64,000 bases of DNA, from positions 1-64,000 of the forward strand of contig JADNRX010000079.1 of assembly GCA_015501595.1 (NCBI GenBank), read 5' to 3'. Below, piece by piece: positions 1-64,000 of this stretch. Position numbers and translations under genes: made by a program. Origin of the DNA: Hymenopellis radicata. Its lineage: Eukaryota; Basidiomycota; Agaricomycetes; Agaricales; Physalacriaceae. The notes beneath the pieces are model-generated. The model was not told where the DNA came from, did not search any database, and saw only the letters and a list, made by a program, of their open reading frames with translations. Each line of letters starts with the position of its first letter. Positions within the stretch are counted from its first letter, which is position 1.

Positions 1-600
1 CCAGGGAAATCGACATCTTCAAAAGATATCCTCGCGATGGGCAAAGCTGCTAGAGCTGCGCGAATCGCAGTCGACCATTGCCCAATCCCTATGTCCCAGA
101 AGCCTTTGGTGTCCATTACTTCGATTTCTGAGACGTTTATGAGTAAGGAAAGTGTTTGGGCAGCTACTTCTTGACAATGGATTGGGGGAAACGCGTCCCG
201 GATGCGTAGGGCGCGGTAACTACGCGCAATGTGGGGAGAATATGACAAGATATCAAGGAACTCGGCGTAGTATGCATGAGTGGTAAGCGTCATCTGCGGA
301 TCGACCGTGCGGAAGAGATATTGGATGGTTTGGGCGCGGAATGAGCGCGAGGTTACAGAACATGATAATAGATCTTCGCGACACGATCGAGTCAAGTTAT
401 CCTTCGCATCCTTTTCCACTAGATCATCGACGATTTGATTTATCAGCTCCTGTGGCAACGGATTGCGATCTGGATGGATAGCGCTCCTGGAGCAGAGAAC
501 TGAGAGAGGGTGGGCGAATCAGAGAGGCACGCTACCTTGAAGGAGTCGGATCATAGCCACTTTCTCGTACGGACGACTTCCTATGCCACTTCCATTTCAT
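1..600 (-). CDS. F-box-like protein, left-arm copy (5' part, runs off window)
   Basis: This is the mirror image of the gene starting at 41120 and keeps the same two-exon beginning. The start is the ATG complementary to 598-600. A short basic first exon is followed by a 49-bp-type intron and then an exon opening with the F-box-like segment LPQELINQIVDDLVEKD. F-box proteins recruit substrates to SCF ubiquitin ligases, and Agaricomycetes have large families of them with weak LRR-like tails. The 3' part lies beyond the window, so intactness cannot be judged. Position 1 pairs with about 41719. Family assignment rests on the N-terminal motif only. Confidence 0.6.
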
Positions 601-1835
601 GTTTGCTACCTCCTCCTTGACGGTGGAAGATCCTGTTAGACAGTCAATGATGGCGGTTGAGAACAACGTTTTTGTATGCGGCATTTGCCGATCATTTGGC
701 GTTCATGAGAAAGTTCCTGAATGGACCAACGCGTCAACGCCCCCAAAGCGATGTTTATGGACTCGCGTTTAAGACGGGCAACAATATCGACTCGAAGACG
801 AATTAGAGTACTTTGACCCTCAGCGCGATAAGTGGCATCCTCACCACTCACTCTGCCCACGCCTCGTGAACCTGTCGACACTTTCTCAGGATCGAGATAC
901 TAGTCTGCAAATATGCATTACGCGCATAGTAATACGATTATGGCAGACGCGACAAAACGGGTAACGAATATGAGCACTACAGACGGGATGTAAGCAAAAC
1001 ACTACGAGGAATCATGCTTACCACTCATAAAATTGAAACCTCTCCTCATTCCCTTATTTGTGCTAGATGGCTGTCACTGCTTCTGCTCCAGAACCCTATC
1101 AAGGTGCATTCCCCAAGCATTCCCTGCTGTAAATTCACGTTCACCCGGCGCACGCGCGCAGACAGTTCCGCGATATGCGTAACATCCTCTCTCTCCCACC
1201 CAAGGGATTCCTTTGGACGTACGCCCACGTTCTTTGTCCACCTGTTTTCGAGGATTGTCGGGAAGCGACCTCTCGTCGTCAGCAGGAACGTTTCGTGAAG
1301 GCAAATTCCTGCATTGCGCCGCTCGCTTGCATGAAGCGTTTTCGCGTGAAGTAGTTATGCTGTTGAATGCTCTGCAGTACATTGATGAGCAAGACGAGAA
1401 ATGAGAGAATGGCCCGTACCATCCGCGTAGTATACCGCTCTGTCTCGTTTTTCCCGTTTCTATTACTTCTATGGTCATGGCTTTGGGGACTCAGCTTTAA
1501 TCGTTCAACCGTACGGCCTCCTAGTCGCGTCAGGTGTCGTCGACGACAAATCTCCAGGTGTTATCTAGTCCATTGGCCATAAGGTATAAAATGGTGAGAT
1601 GGCTGCTGGTAAGAGGCAGAGGTGTGTAACCTTAACCCTATCGGACTCCCAAACTAGTCAAGTCCACCTTGTAGCATGCCTGTACATGAAGTAAAGAGGT
1701 GTTCTCCAATTTCAATCCAGAAGCCGACAGAACGGTGACGAGTGTTAATGCGCCATTCATTGTGAATACAGCAACCTGCATAGGCAGAAAGATAACATGC
1801 AAACAAAACTACAGAAAGAGGGTGTAGCATCATAC
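601..1835. other. no supported gene; duplicated intergenic sequence
   Basis: Nothing here reads as a convincing exon series. Up to about 1658 the stretch mirrors 40130-41119 of the right arm. At 1660-1830 it mirrors a short part of about 39230-39390 and lacks both the extra right-arm sequence and the hAT-like element found there. A telomere-like variant sits at 1626-1640. Confidence 0.5.
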
Positions 1836-2300
1836 TCATCTGTCAAAGGAAGGTAAGCTCTAGTCGTGATACATCAGACAAAAGACCAACCTCGTCACCA
1901 CCGCCATCCAACGTCTCACGCAGGTTCGCGTTATCCCGCATCCAGACCCCAAGGCTAAATGGCGACGCTTCTGATGATGTTCGGCGGGTGGTATCCGTAG
2001 CCACCGATTCAAGTATCGGCACCCGGACGCGTACGTTCCGTGATGGAGCACCGGAACGGGAGAAAACCGACACTTGTCGGTCCAGAGGAACCTTATCCTG
2101 TTTTCGCTGAGGAGTCCGGGGGATTCGTGGTTGCAGGCTGAGTGTCGGCATGCATGGTGTTCTATACAAAGCTCAGGACATGGTAAAGGGGGGAGTGAAG
2201 CGGCGTACTGTCTATACGAGGTCCTTGGTTGCACTTTTATGTCTTCCTTGCTATCAAAGTGCTGAGGCCTGTCTAAGTCATCTGTCCCGGCCAAAGCATA
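1836..2300 (-). pseudogene. divergent coiled-coil gene copy, left arm, decayed
   Basis: Segments in different minus-strand frames match the N-terminal half of the coiled-coil protein at 32262-32803, including the PLDRQ stretch and the KRR-containing basic patch, and the 3' end keeps the ATGAGTATGATG exon start. No single frame stays open, and the heptad region is broken by indels. The mirrored copy is at 38182-38920. Origin as an old paralogue of the coiled-coil family is inferred from these shared landmarks. Confidence 0.55.
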
Positions 2301-2394
2301 AGCGTCAGTGAGGTCAGCAAGATCGGGAAGGTCGAATGGGTCGAAGGGCAGGCTTTAACACTAATAACAGGAAAAAAGGACAGATTACCTGGAT

Positions 2395-2411
2395 GTAACC
2401 CTAACCCTAAA
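2395..2411. repeat. interstitial telomere-like motif
   Basis: Two to three units of CCCTAA follow the shared 12-mer GTAACCCTAACC. The same 12-mer, or its complement, recurs at 9392, 20743, 31970, 38121 and 40151. Confidence 0.7.
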
Positions 2412-2519
2412 ACTGGAATCCTGGCGCAGTAACGACAGACCATTAACACATCTTGGATGTCAATACCAATTGGAATGCAAAGGAAAGGACAGTTGATCAA
2501 GAGTCTACTACAAAGGATC

Positions 2520-3613
2520 TTTCCATGCCCAAATTTCTCAAACTGGCAAACCAACATTAGCAACGCAAACGAAGAAACTACGTCGTACACTCACCAGCTC
2601 TTGGAGGTCTTTCCAAGCACGACGTTCGACTGCGTCTCCGCCTGGTACTGCATCAGGGTTACCAGTAGCATCTCCCGCTTCAGCAGTGGCGCTGGGTTCT
2701 CCTTCCGTTGCAGCAGTAGCGCTAGCGCCATCTTCCGGTCGATGGTCGCGTTAGGATCAACGCTCAAAGTCCCAGACGGTTCAGCGCTCAATGACTCGCC
2801 GCCTCCTCCATACTTCTTGTTATATTCCAGCTATAATCAAGAGAATGTAAACATCGCACACTAGACAGCGAAAAAGGAAGAAACGTACGACGGTCATGAC
2901 GGTGTTCGTGCCGTCCAAGAAATATCCAATGACCTTTCCAGCTGCATCAAGTTTTGGTTTTCCAACCCGAGCTCGGGCCGTCAGCGGTAACATCTGGGTT
3001 CGCACTGGTAAGCGTGCCGGAAGGCGAGTCGGCCTTAGTGGAGCTGGGTGCACCAGTCTTGCTGGACTGCGCAACGCTCTTAGTCGAGCTGGGCGATTCG
3101 GTCTTGGGACTTCCGGAAGCAGATGGGGAACCTGTCTGCGTAGTAGCTTTAGTAGCTGACGGCGAACTGGTTTTAGTTGGCGTGGCTTTGGTGATGGAAG
3201 AGGCAGGGCGATCGGTTTCGGATGGTGTATTCTTGGTAGTGGAAGGGGGCGGGGGCTTCTTGGTAGTGGGAGGAGGCGGGGACTTCCTGGTAGTGGGAGG
3301 AGGCGGGGACTTCCTGGTAGTGGGAGGAGGCGGGGGCTTCCTGGTAGTGGGAGGAGGGTGCCTGTTCTTCGTCTTGGGCAGCTTGATACCCTTCCCTAGG
3401 CCGGGAACGGCATTTGCAAAGCCAGCCTGCCGCTTGTCATTCTAAAGAGATTATTTAGGGCGATAATGGTGGGCGCGTATAATAAGCACATACCTGTGAA
3501 TCGCAGCTAAGCGGTCGCAGATGGGCAGGCAAGTGACAGCGGTCCTCCATGGGTAACGCATGCGAGGCCAGCGTTAGGGCAAGGAGGACAAATACGACGT
3601 TGACAGAGCCCAT
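2520..3613 (-). pseudogene. secreted Pro/Thr-rich repeat protein, left-arm copy, frameshifted
   Basis: Mirror copy of the gene at 36866-38005. The signal peptide exon (ATG complement at 3611-3613), the Pro-rich repeats and the first two introns are conserved. Compared with the right copy there is one extra A near 2961, inside the codons for GWKPKLD, which brings an immediate stop, and one missing C near 2735, in the codons for IDPEDG. The left copy also has one fewer 27-bp PPPTTRKSP unit, and its last exon diverges after FEKFGHGK. Either the copy is dead or the consensus has single-base errors; the extra A alone truncates the product. Confidence 0.7.
3240..3357 (-). repeat. 27-bp coding minisatellite (PPPTTRKSP units)
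   Basis: Tandem 27-bp units encode nine-residue Pro/Thr/Arg/Lys repeats inside the secreted protein copy. The left arm has two Ser-type units where the right arm has three. Confidence 0.8.
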
Positions 3614-4044
3614 AATGAAAGTAGAGAGGTGTGTTTGGTGGAAAGGTTGGTGTACTGGACCGGCCAATACAATGGGGAGATGTGGGTGATGAAGCGCCTG
3701 GCCTGATGAGGAATAACAGCGCGTCCCGGACTCTTTATACTGCACTACTTAGCCGTAAATGGTGACCGTGTTGGGCATGTTGTGTCTGCATCTTGGAGAC
3801 GCTCGCGGATTCCGTCTGTGCGTCGAAAATCCATCACAGTTGGACGCGGAATCCTGTCAAAGTGGAGCATTCGTCGTAAAGAAAGCCATTATTCTCGTCG
3901 TCGATGGCGACGACGACAGCGCTCCGCAAGTTGCTAGAGATTCCATTGAGATCGTGGTCAAAAGCAAGGCGTTTTCGGAGTCATCGGACTCTCCATTATC
4001 GGCCCGGGCCGAAACCTGCGGCTTCCGCCAGCACGGACTGTTAA

Positions 4045-4515
4045 GAGCCTGTCCGGTGTCAGTCGGTCCTACCAGCCAAAACCCAGTCGCGAGTATTCTG
4101 AGCACGACTAGGCACCGGATGAAAATTTGGGACTGTCACGCAGCCTTTCTTCCGACAAGTCCGATGCCCCGGCATCACTGACCCCGTCATTTGATCACTG
4201 TTTCCGCCTACCCTTGGCACATCCCGAATGCCCGCTCACTGTCTGGTATAATTTTTTTGGCATTTTTTTCACTTGGATTTTGTACTCTTCCTGTCCATCT
4301 TTGCTTAGCCTTCACAATAAAAATGATTCAAATGAATTTTAATTTTTTCTACATGGTACAAAGCACAAAGAACAACCAAAGTACGGGCAGTGGGCGGGAG
4401 GGCGGTATCTCTGACAGAATTGGACGAGTGACATGATGTGACTAGCTCGGTCCGATTTGACGGACTCGGGGTAGTCGTGAGTCGATCGTAGGACCGACTG
4501 ACACCGGACAGGCTC
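4045..4515. mobile_element. MITE-like element with 28-bp perfect TIRs and TAA target duplication
   Basis: The element begins GAGCCTGTCCGGTGTCAGTC and ends with its exact reverse complement; the match extends over 28 bp. It is flanked by TAA on both sides (4042-4044 and 4516-4518). The right arm has the matching empty site near 36410-36425 with a single TAA context. A 3-bp TWA duplication with long TIRs is typical of PIF/Harbinger-derived MITEs. No transposase is present in its 471 bp, so it is non-autonomous. Confidence 0.85.
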
Positions 4516-4671
4516 TAAATCAACCAGCTTGTACTCTTCTCTTTTGCGAAGGAATTCGACGTAATTTACAGCACCGTTGAGGGTAAGCCTTATACCCCAA
4601 AACATAATGCTTATCGGACTGCGAGAAAGGCTCATTGGTCCTACGCCTACGTCGCACCCATTCGCCCCACA

Positions 4672-5057
4672 AAGAGCGCAGACTCGATCAGTCTAACTCG
4701 GACGACGGCGATAAGGAAGAGGCTTTACTAATCCTGTGACGACACTGACAGCGAAGCCATCAAAACCCGCCACCCAACCCAAAAGCAGCCAACCGCCACC
4801 TGCCGCCACTTTTTTTATATACTATTCCGTGACCGCTGACCGCCGCTAACCCCCCTAACCATAACCGAACCCTTACCGAGCCCTTACCGAGCCCTTACCG
4901 AACCCTAACCGACCCCCCGAACCTACCCCGACCCCGAACCCTTACCTAACTGGGAACCGCCCAAACCGATCCCGCAGGTTAACTACGTCATCTTCGTCAT
5001 CGCGCTCGTCCCTATCGTTATCTCCGTCCTCCGAGTTAGACTAATCGAGTGTCTGCT
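4672..5057. mobile_element. hAT-like MITE with 8-bp target duplication and C-rich core
   Basis: The 386-bp insertion is bounded by GCCCCACA on both sides (4664-4671 and 5058-5065). The right arm carries the uninterrupted site once, near 36265-36280. The ends are imperfect inverted repeats of about 25 bp sharing CTCGAT(C/T)AGTCTAACTCGG. An 8-bp duplication points to the hAT superfamily. The core (4845-4950) is strand-biased, with repeated CCCTTACCGAG-like units. No coding capacity was seen. Confidence 0.8.
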
Positions 5058-5065
5058 GCCCCACA

Positions 5066-6227
5066 ATGGACGGGGGTAAATGAGTTTACAGCTCTCTTCT
5101 GTGGCCCGAGCTTCCTCTACAAGAGGAACCGAAAATACAAACCCTGCACGACCGACTAGCTTTCGCCTCCGAAATTGGTAACCAGGTAAGTAGCAACGTC
5201 ACATCTCATGCGCCTTGCTTCCGGACCATCACTGTCAGTAAAATCTGGATTCTGACCAGCAGCTTCTGTATCCACCCAGCTTTCCCCAAGTTGAAGGGTA
5301 GAAAGCCCAAAGTATGGTATGTACGATGAGCGCTACTCTATTTGAACACGTCGAAGGCGCGTTATCACTGACTTTCAAGCAGCATAGCCTTTTTTTGAAA
5401 ACCTTTAACCCTGCTGTGTCTCGCACTCGGCGCTACGTGTATATCTCATCTTGCATTCTGGGTGAAGCCCGTAGCTCATCGGAGAATTCTCGTGGACATC
5501 CTGGGCCACCTCTGGCTGATGCTGAAGAACTTACACTACGCAGTGTCTACCATGAATCTGTGTAACGCTGTCCCTCAATACTGTCTAGCAGCTTTGCTGA
5601 AAGCTCTCTTTCCGTGGAGCTAACGGCCGAGTCGAATCCCAACTGATACCAGAAATGAACGCGTCTTGTACGTTAGCAATGCGCACACACACTTGATTTA
5701 ATCCCGATATACGAAGGACTGCTCGCTTGGTCTAGTCCCCAAGATTGACCCTTACGGACTGCGACGGCTCCTCATAACTTTTCGCCGTGATTTTCTATAT
5801 GTGTCCCTTCTTTGGTCTGTGTACGTCTGAACAGACGGCTTGACCGAATCCACGCCTGGCGCGATTAACCTTTTTCTGTTGCATAAATTTTCCCGATCGT
5901 AAACCCGTGTCCTAGTCTTGATTCTTTCAGCGTATTCTCGTTTCTGCAACGCCACACTTCTTGATGGCAGTGCATTGTCCCCGTGGATGGCGCTGTAACT
6001 TCTGTTATATTATCAATGGTGCCACACAACCCTAACGCAGTACTTCGTCTATCCATTGTTCCGGGCAATGCCTGTGGACAGTCCAAACCAAGTAATTCAG
6101 TTGGGTGGACGCGCACGTGACCAAAACTTATTTATTGTAGGCCTTTGTCGACACCTTTGGCTCTCACTCACAACCACGAACGTTGCCACTCCCTCTACAG
6201 ATATTTCCCAACCATAACGAAACTTCT
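5066..6227. other. no supported gene; arm sequence
   Basis: Conserved with 35135-36270 of the right arm, but no frame gives a recognisable or well-supported exon series. The last part should contain the promoter and 5' leader of the HMG-box gene. Confidence 0.4.
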
Positions 6228-6942
6228 ATGGCCTCATCCACGACAGTTTCCCAGTTCGCGGCTCAACTACAACGCCTTTCGCTCCTGCTCCAGCCATGTC
6301 TGCGAAGGATTTCATCCTACAGTACATGAAGGACACGCAGGTCGATCCCGTCCACGGCAAAATTCCGCGCGCAGCGAACGCGTTTGTGATCTTCAAGAAG
6401 TATTATCAACTGCCGCCTATCGGAGCGGGCGCAGTTTGGCAAACTCTCGCAGCAGATGAGCGTGGTCCGTTCTTCGATGCTCAAGAGACTGCAAGGGTGT
6501 TGCACAAGGAGATGTATCCTGATTACGAGTTCACAGCCGAAGGGAGAGCCGCAGGTGCAGACATCGCATGAGACGAGACGCACGTTGAACGCATCCGTGA
6601 TGCCAGTCAACCATACCACTCCTTTCACCTTCACCGCGCCCGCGCCGAGCCTCTTAGCCCCAGTGCAACCTATCCACCAAGACTACCATGCGCACCACTA
6701 CGGCTACGCTGATGAAATGAGCGCCGCTTTCGATGGAGTTGACCTTGCGAACGACTTGTTCAGTTCATACGACGTGCGTTCCTTTCCTCTCTTTGATATT
6801 ATCGACATGGTTCTCATTCATGTGTGGTATTTAGATTGCAGAAGTCGCTCCTTATCTCTTCGAATCTTTCGAGACCAACGTCCTTGCTGATATGAACAGC
6901 GAGCTCGACTTGGCTATAGATGCTGAGACTGGTTTGTCTTAG
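6228..6942 (+). pseudogene. HMG-box gene, left-arm copy, broken by +5 and -5 indels
   Basis: Mirror copy of the intact gene at 34429-35131. Five extra bases (CAACT) near 6264 throw the first ATG out of frame, and five bases (AAGCC) are missing near 6532, just after the box. From the first ATG translation stops early. From an internal ATG at 6296 a 91-residue peptide keeps most of the HMG box but loses the C-terminal half. The second-exon stop codon is also changed, so reading continues to 6942. A truncated DNA-binding peptide is possible but speculative. Confidence 0.75.
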
Positions 6943-7257
6943 TCTTTATTCCTTTGTGCCTTTCACCGTCGATCTATTTACCTTCTTGGACTATGAAATA
7001 CCTGGTTATGTATGCTGCTCATTTATGATACCCCGCTGTCCGATATCTTTGTCGTGTACTTGCTTCGTTGTACTTCATATACTCAGTTATCACCCCATTA
7101 TGAAAGCCTCAAGTTTCACAAATGCAGAAGCTGGATGTCATACAGGATGCCTCTCAGTCCCCGAGACGAAGACGGGTTTATGAAGACGTCGATTGGATTG
7201 AACTGAAGTAGATACTTCGCTCTTGAGCCACAGTTCAGTGTCGTCTCCGCCTGGGCT

Positions 7258-7780
7258 TTACGCCCCAGATGCCTTCATCTCCGCTTCGACAAAGCCTTTC
7301 ACAAACCCGCTATCCATAAACTCGGTGATCCTCCTGATCTTCTCCCCTTCAACCTCAACAATGAACATATATTCGTTATGCCACGGCGTTCCCAGCTTTG
7401 ACGTGCCGTCCGAATTCACCTGCACAACATCATCAGTATCGTCTAGACCTAGACAGCGAACCAGACTGACGTGAGCGATGATTCTGTTCTCAGATTTGGT
7501 CTCGTAGACTTCGTGGACTGTGAACTAACAAAATCACGTCAGGAAAGCAAAGATGATTTACGAGGCGAGTTCGTACCTTCAACGCTCCGGGCGCGAACCA
7601 CTTATTAACACTCTGTTCCAGAGTCTCCAAAAGCTGGGACTTCGCCTGAACAGGAATCCCCGCCGACGCCGGTTTGATAGTCAACTCAAAGTCGTCTGTG
7701 AACAACGCCAGCACTGTGTCCCAGTCAAGGGCGGATGCCGCGGTCAAGTAGGAGTGGAATAGGGCGGTGGCTGCAGGCAT
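7258..7780 (-). CDS. SnoaL-like (NTF2-fold) protein, left-arm copy
   Basis: Nearly identical to the right-arm gene at 33573-34095 and uninterrupted. Exon 1 encodes MPAATALFHSYLTAASALDW and the following WDTVLALFTDDF segment; exon 2 encodes the HNEYMFIVEVEGEKI strand and the ITEFMDS motif. The fold is a small alpha+beta cone with a pocket, used by polyketide cyclases, isomerases and many uncharacterised fungal proteins; no substrate can be assigned. A 51-bp segment with GTCAGT...GTGCAG ends could be an in-frame intron, giving 139 rather than 156 residues. It is the only gene that appears intact in both arms. Confidence 0.7.
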
Positions 7781-8540
7781 GGAGGAGAGTGGTAGGTTTA
7801 AGTTGACCGGGTGCCCGTCTTTTAAATGTGGAGGATTTACATTTGTCACCGGGTAATATACCGAAGGAGCCGTGAGTATATAGTACGCCCGAATAGGTTA
7901 GACATATCCATGTATTCCGACGTGCTGGGAGGGGTTCGTGACCATGGAAGAGAAATGACCAGATGTACTTCCTGAGGACAGTTAGCGCCGGCGTATAAAT
8001 GTACTCTTTGTCCGCCACTTGTGGTACGTGACCGAAGAGAGGATCTGAAGGCCAAGTGTGACGCCCATGAGGATAAAATTGCGGGCGCTAGAATTCAGAA
8101 CGACGACCTCCACGCAGGAAGTCGAACAACCGGGCGAGTCTGGGCCTAGTAAGCTATGTGATGTGCTGGCCCGGCTTAGGCCTCAAGCCTGGGGCTACGG
8201 CCTGGCTTGAGGCGGCTCTGGCTTTAGATAACCTCAGGCGGCCAGGGGGGCGTGCTCGGGCGCAAGACGCGGCTTTGAGCGGGCGATGGCAGGATGCGGC
8301 GGGGGTGGCGCATGACACATTCAGTCATCCTACAACACCCCGAAATGACCTAGGTGACGCTTTGGAGGTGTTTGGGAGACTCACCGACTCACAGCCGTTC
8401 CTGACTGGAATACTTGGGGCAGAAAGGGCAAAGATCGACGCAAATTATCGCTCATATTTTCGGAAAACAACATGAATTGCATGGGCAAACAGAGAAAAAC
8501 ACATAACATGGAGACGAAACCAAGAGAAGGAGCATAGGAT
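7781..8540. other. no supported gene; includes GC-rich palindromic stretch
   Basis: Upstream of the SnoaL gene and downstream of the coiled-coil gene. At 8160-8300 there is GC-rich sequence built of GGCCTCAAGCC/GGCTTGAGG-type inverted repeats, mirrored at 33010-33190. The open plus-strand frame there reflects GC bias and has no recognisable product. Confidence 0.4.
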
Positions 8541-9099
8541 CTAAAACGCGTCTAGTCCGCCTGGCATCATACTCATCTGTGGAAGCGAAATGAGCCGTAG
8601 TCACGATAAAACAGACCAGAACGAACCTCATCATCACCGCTATTCAACTTTTCCCGCAGCTTCGTGTTTTCCTCCACGAGAATCCATTTCTCTTTACATG
8701 CGGTCCTATACCGCGACTCCATGTCACAAAGCCTCTGCTTCAAGACCCAGATCGTCGTCTTGGCATCAGCCATCTCTTGCTCGAGCTCATCGTTCCGCGC
8801 GTGGAGATCCTTATTCTCTTCGCAGAGTGTAGCGTACCCCCGCCCGAGTTTAAACGGCGACGTTTCTGATGATGGTCCACAGCGAGAGGATGACATGAGG
8901 TTGTGGCATTCGTGCCAGCCACCGATTCAAATGTAGCGATATGTCGGCATCCGTACGTTCCAGGTTTTGGCGACAACTCGGGTGAAGGAGCACTGGAGCG
9001 GGAGAAGCTCGACGCTTGGCGGTCCAGAGGGACCGTATCTTGTTTAGTTGGTCCTTGTTCAAGACCGAAAGGAGGGTTTTGAGCGATAGAGGATTGCAT
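8541..9099 (-). pseudogene. coiled-coil protein gene, left-arm copy, frameshifted
   Basis: Mirror copy of 32262-32803. The start (complement of 9097-9099), basic KRRRL patch, heptad region and short last exon (SMMPGGLDAF) are all present. One base is missing in the G-run near 8840 (NSGWGYATL in the right arm), which separates the N-terminal part from the coiled coil. The copy also sits at one end of the direct duplication shared with 20086-22243. Confidence 0.7.
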
Positions 9100-9391
9100 G
9101 TCGGTACCCTTTGTGACCTAGACGAATCTCAGAATAGAGACTATGGGAGGATTGCAGTGGTTTACCGTCTATATGCGGTCCAAGGTGGCATTTTTATGTC
9201 TTCCTGGCAGGCCCTATCCAAGTGCTGAGACCCTTTGTGTAGTCATTTGTCCCGGTCAAAGCCTAAACGTTTAGGCAGCAACGCCGAGGGCCAAATCCAA
9301 GTTCGAGTCAATGAGTCAATCGACGCGCGCTGACGAGAGAAGAGGCCAAATGTGCAAAGGCATAGTGGTGGTACAGAAGCAAAGAAGGACT

Positions 9392-9403
9392 GTAACCCTA
9401 ACC
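9392..9403. repeat. telomere-like 12-mer GTAACCCTAACC
   Basis: Part of the conserved leader about 290 bp upstream of the coiled-coil start, near the inner boundary of the inverted repeat. Also present at 20743 and, inverted, at 31970. Confidence 0.7.
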
Positions 9404-9876
9404 AGGATCCAGGCGTCCGGCAACTTCCGGGTTTGAAACAACCTTCAGAGTACTACTCACATCTGTTCTACTTCAATTCATTCACTTGGGAGGGGCCGAC
9501 TGCCGTCGGCGGAACGCTTGTTAGACTTGTCAGAGTAGTTGAGCGTAAGTCATGATTGTTGTATTTTGGATAATGTATCGTAAGTACTCGGAATCATATT
9601 CAGTTATTGTGTCATAAGTCTTCTTGGACGGCGACGCGTCTGGATGAACCTTCGCTACCTTCCTCTTCATATCTTCGACTGGTTGAGCTTCTTTTTAATC
9701 TCCCGCTGTTTTCTTCGACTTCGTCTCGTCAATCGTCTAATGGATCATTGAAAATGATTGGTCCCTGTAGTTTTTCTTCATAGTGATGAGGCGTCGTCGT
9801 CGTACGCGGGGAGAGGAACCGTTATGGGTGTTATTGTCTTGTAGAACGTCGAGAGCCTCCCTACCCTCGTCAGTGG

Positions 9877-10188
9877 TCAGGTAGCCAGTGTCCAGGGACA
9901 TTCATCGTCTGTTCCAGTTATTAATTCAATGTGTTCGAGGACGATGAAGGTACCATCACCTGTCTGTCCAGTTTGGCAGGTTTCCACTGTTGACCTGCGT
10001 AACTGGGGACGAGTAGATGTGCGAGAAGCGAACACTGTTATCTTTGCTGGAAGGTTGAAGCGTGCCCGTAGAATGATCAGGTTGACAACGAACGTAGCGA
10101 CCACCGCGCGATTCATCGTGTAGCCAGGTCCAACCATAGTAGATATCGCCCAGCGGCGGGGTACAAGAGTTGGCATGAGTGCGTCCAT
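9877..10188 (-). CDS. hypothetical hydrophobic protein or exon (copy A)
   Basis: A 103-residue reading frame beginning MDALMPTLVPRRWAISTMVG, with one likely membrane-spanning stretch (NRAVVATFVVNLIILRARF). A GACTCTAG acceptor lies upstream near 10230, so this may be a terminal exon. Copy B (21368-21601) has an extra T in the codons for ITVFA and a different tail. The function is not recognised. Its position just downstream of the reductase 3' end in both copies explains the co-duplication. Confidence 0.3.
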   Translation of the reverse strand: MDALMPTLVPRRWAISTMVGPGYTMNRAVVATFVVNLIILRARFNLPAKITVFASRTSTRPQLRRSTVETCQTGQTGDGTFIVLEHIELITGTDDECPWTLAT

Positions 10189-10344
10189 ATACCCGTGTAG
10201 TCCTGCTGACCCATAGTAGTCGGGTACACCTAGAGTCAGCCTGACGAGAATTGAACGTTCACGTTGACAGTATTTACCCCAAAGGTTGCACGAATATTTC
10301 TGAACACGTTACATCCTACAATGCGATTCTTACTACTATACAGT

Positions 10345-10829
10345 CTATGGATTTTGACCAGTGATCACTCCTACAGATCCCTTGCATATTACTACATTGA
10401 ACGATGTCCGAGTCAGTGTTGAATCGAAAGCTGACAAAAGCCTACTCACGACAGTACCAAATGCCTCCACATGGAGTAGGACGCTCGGTCCTCCGCGAAC
10501 AATATCTCCGAATCGTGGAGATCTCAGCGACCCGCGAACTGCATTCGCCAAGGCCAACGTGCCACACACTGAAGAACCCTCTTCAGTACCGACATACATG
10601 GTAGAAAGCAGCCTCTCACCATTCACAGTTATCGTTCCACTGCCCGTTTTTCTGACCTCCCCGGTGAGGATCTTCTCCAGGTCCGGTCGCGCCCCTCTCT
10701 CGATGGTCAAAACGTCCCCGAAAGAGAAAGGGTCCAGTGCGTCTTTGGAATCAGCACTGCCGCCCGCCTTCTCCTCCGAGTCATCGCGGGACTGAGTCGT
10801 CATCCCATTCACGTCCCGCCTCTTCGTGA
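10345..10829 (-). pseudogene. ferric reductase 3' fragment (copy A)
   Basis: Matches the last large exon of the reductase at 21758-24192, including the segment VCGTLALANAVRGSLRSPRF and the terminal GGPSVLLHVEAFG motif characteristic of the C-terminus of fungal ferric reductases. It starts abruptly at the duplication breakpoint (10829) and lacks every membrane, FAD-binding and catalytic exon. Compared with copy B it lacks the DVPS codons and carries a 3-bp GGT insertion (LTGEVRK versus LTEVRK). It is not functional on its own. Confidence 0.85.
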
Positions 10830-11249
10830 TCAGGAGGACGGGGTGTTCATGGTACCTAAAGCAACGGTGAACTCCGTGTCGTACTGATGCGCCTCTTCCT
10901 CTTGAGCTGGGTGAAGGGCGCGAAGACCATTGACGTAGGTAAGAGAGCGTGTGCTTCCATTTTCGGACTCAACGCCTGAGTGGCTGTGCGACTTGTGCGT
11001 ACTCGCTGCTGCTGACTCGAGATTAAATATCTTGCGAACGGTAGGGTGTACGACTTGGCAGATTGCATTCTAATAGAGAAATAGATAGCTGGGATACTCT
11101 CAGACAGAAATTCAGACGATAAAACCTCGTAAATAAAAAGTTGAAAAATCATGTAGGTAGGGCGTGTGAAAATGCAGTTTTTTCACGAACGCAAGTCCAC
11201 AAAATCATACAACGGACGGGCGTGATGGGTCCGGCCTGGTGGGCCCCAA

Positions 11250-11305
11250 TGAGCCGAAAGGGAGCCTCCAGTCAAATTAATGACTGGAGGCTCCCTTTCG
11301 GCTCA
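11250..11305. repeat. perfect 25-bp inverted repeat with 6-bp loop
   Basis: TGAGCCGAAAGGGAGCCTCC plus five further bases, an AATTAA loop, then the exact reverse complement. No U-run follows and no element boundary is evident, so this is a foldback of unknown origin. Confidence 0.9.
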
Positions 11306-13895
11306 CACCGGTTGATTAGACCGGTGGCCTCATTGAGGACTTTACCAGAACGTCACCGAAGCAACGGCGTACCACCATGTGGAACGTCTGACACCCTCCC
11401 CTTTCTATCCCCAAGAGCCCCGCGGCCGACCCGGTGGTGGAAGGTTAGCTCAAGGGTTCCGGGGAAGATGCCGTTTATAAAGCGTGGTACTAACCCTAAT
11501 CTAGGACTTACCACGATGGCGACATCGCGACCAGACTTACCTCGATGGCTAGGAGAGGTAGAAGAGAGAGGAAAAGAAGGAGATGGGCTCTGGCGCTGTC
11601 CGCACAGTTTATATACCCTCTGGATGAACAAACATTCCCTGCACGGCGTCCGATACCGCATCGGCCTTGCTGACGTGAACGGACTTGGCACCCCGAACTG
11701 CGCCACACTTCTTTTCGTCAAATCGACTTGTCCGCGGTATCGTTTGAAAGCCTCGTTTCGCACCTTTTCAACGATATCAGATTCGTGGTAATGCGCGCTC
11801 TCAATCCCCTCCTATATGCTGAAAGACTCCCAACCTCCGTGAACCGCAATATTTCGAAGTTGCCAGGGTTGATCTTGCGTACCTTGCCTATTCTGGGACC
11901 ACAGGTACTTTTACCTTTGCTCACCGATAGGAAAGGTAGTTTCGTAGCATTATGGGTACCAGTCGATTCGGAAAATACAGCTCTATTCAGTCCGTTGAGG
12001 GATATCACTGTTGGGGTCTAACTGCAAGCAGCAAATGAGTTGCGACACTTCGGACAGGGTCTCACAGAAGGCGGTCTAGAATCCAAGAACGTGAAATCTG
12101 CCGTTGTTTGGTAACAAGTGGATACACCGCGTTTGCCGAGTCCAGTCCGTCCTGTCTCTCGCCATCACCCCACTATTCACCACGGTCAGCTCAAACAGCG
12201 ACGACAAGCCCATGAGACTCAGAAACCCTCTCGTCTGCTGCATTTCTGTCGTGTCGGCGCGTATTCGCGTCTACTACACGTTCAGCAATGTGTACAGCTT
12301 GCGAGGAGGACGGTAAGCTTACTGTGACTGTGTCGTTCGGTCAGACACTAACACACAACGCATTCAGTACTGACGACTCGAGTACCACTCGACGAAAGAG
12401 CGGTAAGTCCACCATCTTGTACTGCAACACGGTTCGCCAGCTGAAGATTCCCGTAGTCTTCAGAGTTCGCGCTGGTTAAAAGCGCACAAGAATGCGACGT
12501 CGTTTCGGTGAGTTCGTAAAGGTCGGGTGTCTACTTGTGAACACTAGCACCCTCTCAATTTGTCCAGATCCAAGCTCAGAATTTTTAGGAGGCAGGAGAC
12601 GCACGAGAGCAGTGGTGACGAGTCCAAGACGCGGTCCGTGCAGAGAGCAACATAGGTGCGTCGTTGAGTTCGATTTGATATCCCAAGTCTGAGGAGATTT
12701 GATAGACGGCCGTCGTCGCGTGAGTCAGGGAGGACACCAGCTCAATTCGTCCAGATCCGGGTCCAGATTTCGCAGAAGGAATACGACAGCGGAGAAGAGT
12801 GAGAGGACGTCCGGGGCAAAGGAAACAGCAAGGTACGTTGTTGAGTTGTCCACATTCCAGAATGATCACCGCGAGTTCCTACAGTGACGACACAGAATTC
12901 GAAGTGTCCAAGGGTCGACATAGGGCTAGGAGGAAGAGGGACATGACGGTTGGAAGGAAGGAGACCACTTCGATCACCTAGATATCCGAATGCGGCAAGT
13001 CCAGGTCTGTCTTTCACCATCATCATCAACTACTTCAATATTGAGTATTTCCAAGGATTACGCGTCTTCCTCTTTTCCAAACGCTCTCTCACATCAAGTT
13101 TCGAATTCTGGACGAGTTCAAGCGCGACTTGGAGGAATTCTGAGATGTGAAGTTGACTGGCGAATGGACTCGCCATAGAGGCGTTAGCTGGACAAGAGGT
13201 ACGTTATTTAAGCCGGTATCACAGTTAATTTCTAAACAGACTTTCTAAAGGAATTTGCACTTGAATGGCCTTCGTGGTGTACAGGATTTGAACCCGCATC
13301 GCGACGGGGAGGACTATCACACCTGCAAGACCCCGCTACTGCTTTTTGACTGCTCCACAATTCGGAACGCGACCTGGAAACACGAGCGGCGTCGGCTGTC
13401 CTCGCCGGACCGGCTTTTTTTCCGAGGAAAAAGTGCGCATTTTGGATCATTTTCAAGTACATTTGCTGACCCTTTTCAGATCAGATTTATCTCCATTTTA
13501 CGCTTCTTTAGGCCCTTCTCCTTCTGCTCGGCGGTACTCGACACCCATCAATTCGTTTGAGATGCGCAGGCGGCTTCGCCGCCTCGTGGAACGCCCCCCG
13601 CGACTCGCGCCAGTTACGTCAAAACCTTGCGATTTACGGACGTCGAATTGTTTGATACTAGCGGCGTTGTTGCCCTCGCCGGGCAGGCTTTTGGGTCTAG
13701 AAAAAGGTGAGTTTTCTAGCTTTGAATTCGACTTAATTTCATGTTGATTTCCTTCAGGTTGACCCTCATTTCAAGCTCGATACGGTGCGTTTTCCTCTTG
13801 ATGTGGTAACTGACGCTAATTTATTTTATAGAACTCGTCAGCCGCTGCGCGGCCTTCCGCCTCGCTTTCACGTATGTCTCCTTCAAGACCGTCAG
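11306..13895. other. no supported gene; many intron-like signals
   Basis: Frames of up to about 215 codons exist but conflict between strands and show no known motif. From about 12100 onward, plausible GT-AG segments of about 50 bp recur every 100-250 bp on the plus strand (for example 12311-12367). This suggests a decayed multi-exon gene. A Pol III B-box-like GGTTCAAATCC occurs on the minus strand near 13283-13293. Confidence 0.3.
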
Positions 13896-15235
13896 CTGAG
13901 GCAGAGCGGTATCTTCACGGATAAACAGTGGTCATGATCCCGATCTGGATCTGACCAGCTTCCGTGTTACCGTCGTTTTCGGAACTTTTAACGGCGAACT
14001 GGTACCAGGTCCATTTGGTACGTTCTCTCCTGTTCTCTCCCTGAAATATTGCGTTGACGGCTGTTCCTTTTGGCGTAGGACGGAGCGCCGTATTCAACAG
14101 CAGCTTACATTCCGCCTCCTTTGCGGTCTGGGCTTCTCCACTCGGATAGATCGACGACTTGGAACAAAATCTGCGCCACATTTCAACTTGGACGTCAACC
14201 CCGTACTTGGAGACGACGCGGGCATATGCTCGTTCATGACTGGAACGCAATACGACGGCCTTCGCGCTTTACGAGGATCACGTTCAATTTGGAAATCGCG
14301 AAGGTTCGTGTCTCAAATTTGTTTGATCATTTCCGGCGTAACTGATTTGTAGTTTGTAGAAGCGGCGACTGCGTCGCAGTTTCACTTTCCCTGCGACTCG
14401 TTGATCTGGACTGCAGTCCATGTGGCTTCGAGGCGGACGTCCGGCGGGGAACTTATTGTTGGTAGGTGTGTTTCTCTGCTTGACTTTGTATTCTTAAGGC
14501 TAATCTCTGGCTAGTTATTACGGCAGCAGTGACCAGCGGCTGAACGCCGCTGCGCCCGCGCTGCGGGCTCCTCACTGCTGCTTGAACATCGACTTGGAGG
14601 ATCATCCCGCCACATTTTCTACGGAACGACGGGCCTGGCCTAGCCCTTGCCTCATTCAGGAGAACCAGGCGTTCTGATGGTGATCTGGATCTCAGGAGAT
14701 TCGGTCTTCCGAACGAATTAGGCGACTTCGCGGAGAATTTCTTGGTGAGTGCATTTTGTATCCCTGAATGCTTTGGCTAACGGCATATGATTGAAGCAGG
14801 ATCGCGACTGCAGTGAGCGGTGCTCGGACTCCGCTTTCGTTGCGATACGGACTTTCCAGAACCACGAGCACAGCGACCTCGGCGGAAATCTGCGCCACAC
14901 TTCAATGTCGAGTTGAACGATGGCATGACTGGGCCACGACATGCCAGCGTCGACGACCGAGGCTACGGACGCTGTCGTTGTGATTGCTCGCGCCTGCGAA
15001 GCTCAGGATCGTTCGTTTAATTTGGAATACAAGTGGTATGTGCCTCCAACTTTATTCGATCATTTCCCAGCGTTGACTCGTTTCCAGGTGGCGATCACGG
15101 CGACTACGTCTCCGTTCCATGTGGTACGTTTATGAGGGCTGTACTCTGTGATTTCGAGGGACACGGAAATCTTCTGCTCGGGGTGCCCGGTATCGGTAGT
15201 TGCACCCTTTCCAGATAGAACTATGTAGAACCTAT
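13896..15235 (+). repeat. two tandem, degenerate multi-exon modules
   Basis: Two consecutive blocks (about 13920-14600 and 14680-15230) share an order of short landmarks: a GATCTGGATCT stretch, AAATCTGCGCCACA followed by TTCAA, and TTTAATTTGGAA followed by an intron-like segment containing TTTGATCATTTCC or TTCGATCATTTCC. The matching plus-strand frames read RITFNLEIAK and DRSFNLEYK, followed by FVEAATASQFHF and VAITATTSPFHV. Stops interrupt other parts. I interpret this as a duplicated and decayed intron-rich gene with no recognisable family. Confidence 0.4.
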
Positions 15236-18200
15236 GATTTTGTAGGCATTCTGTCGTAGATTATACTTGAATGAATCTAGATTTATTGATATTCTACATC
15301 GTTCGAAAGTTAACAAAAGTCAACAAAAGTACTTGCTGCCCCCTTCAAAAGTGTTACCGAGATGTATGTACAAAATCTACATCTCGAAATAAGACATCGT
15401 TGAAGACAGTAGAGTCGTCCAAAATACCACCCAGAGACCCGTAAGACATCCCACTAAAACATGGTGAACAGCCAAACTCGGAGATATTCGCAGACTAACC
15501 GATATACCACATGTCTACATTTAGGAACGAGCGAGTAGTCCCGAAACGTTCAAACCGAACTTCTTGAAAACTTCCATCCAGGGGAGCCCAGAAACCTCTG
15601 CGATCAGTTGTCAGAACCCTGAAGTTCATGTCCGTGTAGTCGCTAGGATGATATGCCGTGTTGAACACGGTATATTCTCTCCGCACGTTCAGCGGGTATG
15701 TCCAATTGGGTGCGCGGTCCAGACGTCGTATGGTCTCGGAATTGACGGGGAAATGTAGTGTTTGAAGGTAGCAATCTAGATCAGGTAACCCCAAGTGATC
15801 GGTTCAACTTGAACTCGAACCACCTCGAATCCGATCTTGGGACGCTTACACTAACGCGTACCCATGCATTCCCGCCGTCTCGCTACTCTCGAAGACCTGA
15901 ATTTACCTGGACATTACTCTAGGAGTTACGTAATCCTAATTCCGATTGTTCTTGGGCGACTGGACGCGCTTTTTCACCGCCTTTTCGCGTCGACGCCTCA
16001 GCGAGGCGGTTAGGACCCTGAGCATCGATAGCACGAGGATTTCCCGGACCCTATGACGCGTCCAGGGACTCCATAATCTTATCTTGACTCTCGTGGGTCT
16101 GGGGAAATGACGCAAGAGACAGTCGTCCTCCTCCATCCCTCCGCCACTTTGGCCGCAACACGTTTTCCGCTCGAATTTAATCAGCGTGACAGCTTCAACC
16201 ACTGTATAGACTCCATTTGGGTGTTATTAGAGCGTTACATTGCCCGCGAAAGCAAGGAACACGACAATAAATCTAGAATCAAGATCTCTCCAGAAAGGTT
16301 CGTCCCTTTTCCGTCTTTCAATCGCCTTGGTTTCATGCTGACCCATGTGATATTTATTCATAGAATTAGCGGCGACTTTCTCCGTGGAACGGAGGATAAC
16401 GCAACGCGAAGCGTTGCGCATCTCCGGCCCAATAAACAGATCTGTAAGTTTTCAATCTTCTCATGTTCAATTTCCTCCGTCTGATTTCCATCAGACCTTC
16501 AGGGTTGTTCCTTGAAACTGCTGCACCATTCTGGAAGATGGGCGTCTCTGCGAATGCGAAGACAGACTTGCCACAGTGCATTCGCGACTTGAGGAGGCAA
16601 GTCGGGTTGTCTTTGTTCCCCAGCTCAAGTCGGGTCTGACAACTTTCATAGCTCGAAGTAAATGCGAGTAATCAAGATATTTCGCCCCTTGTTACGTGCA
16701 CAGGGATGTTAATTTGCGCAGGACACTGGAAACCCGTGCGCGTGGCGGCACACTAATGCCAGAAAAGTTCCGAAAGTTCTGGCCCCGACGGGCATCCGAC
16801 CATCACGGCTCCCGATTATCCGGAGTTTCTTACGTTTCTTTGGAATACCTGTTGCCGCGAAACGCAATAAAAGGCGACCGGATTCCAGGAAATCAACATC
16901 ATCTCCCTTCCTTCCTATCCTCGTCTCTCCTTCTCTCAGCTTCTCTCTACCTTGTCTCGGCTCTCATACTCGCTTGTTCATTGATCTCGTCGATGCTTCC
17001 ATCGTCGTCGCCGACGCTATCGCCATCGACACGCCGGCGCGTGAATAACGTGACCGCTTAGCTTGTTGATAAAGACCTGAGGTAGCTTCCTTCCTACCAC
17101 CACCATCTCGCCTCGCTGACTCTCTCTCCTCCAGATCCCGCCCTTCGACGCCGCCTCTTCCGGCCATGCAGTGCTCTAGTCAGTCATTTGTTCTCTCGTG
17201 TCATTGACGAGCTCGCTAACTTTCGTTTAGTAGGCTTTGGTGCCCGGACTTTTACTTCGACGTGGCCACCGCTGCCTTTCACGACGCCTTGGGACGACGT
17301 ACACGGTCATGCTCGGCCACGCCTTCCAATGCTGAATGGCCTCGCTCTCCTCCTTGGTGCGTTGTTGTCGGTCTACGCGAATTATTACTTACTACTTGCT
17401 TTAGTTGTCCAGGGTCCTCTAGTCTGCCTGATGGTACGGCGTCCAGCGCCTTCTCATCCGCCTCTCACCCGCAGTCCATGCCCACCAGCGTACAAGCCGT
17501 CTCCCAAATGACCCGAACATCTAGAATATTCGCCGGCGGATCCAAGGCTTCCACTTTGCGAGTTGGACCACGATTGACAGGTCGGTTCCCTTTCCACCAC
17601 CATTATTTCACTTGACTGATGGTTTCCCGCCTCTAGTTCTGTCCTTTCCGCGACTATCTTTGGACTTTTGTAAGTCGCGTCTTCCCGACTGTCGTCGACG
17701 TGCATGCTTACCAGCTTTCTCTTATCTAGTCTCCAATTCAACGTCGACGTCTTCGGGTTCAACGACACGCTTGGACGACTTCTGGGAGCCTTGTCGATGG
17801 ATACTGAGGGGCTTAAGGACGATCTTGGTGCGTTATTGCTGGTGCACTGTTCATTTTGCTTACTTTAGTCCATACTCTCCTTCAGGCATCGTCTAGTCGC
17901 CATTCTACGCCGAGATAGCATTCGATACAGCGACTACGCTCGGCGCTCAAGAGGCGCTCAAGTTTGGGGCTGGTAAACGCGGAAGATTTACGGGTGGTGT
18001 GGAAGACGTTCAACGGTGCGCTGCTCCCCCCTCTCTCATCGCGAATCTGCGCTTATTTCTCTCCTCAGGCTACGTACACGACGCCGCCTTGACGTTGAGT
18101 GTCTACGGTCGGCTTTCCTTGTTACTTTTCGGACGACTTTGAAGTGGATTTCCTTCCCTTGGACTAGTGCTGGGATAATGGTTAATACCGCCTGACTAGC

Positions 18201-19725
18201 CGATACACGACACGTTCTTGGGTGCGTTATCACTGAACATTGGATGTTAATCCTTTACTTACCCTCGCATGTTAGCCTATTGTTGTCAGGCCTTTATTTC
18301 GCTTCATGGTGTGTGTTTCTTGCTTCCTCGCAGCGATATCCCACTAATCGTCACCATAGCTTCGAGTGGGACCTGTTCGAAGTGACTGTTCGCAGGTATG
18401 ATGTTTTCTTCGGAGGATTCGTGTCGAATAATCATTTCGTTCCCTTTAGACGTCGACAACCACCTCAAGACCTTCCTTGGTGTCTCAATCCCTGGAGTCT
18501 GCCTTCAACAGTACCATGCAATGTCAAGCTTGCCGTGAGTTCTCGTGATTTTGTTTCATTGTATTCACTGCTCAACTTGTCCCGACAGTCACTAACTACA
18601 CTGTGGCTATGTGCCGCGTGAATGTCGACAACAAACGCGTCGGAACCCGTGGACTGGCTACGCGCCGGTGAACCTCCTGGTATTGATGGACACGGTTCCG
18701 TCAACGGGCGAACTGTTCGCATCAACCTTCGCATTTGGCTACGTGCCGGGCGACGATGAGATGGAGCAGCACTTGGCTTCGTGCTGGTGATTTGGATGTT
18801 GAACTTGATGTGTAAGTCGACGACTCTCTGTGTCTTGTCGTTACTCACGGTGTATTCATTTAGTTGATGGTATTTCTTTTATTGGAGCTCGGTATGTTCA
18901 TTTGGCTTGTTGTCGATACTCCCGCTGACTGAGTTTGATTTCTTTAGATATCCTCAACGGGAACGACTCGTAGTTGTGGAGGGGCTGGGGGTGGATCTCG
19001 CTCGGCTCTATCTCCCGAGGATGGCCGTACAGCGCTCTAGTAAGTATTTTGTTCTCGCCTGCTATCAATGAGGTTGCTTACCCTTGTTTCTCAGGCTTTC
19101 GCGTCCGGTCTCTGCTTTGGTTAGGACACTGCCGGCTTTCACGACACCTTGACCATGTTCAACCACGATTGAGAGCCCCGCTCTCCCCATAGGTATGCTA
19201 TCAACGGTCTCAGCATATATCTACTTATTTCTTCTGTCTTAGCTATCTAGTACGGCTTTTGATCCGATTGCGACTCATCATGCGCACCTCCACAAACGTC
19301 GGAATGGGCATTACCACGATGACCTTGATCTGGGCATTCGACTTTGTGCTTGGATGCCGGATATATACACGGTATGTCGTCTATCTAGCACGGTCTACCG
19401 TACCCTCATGCTGAATGTTACTGACAGGGCTTGTCCGTTCAACCGGCAGAGAATCTTCGGTTATTATGGGTGTTTGAGACTCACTCTTTGGCCCCGCTTA
19501 TACTGTATTTGTACTGTATTGGAGCGACGCGTAGTACTGGTTGCTAAGTATAAAACTGTCGTGTCCTGAGGAAAATCTAGTCTCTCTATTACTTAGTCGT
19601 TCGTGTATGTTACTGTACCGCAGTCAACCCCCTTACCCCCTCAAGGACAGCGCGGAGGCAACTCCTCAAACCCGCTCCCGGCCAAATTCTTCATCCTCCT
19701 CACAGTGGCATCACTCGCGGGAGAT
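15236..19725. other. no supported gene; intron-dense, ORF-poor tract
   Basis: Plus-strand exon-like pieces of 80-200 bp are separated by typical GT-AG introns of about 50 bp (for example 17363-17408 and 18533-18592), but no spliced frame could be extended without stops. Similar fragments recur (GGCTTTCACGACGCC at about 17275 and GGCTTTCACGACACC at about 19135), suggesting repeated modules as at 13.9-15.2 kb. The family is not recognised. Confidence 0.3.
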
Positions 19726-20015
19726 GCTGCTCCTCCACACGAAGATGATATCACCACAGGAAGACGCTGCTACCACACGAAGACACTCCCACCCGAAGAT
19801 AGCCCAACGCACGAAAATACGGCGGATGCCCACTACGCGAGGAAGCTCCCGCCACGCGAAGATATCCTCAGCATAGGAAGATGCTCCACCATGGGAAGAT
19901 GCGTCGACACGCGAAGACGCTGTCAGCACGCGAAGACGGCACCACACGAAGACACTCCCCCGCGAAGACGCCCAGTACGCGAAGATGCTCCCAGCACGCG
20001 AAGACGCCCCCTTCA
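19726..20015. repeat. minisatellite of ACGCGAAGACG-like units
   Basis: Irregular tandem units of roughly 15-18 bp share the core (A/C)CGCGAAGA(C/T)GC. The minus-strand frame of the truncated coiled-coil copy B reads straight through them, producing a chimeric open frame to 19711. Confidence 0.75.
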
Positions 20016-20027
20016 ACACAACATCCC

Positions 20028-20081
20028 ATGTACACCACCGCTGTTGCCCCGCCCCGCTTCGTGCTGACGCCCGCTCTATAC
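20028..20081 (+). pseudogene. metallothionein gene fragment (first exon plus part of intron 1)
   Basis: ATGTACACC is followed by about 45 bp matching intron 1 of the metallothionein gene at 56139-56359 with three mismatches; the first ten intron bases (GTGCGTACTG) are missing. Because intron sequence is retained, this is a DNA-level copy rather than a retrocopy. It lies between the minisatellite and the breakpoint of coiled-coil copy B. The cysteine-encoding exons are absent. Confidence 0.75.
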
Positions 20082-20085
20082 TAGA

Positions 20086-20460
20086 CGACTCCATGTCACC
20101 AAGCCTCTGCTTCAAGACCCATATCGTCGTCTTGGCATCAGCCATCTCTTGCTCGAGCTCATCGTTCCGCGCGTGGAGATCCTTATTCTCGTCGCAGAGT
20201 GTCGCGTACCCCCACCCTGAGTTTAAACGGCGACGTTTCTGATGATGGTCCACAGCGAGAGGACGAGGTGAGGCCGTGGTATTCGTGGCCACCGATTCAA
20301 GCGTAGCGATATGTCGGCATCCGTACGTTCCAGGCCTTGGCGACAACTCGGGTGAAGGAGCACTGGAGCGGGAGAAGCTCGACGCTTGGCGGTCCGGAGG
20401 AACCGTATCTGGTCCTTGTTCAAGACGGAAAGGAGGGTTCTGGGCGATAGAGGATTGCAT
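20086..20460 (-). pseudogene. coiled-coil gene copy B, truncated after the heptad region
   Basis: The start (complement of 20458-20460), basic patch and most of the coiled coil are conserved up to DMES, where similarity stops at the duplication junction. The frame then runs through the metallothionein fragment and minisatellite to a stop at 19711, giving a 249-residue chimera with an Arg/Ser-rich tail. Whether it is expressed is unknown. Confidence 0.65.
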
Positions 20461-21027
20461 GTCGGTACCCTTTATGACCTAGACGAATCTCAGAATAGAG
20501 ACTGAGGGAGGAGTGCAGTAGCGTACCGTCTACAAGGTGGCATGTTTATGTCTTCTTGGCAGGCCCTATCCAAGTGCTGAGACCCTTTGTCTTGTCATTT
20601 GTCCCGGTCAAAGCCTAAGCGTTAGGCAGCAACGCCGAGGGCCAAATCCAAGTTCGAGTCAATGAGTCAATCGACGCGCGCTGACGAGAGAAGAGGCCAA
20701 ATGTGCAAAGGCATAGTGGTGGTACAGAAGCAAAGGAGGACTGTAACCCTAACCAGGATCCAGGCGTCCGGCAACTTCCGGGTTTGAAACAACCTTCTCA
20801 CATCTGTTCTACTTCAATTCATGGGGCCGACTGCCGTCGGCGGAACGCTTGCTAGACTTGTCAGAGTAGTTGAGCGTAAGTCATGATTGTTGTATTTTGG
20901 ATAATGTATCGTAAGTACTTACTCGGAATCATATTCAGTTATTGTGTCATAAGTCTTCTTGGAAGGCGACGCGTCTGGATGAACCTTCGCTACCTTCCTC
21001 TCTTTCGGTGATGGCATAAGTCCGGAT

Positions 21028-21043
21028 GGGGGGGGGGGGGGGG
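21028..21043. repeat. 16-base G homopolymer
   Basis: Sixteen consecutive G, then CT and another six G, lie inside a short insertion specific to copy B. This is a site of likely length polymorphism or consensus error. Confidence 0.8.
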
Positions 21044-21367
21044 CTGGGGGGCACAAGAATCATCATATCTTGGACTAGTTAAGCTTCTTTTTAATCTCCC
21101 GCTATTTCTTCGACTTCGTCTCGTCAATCGTCCAATGGATCATTGAAAATGATTGGTCCCTGTAGTTTTTCTTCATAGTGATGAGGATTGATGAGCGACC
21201 CGTCGTCGTCGTCGTACGCGGGGAGAGGAACCGTTATGGGTGTTATTGTCTTGTAGAACGTCGAGAGCCTCCCTACCCTCGTCAGTGGTCAGGTAGCCAG
21301 TGTCCAGGGACATTCATCGTCTGTTCCAGTTATTAATTCAATATGTTCGAGGACGATGAAGGTAACA

Positions 21368-21601
21368 TCACCTGTCTGTCCAGTTTGGCAGGTTTCCACT
21401 GTTGACCTGCGTAACTGGGGACGAGTAGATGTGCGAGAAAGCGAACACTGTTATCTTTGCTGGAAGGTTGAAGCGTGCCCGTAGAATGATCAGGTTGACA
21501 ACGAACGTAGCGACCACCGCGCGATTCATCGTGTAGCCAGGTCCAACCATAGTAGATATCGCCCAGCGGCGGGGTACAAGAGTTGGCATGAGTGCGTCCA
21601 T
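21368..21601 (-). CDS. hypothetical hydrophobic protein or exon (copy B)
   Basis: Identical to copy A (9877-10188) over the first 53 residues, including the hydrophobic stretch. One additional T in the codons for ITVFA then changes the frame and the tail becomes FSHIYSSPVTQVNSGNLPNW. One of the two copies must be shifted; which is ancestral cannot be told here. The function is unknown. Confidence 0.25.
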   Translation of the reverse strand: MDALMPTLVPRRWAISTMVGPGYTMNRAVVATFVVNLIILRARFNLPAKITVFAFSHIYSSPVTQVNSGNLPNWTDR

Positions 21602-21757
21602 ATACCCGTGTAGTCCTGCTGACCCATAGTAGTCGGGTACACCTAGAGTCAGCCTGACGAGAATTGAACGTTCACGTTGACAGTATTTACCCCAAAGGTT
21701 GCACGAATATTTCTGAACACGTTACATCCTACAATGCGATTCTTACTACTATACAGT

Positions 21758-24192
21758 CTATGGATTTTGACCAGTGATCACTCCTACAGATCCCTTGCAT
21801 ATCACTACATCGAACGATGTCCGAGTCAGTGTTGAATCGAAAGCTGACAAAAGCCTACTCACGACAGTACCAAATGCCTCCACATGGAGTAGGACGCTCG
21901 GTCCTCCGCGAACAATATCTCCGAATCGTGGAGATCTCAGCGACCCGCGAACTGCATTCGCCAAGGCCAACGTGCCACACACTGAAGAACCCTCTTCAGT
22001 ACCGACATACATGGTAGAAAGCAGCCTCTCACCATTCACACTTATCGTTCCACTGCCCGTTTTTCTGACCTCGGTGAGGATCTTCTCCAGGTCCGGTCGC
22101 GCCCCTCTCTCGATGGTCAAAACGTCCCCGAAAGAGAAAGGGTCCAGTGCGTCTTTGGAATCAGCACTGCCGCCCGCCTTCTCCTCCGAGTCATCGCGGG
22201 ACGGCACATCAGGGACTGAGTCGTCATCCCATTCACGTCCCGCCTCTTCGTGAGCGCCAGCAGTGTCAGTGACGTATATTTCAATCTTGATCGGCAGGTT
22301 GCTTGGGAGATCCTTCAGGGCTTTGAGCAAAGGTTTATAAATCCAGGTGGCATGCTCTACATGTGCGATGTACTATCAGCGGCGTGTTGGATAAAAAAGA
22401 TAACTCGTACGTACTCTGGTCGCGAACCGCCCAGACAAATAAGATTCTCGGATAGGGCACCCCAATAGACCTAGACTTTCTGCACAGGGAATCACCTGTC
22501 GAATTCGTCAGGAAATAAAAAGAGGATGCACGTACTCTAACGCTTCAAGGAGTAAAGGGAGAGTAAATGCGACCCCAGAGCCACCTATGTATCAAACATC
22601 AGCATCGATACAGTACGTGCGAATCAAACGCTTACCGGCAACAAAAACGACACTGTCACAGCCCCGAATGAGGGGCGGCGAGCTGTACGGACCGTCCATC
22701 CAAACACGCATCTTCCCTTGTTCCGCGTTCAATAACAAGCGCTTGGAGAAGCCTTTCCGAACCCGGACAAAGAAGACCAGCTTTGACTCATCCTCGTACG
22801 CAATCGTGAAAGGATGCGCCTGCCAGACTGAGATGCCGGGAAGAGTCAAGTAAACGCTTTGCCCCGCACGCCAATGGAAGAAACGCGGCCTGTCTACAGA
22901 CAAACGGAGGAAGTGGGGTGAGAGAACTTCAATCGACACATTGTTGTTCACGTTTGACAATACGACACGGACAAAGCGGAGGAATCCGTCCAGTGCCCAG
23001 AGAAGAATCGCTGGCCAGATGTAGGGTCCCCATCTGAGAAATGTAATGAGTGCTTATTCTTTGAACGTCCTGGCAGATGACGCACGGCCCAAGCTCGGAT
23101 GAGTGGAAATAGGCCCCCAAGATGAAGATGCTGGAGGACAACCATCAGCCTTCAAATACAGAAGCGGATATCAATGGACTCACACAGCGGTTATGAAGTG
23201 GAAGATCTTGAAGAACTCGTAGCTTGCATCGCGAATTGGCCGAAGAGCGAAAAGAGAGATGAGGGTAAGCGACACTCCAGCCATGACGCCTGCTCGCATC
23301 CAGGGATTTACGAGATCCGTTTCTCCCGAAAGTCTACTTGTAGTTGAGAGAGCGAAACACAACCAAAAGGGAATAAGCCGAACCCAAGTTGAAACTAGTG
23401 ATTATGTTAAGGTACGCATAGAAGCAGCACGAAGAGACGTACCCTTCCACCGGCATGGAGCCAAATGAGAATACAAGTCGTTCTTGCAACAACACGATGC
23501 AAGTAATTTAGCTACAATTGCAACCCCACTATTAGCGTACTTCAAAGGATGGCAGCTTCTGATGGGTACCTTGTCAAAGCTGACGCCAGTCAAGACTGAG
23601 AAGGTAGTCCCGATTAGCATCGACCGAAACAGTAACAACGAATACGAACAGGATAAAATATTGTTCTTCATCGCCAGTGCGACGAGTAGGTTGGTCTGAA
23701 GAGCAGCGATGTGTGCTGCCCGATTAGCATAATACTTGGGGTCGAACTTCACTCCAATCGTCGAAGTGGCTAAAATCCGGATGATTATCGACCAAATGGA
23801 AAGAAGAAGAAACATGCCGTACAGTTAATCAATGACCAAGTGAAGACGATTGCGATGTAAGCCGCCGTCAGAAAGACCTCCGCGACATTCAACGTGTAGT
23901 AGTTTCCGATGGGTATCGTCCATCTAAATGCCATAACGCGGAAGACGTTAACGAAGGCGAGAGGAACGCGGCGAAGGGAGATGCCTCCGCGCTCGCCGTT
24001 CCTTCCTTGGATGCGACGAGTACGACTGAAGAGAAGTGAAATTCCATGGCAGATCGATACAAAGGCGATGAAGCTGGCGAGGAGGTACCACACTTGCTTG
24101 GGATAGTCGGCCGCGCGCTGGACGCGAATGGCGCGGTCGGGATCGACCTTCTGCGCGAATATGGTCGAAGGAACCGGAGCAGGGGAATCCAT
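21758..24192 (-). CDS. FRE: ferric reductase, FRE/NOX-type transmembrane oxidoreductase
   Basis: Predicted plasma-membrane flavocytochrome that passes electrons from NADPH through FAD and two haems to extracellular Fe(III). The N-terminal exon (ending near 23815) has several membrane spans. The ferric reductase core includes YLHRVVARTTCILIWLHAGG with spaced histidines, and FHFITAVIFILGAYFH is restored by splicing at GT|GTGAGT. The FAD motif HPFTIA lies near 22800-22817, and a nucleotide-binding VAGGSGVAFTLPLL is assembled across an intron near 22560-22595. The last exon ends GGPSVLLHVEAFG. About nine exons are inferred; the stop at 21758 is the read-through option, and a final small intron is possible. 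No frameshift was found in the exons I traced. It is clustered with FTR1 and FET3, with GATA sites upstream. Confidence 0.85.
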
Positions 24193-24602
24193 TGAAGTCC
24201 TTCAGAGACAAGACCAGCATGATAAAGGCGCCCATAAACTCCGTTTACTATAGCATGGGTGAGAATCTCAAGTACACTTTGGGAAGGATATTCCACGTGT
24301 CGCTCCCGGATATTACGCATATTGTTGAACACCAATCATGCATCTCCTATCCTCGTATGCACACTAGCCCAGCCAGGTACGGTGCAAGTGCGCCGAAGAC
24401 TGAATAAGAGGTATGGATTCTGGAAGCTGCAGCTAAAAATACACGTCAGTCAGCGCGCGGTGGCGAGTAAAATTCGCCAAGCATTAGATCTACGTACATT
24501 TCGGTCAAAAGTTGGGCCCGATGTGGGTAAGTAACCCGAGAACATACCCTCGTAAGTCCGCGTTAGAGTAATCGAACGGAGAAGGTTGGCGCAGGTGACA
24601 GT

Positions 24603-24745
24603 ATCTGATAAGCCGTCGTCTGCATCTTGTCGTGATCGCGAACTTGTCGCGAACTGTCAACGTCTGTCAGTGGGAAAAAGAGGGAGATATCTGATAAGCC
24701 GCGTGTCGCAAGATCGCCAGTGTGAGATGAAAAGTTATCTGATAA
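24603..24745. promoter_or_regulatory. three ATCTGATAA iron-type GATA sites upstream of ferric reductase
   Basis: Exact ATCTGATAA occurs at 24603-24611, 24689-24697 and 24737-24745, about 410-550 bp upstream of the reductase start. Each is followed by GCCG or TCCG. The known site of fungal iron repressors of the SRE/Urbs1/Fep1 class is ATC(A/T)GATAA. Iron-repressed transcription of the reductase is inferred from this match. Confidence 0.65.
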
Positions 24746-24799
24746 TCCGCGTGGTTGATAACGTTGAACTAATATTGTTGTGAGAGAGATATTAGAAGG

Positions 24800-27198
24800 C
24801 GTCGTGTCTGCTCACCGCCCCCCGTCGGCCGATAGAGTTGAGCAAACTTGGAATGTGAAAAGAAGCACGTCGTTTCACGAAGGAACCGGCATTGGGAGAC
24901 TGCATTTCGCGACGACAGCCGGACAACGAATGTTGCATTCTAGGACTATTTGCCAATGACCCATGCAGAAAAGGACCTAGGTGTACCACGCGGAATGAGA
25001 CACTTCGGCGTAACAAGGTTTCTCGGAGCTTGAAGCATCTGAGGATAACGACATGTCAAACCGGGTTTGATTGATTGCAATGGAAAATAGTCACCATACC
25101 TTCTTTGAAAGCCGTAACACATTTACACCTTTGAGTGAACCTTGATGGTTCATGGACTATTAGCGAGGAGCCTGAGTGTTCATCATGCTAAGCGGGCCTA
25201 TACGCCAAACCTAACGAAATGGACTGACCACAAGCAAACTCAGGGATAATTTTGTGCTCATCAAAAGACCGAGATATGAGTCCTGTGTTCAGAACATCTC
25301 CTTGGTTCTTCCGCTCTTCCGCAACGCACTTGAGGATGAACCTTGATGCTCTAACATGACCGAATGAACCATGCTGACCATGTTCATAGATGCATCCGTT
25401 TTCCTGTGAAAACGTATGATATAGTTAGATTACCACGCCACTACGAAGAAGGACGAAGATCTTCCCACCTGAGTTCACCGAAATCCGACTCGCACCCGAC
25501 GGACAGAGCGTGTGCTAATTAGAGAAACAAGGCGCTGCGAGTTCCGCGGAGAGGCGATGGGCACACGCCTTCGCTTCCGAGAACATGCGAATTGGTAGCG
25601 GGACCGTTGCAACCGCCATAAGAGGTCCGTTCACCATGTGGCAAGTTGTGTTCACGGTACGGTTATCCGAAGCGTTCAGTCCTCGATTGGTCTGTAAGAG
25701 CGCGTGCGGTCTCCGAGCCTCCGAGGCTCCACTAGAAATAAATAACGGAAGTTAGCCAGACTCTTGGCAACCATCATGAATATAGATGTTTGGCCTCCGG
25801 GGCGGGAAGCGAATGTGCCGGACTCGCGTGCTACACGTGAGCGTAAGTGATCTATGGATGTGGAAAGCGCGTAGAAGAACTTACGGGGCTCCTTCACGCC
25901 TTGAGGAGGTGGAGTTAAACCGATATGAGGGCCATAAAAAAGCGTGAGGAATTGCTGAGCCGGCTGCAAGCGATATTTGCGACCCGTGTCAGGCAAAAAT
26001 TAACCACAATTGCGCGTCGCATTCCGATGAAGGTCCAGGTCCTTGGTATGCACAAAAGTCTAGGCCACGGCCAGCTGCTCGCGTGGGAGAGGGCCACTCG
26101 TTTAGAGAGTTGAACAATTACACGCCACCAAATCATCAGCTCCGCCGGTGGCAGTTTGCGAATGAATCTACGCGATGTTTGTGATAATCCTGGACAACGA
26201 ATACTCCATTCACGTTCCTATAACGAGGTCAGCCTCCGTGCAATCAGAAGGACGCGTTAAAAAACACTACCAATGAACTAAGAATCTTCCATGCTCAGTA
26301 AGTAACATTGGTCTACACGCATACCTATCCCTCCGGTTGAAGGGTAGCGCGCATTACGATAATTCTGACATCTCCAGTTGATTGTGAGGCCGAAGGCGCC
26401 CTGAAACGGTGAAAGACAAGAAAAGCCAAACATGATGGAGGTTCTGAAGAAGGCATGCCCGAGGCAAACAGATGCAAACACAAAGACGCGTCACGTCGTG
26501 ATTCTGGGCCTGCTACAACTAGTATAGCCTACTCGATACTATCATTCCTCTGCGACAATGCAGAAGCGGGAAATGAAAAAAAATGCGCTTGTAAATCAAC
26601 CGTGATAAGTGTCAATCGCGCACACCAGCTTCCGCGGCGGTCTCATGCGATAATCATCTCGGACTGGCAGGCAGGTCTCGGGAGAACGCGACGAATGCAT
26701 CGCCATCGCGCGGCGCTGTTATCGAGACGGCGACGCGTCTGCGATGTACTGGAAATTCCGGCGGACGAGAATCCTCTTCCGAAGGGGGGTGCCTATGAAG
26801 GGCGTCCGTACCAAGATACCTTCAACTTGATACAGATCTAATCCGTCCATGCCAATATTGAAGCTCATCTGCGCACTGGTGCGTAAGAGATAGCTCCCCG
26901 AGGTCTCCGAATTACCAACCGCTGACAGTGACTTGGTCCCAAGTTAATCCTTTCATTACTCATTGACCGCCACAGACTGCTTATAGATGATGATGTACCG
27001 CACCTCTGGAACGAGATCTGTTCCTGCTTGCTATCTACTTACTTGCATTGTTTCCGATTTCAGTTACTCGCATCATTTCACAATTGGTTCACTATTTCAA
27101 AAAAAAAAGCGATTTATTTTTTGAAAGGGAACTTCCAATGTGACTAACGATGCGACTGTAGACCGGAATGCATTACTAAAGCCCTACTTGCCTTCAAC
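24800..27198. other. intergenic tract between reductase and FTR1; no supported gene
   Basis: Minus-strand fragments (about 25680-26140 and 26280-26480) show intron-like GT-AG pieces and short hydrophobic frames, but no continuous gene or known motif. Several (C/T)GATAA words occur (26165, 26605, 26649, and 27207 on the other strand). It may hold a decayed gene. Confidence 0.3.
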
Positions 27199-28759
27199 TC
27201 AAGCGCTATCCTTATCACCTGCAACAGCCTCCTGGACCTGAACATCCTTGCCGATGCGACGACGACGACCAGCAGCAGACTCGATACCGAAGAATTTCAT
27301 CCGTCCCTAAAACATCACCATCAGCGACCGGAGGGACAGTATCTAACAAAGCCAACCCACCTCTTTAAACTTGAAGTACACAAGCACAGCGACGACTGCG
27401 AGCCAGTAGAATACGTACGCGAGGATTGTTCCAACTGTTACACGAAAATGGATCAGCTTTCACCTAGAGAAACGAAGAGAGGACAACTGACTAGAACCAT
27501 TGTTGCTCCATCCGAAAAGAGCATTGAATACGCTCCATCCTGGCTGTCAAGATTGTTCTCGGGGTCGCAGCAATCCAAATGCCATACGTTTCCCTGCACC
27601 CTGTAACTTCCTGGTCCGCTGCCGCCCGCATCGTCAACATCGGCACCGAGCAGTTTATTGAACGAATTGCGCTCAAATGCGCCCACAGCGCGGGAGAAGA
27701 GCCCGGCACCGATGAGGAGGAGAAGGTTTGTCATGGCGATGAGGAAAACGGTTAGGGTAGTACGCGAAGCAAACGTGTAGATGAGGAAGCCGACTATGAG
27801 TCCACAGATAATGCCGACGATGGCGGCGAGCGGGATCGAGGTAGCGGGTTGGCCGAGAGATACACCGCCGACGAATATGACAGCTTCCATTCCTTACGAA
27901 AGAGTTAACGAGATAGATGGATAGCACGGGGTTAGACTTACCTTCACGAAGTACGGTAATGAGCGGTAGGATAAAGAAGGCCCATTTGCCAGTTTTGGTC
28001 TTTCCATCCGCACCTACGAAGGAAGATCAGTCAGTAGAAGAGGTCGCGAGAAGAGAGCTACGGCGTCCGCTGAAAGCACGTTCCAGTTTAACGCGCCATT
28101 TGGCCTTGGCTGTAGGATATGTCAGTAGATGGAGACGCGAGATGCGAGGCAAACCAACCTCTGTCCATCTTGAGCATCGTCACGCCCATGACGAAGATCA
28201 TAAGACATGCGATGAGTTCGAAGATTCCTACGACGATTTAGTATTGCAGCAAATGCAAAGACAATTTCCCTACCCTCCCAAAGCTCCTCAGACTTGGCCC
28301 ACAAATCCGACGCTTGGGTAAACCACACCGCAATAAACCTGGACGACAGTCAGAACACGGCATGTGTAGAAGGAATGTGACATACGCGGCGCCGATGGCA
28401 AGAGCAATGAGCAGACCGAGTGCCGAACCGAGAAATATCTGGAACGAGCATTCGTGAGTAGTGTATTCGCAGAAACGCATTTAATCTCACCTGAATACGC
28501 AGCTTGCGAACAAGCAGGCGGCGGTGCGCGGCATCATCCACGTCTTCGACGGCGGAGGTAATGACAGGACTTCCGCCTGGGGCGGCCTCCTTCGAGTCGG
28601 TGTCGCTGTCAGATGCCGTTCGCCCTACGCGGGACGCCCGCCGTCGTCGTGGATGATCTGCTCCGCGAGCCCGAGGAGCACCGAGACGATGATAGCTGCC
28701 TCAAGCGTTTCGCGGAACACGATGAAGAAAATGGGCACAGAGAATATGTTCTTCGCCAT
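27199..28759 (-). CDS. FTR1: high-affinity iron permease FTR1 (two apparent frameshifts)
   Basis: Plasma-membrane permease that imports Fe(III) handed over by FET3. It starts MAKNIFSVPIFFIVFRETLE, giving the first REGLE-type motif as RETLE; the second reads LITVLREGMEAVIFVGG. The KAKWRVKLE loop, ADVDDAGGSGPGSY and NVWHLDCCDPENN are also family hallmarks. At least seven exons are joined by introns of about 50-60 bp. Two single-base losses break the frame: near 28635 (between DDGGR and SRVGRTASDS) and near 27538 (NLDSQ to GWSVFNALFGW, family-like only after the shift). Adding one base at each point would restore a typical FTR1, so this is either a recent pseudogene or a consensus error. It is divergent from FET3 across a 687-bp promoter. 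Confidence 0.8.
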
Positions 28760-29446
28760 TGGAATGGTGCGTCCTGGCTTGATTGGAGGGATATCCTTTA
28801 TGTGATACGGTCGTGAGCAAAAATTGCAATCCATCTGGGACAGTGGAGTTGTTCTAAAAACTATAACTGATGAGATTTTTGGTTGTGAAAATAGAAGATT
28901 TCATTATTTTCTCACCCATATGTAGTGGTCCAAGGATGCTCCATTCGCAGCTAATTCCCTATTGTACGGCAAGTGCCTTTCGCGTAAAAGGTGGCCATTT
29001 GGGCAAGAGAGATGAATCTCCAGGTATAGTTAAGAAGAGAGAGTTCTTTTGGAAACTGCTAACAGCACCACATTCAAACTCAGCTTATCTGATACCGATA
29101 ACCCGGTTCCGACCCTAATAATAGACGTTTGCTTCCGCCTTCTCCTGGACCTTCGTGTCGCGTTCCGTTTGCCTGCCTCTCCACGCTATTCAGTACTCCA
29201 CATGTCCCTCGACCTTACTTCTTTTTTCCGCCTGACCCTTTGGTCCTTGAGGCATTTTAATCATCTTCGTTGCTTGAGAACATTTTGCTGCAAGGAGCAG
29301 CCACCACACATCCACCTAGGTCGACTTTTCTTCGTTTTCGCTTGGCAAAGATCTCAGTTGAGACAAAAATACGAGTCTCATGCGATGTATTGCCGCTCAA
29401 ATAGGTTAACCCCTTACTTCCTGTCTTCCCTACTCTCTCTGCGAGG
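28760..29446. promoter_or_regulatory. divergent FTR1/FET3 promoter region
   Basis: No gene lies in this 687-bp interval between the divergent starts. At 29087-29101 it holds ATCTGATAC followed directly by CGATAA, a one-mismatch version of the sites upstream of the reductase. Shared control of the ferroxidase/permease pair is the usual fungal arrangement; here it is inferred. Confidence 0.5.
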
Positions 29447-31720
29447 ATGGCATCGAGTCTGCTGGTGCTTGCGCTTTTCTCCAGTCCTTGCCGGCGTGCA
29501 TGAGGTTTGGTGGAATATCACCTACGTCGAGGACGTCAATCCCGATGGCCTATTCGACAGACGCGTTATCGAGTGAACAATACCTGGCCGTAAGCGCCCT
29601 TGCTCACCATCTGCCGTCTATCGCTGACCGACTGTTCACGTAGTCCTCCGCCCATCGAGGTATCAACCAACGACTCCCTACGTGTACATGCCACGAACAG
29701 CTTGGACGCGCTGACAACCCTTCACCACCACGGCATGTTCTTCAACTCCACGTCTTGGATGGACGGCGCAGACGGGGTCTCCGAAATGGTCCGTTCTTTG
29801 AGCGAACTCTCACTCCGTCGCTGATCACTTCTACACAGCGGCATTCCCCCGGGAGTATCCTTCACGTATGAAGTCCCCATCGACACTTCGGGGCAATGGG
29901 GCACCTACTGGGTGCACGCGCATGCCTCTGGCCAATACGTCGATGGTCTTCGCGCCCCACTGGTCATTCACCCACCTCAAGAGCGCATCAGTACGACGCG
30001 GAGTTCACCGTTGCTTTAGGTGACTGGTACCACGATGAACACCCCGTCCTCCTGAAAAAGTTTGTCAACATTGCGAATCCCGGTGGCGCAGAGCCCGTTC
30101 CTGGTACGTATACCGTCTCGAACTCGACTTCCATTTTGATGCTCGTGTTTAGACTCTTCCTTAATCTATTTCTCCCAGAACGGGAGTATTTGGAACCGAT
30201 ATCTGGAAGATCATCCTCCGCGGTTGGATTCAATGAAAACGCCACGCTGCCTTTTGAGCCGGAAAGACGTACCGTCTGCGTATCGTTAACACGTCCGCTT
30301 TTGCTATGTTCTTCTTTTGGATTGACGGGCATGATATGAGAATTGTAAGTGTCCATTTCCTTAATCCGAATTGAGTTGACTGATGTGATGTCCTTTCAGA
30401 TTGAAGTCGATGGCGTAAGTTCCCTTGATATCTCTAAATTTATACTGACTGCTCGCCAGACCGACGTCGAGGAATCCCCTAGTGACCTTCTCAGCTTGGC
30501 CGTAGCACAGCGCTACTCCATCTTGGTAACTGCCCGCAATGATACGAATGCCAACTGGGCAATCCATGCCAACATGGACACAGACATGTTCGATACTGTG
30601 CCTGACGCCTTGAATCCCAGTTCGTTGTATTCTGTTTCCGTTTTCAGTTAGCTTATTCGTCCCAGATACCACGTCTTCCATAACATACTCCTCCTCTGCC
30701 CAGGTGACCGACCTCGGACTCATCGACGAGTACGCCACCGTCAACGACACTGAACTCGTCCCTGTCATCGTCATGTCACCTCCTGTCGTCACCAAGACCA
30801 TCGAGCTCGAAGTAAGCTTCGACACGATGGACGACGGGACGAACCACGCCATGTTCAATCAGATCACGTACAACTCGCCCCTCGTCCCCGCGGTCTTTAG
30901 CGAGTTGAGCTTGGGAAACAACGCCACCGTCGAAGCCGCGTATGGACCTAACAGCTTTGTCGTAGATCACATGGACGTTGTTGACATTGTCATCAAAAAT
31001 GGGGACGCTGGGAAACATCCTTTGTACGTCAATCCCCTACCTGCAAGGTTCTCTATTACTGATGGCGTATCATATAGCCATCTCCACGGTCACAAACCGT
31101 GGCTCGTAGGCCGCGCCACGGACTACACCTCCGATGACCCGACACTCAACCCGCCCATCGTCGAAGGACAGCGAAACCCCGTACGACGGGATACAGTGCA
31201 CATCCCATCCATGGGCTCCGCGACGCTGCGTGTCGTCGCCGATAACCCTGGGGTGTGGTTCCTGCATTGCCACATTGAATGGCATCTCGAAGTCGGGCTG
31301 GCGATACAGCTTGTTGAGGCGCCGCTTGTTGCCCAGGCGCTTGGCAAGAGACCGCCCCAGGAGATGTTTGATAACTGTCAGGCGCTCGGGCTGCCTACGG
31401 TCGGTAATGCGGCGGGACATGCGAGCGCAACGGATTTGGACGGGTTGAAGGTGGGTCCGTTCCCGCAGAACCTCGGATGGCATCCAAGAGGTGTGGGCGC
31501 GTTGGTCGGGTATGTGCATTTGTTTTCGGGTTTGGAGGTTTGACTGATTATGTGTGATAGATGCATTCTTTCGGCGCTTGTGGGTATGTGTACTGTGGCG
31601 TGGTATTCGATGGGTGGGTATTCGGAAGAGGAGATTGAACGTGAGGTGAGAGAACGGATTAGCGAGAAGGCGAAGAGAGGGAGGTTCTTCGGGTTGATGA
31701 AAACGAGAGTTGGGTCGTAA
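29447..31720 (+). CDS. FET3: FET3-type multicopper ferroxidase (5' half frame-broken)
   Basis: Oxidises Fe(II) to Fe(III) at the cell surface for FTR1. Copper ligand motifs are visible: TTLHHHGMFFNSTSWMDG, GTYWVHAHASGQYVDGLRAP, KHPFHLHGHKPW (formed by splicing out a 57-bp-type intron at 31023) and VWFLHCHIEWHLEVGL. The C-terminus has a membrane anchor (ALVGCILSALVGMCTVAWY) and a charged tail. Exons downstream of about 30400 read cleanly. In the 5' half, family-like sequence needs frame changes near 29482, 29573, 29785, 29986 and 30264, mostly single-base losses or gains. It starts MASSLLVLALFSS, a signal peptide. It was probably once functional; current status is uncertain. Confidence 0.8.
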
Positions 31721-31969
31721 GCTTGTGTATATTAATGCAATGTAAAGGTCTAGGATCCACGATTCGCAGCGAAACATCTTGTTGTGAGAGGATAATGATA
31801 TTAGGCAACAGCTTTCGAGTAAAATCACAGGCATTCAAGCTATTGAGTAGACCCTGGCGGCGCGTACCCGTGGAGGTATACAGTGAGAGAGAGGAGCATG
31901 AATGAATAGAAGTATGAGTATTACCCTCAAGGTTGTTTCAACCCGGAAGTTGCCGGACGCCTGGATCCT

Positions 31970-31981
31970 GGTTAGGGTTAC
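31970..31981. repeat. telomere-like 12-mer GGTTAGGGTTAC
   Basis: Lies about 280 bp upstream of the coiled-coil start, inside the conserved leader shared by copies A, B and C. Confidence 0.7.
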
Positions 31982-32261
31982 AGTCCTTCTTTGCTTCTGT
32001 ACCACTATATGCCTTTGCACATTTGCCCTCTTCTCTCGTCAGCGCGCGTCGATTGTCTCATTGACTCGAACTTGTATTTGGCCCTCGGCGTTGCCGCCTA
32101 ACGCTTAGGGACAACTGACAAGACAAAGGGTCTCAGCACTTGGATAGGGCCTGTCAAGAAGGCATAAAAATGCCACCTTGGACCGCGTATAGACGGTACG
32201 CCACTGCACTCCTCACATAGTCTCTATTCTGAGATTCGTCTAGGTCACAAAGGGTACCGAC

Positions 32262-32803
32262 ATGCAATCCTCTATCGCCCAGAACCCTCCTTTCCGAGGA
32301 CCAGATACGGTTCCTGTGGACCGACAAGCGTCGAGCTTCTCCCGCTCCAGTGCTCCTTCACCCGAATTATCGCCAAAGCCTGGAACGTACGGATGCCGAC
32401 ATATCGCTACATTTGAATCAGTGGCTGGCACGAATGCCACAACCTCATCTCGTCCTCTCGCTGTGGACCATCATCAGAAACGTCGCCGTTTAAACTCAGG
32501 GTGGGGGTACGCTACACTCTCCGACGAGAATAAGGAACTCCACGCGCGGAACGATGAGCTCGAGCAAGAGATGGCTGATGCCAAGACGACGATCTGGGTC
32601 TTGAAGCAGAGGCTTTGTGACATGGAGTCGCGGTATAGGACCGCTTGTAAAGAGAAATGGATTCTCGTGGAGGAAAACACGAAGCTGCGGGAAAAGTTGA
32701 ATAGCGGTGATGATGAGGTTCGTTCTGGTCTGTTTTATCGTGACTACGGCTCATTTCGCTTCCACAGATGAGTATGATGCCAGGCGGACTAGACGCGTTT
32801 TAG
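32262..32803 (+). CDS. coiled-coil protein with basic patch (copy C, intact)
   Basis: Two exons (32262-32717, 32768-32803) with a 50-bp GT-AG intron give 163 residues. Residues 1-70 are Ser/Pro-rich, 73-77 form a KRRRL nuclear-localisation-like patch, and about 88-147 form a continuous amphipathic heptad region. The last exon adds SMMPGGLDAF. There is no bZIP basic-region signature, so it is not called a bZIP. It is the only undamaged member of a family of five copies in this window (others at 1836, 8541, 20086 and 38182). Their shared leader suggests the gene travels with its upstream region. The role is unknown. Confidence 0.6.
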
Positions 32804-33572
32804 ATCCTATGCTCCTTCTCCTTGGTTTCCTCTCCATGTTATGCGTTTCTCTCTGTTTGCCCATGCAATTCATGTTGTTTTCCGAAAATATGAGCAATAA
32901 TTTGCGTCGATCTTTGCCCTTTCTGCCCCAAGTATTCCAGTCAGGAACGGCTGTGAGTCGGTGAGTCTCCCAAACACCTCCAAATCGTCACCTAGGTCAT
33001 TTCGGGGTGTTGTAGGATGACTGATGTGTCATGCGCCACCCTCGCCGCATCCCGCCATCGCCCGCTCAAAGCCGCGCCTTGAGCCCAAGCCGCGCCCGAG
33101 CACGCCCCCCGGGCAGCCTGAGGTTATCTGAAGCCTGAGCCGCCTCAAGCCAGGCCGTAGCCCCAGGCTTGAGGCCTAAGCCGGGCCAGCACATCACTAG
33201 GCCCAGACTCGCCCGGTTGTCCGACTTCCTGCGTGGAGGTCGTCGTTCTGAATCATATCGCCCGCAATTTTATCCTCATGGGCGTCACACTTGGCCTTCA
33301 GATCCTCTCTTCGGTCACGTACCACAAGTGGCGGACAAAGAGTACATTCATACGCCGGCGCTAACTGTCCTCAGGAAGTACATCTGTTCATTTCTCTTCC
33401 ATGGTCACGAACCCCTCCCAGCACGTCGGAATACATGGATATGTCTAACCTATTCGGGCGTACTATATACTCACGGCTCCTTCGGTATATTACCCGGTAT
33501 TGGGTGACAAATGTAAATCCTCGACATTTAAAAGACGGGCACCCGGTCAACTTAAACCTACCACTCTCCTCC
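32804..33572. other. no supported gene; mirrors 7781-8540
   Basis: Contains the GC-rich palindromic stretch (33010-33190) and the SnoaL gene promoter. An in-frame extension upstream of 33573 exists but no better start is indicated. Confidence 0.4.
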
Positions 33573-34095
33573 ATGCCTGCAGCCACCGCCTTATTCCACT
33601 CCTACTTGACCGCGGCATCCGCCCTTGACTGGGACACAGTGCTGGCGTTGTTCACAGATGACTTTGAGTTGACTATCAAACCGGCATCGGCGGGGATTCC
33701 TGTTCAGGCGAAGTCCCAGCTTTTGGAGACTCTGGAACAGAGTGTTAGTAAGTGGTTCGCGCCCGGAGCGTTGAAGGTACGGACTCGCCTCGTAAATCAT
33801 CTTTGCTTTCCTGACGTGGGTTTTTCAGTTCACAGTCCACGAAGTCTACGAGACCAAATCTGAGAACAGAATCATCGCTCACGTAGGTCTGGTTCGCTGT
33901 CTAGGTCTAGACGATACTGATGATGTTGTGCAGGTGAATTCGGACGGCACGTCGAAGCTGGGAACGCCGTGGCATAACGAATATATGTTCATTGTTGAGG
34001 TTGAAGGGGAGAAGATCAGGAGGATCACCGAGTTTATGGATAGCGGGTTTGTGAAAAGCTTTGTCGAAGCGGAAGTGAAGGCATCTGGGGCGTAA
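33573..34095 (+). CDS. SnoaL-like (NTF2-fold) protein, right-arm copy
   Basis: Exon 1 (33573-33776, 68 codons) and exon 2 (33829-34095) flank a 52-bp intron. The product shows the order helix, FTDDFELTIKP, LLETLEQ, FTVHEVYETKSENRIIAH, HNEYMFIVEVEGEKIRRITEF. Fungal relatives usually pass directly from the AH strand to a SDGTSKLG-like turn. This favours removing an additional in-frame 51-bp intron (33883-33933, GTAGGT...TGCAG), which would give 139 residues. It is likely a cytosolic small enzyme or binding protein with unknown ligand. The neighbouring HMG-box gene converges on it from the minus strand. Confidence 0.75.
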
Positions 34096-34428
34096 AGCCT
34101 AGGCGGAGACGACACTGAACTGTGGCTCAAGAGCGAAGTATCTACTTCAGTTCAATCCAATCGACGTCTTCATAAACCCCTCTTCGTCGGGGACTGAGAG
34201 GCATCCTGTATGACATCCAACTTCTGCATTTGTGAAACTTGAGGGTTTCATAATGGGGTGATAACTGAGTATATGAAGTACAACGAAGCAAGTACACGAC
34301 AAAGATATAGGACAGCGGGGTATCATAAATGAGCAGCATACATAACCAGGTATTTCATAGTCCAAGAAGGTAAATAGCTCGACGGTGAAAGGCACAAAGG
34401 AATAGACAAACCAGTCACGATACCCGGT

Positions 34429-35131
34429 CTACTCGGCATCCATAGCCAAGTCGAGCTCGGTGTTCAGATCAGCAAGTCCGTTGGTCTCGAAAGATTCGAA
34501 GAGATAAGGAGCGACTTCTGCAATCTAAATACCACACATGAATGAGAACCATGTCGATAATATCAAAGAGAGGAAAGGAACGCACGTCGTATGAACTGAA
34601 CAAGTCGTTCGCAAGATCAACTCCATCGAAAGCGGCGCTCATTTCGTCAGCGTAGCCGTAGTGGTGCGCATGGTAGTCTTGGTGGATAGGTTGCACTGGG
34701 GCTAAGACGCTCGGCGCGGGCGCGGTGAAGGTGAAAGGAGTGGTATGGTTGACTGGCATCACGGATGCGATCAACGTGCGTCTCGTCTCATGCGATGTCT
34801 GCACCTGCGGCTCTCCCTTCGGCTGTGGCTTGAACTCGTAATCAGGATACATCTCCTTGTGCAACGCCCTTGCAGCCTCTTGAGCATCGAAGAACGGACC
34901 ACGCTCATCTGCTGCGAGAGTTTGCCAAACTGCGCCCGCTCCGATAGGCGGCAGTTGATAATACTTTTTGAAGATCACAAACGCGTTCGCTGCGCGCGGA
35001 ATTTCGCCGTGGACGGGATCGACATGCGTGTCCTTCATGTACTGCAGGATGAAATCCTTCGCAGACATGGCTGGAGCAGGAGCGAAAGGCGTTGTAGCCG
35101 CGAACTGGGAAACTGTCGTGGATGAGGCCAT
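34429..35131 (-). CDS. HMG-box (MATA_HMG-like) transcription factor, intact right-arm copy
   Basis: Two exons (34586-35131 and 34429-34524) separated by a 61-bp intron encode 213 residues. The HMG box spans about residues 44-103. It opens IPRAANAFVIFKKYYQLPP, compare the RPPNAFILF start of fungal boxes, and continues with AVWQTLAADERGPFFDAQEAARALHKEMYPDYEF. HMG boxes bend DNA at AT-rich sites; in fungi this subgroup includes mating and development regulators. The C-terminal half is rich in Pro, Thr and Ala with a His-rich patch, as in an activation domain. The ATG at 35131 was chosen; an in-frame ATG at 35176 would add 15 residues. The left copy is frameshifted. Nothing in the window shows it to be a mating locus. 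Confidence 0.8.
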
Positions 35132-35184
35132 GGAAGTTTCGTTGTGGTTGGGGAATATCTGTAGAGGGAGTGGCAACGTTCGTG

Positions 35185-36730
35185 GTTGTGAGTGAGAGCC
35201 AAAGGTGTCGACAAAGGCCTACAATAAATGAGTTTTGGTCACGTGCGCGTCCACCCAGCTGGTTTGGACTGTCCACAGGCATTGCCCGGAACAATGGATA
35301 GACGAAGCACTGCGTTAGGGTTATGTGGCACCATTGATAATATAACAAAACTTACAGCGCCATCCACGGGGACAATGCACTGCCATCAAGAAGTGTGGCG
35401 TTGCAGAAACGAGAACACGCCGAAAGAATCAAGACTAGGACACGGGTTTACGATCGGAAAAATTTATGCAACAGAAAAAGGTTAATCGTGCCAGGCGTGA
35501 ATTTGTACAAGCCGTCTGTTCAGACGTACACAGACCAAAGAAGGGACAGATAGAAAATCACGGCGAAACGTTATGAGGAGCCGTCGCAGTCAGTAAGGGT
35601 CAATCTTGGCGACTAGACCAAGCGAGCATTCCTTCGTATATCGGGATTAAATCAAGTGTGTGTGTGCATCGGTAACTTGCAAGACGCGTTCATTTCTGGT
35701 GTCAGTTGGGATTCGACTCGGCCGTTAGCTCCACGGAAAGATGACTTTAGAGAGCTTTCAGCAAAGCTGCTAGGCAGTATTGAGGGACAGCGTTACACAG
35801 ATTCATGGTGGACACTGCATAGAGTAAGTTCTTTAGCATCAGCCCAGGATGTCCACGAGAATTCTTCGATGAGCTACGGGCTTCACCCAGAGTGCAAGAT
35901 GAGATATACACGAGCGCCGAGCGCGAGACATAGCAGGGTTAAAGGTTTTCGAAAAAAAGGCTATGCTGCCTGAAAGTCAGTGATAACGCGCCCTCGACGT
36001 GTTCAAATAGAGTAGCGCTCATCGCACATACCATACTTTGGGCTTTCTACCCTTCAACTTGGGGAAAGCTGGGTGGATACAGAAGCTGCTGGTCAGAATC
36101 CAGATTTTAGTACTGACAGTGATGGTCCGGAAGCAAGGTACTTACCTGGTTACCAATTTCGGAGGCGAAAGCTAGTCGGTCGTGCAGGGTTTGTATCTTC
36201 GGTTCCTCTTGTAGAGGAAGCTCGGGCCACAGAAGAGAGCTGTAAACTCATTTACCCCCGTCCATTGTGGGGCGAATGGGTGCGACGTAGGCGTAGGACC
36301 AATGAGCCTTTCTCGCAGTCCGATAGGCATCAAGTTTTGGGGTATAAGGCTTACCCTCAACGGTGCTGTAAAATACGTCGAATTCCTTCGCAAAAGAGAA
36401 GAAGTACAAGCTGGTTAATTTAACAGTCCGTGCTTGGTCCAAGCTTGGTGCTGGCGGAAGCTGAGTTCGGCCCGGGCCGATAATCGAGAGTCCGATGACT
36501 CCGAAAACGACTTGCTTTATACTACGATCTCAATGGAATCTCTAGCAACTCGCGGAGAGCTGTCGTCGTCGCCATCGACGACGAGAAGAATGGCTTTCTT
36601 TACTACGAATGCTCCACTTTGACAGGATTCCGCGTCCAACTGTGATGGATTTTCGACGCACAGACGGAATCCGCGAGCGTCTCCAAGATGCAGACACAAC
36701 ATGCCCAACACGGTCACCATTTACGGCTAA
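35185..36730. other. no supported gene; arm sequence
   Basis: Open frames exist on both strands (for example 35656-35973, +) but lack recognisable motifs, and no homologous frame is kept clearly in the left arm. It contains the empty target sites of the two left-arm MITEs. Confidence 0.4.
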
Positions 36731-36739
36731 GGAGTGCAG

Positions 36740-36745
36740 TATAAA
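36740..36745 (+). promoter_or_regulatory. TATAAA box of the secreted Pro-rich protein gene
   Basis: TATAAA lies 121 bp upstream of the start codon at 36866. The left copy keeps the mirrored box near 3735-3740. Confidence 0.5.
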
Positions 36746-36865
36746 GAGGCCGGGACGCGCTACTATTCTTCATCAGGCCAGGCGCTTCATCACCCACATC
36801 TCCCCATTGTATTGGCCGGTCCAGTACACCAACCTTTCCACCAAACACACCTCTTTACTTTCATT

Positions 36866-38005
36866 ATGGGCTCTGCCAACGTGGTATTTGTCCTCCTTGC
36901 CCTAACGCTGGCCTCGCATGCGTTACCCATGGAGGACCGCTGTCACTTGCCTGCCCATCTGCGACCGCTTAGCTGCGATTCACAGGTATGTGCTTATTAT
37001 ACGCGCCCACCACTATCGCCCTAAATGATCTCTTTAGAATGACAAGCGGCAGGCTGGCTTTGAAAATGCCGTTCCCGGCCTCGGGAAGGGTATCAAGCTG
37101 CCCAAGACGAAGAACAGGCACCCTCCTCCCACTACCAGGAAGCCCCCGCCTCCTCCCACTACCAGGAAGTCCCCGCCTCCTCCCACTACCAGGAAGTCCC
37201 CGCCTCCTCCCACTACCAGGAAGTCCCCGCCTCCTCCCACTACCAAGAAGCCCCCGCCCCCTTCCACTACCAAGAATACACCACCCGAAACCGATCGCCC
37301 TGCCTCTTCCATCACCAAAGCCACGCCAACTAAAACCAGTTCGCCGTCAGCTACGAAAGCTACTACGCAGACAGGTTCCCCATCTGCTTCTGGAAGTCCC
37401 AAGACCGAATCGCCCAGCTCGACTAAGAGCGGTGCGCAGTCCAGCAAGACTGGTGCACCCAGCTCCACTAAGGCCGACTCGCCTTCCGGCACGCTTACCA
37501 GTGCGAACCCAGATGTTACCGCTGACGTCCCGAGCACGGGTTGGAAACCAAAACTTGATGCAGCTGGAAAGGTCATTGGATATTTCTTGGACGGCACGAA
37601 CACCGTCATGACCGTTGTACGTTTCTTCCTTTTTCGCTGTCTAGTGTGCGATGTTTACATTCTCTTGATTATAGCTGGAATATAACAAGAAGTATGGAGG
37701 AGGCGGCGAGTCATTGAGCGCTGAACCGTCTGGGACTTTGAGCGTTGATCCTAACGCGACCATCGACCCGGAAGATGGCGCTAGCGTTACTGCTGCAACG
37801 GAAGGAGAACCCAGCGCCACTGCTGAAGCGGGAGGCGCTACTGGTAATCCTGATACAGTACCAGGCGGAGGAGACACAGTCGAACGTCGTGCTTGGAAAG
37901 ACCTCCAAGAGCTGGTGAGTGTACGACGTAGTTTCTTCGTTTGCGTTGCTAATGTTGGTTTGACAGTTTGAGAAATTTGGGCATGGAAAGATCCCGACTC
38001 TGTAA
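36866..38005 (+). CDS. secreted Pro/Thr/Ser-rich repeat protein (extensin-like)
   Basis: Four exons (36866-36985, 37038-37616, 37675-37914, 37967-38005), all joined in phase 0, encode 325 residues. A signal peptide (about residues 1-20, core VVFVLLALTLASHALP) precedes a short Cys-containing segment, then PPPPTTRKS repeats, a Ser/Thr/Lys-rich stretch (heavily O-glycosylatable) and a conserved block around KPKLDAAGKVIGYFLDG. An acidic Gly-rich tail ends FEKFGHGKIPTL. It is likely a cell-wall or extracellular protein. It has no enzymatic motif, and the Cys content is too low for a hydrophobin. The left copy has one repeat unit fewer and is frameshifted. Confidence 0.75.
37118..37270 (+). repeat. 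27-bp coding minisatellite
   Basis: About five to six units of CCTCCCACTACCAGGAAGTC-type sequence encode the nine-residue Pro/Thr/Arg/Lys repeat. Confidence 0.8.
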
Positions 38006-38120
38006 ACATGTCGGTCAACGTGTAGACTCTTGATTAACTGTCCTTTCCTTTGCATTCCAATTGGTATTGACATTCAAGTGTAATGGTCTGTCGTTACCGC
38101 GCCAGCGATTCCAGTTTTGG

Positions 38121-38132
38121 GGTTAGGGTTAC
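38121..38132. repeat. telomere-like 12-mer GGTTAGGGTTAC
   Basis: Located between the Pro-rich gene and the divergent coiled-coil copy; mirrored at 2395. Confidence 0.7.
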
Positions 38133-38181
38133 ATCATCTTCTGTATGATGCAGGTAATCTGTCCTTTTTTCCTGTTAAAGC

Positions 38182-38920
38182 GTGCCCTTCGACCCATTCG
38201 ACCTTCACGATCTTGCTGACCTCACCGACGCTTATGCTTTGGCCGGGACAGATGACTTAGACAGGCCTCAGCACTTTGATAGCAAGGAAGACATAAAAGT
38301 GCAACCAAGGACCTCGTATAGACAGTACGCCGCTTCACTCCCCCCTTTACCATGTCCTGAGCTTTGTATAGAACACCATGCGTACCGTACTCGGCCTGCA
38401 GCCACGAATCCCCCAGGACTCCTGCTCAGCGAGGACTAACCAAACAGGACAGGGTTCCTCTGGACCGACAAGCGTCGATTTTCTCGTGTTCCGGTGATCC
38501 ATCACCCGAGCCGTGGAACGTACGCGTCCGGGTTCCGACATATCGCTATACTTGAATCGGTGGCTACGAATACCACCCGCCGGGCAGCCCCTCTTGACCT
38601 CTCGGACATCATCAAAAGCGTCGCCATTTAGCCTTGTGGTCTGGATGCGCCAACTACACGATGAGAACAAGGATCTTCGAGCAAGGAACGATGAATCGAG
38701 CAAGAGGTGGCTGATGCTGCGCCGACGATATGGGTGCTGGTGTTGAAGCAGAGGCTTCGTGATATGGAGTCGCGTTATAGAAGGGTGTGTAAAGAGAAAT
38801 AGATGCTCGTCGAGCATAATGCGGAGCTGGATGGAGGTGGTGATGAGGTTTGTCTTTTGTCTTTACATGGTGACTAGGGCTTACCTTTATTGGACAGATG
38901 AGTATGATGTGGGCGCGGCT
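38182..38920 (+). pseudogene. divergent coiled-coil gene copy, right arm, decayed
   Basis: Pieces in three frames match the coiled-coil family: PLDRQASIFS, the tract around DENKDLRARNDE, and a last-exon start ATGAGTATGATG at about 38897. Stops and indels separate them. A 5' segment beginning MPFDPFDLHDLADLTDAYAL is open for 85 codons but joins no recognisable protein. Mirrored at 1836-2300. Confidence 0.55.
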
Positions 38921-39111
38921 TAATTGCCGCTTCATGTTTTGATTACTAGGTCGCTTTCATTCAGGCTTTAGCTCCGAGTCCTCGACTAGACGCATTTTGA
39001 GCGCCACTTGGGTTCCGCGCACCATCTCCCCAGCCGTCGTCAAAGTGCGGTACACATGGATTCTTTTGACTGCACGGAACCTCGGAACGGTCAACGTTCC
39101 AGCAATCGCCA

Positions 39112-39240
39112 ATGAATTCGATTCCCGACGTAGCGCGCCGTATTCTTGAAACCGCTGCGCTCCTTGATAGGTTGGATGCAACGCGACTTGTCTGGACCTC
39201 GAAAGCAGTACATAGATGGCAAGTTCCCGTAATTGTGTAA
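39112..39240 (+). pseudogene. F-box-like N-terminal fragment
   Basis: A 42-residue frame starting MNSIPDVARRILETAALLDR and continuing DATRLVWTSKAVHRW resembles the N-terminal F-box of Agaricomycete families (proline, hydrophobic spacing, then a Ser-Lys-x-Val-x-x-Trp ending). It stops soon after. Homology to the left arm resumes around 39230, with the left arm lacking this part. It is probably a truncated gene, with the hAT-like element inserted 150 bp downstream. Confidence 0.35.
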
Positions 39241-39388
39241 CTCTAAACCAGTTCCCTAACAGACCTCATAGGAAGGCCAAAATTCTATGCACAATCATTG
39301 CCGCACTGGCACATATTGGTTTCTGTCGGCTTGTGGATTGGAATTGAAGGATACTTCTTTGTTTCCTACACATGCATGCTGGCTACAG

Positions 39389-40113
39389 CAAGGGGTACCC
39401 AGCACTCTAATCGACCGGGCCAACTAGGTGGTGGTGGGTGGGTAGTCGAGTCCGCGGGGTCCTGAAAAACACAGCCACGAAGGTTTTCTGCTGCAAAGTT
39501 TGTAACTTCATGTACACCACATAAAATAATATATTTTACCTGGCCAATGTCTTCAGAATGCGAATAAATGTAGTTCCCCATACTAATATCAATAATTCTG
39601 GTGCAGCAGAGCGAAGGGTGCGCTGAATTCACGAAGTCTGTTGGCTCTTGACCCGAATTGGGCAATAGCGAGACGCGTGAGCAGCTTGCTATGCGCGCAG
39701 TTCCCAACGCAGCCGCACAGCGTCTTACTGAGCATTCCTCCCAAGCACATCTTAGCAAAGTGGCTGTTGAACGATATCTCCTAACTGGCTTGTATGGTAA
39801 CCTGAGTGTACCGTTACTTGTGCAGCAGAGCATTGCTCCGTCATGCTCACTGCTCACTTATCTTTGACATCATTTGCTTGATGTGTTCTTTCTCGAATCT
39901 CTCTGCGATAAAGTGGCGCTCTCTACACGAGACCGCAATCTGCGCAGAGGTGCGGACGCGCCATCGGATGGAGGCAATAACATTTGATGGTACGCATGAA
40001 CAGGCACAGAAAATTACCATAAACTGGTGGTGGTGGGTAGGTCGAGTTCTCGGGGTCCTGCCACTCTATTTCGTGTAGTCAGATTCTTGGATTAGAGTTC
40101 TGGGTACCCCTTG
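39389..40113. mobile_element. hAT-like non-autonomous element with 8-bp target duplication
   Basis: The 725-bp element is flanked by GGCTACAG at 39381-39388 and 40114-40121. The terminal inverted repeats match over 24 bp with one mismatch (CAAGGGG... with a shared CTCTAATC). The left arm lacks it. Subterminal direct repeats GGTGGTGGTGGGT...GGGGTCCTG lie at 39430 and 40026. The 8-bp duplication supports hAT. No transposase domain was recognised in its frames. Confidence 0.8.
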
Positions 40114-40150
40114 GGCTACAGAACAAGTTTATAGTTTGGGAGTCCGATAG

Positions 40151-40162
40151 GGTTAGGGTTAC
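40151..40162. repeat. telomere-like 12-mer GGTTAGGGTTAC
   Basis: Follows the hAT-like element; the mirrored left-arm site (1626-1640) is a degenerate version. Confidence 0.65.
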
Positions 40163-41119
40163 ACCCCTGTTACCAACAACCATCTCACCATTTTATGTCT
40201 TATGGCTCCTGTTTGCAGACTCGAGCCAGCCAATGGATTAGATGTGGAGGGATTGAACGATTAACAAGTCCCCAAAGTCATGCCTTCAGAGAAACGGAGA
40301 AAAACGAGACAGAACGGTAGAGACTCCACGCGGAGGGTACGGGCCACTCTCTCATTTCTCGTCTTGCTTATTAGGCAGAGCATCCAACACGCCCTCACGA
40401 ATCGTTCCACGACAAGAGGTCGCTTCCCAACAATCCTGGAAAACAGACGGGCAAAGAACGTGGGCGTACGTCCGACGGACTAGGAAGGAATCCCTTGTGT
40501 GGGAGAGTGCGTCACGCATATCGCGGGACTGTCAGCGCGCGTGCGCCCGGTGAACGTGAATTTACTGCAGGGAATACACCTTGATAGGGTTCTGGAGCAG
40601 AAGCAGCGACAGCCATCTAGCAAGAATAAGGGAATGAGGAGAGGTTTCAATTTTATGAGTGGTAAGCATGATTCATCTAGGTAGTGTTTGTTTACTTACA
40701 TCCCGTCTGCAGCGCTCATATTCGTTACCCATTTTTGTCGCGTCTGCCATCGTCGTAGTACTATGCACGTAATGCATATTTGCAGATGACTAGTATCTCG
40801 ATCCTGAGAAAGTGTCGACCGGTGGCCGCGAGGCGTGGGCAGAGTGAGTGGTGAGGATGCCACTTATCGCAGATAAACGCTGAGGGTCAAAGTGACAATG
40901 ACAAAGTCTAATTCGTCTTCGAGTCGATATCGTTGCCCGTATTATGTAAACGCGAGTCCATAAACATCGCTTTGGGGCGTTGTTGACGCGTTGGTCCATT
41001 CAGGAACTTTCTCATGAACGCCAAATGATCGGCAAATGCCGCATACAAAAACGCTGTTCTCAACTGCCATCATTGACTGTCTAACAGGATCTTCCACCGT
41101 CAAGGAGGAGGTAGCAAAC
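40163..41119. other. no supported gene; arm sequence upstream of the F-box gene
   Basis: Mirrors 601-1625. Short frames only; presumably includes the F-box gene promoter. Confidence 0.45.
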
Positions 41120-42454
41120 ATGAAATGGAAGTGGCATAGGAAGTCGTCCGTACGAGAAAGTGGCTATGATCCGACTCCTTCAAGGTAGCGTGCCTCTCTG
41201 ATTCGCCCACCCTCTCTCAGTTCTCTGCTCCAGGAGCGCTATCCATCCAGATCGCAATCCGTTGCCACAGGAGCTGATCAATCAAATCGTCGATGATCTG
41301 GTGGAAAAGGATGCGAAGGATAACTTGACTCGATCGTGTCGCGAAGATCTATTATCATGTTCTGTAACCTCGCGCTCATTCCGCGCCCAAACCATCCAAT
41401 ATCTCTTCCGCACGGTCGATCCGCAGATGACGCTTACCACTCATGCATACTACGCCGAGTTCCTTGATATCTTGTCATATTCTCCTCACATTGCGCGTAG
41501 TTACCGCGCCCTACGCATCCGTGACGCGTTTCCCCCAATCCATTGTCAAGAAGTAGCAGCCCAAACACTTTCCTTACTCATAAACGTCTCAGAAATCGAA
41601 GTAATGGACACCAAAGGCTTCTGGGACATAGGGATTGGGCAATGGTCGACTGCGATTCGCGCAGCGCTCGCAGCTTTGCCCATCGCGAGGATATCTTTTG
41701 AAGATGTCGATTTCCCTGGTGTAGACGATTTTGTTCACCTTGTTTTGGATTGCTTTCCAAGGGTGGAGTATCTCTATTTTCACAGGGTTAGCGAGGGCCC
41801 AAGAATCGCGTGGCGTTTGGAGCCGGATGTTCAACGGCAGACTCTCCGACGCTCTGTTATCTCAAGGAGATCATACATCGCTCATCGCCTACTCCAGACC
41901 TATTAGCAGCTCTTGGGCGGGCCGTGTGGGAAAAGTGGCGCGTCTTGAGACGTTGGACATGTATGACGCGCAAATTGATAGCGTGTCTCTTGCCGGGTTT
42001 TTAGGAAGCTTGTCTCTCCGAACGCTCCATATGCCGATGTATGTTCAGAGTGGTAAGCGATCATGAGTGACCGCGCTCTCTGGGTCTAATTCAGTGGTTT
42101 CCAGGACCCGTACCGTGCCCATTTACGAGCCTAGAGACATTGACACTCTCTTTCCGAAATTTCACCTGGCTCTTAAGCTCGATTCCACTGCTTCCCGAAG
42201 GCGCATCACGCTTGAGGACTATTGTCATCCGTAACGATCCACCCTTTCAGACAGGATGGAATCTTGATGAAAGTGCATGTTGGCAACATTTTGATGATCT
42301 TGCTGCTTCGTATTTGAATGCATTGACGACGGTACAGATGGAGAGTTATCGTGAACCGTTGATCACTTGGATCAGGATTAATTGCTTGCGCCTCGCGGAG
42401 CGTGGGGTCTTTCAATGGATAGTAGATCCATGGGAACAGTGGAGGTATATGTGA
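41120..42454 (+). CDS. F-box-like protein with LRR-like tail, right-arm copy
   Basis: Exon 1 (41120-41184) encodes a basic leader. A 49-bp intron (41185-41233) is followed by RSAIHPDRNPLPQELINQIV, the F-box-like start. Leucine-rich strands follow (PHIARSYRALRIRD, NVSEIEVMDTKGFWD, RLETLDMYDAQIDSVSLAG). The last exon, from about 42104 after a GTAAGC...TTCCAG intron, gives CPFTSLETLTLSFRNFTWL and ends at 42454. Between about 41790 and 41945 the coding frame changes twice without clear introns, so the middle is unresolved or damaged. It is a likely SCF adaptor; the target is unknown. The 5' half is duplicated at 1-600. Confidence 0.6.
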
Positions 42455-43119
42455 GCACTTCAAGTTCAACAGCGGACAGTTTAAGACTAAGTATACTAGT
42501 CTATGTAATTGTTCTCGAGCGATACGTTGTAAATAGATGCTCCATTTCCGCCTAATTCGTCCCTTCCTTCGCCTTTGACTTCAGTCTAGCTCCTTTCTGA
42601 ATTAGCGAAGGATAAGGTGATCTTGTCGCTTCCAGTGGCGTCAGTGCTTGTACTTATTCAGTTGCGGCGTCGACGGCGACCTGCTTCTTCAAACCTGTGA
42701 TCACATTCGCCACGTCCATATTAACTTACTATGGCCTATCCAAGGCCTATCTGAAGGGAGTCGTGCGCGGCGGTAATTGTACAGGGTCCGGCCGGGACTT
42801 CACGGCATAATTTCGGAATTATGTATTTGGTTCCTCCCGACTCCCAACCATCATCATCCCAATGAATATTCCACCTAGAGCGACAGACGCGTCGTCGTTG
42901 TCGCTAGCGACGGGTAGCACAGTTTCGACGACGACGAGCGCGGTATTAACGGAATTTCCAGTGCCAGCGACAAATCTCTGCTCGTATACGTGCCTTTGTG
43001 CGCCCAGCGATAGCGGACTATTATAGCGAGAGGTTGGCGCGAGGCTTCTGCTAAAAACTAGACCCTTCCTCGCCCACCTTTGTATCGGCTGGTTCAGTAC
43101 ATGCAACTTTGCCTGTCAT
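42455..43119. other. no supported gene
   Basis: Outside the visible inverted repeat. A near-palindrome CATAATTTCGGAATTATG lies near 42808. The frame around 42870-43025 is Ser/Thr-rich but has no start, splice or motif that would fix its strand. Confidence 0.35.
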
Positions 43120-43431
43120 ATGCCCCTTCACTACTGCCTTCGTTTGGGCTTCGCCCTCCTTGCTGCCGCCCTCGTGTCTAGTGAAGACGTACTGGCAGTG
43201 GCCATTAATGCCGAGTTACGCCCGCGCTTCTGTCAAATGGTATGCCCCCTCCGATAGCATTGCCCGTATACTTACGTGCCTGACGGTTCAAGCCTCGGTA
43301 TTCCAAGTCAACAGGAAGGGAGCTCGCCAAATACTCAGACCAGCACCCCGCCAAATGGTCCACGTGCTGGCCAGCCAAATGAACAGGTTCTGATTCGCCA
43401 AAGGGGCACGAACGAGACAGTCATCATTTGA
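43120..43431 (+). CDS. possible small secreted protein
   Basis: Exon 1 (43120-43239) encodes 40 residues with a convincing signal peptide (LRLGFALLAAALVSS). Using the acceptor CAACAG at 43314 gives exon 2 (43315-43431), in frame and rich in Pro, Asn, Thr and Gln, for 78 residues in total. A nearer acceptor at 43293 would give a shorter, different tail. No family is recognised. The length and signal peptide suggest an extracellular peptide; the splice model is tentative. Confidence 0.35.
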
Positions 43432-45797
43432 GGATGGTGTTGAGTCTACGGCAAACACGACCCCGGCACCTCGAGGAGTGCCGAATACGTTATCCTTCGT
43501 GCATTACTACATGTAATACAGAGCATCGCCGTACAACAAGGTTCGAGGAGTTGCCTCACTTGGACCCTCGGGAAGCCTCGCCGAGTTGACGACCGCAATC
43601 TCCCCTCGCGCGGCCTTTCTCGATGATTCCGAAGCTACCACCGAGCTCCACCGAGCCAAGTACCGTGCCAGGGCGCGGCATGGTAAACCGTTCAGAATAT
43701 CTCCACATCGTTAGACAAGTTTTCTTAGACATGCATGCTGTAGAATTTGCTGATGGAATCTAGTTACACCAAGTGCGTTCGTTTCCTCATCTTCTTGTCG
43801 TATGTTTACACTGGTTTAGTGAATCGCTGCGTGATTCATGTTGGCCCCCCACCGGGCCTACGGCGTCGATGGGTGTCGCGTGTGGCGTCATGCCCTTGAC
43901 GGCCTTTTGTTTCCATACACCGGGTAGCTAAATCGTGCAGCTTAGCTATTCGGCTCGCAGTATGTTTTTCATGAGCTATCGCGAGTTCCGATTCAGTTCT
44001 CATATTACCAGGCACTGTTCATCAGTCTTCTCGCAGCCCCGTAAATCGTACACTCCGAGTCGTGCAGCCCTAGGTTGACTGTTCGGATCTCACACGCCCT
44101 TGACATGGTATTGTTTCTTATGGAGTGCTGCTCGCATCTTCTAATCCACTTCCTCATATTGTTAGGTACGGTTCATCAGTCGAAGTCTCGAAGGGGCAGC
44201 ACTTGAGGAACCTACAGCGGCTCCACTCAAAAACCGGTGCATTACCAGCGTTCGCCCGTAGACTGGGCGGTCTGACTGTATCCCAGAGCGCTGGGACTGC
44301 ACTGAAATGCAGAGCCCCGATGAAACCCACTTTGGACCGAGCATCGTGACTTGGCCCGGGTAGGCGATGGCCTCCGGAATGTGGATAACGCCGACCAGAA
44401 TACGTTCAATCTCCTACGACTGCACCAGCAATACTTCTTGAGCTCGTGTGTGGGCGAAGGCTGGTGGAAGTGCCTAACTGCCAATCTTGGCGGCATTCTT
44501 CGCCGGTGAATGGACCACGTCAGGTGTGTACGTTCTCCAGTAAGGTTGATTAAAACTCATGTTGATGTTCCTGTTACAGGAGAGGAGGATACCGTTCTAA
44601 AACTGGACAGACAACCTTAAACGAATGCTATAAGTGTATCTAAGCGTAACTTGGCGTCGATCTGTAGATCTTTACTTCGGAGTGAGTGATATCCCGCCAA
44701 TGATTCTGGCTTCCAACGCTTATCCTTGTGAAGGCCGTTTGTTGGCCTATCACCCGAGGGCCAGCAAATTATGTTCATCCCTTTGTCTCTTCGGAGCCGC
44801 TCATTTATTACACAAACATTGGTTCGTTGGGGGCATTCTTCGATGATATCTGTCTATCGGCCTTCATTGCGCCTTGACACCTGAACAGCATCCACAACGT
44901 TCTCAATTTGGCTCATTTGGGTTGCGCAATTCGTACTCGCAATGGTGGGTTGTGGGTAGCAGACTTGGGCATGCAAAGGTGACTGATGATTTATCAGACT
45001 TCGAGCCCGCTACATTCAACGATTGGCTACCAAGGAATGTTTCTAAACATAAGCAACGTTACGCTGCGTATTCAGTCATCGGTGTTAGGTTTGTTCCTGT
45101 ACTCAGTAAGCTCGCCGCTGACAGCCTTCCATAAGTTTCTGAGCGCGTTGTATGTGTAATTGGGATCGACTCTATTCGTTTCATGTAACGTCTTCGCTTC
45201 GTACTTAGGACGTTCTACTTGCTCTTCTGCCGTGTCAAGAGCAGATGGCAGCTGTTGTCCGGCCATGGCGGGTACTCACGCGACGACGCGTATTGCAAAT
45301 GCGTAAATCACACTTCTGATATGTTGCTCCTGGTGTCATTCGGCGTTACTGCGTAGGAGTGCAGTACAGTGGATTAACCTGAGGTGAGTAAGAACAGCGT
45401 TTGATATTTTAGATATCGGGTTTTCAGAGTCGGTAGGAGAGCTGATAAGCATCTACCAGCGTCTCTGAGCGTCGACTCTTGTGCATAGCCCGAGGCGACT
45501 CATGGAGATTGGAAACGGATCGTAATCATCATTGTACGATGAGCGTGCTTCATCCGTTAACGGCATGAGAAATCCCTTGATGGTGTCCTGACGTGCTGTT
45601 CTCCGATGTGCGTACTCCGCGCAACCTTCGTTAATTGTGTGTGTATGTGTCTCAGCGTTTTATTGGAACCGGTATAGATTCTCCACCTCGCTTTCTCCAT
45701 CCATGTCTATAGCAACACTGCATTCACCGGGCTAGAAGCCGTCGAATACACAGGATATATACGTGGATCAGGTTATCATGATTCAGGCTTAACCACC
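43432..45797. other. no supported gene
   Basis: Several frames of 60-90 codons (44125-44349, 44634-44846, 44874-45134, +) are uninterrupted but mutually inconsistent and show no motif. They may be remnants of a decayed gene. The 3' part should include the promoter of the Zn2Cys6 gene. Confidence 0.3.
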
Positions 45798-46609
45798 ATG
45801 TTCTCGTCATTTCCAGCGCGTCCAGGCCGAACAGAGCAAACGTTGACGCCTGCGCCTCTTTACAAGCGGCAGCAGCGTGCATCGGTGGCGTGTACCAATT
45901 GCCGCAGTCGGAAAATCCGGGTGCGCCCTGCTTACGTCTGCCCTGATTTCCGCTAACGTCTTATAGTGCATTCCTACGCCAGAGGATCGTCACAAGGAGG
46001 ACAAATACCGCGACAAGCCATGTGAGCGGTGCGCTAAGAGAAAGCTTGTATGCGAGTACCTCCCCGTTAGCGTGGAGCTAGAATCCACGAGAGCATCGAA
46101 CTCACCGGGACCATCGTACATTCCGTATCCGGGCGCAGCGGACCCCGTGGGTGCCTCCCCACAACCGGGCATAATCCCTGGCCATCTTGAGAGCGGAGTC
46201 GGTGTCGGTAGACCTGACTGGCTACCGACGCAATCGCAATCCACCCCACAATACGGATCGCAACTTCCGGCGTCGCTTGATCCTGAAGGTTTACATCAAC
46301 CTCTCGACTTCGGCCAGTGGGCAGGTCAACCAAGCGGCTGGTCCACTTACACTAGTCCAAACGACGTGTTCCATCAACCTTCGACCTTATTCGACCCAAC
46401 GGTGACGAGGTGAGCTTTACCAGTCGCGTAAATGGCAGAATGTACTAATTCTTCTCCTCCGTGGAAGCCATGCATGGACACCTAGTTTGGGAAACCATCA
46501 CACTTCTCAATACTCCGATGGGTACGCCCAGGGGGCTCTGCAATACGCTACCCAGGAAACGGATGTTGACACGAATGACAGATCGACGACAACGTGGCCT
46601 GCGCATTGA
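45798..46609 (+). CDS. compact Zn2Cys6 (Gal4-type) transcription factor
   Basis: Three exons (45798-45920, 45967-46409, 46468-46609) encode 235 residues. The binuclear zinc cluster runs from ACTNCRSRKIRC to CERCAKRKLVC, with both halves in Cys-x2-Cys-x6-Cys spacing. The intron falls between KIR and the third cysteine, and the linker to the fourth cysteine is unusually long at 17 residues. The rest is Pro/Ser/Gln-rich with no fungal-specific regulatory domain. It is a nuclear DNA-binding regulator with no obvious target. Its short length suggests either a natural mini-factor or that further 3' exons were missed. Confidence 0.8.
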
Positions 46610-47299
46610 TAGCTGGGAGCCTTTGGTTTATATGTTTGGTTTTAAAATATGCGCTTATATTTACCGTTCACATAGAGTAATTCAGCAGGTATAATACGAG
46701 CAGTGCACGTAGATAGAGGGGCTATCCACGCCGGCAGTCAACAGCCTTTTTCCTGTCTCTTTCATGTGCGCCCCGTTCTTTCGTCTAGACCCTAAAGGTA
46801 GGCTTTCGCGACATATACGAGTGCTGGTAACCAGTGGTCTTTGGCCTACTGCGAGAGGACACGAAAGCCTCTTTCTACCGATATCCGAAACAGGTCCTTT
46901 CACTTGGGATCAGACGAGCTCTTTCGTCCCTCCAAAAACCAATACTCCTCTGAATCAAATTCCTTTCTCAATCCCGTATATTCATTGCACAAGAACAGTA
47001 CAAAACAACTATCATTTGGCACTTGGCCTCGCGCCTGCCTCGCTACTTTCGTCCATGCGATGTCCTGATGGAGCCGAGTCGTACTGCTGTCTTCGCGACG
47101 AATGCCTGCCCTCCCAAATGTAACGAACCGAGGACATCATCAACGCGCCAAAACACGCAGAGTACGCAAATGCGGTCGTCGACTCTCGAACAACCGGTTG
47201 TTGCAACAGGTAGCGTTGGTAACTTAAGTAAGATGGAAGACACGCTCATATAAGCCCCGTAGCACTATATCAACAAATCACTGCTACAAGTTGTGCAAC
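46610..47299. other. no supported gene
   Basis: Overlapping frames on both strands, none with recognisable motifs or consistent splicing. Confidence 0.35.
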
Positions 47300-47690
47300 A
47301 GACACTTGCGGTTCAGAAGGACCACTTCCAGTTTTGGAACGACTGAGACGGCGAAGGGATGAGGACTATAATAAAAGGCAAGAAGACGAAGAAGCGGCTG
47401 AAAATCTATCTTGCGACCTCGAGGACTTGGAGTGACCAGAAGACCAGCTTCATATGATCAGAAGAAGGCAACGATGTGTTCACTGCCTGTGGACACGTTC
47501 GCTGTATACGTTACATTTCTGCTGCTCTCGATATACAGGCGCCCCATTTACGACGACGAAGAACGAGCCTTCGACGGGTCATCTCTTACCAACCTGTGTT
47601 AGCCATACAAAACATAGCTCGGATCTCATTTCAAACTCTATCTAAATCCGAATCACCAAGTAAGTACTTGTTGTGGCTGCTTGCACAGGG
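47300..47690 (+). pseudogene. possible RING-finger gene remnant
   Basis: An acidic, coiled-coil-like exon (LERLRRRRDEDYNKRQEDEE) is followed in another frame by FTACGHVRCIRYISAALDIQ. This resembles the CGHxxC core of a C3HC4 RING, but the cysteine expected three residues after CGHVRC is Tyr and the first zinc-ligand pair is missing. A donor-like GTAAGT follows. It looks like a decayed E3-type gene; chance resemblance is possible. Confidence 0.2.
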
Positions 47691-48239
47691 GCAGTAGGCG
47701 AGCCGATGAAGAACAGACAGACTTCCATCTTGATTACATACCATCATGTCCGGGCTGTAAACTTTGGACGATTATCTCTGGAATGCCTACCTTGGACTCT
47801 CTCTAGTCGGCAGCCTGTCGAATAACCGTCGGACTCATCACAGCACGAGGCGGCCAGACCTGAGCCGTCGCCAGTCCCGCGACCATGCATCACGTCTCGC
47901 CCACAGAGGTTCTGGCTTTACAGCTTTTAGAGTCGTCTAGTAACGTCAACTCCGAGGCATTCTAATTATTAATCTAAGTTCGGGCTAAGAGGAAAGCTTT
48001 CGCTTGCTTCTCGGGTGTCTTCTTAGCAACGTAAACCCGCACGCCCCCAGAGAGCGGTGGTTACATAGTCATGGAAAAATCTAGGCATCCAGTGGCCATC
48101 TATGCTCCCCGAACGGACTTTTGTGAAGCTTCTTACTTTCGTGGCGTTCGGGTGTAGCCATGGGAAGTCGCTGCTCAGTGATTTCCTATCACTAGTCTTT
48201 CGACGTCGACGGCGACCCCTTCTTCCCGCCCTCACAGAA

Positions 48240-49493
48240 ATGGTCTCCGGCTGTACCGATACTGTTGTATGCCCACATCCCGTCCTGGATGACGACCGTA
48301 CCTTGAAGGATATTATTATCGACAGCGGGTGCAAGGTCCTTGCTGAGCTGTCAGATGCTACTGAAAGTAGTGGTGATGTAAAGTTCTCTCCATGCTTCGC
48401 TGGCACCAATTTGACACAGAAAATGAAGGAGAAACAACACCCTGCCTATGGGTTTGACCGTCGCCGCACTATTATGTTCACTGGGTCCACCGAAGCCTTT
48501 CAGAACGGGTTTTGGCTGAGGAAGACGAAGAAGGTTATGAAGGAGCTCAACGCTGAAGTGCCATGTATTCCATCTACAGCGAAAGGATCGTTCCGTTTCC
48601 TCGACTTGGGGTAAGCTGCACTTCGGCTTAGTACTTACTACTATCAATGCTGACGGTCAACATTTATGACAGGTGTTGCCCCGGAGGATTCAGTGCATAC
48701 ATTCTTGAAAAGAACAAGCTCGCCCGTAGTCTTGGAATCTCGCTTCCCACTGAGGCGGGTGGCTACGCGTATTGTCTCGAGTCTCGTCAACGCCGGGAAA
48801 CATTCCTTCCTGCAGACCTAACCCTTTTCGACCTCCGCCCGCTGGATTCTTCCCACGTTGCAGGCGCGCCATGTGCTCTCACCTTGAAACCCGTTCCTCG
48901 CGAGATCACCAAGCGCGTTTTCGATCTCACTATCCTCGGGGCAACACCGCTGTCTTGGGTGACCCGCGCAGACAGTCAGCGTTTGTTAGTCTCTCAGCTC
49001 ATTTTGGGTTGGAAGGCGTGAAGAACGGAGGGACCATAATCGCAGTGCTCCAGGATCCGGAATCGCCTGTCACGGCTCGCGTATTATATCTTCTGGACAA
49101 GATATCACGAAAGGTCACGATACACAAGTCGAGCGTCGTACATCAGGCACGCAGCTCGTTCTATGTTATAGCGCAAGGCGTTGGCGAAGGCGAAGGAAAA
49201 GACAGAGAGCTGCGGGACGGCTACTTGAAATCCTTCAAACCCTTTGGGTTGAGCTTACTTTCGACGGCGGAAGGGAGATGATCAATGCAGATCTCGATTT
49301 TATTGTGACCGTGGACGAACTGTCGCGCACAAGTATCGGTTGGTTGGTGGCGCTTTGTGGGAAAGTTTGGGAGATTCAACTTCGAGCGTTGGAGTCGGGG
49401 GGCCCCGGCGACTCGTCGTTTTCATCAGTCCGCGATACTATGTCCTTTTCGTCATCTGTTACCAGTCCAGATACCTCTTTCACTTCGCTTTGA
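48240..49493 (+). CDS. FtsJ-like (Rossmann) methyltransferase domain protein, two frame breaks
   Basis: Exon 1 (48240-48610) joins exon 2 at 48673 across a 62-bp intron to restore RFLDLGCCPGGFSAYILEKN, the SAM-binding motif I of FtsJ/RrmJ methyltransferases. Downstream, FDLTILGATPLS and GGTIIAVLQDPES correspond to motifs IV and beyond, and the tail after WVELTFDGG is family-like. One base appears missing near 49010 (QLILG to LEGVKNGG) and one near 49240 (LKSFKP to LWVELTF). Relatives methylate RNA 2'-OH groups, but many fungal members are uncharacterised and the K-D-K-E tetrad is not obvious here. It is either a pseudogene or a consensus error. Confidence 0.65.
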
Positions 49494-49790
49494 GACACTG
49501 CATGCCAGTGCATATTCTATTTTCGTATCGAGGCTATATATATATTATATAACTGCGTCTTTGTCGTGTTTGAACTTTGATGTCGGACTCGGAAACCGTC
49601 GTCTCCGTGAGTGCGCTGCACTGCATCCAGTTCTATTCGAATCCTATCGGAGTCATCTCCTGATACGCTTCGCCACATATGTGCTGTGCAAGATCGTCAG
49701 ACTCAACGACGGTTCCAAACAATCAGTGTCTGTCTTGAGCTTGAATAGCTACAGTAACATAAATAAGCAATGAACCTTGCCGAACAAGTG

Positions 49791-51228
49791 TCATGCGTGC
49801 TCCCGATCACCTATGTCGGTGTCCTGTACCATTCGAAATCCCTCTAAAGGCTCTCCGAGCATCCACGGTTTCTCCACCTCCGGCTCAATATCTTCACTGA
49901 GCAGTCGCCCCGGATGGCCAAAGTTGAGGGCCCAAAGGACTAACAACATCATCTCCCCATCTAATACAGCTGTTTGACACCCTATCAGTATACCAGTGAT
50001 AGCAAGTTGTGAAGTCCACCCACTGAAGAAAGCCTGCGTGTGGAACAGGTTTCCGGTAAAGCCTTGCGCCAGCTCCGCGAGACGATATATAGCACTAGAT
50101 CACGCGTCCCGTCAAGAGTTTCTTCCTCTTGTCGGAGTTGGAACACGCACCGAACATATAAACAAGTCAGAGTGAAGAAGAGGGTGATCACCATCGACAG
50201 ACGTTTATCGCTCATGACGCCACGTATGTAACTCGAATTTCGACGAGGATCGGGCCTGTTCCGCAACGCGCGGTCTCGGCTGAAGAGCGTTAAGAACTCA
50301 ATGGCGAGGTACAGAAATAGTGTCATCGTGACTACAACGTCGTTAGATGTAATTTACCAGCACGCCGTGGAAACACACCAAATTGAATAATGACACCGTA
50401 AAGGGCCACCTTGGTTCCCTATGAGCGTCGTCTCCGAATGAGAAGAGTGACGCCACATTAATTATAAAGAGGACGAACGAGGTCTAGATGCTGAGAATCC
50501 TCAGAAGCAGCCGCAATCGAGCCGCCAGCTCCTTGTAATAGAACAGCGATGATGTCCTAGAACGTTATGGTTGATGAGGATGGAAGGTGGCGCATGGAGC
50601 GACTCACACATGTAACGAATGTGATAGTATCTAGAGCACGCTCAGCTTTCCATCGTAAATATGACGGTGAGAATCACAACGCACACGTTCTTGATCTCAG
50701 CCGACAGTACTTGGGGCCAAGAAGCTTTATAAGTTGACCCAGAATGAGAAAGTCGGCTGCTAGAAGAGGGGTTGGCGCGACAAGAGTAGCAACAGACCTG
50801 TACTCACGACAGTGAAAACATTGTCCGGAATGAAAAGGCATGCGTTACACACTGTATGATAAACGGCTTCGTTGCCGTAGGCTCAAGACTCGAATACGTC
50901 CTCGCGCCGAACCCTATGATCTCCATAACACCTCCGAGTACCAGCGTCGGAAACGCCCACATTGTCCCATGCCGCCCCGCCTGAAATGCATGTATAACTG
51001 GAACGTGAACGTTGTTGGTGGGACGTCTCCAGGCAAAGTCCAAGCAGACTCACTAGTCGAAAGCACAAAAAGCGCTAGAAAAGACAAAGAACACGATTTG
51101 TTAGGCTCGTAGCCGTAGTGATTGAACTCGTGAACCTTCCGCGGGATCTCCAGCGCCAACGTGGCGGGCAATGAGTCGACAATCGCGTCCATGATGAGGG
51201 GAACAAAAGAAGCGCCGACATCCTTCAT
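49791..51228 (-). CDS. RTA1-like seven-transmembrane lipid transporter/stress protein
   Basis: Starts MKDVGASFVPL. HYGYEPNKSCSLSFLALFVL leads by splicing into LSTIIHAFQAGRHGTMWAFP and TLVLGGVMEIIGFGARTYSS, the signature of the RTA1 family. Later exons give TFVTCDIIAVLLQGAGGSIA, the segment around FLYLAIEFLT and TCLYVRC, and a C-terminal VLDGEMMLLVLWALNFGHPG, assembled by removing an in-frame 54-bp intron. RTA1 proteins are fungal multi-span membrane proteins linked to lipid flipping and toxicant resistance. Frames in the middle (50400-50750) do not join cleanly, so exon borders there are provisional. The stop is at 49791-49793. Confidence 0.65.
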
Positions 51229-51299
51229 TGTGTGTATATATCAACATCACGTTGAAACGGGTTCCCACCATCATGAGGAAGAAGACCACATAGATACAG

Positions 51300-52935
51300 C
51301 CTCCCCTTGACGATCATTCTTGGTGACATGAACTTGCCCCGAGGGGTGAGAACGGGCCAATGTAACTCCATTTGAATCCACGAACATGCTTATTCGGTGG
51401 CTGGGAGTACAATAGACTGGAAGGCAATATCCAGACAGATATGCAGACAGCATCTGATCGAAACACATGCATCAACCCGGAATCGTAGCCTAGGCCGCAG
51501 AGGCGCCAGCTCGTCGTGACCTCTACAGGTTTTGTTGGAACGGCCTTTAGATTGGTGACGACCCAGCTACACATCCTTGCCGATGAATCCGTTCGCAGAA
51601 ACTTGGATTGTTCGGCGCTTAAAGAAGCGTCAAAGACTAACCATGGGGGCCGCCCAGCTGCTAGAAAGACATCAACATCACGACATGAAACAGACCGCCC
51701 CACATACTTTGCTCGATAGATGCGAACGGAACGAGGTCCCACAACGTCAGTCAGATAGACCTTCCGCGCCTGTCCAAGGAATCATCAACACTGCCCCCGT
51801 GATAATCAACGAGAAGCAGGCTTACCGCCATGTCAATAGTTCCTTCCCTGCACTGCCCTGTATCTGGCGGAAGTTCGAGCACCGCAGACTTATTCACACT
51901 GGACACGTTTAAGCGAGCAGTGACGTTAAGCCTGCAGTGGTAAACACGAATCCAAGAAACGCACCACGATCACCGTATCTAGAATATAGATCTTCCCGCG
52001 AAGCGACACTACAGCTGGCCCGACATAAGAATCTCAAGTATCCCACGAAGGCGACTACCGGAATGAGGATCCACAAAACAGCACAGCGGAGATGGCATCA
52101 GAGCCCAATCTTCTCTTCGTAAATCTTTATTCATAGGGTCACCTCGGCGTCTTCGGAAAAGTATCCCGCAAGGATATACGATTCTCTGCTAGTGCGTTAA
52201 TGCCGCCCAATGGTTTTAAAACATCATACTTTGCGTCACGTGATGCCATCCTGTAAAGATGTGCGTAGGCTCCTGGCCACACATTCCGCCTACGCCATAC
52301 AGGGCGAGCTCTAATACGTCTTTATGGTCTTAAGCATAGATTGCCGACAAAGGATGATCACTATTTCCAGCGCCGAAGACCTTGAGGAAAGTAAGCGCAC
52401 TTCCTGCCTCCTCTGCCGGTCCGGGCATGATGAGTTGAGCGAATTTAAGAGCGCATCTGCGTCCGTGATACCTGCAGCAAGTCCCATGAGTACCCTTCAA
52501 AATAAAGACGACATGTTTACCTCGTCAAGCATCTACCTTGCCGCAGGAGAACATGTCCGAGCCACGACCGCAATTCGACACGGTATCTGTCGCGTCGGCA
52601 CCGAAAGACAAAGCTTAGTCCTCGTTCCACGCAAAGACCCACATCCACATTACATCCACAAGGTTCTCCAATCTCAACAAGGCGCACACCACGGAATGTC
52701 GCACACCGGTGCACGTAAGAATGACCCTCGCGGAGGTCCAGCTATCATTAGCGAGCACTCAGCACATATGACGAACACCAAGAACTGAAAACTCACCACG
52801 TACGCCGCGGCTTCACCGGAGCGCGGTCTCAAATCTATTCCGACGTTGGAGGATGGAACGTTAATCACAAGCATGTTCCCCCGAGTCGGAGTGGCATTCA
52901 GGCAGTGCTCACTGCTGTTTAACCTCAAACTAGCT
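51300..52935. other. no supported gene; possible decayed minus-strand exons
   Basis: Minus-strand frames at 51314-51742 and 52674-52928 are open and flanked by donor-like sequence (GTGAGT near 52793), but no family is recognised. They may belong to a gene extending into the repeat array. Confidence 0.25.
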
Positions 52936-52939
52936 AAAT

Positions 52940-53665
52940 GAAGGTGCGTTTCTATTCCAACGTCAGTACCGCTGTGAGAACAAGCGGAGAATTCTTCACT
53001 TCGCGTGTCGGACTCTTCAAAGTGCCTAGGTACAAATCAGTACCGCGCGCAGGAAAGATGAAGACCGATGATTTACCTTGAATGCTTCCTGGCAGTCTAT
53101 GCGAATGAAGGCCGGATAAGTGCGCTTCTATTCCAACGTCAGTACCGCTGTGAGAACGGGCGGCAGACTATTTCATGTGTCGGACTGGAGAAACGAGATG
53201 AAAGCGAAGATGAAGACCGCTAACTTACCTCGTCAATCTATGGGCTGCCTGAACGCGAGTCCGGGGATTATTCAACTTTGGCAGTGCTCACTGCTGTTAA
53301 ATTAGCCAAATGAAGGCGCCTTTCTATTCCAACGTCAGTACCGCTGTGAGAACAAGCGGAGAATTCCTTGACTTCGCGTCGGACTCCCAAAGTGCCTAGG
53401 TACAATTCAGTACCGCGCGCAGAAAGATGAAGACCGATGATTTACTCAGGAAGTCTATGCGCTGCGTTTGAAGGCCGGATAAGTGCGCTTCTATTCCAAC
53501 GTCAGTACCGCTGTGAGAACAGGCGGCGGACTATTTCATGTGTCGGACTGGAGAAACAAGCTGCATCTGTACAAATTAGAACCACAGGCAGTGAATATGA
53601 AGACCGCGAACTTACCTCGTCAATCTATGCGCTGCCTGAACGCAGACACAAGTACATGGCCGATA
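52940..53665 (-). repeat. tandem array of exon/intron-containing repeats (about 375-bp dimers)
   Basis: TCTATTCCAACGTCAGTACC recurs near 52951, 53128, 53322 and 53489. Two subtypes alternate (A about 170 bp, B about 190 bp), so the higher-order unit is A-B, duplicated once. On the minus strand, subtype B carries an exon-like stretch ending at a GTAAGTT donor (GAGGTAAGTTAGCGG). Degenerate relatives follow at about 53715, 54160, 54575, 54800 and 55110. Confidence 0.7.
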
Positions 53666-56050
53666 GAGCCGGAAAGGTTTGGAAAACATGTGGATTCATC
53701 TTACCCTCACAAACTTCTATTTCAGCGTCAAGACGTGAGGACGGGTACCAATCAATTCTCGCATCGGACTGAGGTCGAGGTGTTTGATACACGTTCTATC
53801 GTATACTTCATTAGGATTTGAATCAGAACATAACAACCTCCAGCATACCTGTAAGTAATTGTTCGATGTACGCGCTTGACAGGAGTCAGGTCCGGGGCGA
53901 CGAGCGTAGGATGCGTCGTTTCAGGGAGGTGGTCTGATGTAAAGGCGGAAGGGTGTGGACGCGGTGAGAGGCACAGTGTCGTCTGTCGTTACCAGACGAG
54001 CTATCCTTCCACCATCGTCGCTGAGAAAGCCGAATGTTGACGTCGAAGGAGCGTGATGTCCTCCATCGCTCCAATATGTGGGATCATCTCGGGTGTTGGA
54101 CGTGCGGCGGAAGCGCATGTAGGGCGACGGGCTGCTATGTAATGTATTTATTGAAACCTAAGCGAAATGAGAAGATGAACACCAACTTGCCTCGATAGTA
54201 CACGATCCGAGCCCCGTCCCCTGCAGCGTTGCACGCCCTGTGCACATCAACACGACGATAACAGTAAATTGAAGCGATCGAACACCAGGCAGCACGTTCT
54301 GTGGAAGATTACATCGATACCCCAGGCAGAAGTGCGAGAATAAGAACCATCCATTCACCTACTAATCCGTTCCGCCAAATTAGACGCTACCCCGACGCTT
54401 TCAATTTGTGCCAGGCTTCGCATGCCACAAGAAGGCTTCGGCAGATATCCAAATGGCTCACGACACCGCACCAATAGAACAAGGGTAAGGCAGTAGTTTC
54501 TATTTCACTATTTAGTGTGAACAGCGGGTCGGTTCAACAACACATAATCTAGGGTGCGTTTCATTAGAATCCCAGATAATGAAGACCACCGACTTACCTC
54601 AAGTTCTTCTGTGTCAACCTTCACGCCCCTAGCACGATGCGTGCTCCGCATATCCTCCTATCACCTGGCGTAGTGTGGGGAGCTCCGCCTTATGTGCACG
54701 TTCGAGTGTTCCGCCATGCCATTTGAGTGCCAGTCTCGAGGCGCGAGAATTCAATTTTGCTCTACAAAAGATCACATGAGAAATGCGGGAATGTGAGGAT
54801 GAAGACGGCTAGCGAACCTCTATTGTTCCATCTGCCTGGGATCGAGCTCTGGTGCGATCTAATGCGCCGAGAACCTAAAGGTTAGCTCCGCCTTGAATGC
54901 AGGCCCTAGAAAGCCAAGAAAGCCGGATGATATGCTCGAAGCTCGCGCCATCTGAGGCAAACGGGTTCCAAACAAATGGCGTATCCGCTCTAGGCACGTT
55001 CTAGGGTACAATAGTCTTCATTTCGCGTGTCGCACTGGAGGAGCGAATACTACAATAAATTTCGAGGTACTGTTGGATATTTCATGAGAACCTGAGAGGA
55101 AGGCAATGGGCAAGACAGACATACCTTAGTGAATCTACTACAACGAGAGATAGTCGTAGTATTACGCCCCTGGGTCCTCTCGAGAACTGGCACTAGACGG
55201 CTGTCGTGAATAGGGGTTGCTTCGCGTGTACACCTGGAGTCCACGTTGAGGGCACTAGCTAGTTCCGCCCGCTGAAAGGAAACGACGATTTCGCTTATAG
55301 GCGAAATGAAAACCCAACTTGAAAGATTCGAAGCTCATTAATCTCCAGCAGCCTGCCGAGGTGGGTTAGAGTGAAGAACATGACACGACACGACGACAAA
55401 CATCCTCCCCCAAGAACATTCCACGGGCTTAAAGGGGGGCCCAAGTTCCGCCCATTGTCAACCAGGATGGCGACGCCACTATATCTTTATCTCGCCATGG
55501 AGACCTATTTCGGAACGCGGATACCGTTTCGGATCTATATGTGTAGACGTCCATGCGTGTGGCGCGCAGCCATTCATTGCCACTAGGCGAAGACGAGTCA
55601 CGTTTTCTGAATAAGAACATAAGAATCTGCGAAGCAAGCGAAGGAGCTAAAATATACCAGGTCTGCGGACCGAGCTGTCACAATCTTTCAAGTTGAAGGC
55701 ACAAGGTCGATTGCACCCAGAGCATTTGAAAAAGACATGTGTTCGCCCTCCATCGCATCGATCGTGCGTTTCTGCTAGAGTGGAAGGTGATTGTCGTTGA
55801 TAAATCCAGCGAGCCGCTGATAAACGACACGAGGGTGAGCCACCCATTGAACAAGCTAGACAAAGTTAGAACACACCAAATACGCCACCAAGTCATCTGT
55901 GTGGGCGCACGTAATGCTCAACACGGCATCGATACCGGCTGCGTATCGGATAGCGGAAGAGGCATTTACTGGATGCACGCTTGGCGCATGCGCGATTAAA
56001 TGGATGACTGGAATTTGACATGCGCCATGACGTCAAGGGAGGTCTCGAAA
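53666..56050. other. degenerate continuation of the repeat; no supported gene
   Basis: Every 250-400 bp a minus-strand donor-like AGGTAAGT or similar next to a GTCTTCAT word recurs, as in the array. Hydrophobic minus-strand frames at 54158-54358 and 55678-55896 could be exons of a repeat-expanded membrane protein gene, but no reading frame joins them. Confidence 0.3.
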
Positions 56051-56053
56051 CTG

Positions 56054-56060
56054 TATAAAA
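56054..56060 (+). promoter_or_regulatory. TATAAAA box of the metallothionein gene
   Basis: A clear TATAAAA lies 79 bp upstream of the metallothionein ATG. Confidence 0.6.
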
Positions 56061-56138
56061 GGCGTCCAGTTGCTACGAAATCCAGCCAGCAAACGCTACA
56101 CACAAAGAATCAGAATCAACCCAATTCGACAAGCAATC

Positions 56139-56359
56139 ATGTACACCGTGCGTACTGACCGCTGTTGCCCCGCCCTGCTTCGTGCTGACTCCCGTTCTAT
56201 AGACCACCCAAGTCCCCGTCTCTCAGGCCTGCGGCCAGGCGTCCTGCAGCTGCACCTCGTAAGTGCCCGCCTTGATTGTCGTCGTGGGGATTGTTGCTGA
56301 TGATGTCCAGGTGCACCTGCGCGCCCGGCGACTGCAAGTGCAGCGAGTGCAAGCACTAA
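56139..56359 (+). CDS. metallothionein, 8-cysteine fungal type
   Basis: Three short exons (56139-56147, 56203-56258, 56311-56359) with introns of 55 and 52 bp encode only 37 residues, so it has no long open frame. Eight cysteines are at residues 13, 18, 20, 23, 25, 30, 32 and 35, forming three Cys-x-Cys pairs and a final Cys-x2-Cys, as in copper-binding metallothioneins of fungi. The N-terminus MYTTTQVPVSQ matches the usual layout of basidiomycete members. It should chelate Cu(I), or Zn/Cd, in the cytosol. A fragment of exon 1 and intron 1 is duplicated at 20028-20081. No metal-response element was identified. Confidence 0.85.
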
Positions 56360-56559
56360 ATCGCCATCCTCATGCCGATGAGCAGAAGCGTTGAACGATT
56401 GCCATTGTACATTGTATCATTTATTGTACGACTAGCGCGAGCCAAGAATGTTTTAACGACGACCACGCCTTTTCTCTGAAGTGCCATGGTGTGATGTTAG
56501 TGTTCGCGAAGTAGAGGAAAGGTAGAGATAGACGCACAGGGTCTCTGGCTTCGACGTTG

Positions 56560-57240
56560 TCGTTGCCCGACGCGGTTGGAGATGACATCCATAACCCGTA
56601 GGAAATCAAGGCAGCAGCAGACAGCCCGCGTCGTCGCGACAATTTTGATTCTTCTTGTCTGTTCGTCGCCATCGGTGTCTGGGCCCTCATCGTCGTTAGT
56701 ATCAAAGCAGCGTCGTCGTCGTCGACTCGTCGTGATGAACGTCGGTGGTGGTCCCAAATGGATCGGCAGCCGGCATTCTTATTTCGGCACTAGTCTCTGA
56801 GTCTCGGCATGGCCCCTTCTCTCTAACCATGGATGATGGCACGCATGTCCTAGTGGTAAGTAACGCGGCCATCTTGATTCTTCTGCGACAAACTTTTTAC
56901 AACTTCTAGCTTTGAATAGCAACGTCTGGTGTGATGCACGTTTGCCGACGAGTCCGATTTGTGTTCGGTGGATTTGGACACTCTTCCTCTTCAGAAATAC
57001 TGGGAGGAATCTTTGCAGTCTCATCATTCGCTGTGGTTAGACAAGTACAGCGATTCTTAGGCCTTCTATCTCCCCCTCGTTTACATTCGCATCTACAGGA
57101 AACAAGCACGGTACGCATATCCCAGCGGTATATGCGTATCATGTTGTTCGACCGTTATTTCGATTTTTTTGAACCTCCTCTGCGTTTCATAGGAGAGGCA
57201 AGCAGCTTTATGAAGTGCGCGTAGGTAGAGCGTTATCTTC
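56560..57240. repeat. diverged direct repeat, copy 1 (with 60590-61560)
   Basis: Shares ordered blocks with the second tract: ATTTTGATTCTT, TCGTCGCCATCGGTG, TCAAAGCAGC, a GCATGTCCTAGTGGTAA donor-like site, CAGGAAACAAG, and TTTTTTTGAAC. No consistent frame. It probably derives from a duplicated multi-exon gene, possibly coding on the minus strand (CFDTNDDEGP versus CFDTDDDEGP). Confidence 0.5.
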
Positions 57241-57330
57241 GAGACGCCATCATGTTAATATGGATACAGCGCTCACTACGAGCTAATACGATACACTGTG
57301 TGGTACTGGGAAATTCTAATATGGTTCGGA

Positions 57331-57821
57331 TCACAGAACAGAGCTCAACAACACCTGGAAGATACAACATCAGCACTCCGTTGCAACTTGCAGAACAGGC
57401 GCGAGGCTTACTTTCAAACCACCAGGATTCGCACCGACGAGATCCTTCACCTTCTTCCCATCCTTAAACACGATGAAAGTAGGCATCTAACAAGACCAAG
57501 CTCAGCACCTACACATTGCAGCATATAGGAAGAACACGTACCGCCCTCACTTGAACCTCCTCCGCTATTTCCTCCTGCTCATCGACGTCTACTTTATAGA
57601 ACTCAATGTCCGCAAACTCCGTCTGGTCGGCTAGTTGTGCGAAGATGGGCGAGATGACTCTACACGGCCCACACCACGTAGCCCAGAAGTCTATGACCAC
57701 GACTTTGTTGGATTCGAGCTACAACAGAACGATCAGCCATACTGCTAACAGCGGAATTCGAGGCAAAACGACGCACGATTGCCTTAAACTGAGAGTGGGA
57801 TGTTATGGGCGTGACAGTCAT
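57331..57821 (-). CDS. TRX: thioredoxin
   Basis: Four phase-0 exons (57777-57821, 57542-57718, 57412-57486, 57331-57354) encode 106 residues, the normal size of a cytosolic thioredoxin. The active site is FWATWCGPCRVISP, with the CGPC redox pair. The cis-proline loop MPTFIVFKDGKKV begins exon 3, and GANPGGLKVLL is the usual C-terminal helix. It reduces protein disulfides using thioredoxin reductase and NADPH, supplying ribonucleotide reductase, peroxiredoxins and sulfate assimilation. All introns are 55-58 bp. No damage was seen. Confidence 0.93.
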
Positions 57822-57839
57822 GGCGAGTTTTGTGGGGGG

Positions 57840-58409
57840 ATGAAGAGGTGATATGGAAGGCGGGGTCTGAAGCTTTAGTGCCGAGACAAGGGCTTTTATA
57901 GTCGACCAAGTGGCGCAGCGGCACGTGACACTTACTAACGGATGAGCAATCCCACCTCGATGGTCACTGACGAATGGCGTTTCAATCGCGTCTTACTGTG
58001 CTTCTATCAATTAAGCGCTACTTCGATGGCCCGCCCCGTGAGCGCTTCTAGTACTCAGCATCGGCCATGGCGGTGAAATTGCCGACCGGACCAGCCGATA
58101 CCCGACAGACGCGTTCGAAGGCTGAGAACGAAGTCGCACGGGATTCCAGAAGCTGATGAGTCCTCATCGGAGAGTTCGAAAATAAGGCCTGTCAAATCAC
58201 CACCAGAGGGCAAAGTCAACTTGTAGACAGGCCAAGTCAGGTGCCTTCTAGGGTTCGGTATCCTTCTCCACTTGCTGGCGAACAGAGATGTCTAGCGTCG
58301 ATCTGTTCCCTTCAAGTGGGGCTTAGTGTGAGGCGCTCCAGAGATGTAAGTGCATTATCACGGTTCCTTCAATACACTGAACTCTTTCCTATCAAAGTCA
58401 TTGCGTTCC
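57840..58409. other. no firmly supported gene
   Basis: A minus-strand exon-like stretch at about 58070-58240 (YKLTLPSGGDLTGLIFELSD) is preceded by an AG acceptor and may be the 3' exon of the next entry, but the join is not resolved. Confidence 0.3.
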
Positions 58410-58763
58410 CTACAACGATTCCCCACGCTCCCAGGCTGCCATCACAGAGCACACAATCTTGTGCTCAATACCGCGGCAAGAATCCCTATGCCTTAGCCAC
58501 AGCGCGAGCAGCGACGTGTACATCTCGCTCGACACGACCCCTGCGCAGCCCAAGCACTGAACGCCGACGTAACGATTATGAATCGTCGCCAACACGGCAG
58601 CCTCCCATGTCGAGGGAAGCGAGACCTGCTGTATCCACGCCTCCCGTCTCAGGAACCGCCAGACTCTATGTTCCATCTCCTGCAAGTCCATATCTTGCCG
58701 AATGAAAGGGTTATCGAAAGTCTTCCGGATGGCAATGGTCTTGCTATCAGAAGCGCCATCCAT
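58410..58763 (-). CDS. hypothetical protein or exon
   Basis: A 117-codon minus-strand frame (MDGASDSKTIAIRKTFDNPF...) has balanced composition, whereas the overlapping plus frame is Ser/Pro/Arg-rich and probably its shadow. It may be one exon of a gene continuing to about 58070. No family is recognised. Confidence 0.25.
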   Translation of the reverse strand: MDGASDSKTIAIRKTFDNPFIRQDMDLQEMEHRVWRFLRREAWIQQVSLPSTWEAAVLATIHNRYVGVQCLGCAGVVSSEMYTSLLALWLRHRDSCRGIEHKIVCSVMAAWERGESL

Positions 58764-59656
58764 GACGGCTGTCCTATAGGTTCCACGCTGCTGCTCTCCT
58801 ATACCAGTACAGGGATCGCGTTGGAACGCACTGCGAATGAATTGAGATGGGACGACGACGACAGAGATGATAGGTGTGCTTACGGGAGTGGAGGGTTATA
58901 GTTGGGCGGCGTCGCAATGTGGCAGACACGGTCGCCAGTCGTAATCTGCCAGTGGCAGTCAGAATTAGTCCGCCCACAACGACAAGAAGAAATGCGATGC
59001 ATGCGAAAAGCGGCGTCGGGATGGTTTCTCGTGGTGTCTAAAGTCCGGGTCGATGAGGCAAGTGAGCGTACAAGAGGCCTTTTATATGTTACAGTGCCGC
59101 AGGGTCTTGACTCTGAGGAACGCAGTTTTTCATGGCCCACCTCACGCCATAAAAATTCGCGTGTCCTTGTTTAGACGATCCTTTGTGTAGCGCCGGAGCA
59201 ATCAGAAAGATCGATATGGGAGCGTCGGGTCAGTCTGTATGAGAAACAATGGCGATTGATGCTGTAGGTCCATCTACTAGGTGGTATCCCCGAAAAGTTG
59301 AAGTACACGACTCCGGAATTGTGCGACGCGGTGGTTGAAGTTTAAGCGTCGGAGTTTGCCGCGTCTCCTGTCACACACCTCCAGCACCGCATGCGGGTTT
59401 TTCCAGTTGTACCCTTTCCTTTAAGCAATTCGGGCCAGTTATACAAGCCGCCTTCCATTGACTTTCATGCGCTTCTTGTTCTTGCTGAGGAATCGATCTA
59501 TCCTTATTCTCAATATGGACTTCCTTGTATTCCTGGGATCATATATGTTGATTGCGAGCCTGTATCTCCCGATGCACTGGTTTTGCTCTTGTCTGCTTGT
59601 CTTCCGCCTGCGACGTTTACTATCATCCCGCTTCACTCTTTCACACCGAACCCAAT

Positions 59657-60463
59657 ATGCATCAACCCTTCACTTCTCTACCGCCTTCAATCCACGATCG
59701 CTCATCGCTACCCTGTTTCCATTCCTCCACGGAAGAACGCTCCTTACGAATCCTCTTATGGCTAGCCGTGTGGTGCATGGGCGGTGTAGCAGATGCACTG
59801 CTCTCTTCCCCCGACGACTTTCCCCATCTTCCGGAAGACGACGCCGGCTTGAACGAGACTCCTTCGCTCGTGGCGTCCCAAGTATTCAGTTCAACTTCGG
59901 AACCATTCATCGTCAATATCACACACTTCCCACCTCACTGTGAAGAGAGCAAGAAACGAAATTTACAAGGATTTTGGACCGTGACAGGTAGGTGTCGTTC
60001 GTCATTCATTTTGTTCCAACTATTTATCGTCGCCATCACAGAAGATGATGATGACAACCCAACCGCACCGACGAGTCCCGTATTCGCTCTCTTCACTGTA
60101 CTCCCCGGAGGCGGATCCGACTTTCGCGTCAGCGCGAAGATTGTGGTCTATGGGCTATGCCTTTCTCTACTCGAGGAAGCCCCGGTATACCACCACATCA
60201 ACGCTGACACAGGGTCTCTACCCGAAATATCTATGCTTACACACAACCACGACACTCAGACTGAGAGCGCGCGTACCCTAGCGCAATGGGTACCAGGACC
60301 TCAGATGAGAGCGCGTATCGCGGCTATCCTACCCATTGTTAGCGAAAGATTGAGGCTGGTGCCGAAGAAGAAGTTGAAAGGCTTGAAGGCGTGGTCGTGT
60401 GCGGTGGAGAAGGACGCGGCCACGGGGAAGACGTATCCGGCCCCGACATGGATAGAGTGTTAG
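59657..60463 (+). CDS. hypothetical protein
   Basis: A frame from the ATG at 59657 reads MHQPFTSLPPSIHDRSSLPC and runs to 60463, with a central acidic region and a Lys-rich end (VPKKKLKGLKAWSCAVEKD). A 54-bp segment (59988-60041, GTAGGT...TCACAG) is a plausible intron whose length is a multiple of three and which has no stop, so the frame is open either way. An earlier in-frame start at 59552 also exists. No domain is recognised; location and function are unknown. Confidence 0.4.
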   Translation: MHQPFTSLPPSIHDRSSLPCFHSSTEERSLRILLWLAVWCMGGVADALLSSPDDFPHLPEDDAGLNETPSLVASQVFSSTSEPFIVNITHFPPHCEESKKRNLQGFWTVTGRCRSSFILFQLFIVAITEDDDDNPTAPTSPVFALFTVLPGGGSDFRVSAKIVVYGLCLSLLEEAPVYHHINADTGSLPEISMLTHNHDTQTESARTLAQWVPGPQMRARIAAILPIVSERLRLVPKKKLKGLKAWSCAVEKDAATGKTYPAPTWIEC

Positions 60464-60589
60464 GTGGTGTACATCTGGAAATGTTTTTTTTCGTCTACTT
60501 ACTACAAATGTTACGAATCGTCATCAAGCCACTTTCGCTGGACTTCCGCCATGTCCGTGTCGGAGACGCGCACACACCTAACGGTCACC

Positions 60590-61560
60590 GGCTTCGACGA
60601 TGTCGTGGCCCCGACGCGCTTGGAGCTACCCTTAGGGGAGTCCAACGCAGCAGTGTGTCGCGGTAATTTTGATTCTTTGCACGTCATTGTCGTCGCCATC
60701 GGTGCCAGCGGGCCTTCGTCGTCGTCAGTGTCAAAGCAGCATCCGAGTCGTTGTCGTCGTCGTGAACGGTCGGTGTATGCAGGTCCCAATGGTCCGGCAT
60801 GCCTACTTCGGCATTGGTTTGGTCTCGTTCTCTTTGGAAACTGCAGTGAATCGATATGGCCCGCATGTCCTAGTGGTAATTGCGAGTCGTTCTTTGGAGG
60901 TTGTTACAGCAATTTTTTGGTTCTTGCTTATACAAACAATGAATGCGTTTGCCGAAGATTTGTTACCTACCCCGGAAAGATGCTTTCTAGAATCGACGTG
61001 AACATCATCGCTGTGGCTGGCAATGTACAGGGATCCGATGTAAGTACTTAGTAGGCATTTGTTGCTCACATTCACATCTACAGGAAACAAGTATGCATCA
61101 GCAAGATGACCTACGACTTGTTGCCTTTTTGGGACTTTTTGGCTTGTTGGGTAAATGCAGGCCTCTGCGCTGCACCTCAGTGGGCTCTAGTATCCCTAGA
61201 ATACTCATTTTAGTGTACAAATGTATGATACATGGCTGTAGGTACTATGAGACACGAAATGGAAAAGATGTCGAAATGAGAGAGACGATCGGGAATTGAA
61301 CTTGTGGCCTCCGGAGACATGGCTGGTTTACTTGTCGCTTGTCGACTTTTCCGTACGGAAAAAGCCCAAAAAAGTCGAAAAAAGTCCAGAAAAGTTGCCG
61401 GGTGACTTTGCTGATGTGGTACGTATATCCTAGCGGTACTGCGTATCATTCACCTGGCACAGGGCACTAGCAATTTTTTTTGAACTTCCCCGCCCAATTG
61501 CTCATCCCAGTCCGAGTTACTTGTAGTACGTCTATCATAGGCTACACTTACTTGATACGA
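60590..61560. repeat. diverged direct repeat, copy 2 (with 56560-57240)
   Basis: Ordered blocks correspond to copy 1, including the GGTACGTATATCC/GCGTATCAT pair and the poly-T stretch followed by GAACTTCC. It contains a separate insertion at about 61260-61410 with a B-box-like AGTTCAATTCC on the minus strand and (A)n-GTC(C/G)-type repeats, possibly a SINE-like element. Confidence 0.45.
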
Positions 61561-61883
61561 GGGCGGCCCAAGCAATCGGCGCAGGGTGTGCATCCTCGAA
61601 GCGGTCGCTGGACAATTTAGTTTATTCAGCAAGAATGAAAGCTCTCCTACAAAGAGTGCAAGAGATCAGCTTAAGTCACACAAGACAACCATTGCACTTG
61701 AAGTGGACCATCATGATGTTTTAGCACCATGAGGTCTTCACACGTGTCTCAGCCTGAGTGCGACTTGTCTTTTGACCACCACCGACATATTTCCCAGGTA
61801 AGAGCATCATCTTCGCAATTCTACATGTCCCCACCGAACTGTTAGCTGCATTAGGTGCCATTGCTTTATATTTCGGATCCACA
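61561..61883. other. no supported gene; upstream region of the F-box gene
   Basis: No convincing exon was seen between the repeat tract and the F-box start. Confidence 0.4.
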
Positions 61884-63623
61884 ATGGCACCCAAACCAGC
61901 CTCGCTATGCATGCAGCCGTTCCGGAAAAGTGCAGACGCGGACAACGTGCCTTGTCCCCCCCAAGACTACGTTCATTCCTCATTTACGCCGAATGATGCC
62001 CAATTCGCGCAGTGCACTGTCGATCTAAAAGCTGTAAATCGAGCAGCTCGCGAATGCGATGAAGAGATTGCCATCTTACGTGACCGCCTTGCTGCGCGCC
62101 TGAACAGAAGGGATGAGCTGCGCGTGCGCGCATCCCACTATCGCTCTATCCTCTCCCCCATTCGCCGCCTTCCAAAAGAATTGCTCATTGAAATCTTCTC
62201 CGGCTGTCTGACAGACTACTTCCGGACGGTCGAGGTCGGCACCTATGGGTGGCTCAATGAGCCATCAAAACTTCCCATCATGAGACTCCTCCGTGTGTGC
62301 TCTCATTGGTGCCACATTATTCTCTCCACAGGCTCACTCTGGTCGCAATTCCAGTGTCGAGTCGATGATACATTCGAAAACGGCGGAATCGGATGGAAAT
62401 GTTTGGAAATGCACCTTGAACGGTCGCAGGATTGTCCTCTCTCCTTCCTTATCTGGGGAGATGCTATTATTCCCGCCCATTCCCTCTTACATCGCCTGCT
62501 TCAGGAGACGCGGAGATGGAGGCACGTGTCTTTCTCATGCGACGCAATTTCCTTGCGCAGCTGGGGAAACTCACTTGCCACCCTCCCTTGTTTGCGAATG
62601 CTTCACATCGAATCAACCAACATTCTCGATGATGGCGAGGAAGTCTCCTCCATCGAGTTTCCGTCTAACAGTTTGCTCTATCTCGATATATCACCCACTA
62701 TACTGCACAGAGTAGTCGTTGCCTTCAAGCACCTCCGTTATTTGGGGCTCAGTCACTACAGCAGTACCGCGCAGCTCTTCGAATGCCTTTGCAATGCAAC
62801 GCATGTGGAGTTTATCGAGTTTTGGCAAGGAAGAGGCCGTGATGATGAAGACGACTTCAATTACACGGAATTTCGAGAAAACGGTGGTTCTCGAAAGACC
62901 CTGGGTTTGCAGGCGATGACCCTCTTTATCTCCAGCTTCGTTTGTCAAGGCGCCCTTCTGAATCTCTTGTCCACTTGCTTCCACATGCCGCACCTCCACA
63001 CATTCAAGTTGGGAAAATCAAGTGGCCCGTCTTCGGCGCCGGGGGACATTCTCGACCCCATTGTCAAGAATACCGCTATATTTTTGGAAACAATCCCCCG
63101 CCTAAAGTCGCTATATGTGCACGGCCTAGCTATTTCAGATGCCGAGCTCCTGCAGATCGTTCGCGCTACACCACTTGTTGAGGAAATATCACTCACCTTG
63201 TTGATGGAAGGGAACGAAATGGCTCTCCTCAAAGAGCTAACAGCGTCACCTGCATGGTCGTCAGGTGACCCAAGCCTTCCTCGCCTGCGAGGACTGAATC
63301 TCTCCTTCACGCACGGAAGTGAAGCGCTCCTCGATGCGCTACTAGAAATGGCCTATTCGCGTCTTCAGCTTAATGGCAACGAGGCAGTAGCATGGAGTAA
63401 AGTCGCCACAATGGAGGAGATCGTGGTAGACCTCGACGAAGCGTCTCGCAGTCGCGAAGCTGCCATGTTCATGAAAGCTGCAGCACATAGAGATTATGCC
63501 TTACGACGGGTGAGCGAAACGTCGTTCATTCTGTTAAAGGCAGGCTGTAAGCATCGTTGGCAGGAAGTAGCTGCGTCAGATTATCCCAATCTACAGTATC
63601 GGAGTTCCTTCGAGAAGCAGTAG
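61884..63623 (+). CDS. F-box-like LRR protein, single exon
   Basis: An uninterrupted 579-codon frame. Residues about 49-85 form an N-terminal coiled coil (DLKAVNRAARECDEEIAILR and the following RLAARLNRRDEL). This is followed by ILSPIRRLPKELLIEIFSGC, the F-box of a very common Agaricomycete family, and then WCHIILSTGSLWSQFQ, a family hallmark. The rest is leucine-rich (CLRMLHIESTNILDD, HLHTFKLGKSSG, LKSLYVHGLAISDAEL). It is a likely substrate-receptor subunit of an SCF ubiquitin ligase with unknown target. The start at 61884 places the coiled coil after a 45-residue leader. It is intronless, unlike most neighbours. Confidence 0.88.
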   Translation: MAPKPASLCMQPFRKSADADNVPCPPQDYVHSSFTPNDAQFAQCTVDLKAVNRAARECDEEIAILRDRLAARLNRRDELRVRASHYRSILSPIRRLPKELLIEIFSGCLTDYFRTVEVGTYGWLNEPSKLPIMRLLRVCSHWCHIILSTGSLWSQFQCRVDDTFENGGIGWKCLEMHLERSQDCPLSFLIWGDAIIPAHSLLHRLLQETRRWRHVSFSCDAISLRSWGNSLATLPCLRMLHIESTNILDDGEEVSSIEFPSNSLLYLDISPTILHRVVVAFKHLRYLGLSHYSSTAQLFECLCNATHVEFIEFWQGRGRDDEDDFNYTEFRENGGSRKTLGLQAMTLFISSFVCQGALLNLLSTCFHMPHLHTFKLGKSSGPSSAPGDILDPIVKNTAIFLETIPRLKSLYVHGLAISDAELLQIVRATPLVEEISLTLLMEGNEMALLKELTASPAWSSGDPSLPRLRGLNLSFTHGSEALLDALLEMAYSRLQLNGNEAVAWSKVATMEEIVVDLDEASRSREAAMFMKAAAHRDYALRRVSETSFILLKAGCKHRWQEVAASDYPNLQYRSSFEKQ

Positions 63624-64000
63624 GTTTCTGAATTGTGTTATTCGTCACGAACGGAAATGTCTAGTGTAGTGGCAATTGTTCTCAAGTCGGGTGGGCGGTA
63701 TACCAAGAAGTCAATCAAAGCAAGCAGAAGGCGTGAATTGTGTGCCATTCAGGCGTTCCAGAGCAGCCAGCAAGTAACCCAGGCGCATAAACTGACGTTG
63801 AAAGCTTTGTGGAGACACGTGTGTCGCGCCCAAAGAAGAAATTTGAAATTGCCGAGAAGGGATATCCGCCGGCAGGCAAATTTCTTTCCTCAACGTCCAT
63901 CTTGCAGCGATCTGTGCTTAGATTTGCCGACCACTGCCCTTTTATTCTCGGAAAATGACAGACAAGGGTGGCTCTAACGTTCACAATGACTGTAATGCGC
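63624..64000. other. no supported gene
   Basis: Short conflicting frames on both strands, no motif; downstream flank of the F-box gene. Confidence 0.4.

What the first reader, a model, noticed from the sequence alone, without database searches (positions are those of the whole stretch)
1..41719. Large inverted duplication flanking an iron-uptake cluster
Two arms of at least 9.4 kb in opposite orientation enclose a 22.4 kb spacer that carries FRE, FTR1 and FET3. Such a structure could let the whole iron cluster flip by recombination between arms, or form foldback amplicons under iron stress. The arms are diverged, so the duplication is not an assembly artefact of identical haplotypes, though a misjoin of two haplotypes should be excluded.
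Basis: partly seen in the sequence, partly recalled or inferred. Interest (0 to 1): 0.75.

Follow-up and report, generated by a model that had tools for sequence, protein, structure and literature searches.

The report
Two-nucleus inversion mistaken for inverted duplication
In a mushroom genome that mixes the sequences of two nuclei, what looks like a giant mirror-image duplication around iron-uptake genes is most likely the two nuclei's versions of one neighbourhood stitched together because the iron-gene block sits in opposite directions in the two nuclei.

Summary
The inverted arms are in the sequence (1-9484 against 41719-31899), around a spacer with FRE, FTR1 and FET3. They are most likely not a duplication. 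The window starts contig C1173 of a 75.5-Mb assembly that matches the mushroom Hymenopellis radicata. The iron block "I" (21378-31893) occurs once more, on contig C752 (97.9%), flanked there by a different inverted pair, Y. Probes from X (the window's arms; two) and Y (one) find two full-length copies each, always on opposite sides of one I. X arms differ by 3.6% substitutions, Y arms by 3.8%, like five allelic-looking pairs measured here (2.4-4.8%). The flank beyond X has an allele on C413, that beyond Y probably on C766. Exchanging contig halves inside the near-identical I makes both haplotypes colinear, P-X-I-Y-Q, with I as one 10.6-kb inverted block; the large inverted repeats vanish. Best reading: a heterozygous inversion of the FRE-FTR1-FET3 block, with about 0.5 kb lost at each breakpoint, made the assembler switch haplotypes inside I. 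"Diverged, so not an artefact" fails: the divergence is allelic in size. No reads were available, so truly palindromic haplotypes (X-I-X, Y-I-Y) are not excluded.

The parts
1..9484 (-). Left arm X_b (one allele of X); inner end at 9484, outer end cut by the contig start
   Evidence: inverted match to 31899-41719; contig start; 3.62% substitutions
9485..9965 (.). Linker U_L between X_b and the FRE fragment; absent between right arm and I
   Evidence: junction sequences
9966..10829 (-). Duplicated 3' part of FRE (fragment)
   Evidence: 3 substitutions in 861 bases against 21378-22253, 19 in 852 against C752
10830..20085 (.). Insert; longer stretches of 10960-19112 match repeats elsewhere in the genome at about 68-86%
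20086..20815 (-). X_c: third, direct copy of the arm's inner 0.73 kb
20816..21377 (.). Second copy of linker U_L
21378..31893 (.). Iron block I, shared with C752:16681-27243 (97.9%); inferred to be inverted between the two nuclei
21761..24335 (-). FRE (ferric reductase) exons; approximate limits from open frames
   Evidence: FAD_binding_8 in 22595-23053; frames 21761-22372 and 23788-24201 gave no family above cut-off; frames
27199..28759 (-). FTR1 iron permease (limits read by eye from the sequence)
   Evidence: PF03239 in 27456-27893; sequence
29447..31720 (+). FET3 ferroxidase (limits read by eye from the sequence)
   Evidence: PF07731 in 30614-31540; the six best hits are 65-69% identical, those with a name from Agaricomycetes or 'iron transport multicopper oxidase'; sequence
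31894..31898 (.). Junction of I right end with right arm, without linker and without shared sequence beyond a few bases
31899..41719 (+). Right arm X_a (other allele of X); carries HMG-box-like, SnoaL-like and F-box-like ORFs (the last two below Pfam cut-off)
41720..56208 (+). Flank P: one full copy found for 41720-45700, 46000-49000 and 53650-56208 (45701-45999 and 49001-53649 not tested apart); probably collapsed
56209..64000 (+). Flank P with allele on C413:1- ; substitution-free to 58358, then diverged

Best explanation
The window is part of a mixed two-haplotype assembly of a mushroom (very probably Hymenopellis radicata, sequenced as a dikaryon). The locus in both nuclei is P - X - I - Y - Q, where I is the 10.5-kb FRE-FTR1-FET3 block. 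In one nucleus (alpha) the order is P-X_b-linker U_L-I-linker U_R-Y_a-Q. In the other (beta) I is inverted and both linkers (about 0.5 kb each) are lost: P-X_a|I inverted|Y_b-Q. Because I is nearly identical in the two nuclei, the assembler crossed from one haplotype to the other inside I. Crossing over inside an inverted segment, here done by the assembler, joins X to X and Y to Y, which gives contig C1173 (X_b-I-X_a-P) and contig C752 (Y_b-I-Y_a-Q). The inverted duplication is thus an artefact; the real feature is a heterozygous 10.5-kb inversion. Shown: copy numbers found by probes, divergences, junction sequences, colinearity after exchange. Inferred: the switch itself, the nuclear origin of each half, and that end-joining-like breakage made the inversion.
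For: (1) Copy number: two X probes (1-3000, 6000-9000) find full-length copies only in the two arms of C1173; one Y probe (C752:42520-45725) only in the two arms of C752; the I probe two copies, C1173 and C752. Shorter partial relatives exist elsewhere for all three. (2) Substitution divergence: X 287/7,939 (3.62%), Y 547/14,454 (3.78%); allelic-looking pairs P1/P2 beyond 58358 2.87%, Q1/Q2 4.76%, C670/C472 2.40%, C1173/C413 near 163 kb 3.82% and near 157 kb 4.45%. (3) Flanks: P has an allele on C413 starting at window 56209, Q a probable one on C766 starting at C752:58655. (4) C413 begins with 2,150 alignment columns free of substitutions against C1173, then diverges at 58359: the picture of a collapsed or homozygous tract, which also explains single-copy P. 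(5) At the four junctions (X-U_L-I, I|X_a, Y_b|I, I-U_R-Y_a) I see by eye only a few shared bases, so the long shared sequence in which a join error could lie is I, with substitution-free tracts of 1,296 and 1,284 columns. (6) Exchanging the halves inside I gives colinear X and Y on both sides and I as one 10,586-column minus-strand block; within alpha no large inverted repeat is left, only two inverted pairs of 0.69 kb (90.5%, across I) and 0.65 kb (76%, inside Y) among matches of 300 bp or more. As deposited, the two contigs share besides I only SnoaL-like patches of up to 1 kb and the FRE fragment, at that length. (7) The FRE fragment next to X_b and the left end of the window's I share 18 sites against C752, so this end goes with X_b, as the model requires. 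(8) C610/C246 (2 substitutions, 23 gap openings in 9.8 kb) indicate indel-noisy long reads; phase switches are called widespread in a Nanopore dikaryon assembly (PMC8957140, passages).
Against: No reads, depth or Hi-C could be examined. Alleles of P 41720-56208 (parts tested) and of Q at C752:51000-54000 were not found; I read them as collapsed, but they could be absent from one nucleus, which would favour palindromic haplotypes. The Q allele is less sure than the P allele: a local family gives further matches at C766:26784-27514, C766:33337-35230, C752:107022-107752 and C752:114042-115916 (72-93%), and C766 differs from C752 from its first bases on (88% over 815 bp), so the collapse signature seen at P is not seen at Q. 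I itself differs by only 1.28% and P1/P2 as a whole by 1.84%, less than the arms. The third copy X_c/FRE fragment must be a real extra duplication, and its parts differ unevenly (FRE part 0.35%, linker 3.1%, arm part 4.5%), which the model does not explain. The search tool can lose true matches (searches did not return their own query).
Confidence: 0.74

Rival explanations
1. Real palindromic haplotypes: one nucleus carries X-I-X and the other Y-I-Y, each as a true inverted duplication around the iron block, and the contigs are correct.
For: Both contigs are continuous without N over the 104 and 60 kb read, all junctions are clean, and alleles of the inner P and Q flanks were not found, as expected if each nucleus lacks the other arm type.
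Against: Needs two independent inverted duplications at one locus plus loss of the other arm in each nucleus, and further unseen junctions to C413 and C766. Arm divergence is allelic in size. Arms show no recent homogenisation (longest exact matches 213 and 407 bp). One exchange in I explains the arrangement.
Confidence: 0.12
2. Haplotype misjoin without any real inversion: the junctions I|X_a and Y_b|I are themselves false joins, and I has the same orientation in both nuclei.
For: The assembly is redundant and indel-noisy (C610/C246), so false joins are plausible; it would also make each arm pair allelic.
Against: The two junctions show only a few shared bases at which a false overlap could form, and two such joins would have to arise independently at the two ends of the same block.
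Confidence: 0.09
3. One reading: recurrent flipping of the cluster by homologous recombination between the two arms, or foldback amplification.
For: Arms are long, inverted and flank the cluster.
Against: Arms 3.6% diverged with many indels, no long identical tracts; the other copy of the block has different arms; the inferred inversion breakpoints lie at the inner ends of the arms with loss of linkers, not inside repeats. In the known yeast case the repeats are almost identical (PMC9731477, abstract).
Confidence: 0.04

Closest known systems
Phase-switch errors in dikaryon assemblies (Puccinia triticina; PMC8957140, abstract and passages seen)
   Same: Contigs of a two-nucleus fungus that change from one haplotype to the other; in the HiFi assembly there mostly at haplotig boundaries
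   Different: Here the switch falls inside a segment that is inverted between the haplotypes, so it fakes a large inverted duplication instead of being silent
Saccharomyces 'flip/flop' 24-kb inversion polymorphism (PMC9731477, abstract and outline seen)
   Same: A small multi-gene block present in two orientations within a species
   Different: There, almost identical 4-kb inverted repeats are homogenised and re-create the inversion; here no inverted repeat was found at the breakpoints, and the apparent arms are read as alleles
Reductive iron assimilation cluster FTR1-FET3 with ferric reductase (recalled as a known arrangement; Pfam hits)
   Same: FTR1 and FET3 divergently arranged, FRE nearby
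   Different: Nothing unusual in gene content was found; only the orientation is inferred to differ between nuclei

Membership tests
Haplotype phase switch / chimeric contig | Arms are present in the copy number of two alleles, not more | tested here: met
   X probes full length twice, Y probe twice, I probe twice; the inner 0.73 kb of X has a third copy
Haplotype phase switch / chimeric contig | Divergence of the arms equals allelic divergence | tested here: met
   3.62% and 3.78% against 2.40-4.76% in five allelic-looking pairs, three of them C1173/C413; I itself 1.28%
Haplotype phase switch / chimeric contig | Near-identical stretch at which the switch could occur | tested here: met
   substitution-free tracts of 1,296 and 1,284 columns in I
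Haplotype phase switch / chimeric contig | Reads stop supporting the contig at the switch; depth doubling in collapsed parts | not testable with these tools
   no reads held
Heterozygous inversion | Same segment in opposite orientation between colinear flanks in two haplotypes | tested here: inconclusive
   met only after the contig halves are exchanged inside I
Heterozygous inversion | Divergence highest near the breakpoints | tested here: met
   500-bp windows of I: 3.1% at the left end, 5.2% in the last full window, 0-2.2% in all windows between 22378 and 30377; coding constraint not controlled
Inverted-repeat-mediated flip/flop | Near-identical, homogenised inverted repeats at the ends of the block | tested here: not met
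   arms 3.6% diverged, longest exact match 213 bp
Inverted-repeat-mediated flip/flop | Inversion breakpoints inside the repeats | tested here: not met
   inferred breakpoints at the inner ends of the arms with loss of linkers; the inverted SnoaL-like pair across I in alpha lies away from them
Reductive iron assimilation cluster | FTR1, multicopper ferroxidase and ferric reductase genes side by side | tested here: met
   PF03239, PF07731, and PF08022 in one of three FRE frames scanned

The most novel reading that the evidence does not exclude
The contigs are right: each of two nuclei of one mushroom carries the same iron-uptake block inside its own, largely unrelated pair of inverted arms (X-I-X against Y-I-Y), a palindromic, nucleus-specific structure like a small non-recombining supergene.
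Probability: 0.11. Interest if true: 0.75.

Novelty: new member of a known kind. Interest (0 to 1): 0.32.

Why it matters
It shows how a heterozygous inversion plus one haplotype switch makes a convincing but false giant inverted duplication: crossing over inside an inversion, done by the assembler. Paired contigs with X-I-X and Y-I-Y architecture are a signature by which hidden heterozygous inversions can be found in other dikaryon or diploid assemblies. If the inversion is real, the nuclei of one mushroom place the iron-uptake block in opposite orientation, next to different neighbours at each end, which can be tested for nucleus-specific expression.

Tried and rejected
Chance similarity was rejected (E = 0.0). 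An untrimmed-adapter hairpin read was rejected: a 22-kb spacer separates the arms and they differ by 3.6%. A telomere-adjacent palindrome was considered: one tandem CCCTAA pair near window 2399 and none in C752:1-60000. Inversion by recombination between the SnoaL-like inverted pair was rejected because X inner sequence reaches directly to I in the right arm and to the linker in the left. A mating-type locus was considered because X and Y differ between the contigs; no homeodomain or pheromone-receptor search was run, and after the exchange X and Y are colinear alleles, so it was dropped. The HMG-box-like part of X has 1-kb relatives at C796 and C1080 (92%), so it is not peculiar to this locus. 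The insert 10830-20085 was not identified; searches failed because its frames hold stops. Seven paper searches (listings seen) showed no title or abstract start that describes this locus; this does not show that none exists.
Full report
WHAT IS THERE. The window is G000:C1173:1-64000, the first 64 kb of a 178-kb contig in an assembly of 75,490,766 bases and 1,405 contigs. Self-comparison confirms inverted arms: 1-9484 (X_b) against 41719-31899 (X_a), in large blocks of 91-94% with many indels and one block of 70%. Counting substitutions only, over blocks longer than 200 bp, they differ by 287 of 7,939 bases, 3.62%. The spacer holds FRE (minus strand), FTR1 (27199-28759, minus) and FET3 (29447-31720, plus); domains (for FRE one of three frames scanned), limits of FTR1 and FET3 read by eye. 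It also holds a third, direct copy (20086-22253) of the arm's inner end, the linker and the FRE 3' part (8714-10829), behind an insert of 9.3 kb with relatives in many contigs. The outer end of the left arm is the contig end; the right copy of an F-box-like ORF runs on past 41719 (F-box E = 0.067, below Pfam's cut-off).

THE ORGANISM. An F-box protein encoded at 61884-63623 finds hypothetical proteins of Hymenopellis radicata on a contig of 129,999 bases, exactly the length of C413. P0121 aligns to C413:5477-5998 at 97.7% and to 5364-5444 at 81%; the mismatches probably come from alignment running past an exon border, which I did not check residue by residue. The deposited genome of strain IJFM A160 comes from a project that used Illumina and PacBio reads, Velvet, AllPathsLG or Falcon, finisherSC and Quiver (PMC8480192, passages and one section; which assembler served this strain was not seen). 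A related monokaryon, Oudemansiella raphanipes, is 60.2 Mb (PMC9961838, section 3.1). H. radicata MG139 shows 4.23% heterozygosity and is called dikaryotic there, but its average identity to the other H. radicata strain is only 85.8% (passages), so it is a weak yardstick. So 75.5 Mb fits a partly split, partly collapsed two-haplotype assembly. That IJFM A160 was sequenced as a dikaryon is my inference from the paired contigs.

THE SECOND CONTIG. The iron block I (21378-31893) has one further copy, C752:16681-27243, 97.9% identical. C752 (238 kb) also begins at base 1 inside an arm: it has its own inverted pair Y, 1-16681 against 50165-27825, 547 substitutions in 14,454 (3.78%). X and Y are unrelated except for SnoaL-like patches of up to about 1 kb and a further patch of 0.14 kb. 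The flank right of the X arm (P) has its allele on C413, which begins at window 56209. The flank right of the Y arm (Q) has a probable allele on C766, which begins at C752:58655; a local sequence family with copies further along both contigs makes this assignment less certain. So one locus is represented by four contig ends: X_b outer end, Y_b outer end, C413:1 and probably C766:1.

COPY NUMBERS. Two probes from X (1-3000 and 6000-9000) find full-length copies only in the two arms of C1173; a 1-kb HMG-like part has relatives at C796 and C1080, 92%, and smaller pieces match elsewhere. One probe from Y finds full-length copies only in the two arms of C752; a 1.5-1.7-kb part has relatives at C596 and C275. 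P was single-copy at full length in 41720-45700, 46000-49000 and 53650-56208; 45701-45999 and 49001-53649 were not tested apart. For Q at C752:51000-54000 the matches other than itself were 64-74% identical, apart from two pieces of 55 bases at 80-82%. The tool can lose matches: the 10-kb queries did not return themselves.

WHY ALLELES AND NOT A DUPLICATION. Divergence between the X arms and between the Y arms lies inside the range of five allelic-looking pairs measured (2.40%, 2.87%, 3.82%, 4.45%, 4.76%), three of which are C1173/C413. Other comparisons of that call: I 1.28%; P1/P2 with its identical start 1.84%; C610/C246 0.02% (2 substitutions but 23 gap openings in 9,838 bases, a redundant contig that shows the indel noise); one pair of loci did not align and was dropped. 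C413 starts with 2,150 columns free of substitutions against C1173 (one single-base gap) and diverges from 58359 on. That is how a haplotype contig looks where it leaves a collapsed or homozygous tract, and it explains why the inner P is single-copy. The same signature is not seen at C766, which differs from C752 from its first bases on.

WHY AN INVERSION. At the four junctions X_b-U_L-I, I|X_a, Y_b|I and I-U_R-Y_a the sequences on either side share only a few bases, judged by eye. A false overlap cannot easily arise there; it can arise inside I, where substitution-free tracts of 1,296 and 1,284 columns occur. I cut both contigs at one identical place in I (window 29000, C752:24310), exchanged the halves and compared the products. 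The result is two colinear haplotypes: X blocks and then Y blocks in the same order and strand on both sides, and I as one 10,586-column block on the minus strand. Alpha alone keeps no large inverted repeat: among matches of 300 bp or more, only a 0.69-kb pair (90.5%) of SnoaL-like sequence across I and a 0.65-kb pair (76%) inside Y. One inversion and one switch replace two independent inverted duplications, two losses and further unseen junctions.

BREAKPOINTS. The inversion ends lie 173 bp beyond the FET3 stop and a few hundred bp beyond the FRE 3' end (approximate). Relative to alpha, beta lacks linker U_L (0.48 or 0.56 kb in its two copies) and U_R (0.58 kb), with junctions of little or no homology; end joining after two breaks is the inferred cause. 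Divergence of I is 3.1% in the first and 5.2% in the last full 500-bp window and 0-2.2% in every window from 22378 to 30377. This fits suppressed exchange near inversion breakpoints, but also constraint on coding sequence or mixed reads in the middle.

WHAT REMAINS OPEN. No reads, so neither switch nor inversion is shown directly. The direct duplication X_c-U_L-FRE fragment is uneven: the FRE part differs by 3 of 861, the linker by 15 of 480, the arm part by 33 of 729. The FRE fragment and the window's FRE share 18 sites against C752, so the left part of I goes with X_b, as the model requires. Palindromic haplotypes (X-I-X, Y-I-Y) stay possible at about 11-12%.

COMPARISON. Phase switches are documented in dikaryon assemblies (PMC8957140, abstract and passages). 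The Saccharomyces flip/flop inversion depends on almost identical 4-kb inverted repeats (PMC9731477, abstract); here the arms are 3.6% apart with a longest exact match of 213 bp, so that mechanism is not met.

VERDICT. Observation confirmed; interpretation as a duplication able to flip or fold back not supported, the flip itself probably real between nuclei; best reading a heterozygous inversion of an iron-uptake block seen through a haplotype-chimeric contig.

Noticed in passing
window 8714-10829 and 20086-22253: Direct duplication that includes a 3' fragment of FRE; its parts differ unevenly (0.35%, 3.1%, 4.5%), perhaps by local gene conversion.
   Followed up: partly
window 10830-20085: Repeat-like insert without a stop-to-stop frame above 255 residues; longer relatives at about 68-86% in many contigs; family not identified.
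   Followed up: partly
C1173:162885-163186 and C413:76941-77218: Small fragment on both contigs that carries a piece of FRE next to a piece of arm X, on C1173 about 130 kb from the locus.
   Followed up: no
window 3203-3378 and 37074-37289: 27-bp tandem repeat in a proline-rich ORF; 5 register copies listed in one arm and 6 in the other (reference lengths differ), as length alleles often do.
   Followed up: no
window near 28638 (FTR1 exon 1, minus strand): The window's copy differs by one base in length from C752, and its frame then meets a stop (read by eye); consensus error or real, not decided. Of 15 single-base gaps between 26750 and 30258, 14 are bases missing in C1173.
   Followed up: partly
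C752:31229-38790: About 7.5 kb present in arm Y_a and absent from Y_b, with ORFs of 575 and 330 residues; perhaps a transposable element, not identified.
   Followed up: no
window 20037-20080 and 56158-56201: 44-bp motif, 93% identical; one copy ends 5 bases before X_c, the other 7 bases before the point where C413 begins.
   Followed up: no
C752:57000-60000, C752:107022-115916, C766:26784-35230: Local sequence family repeated in flank Q on both contigs, 72-93% alike.
   Followed up: no
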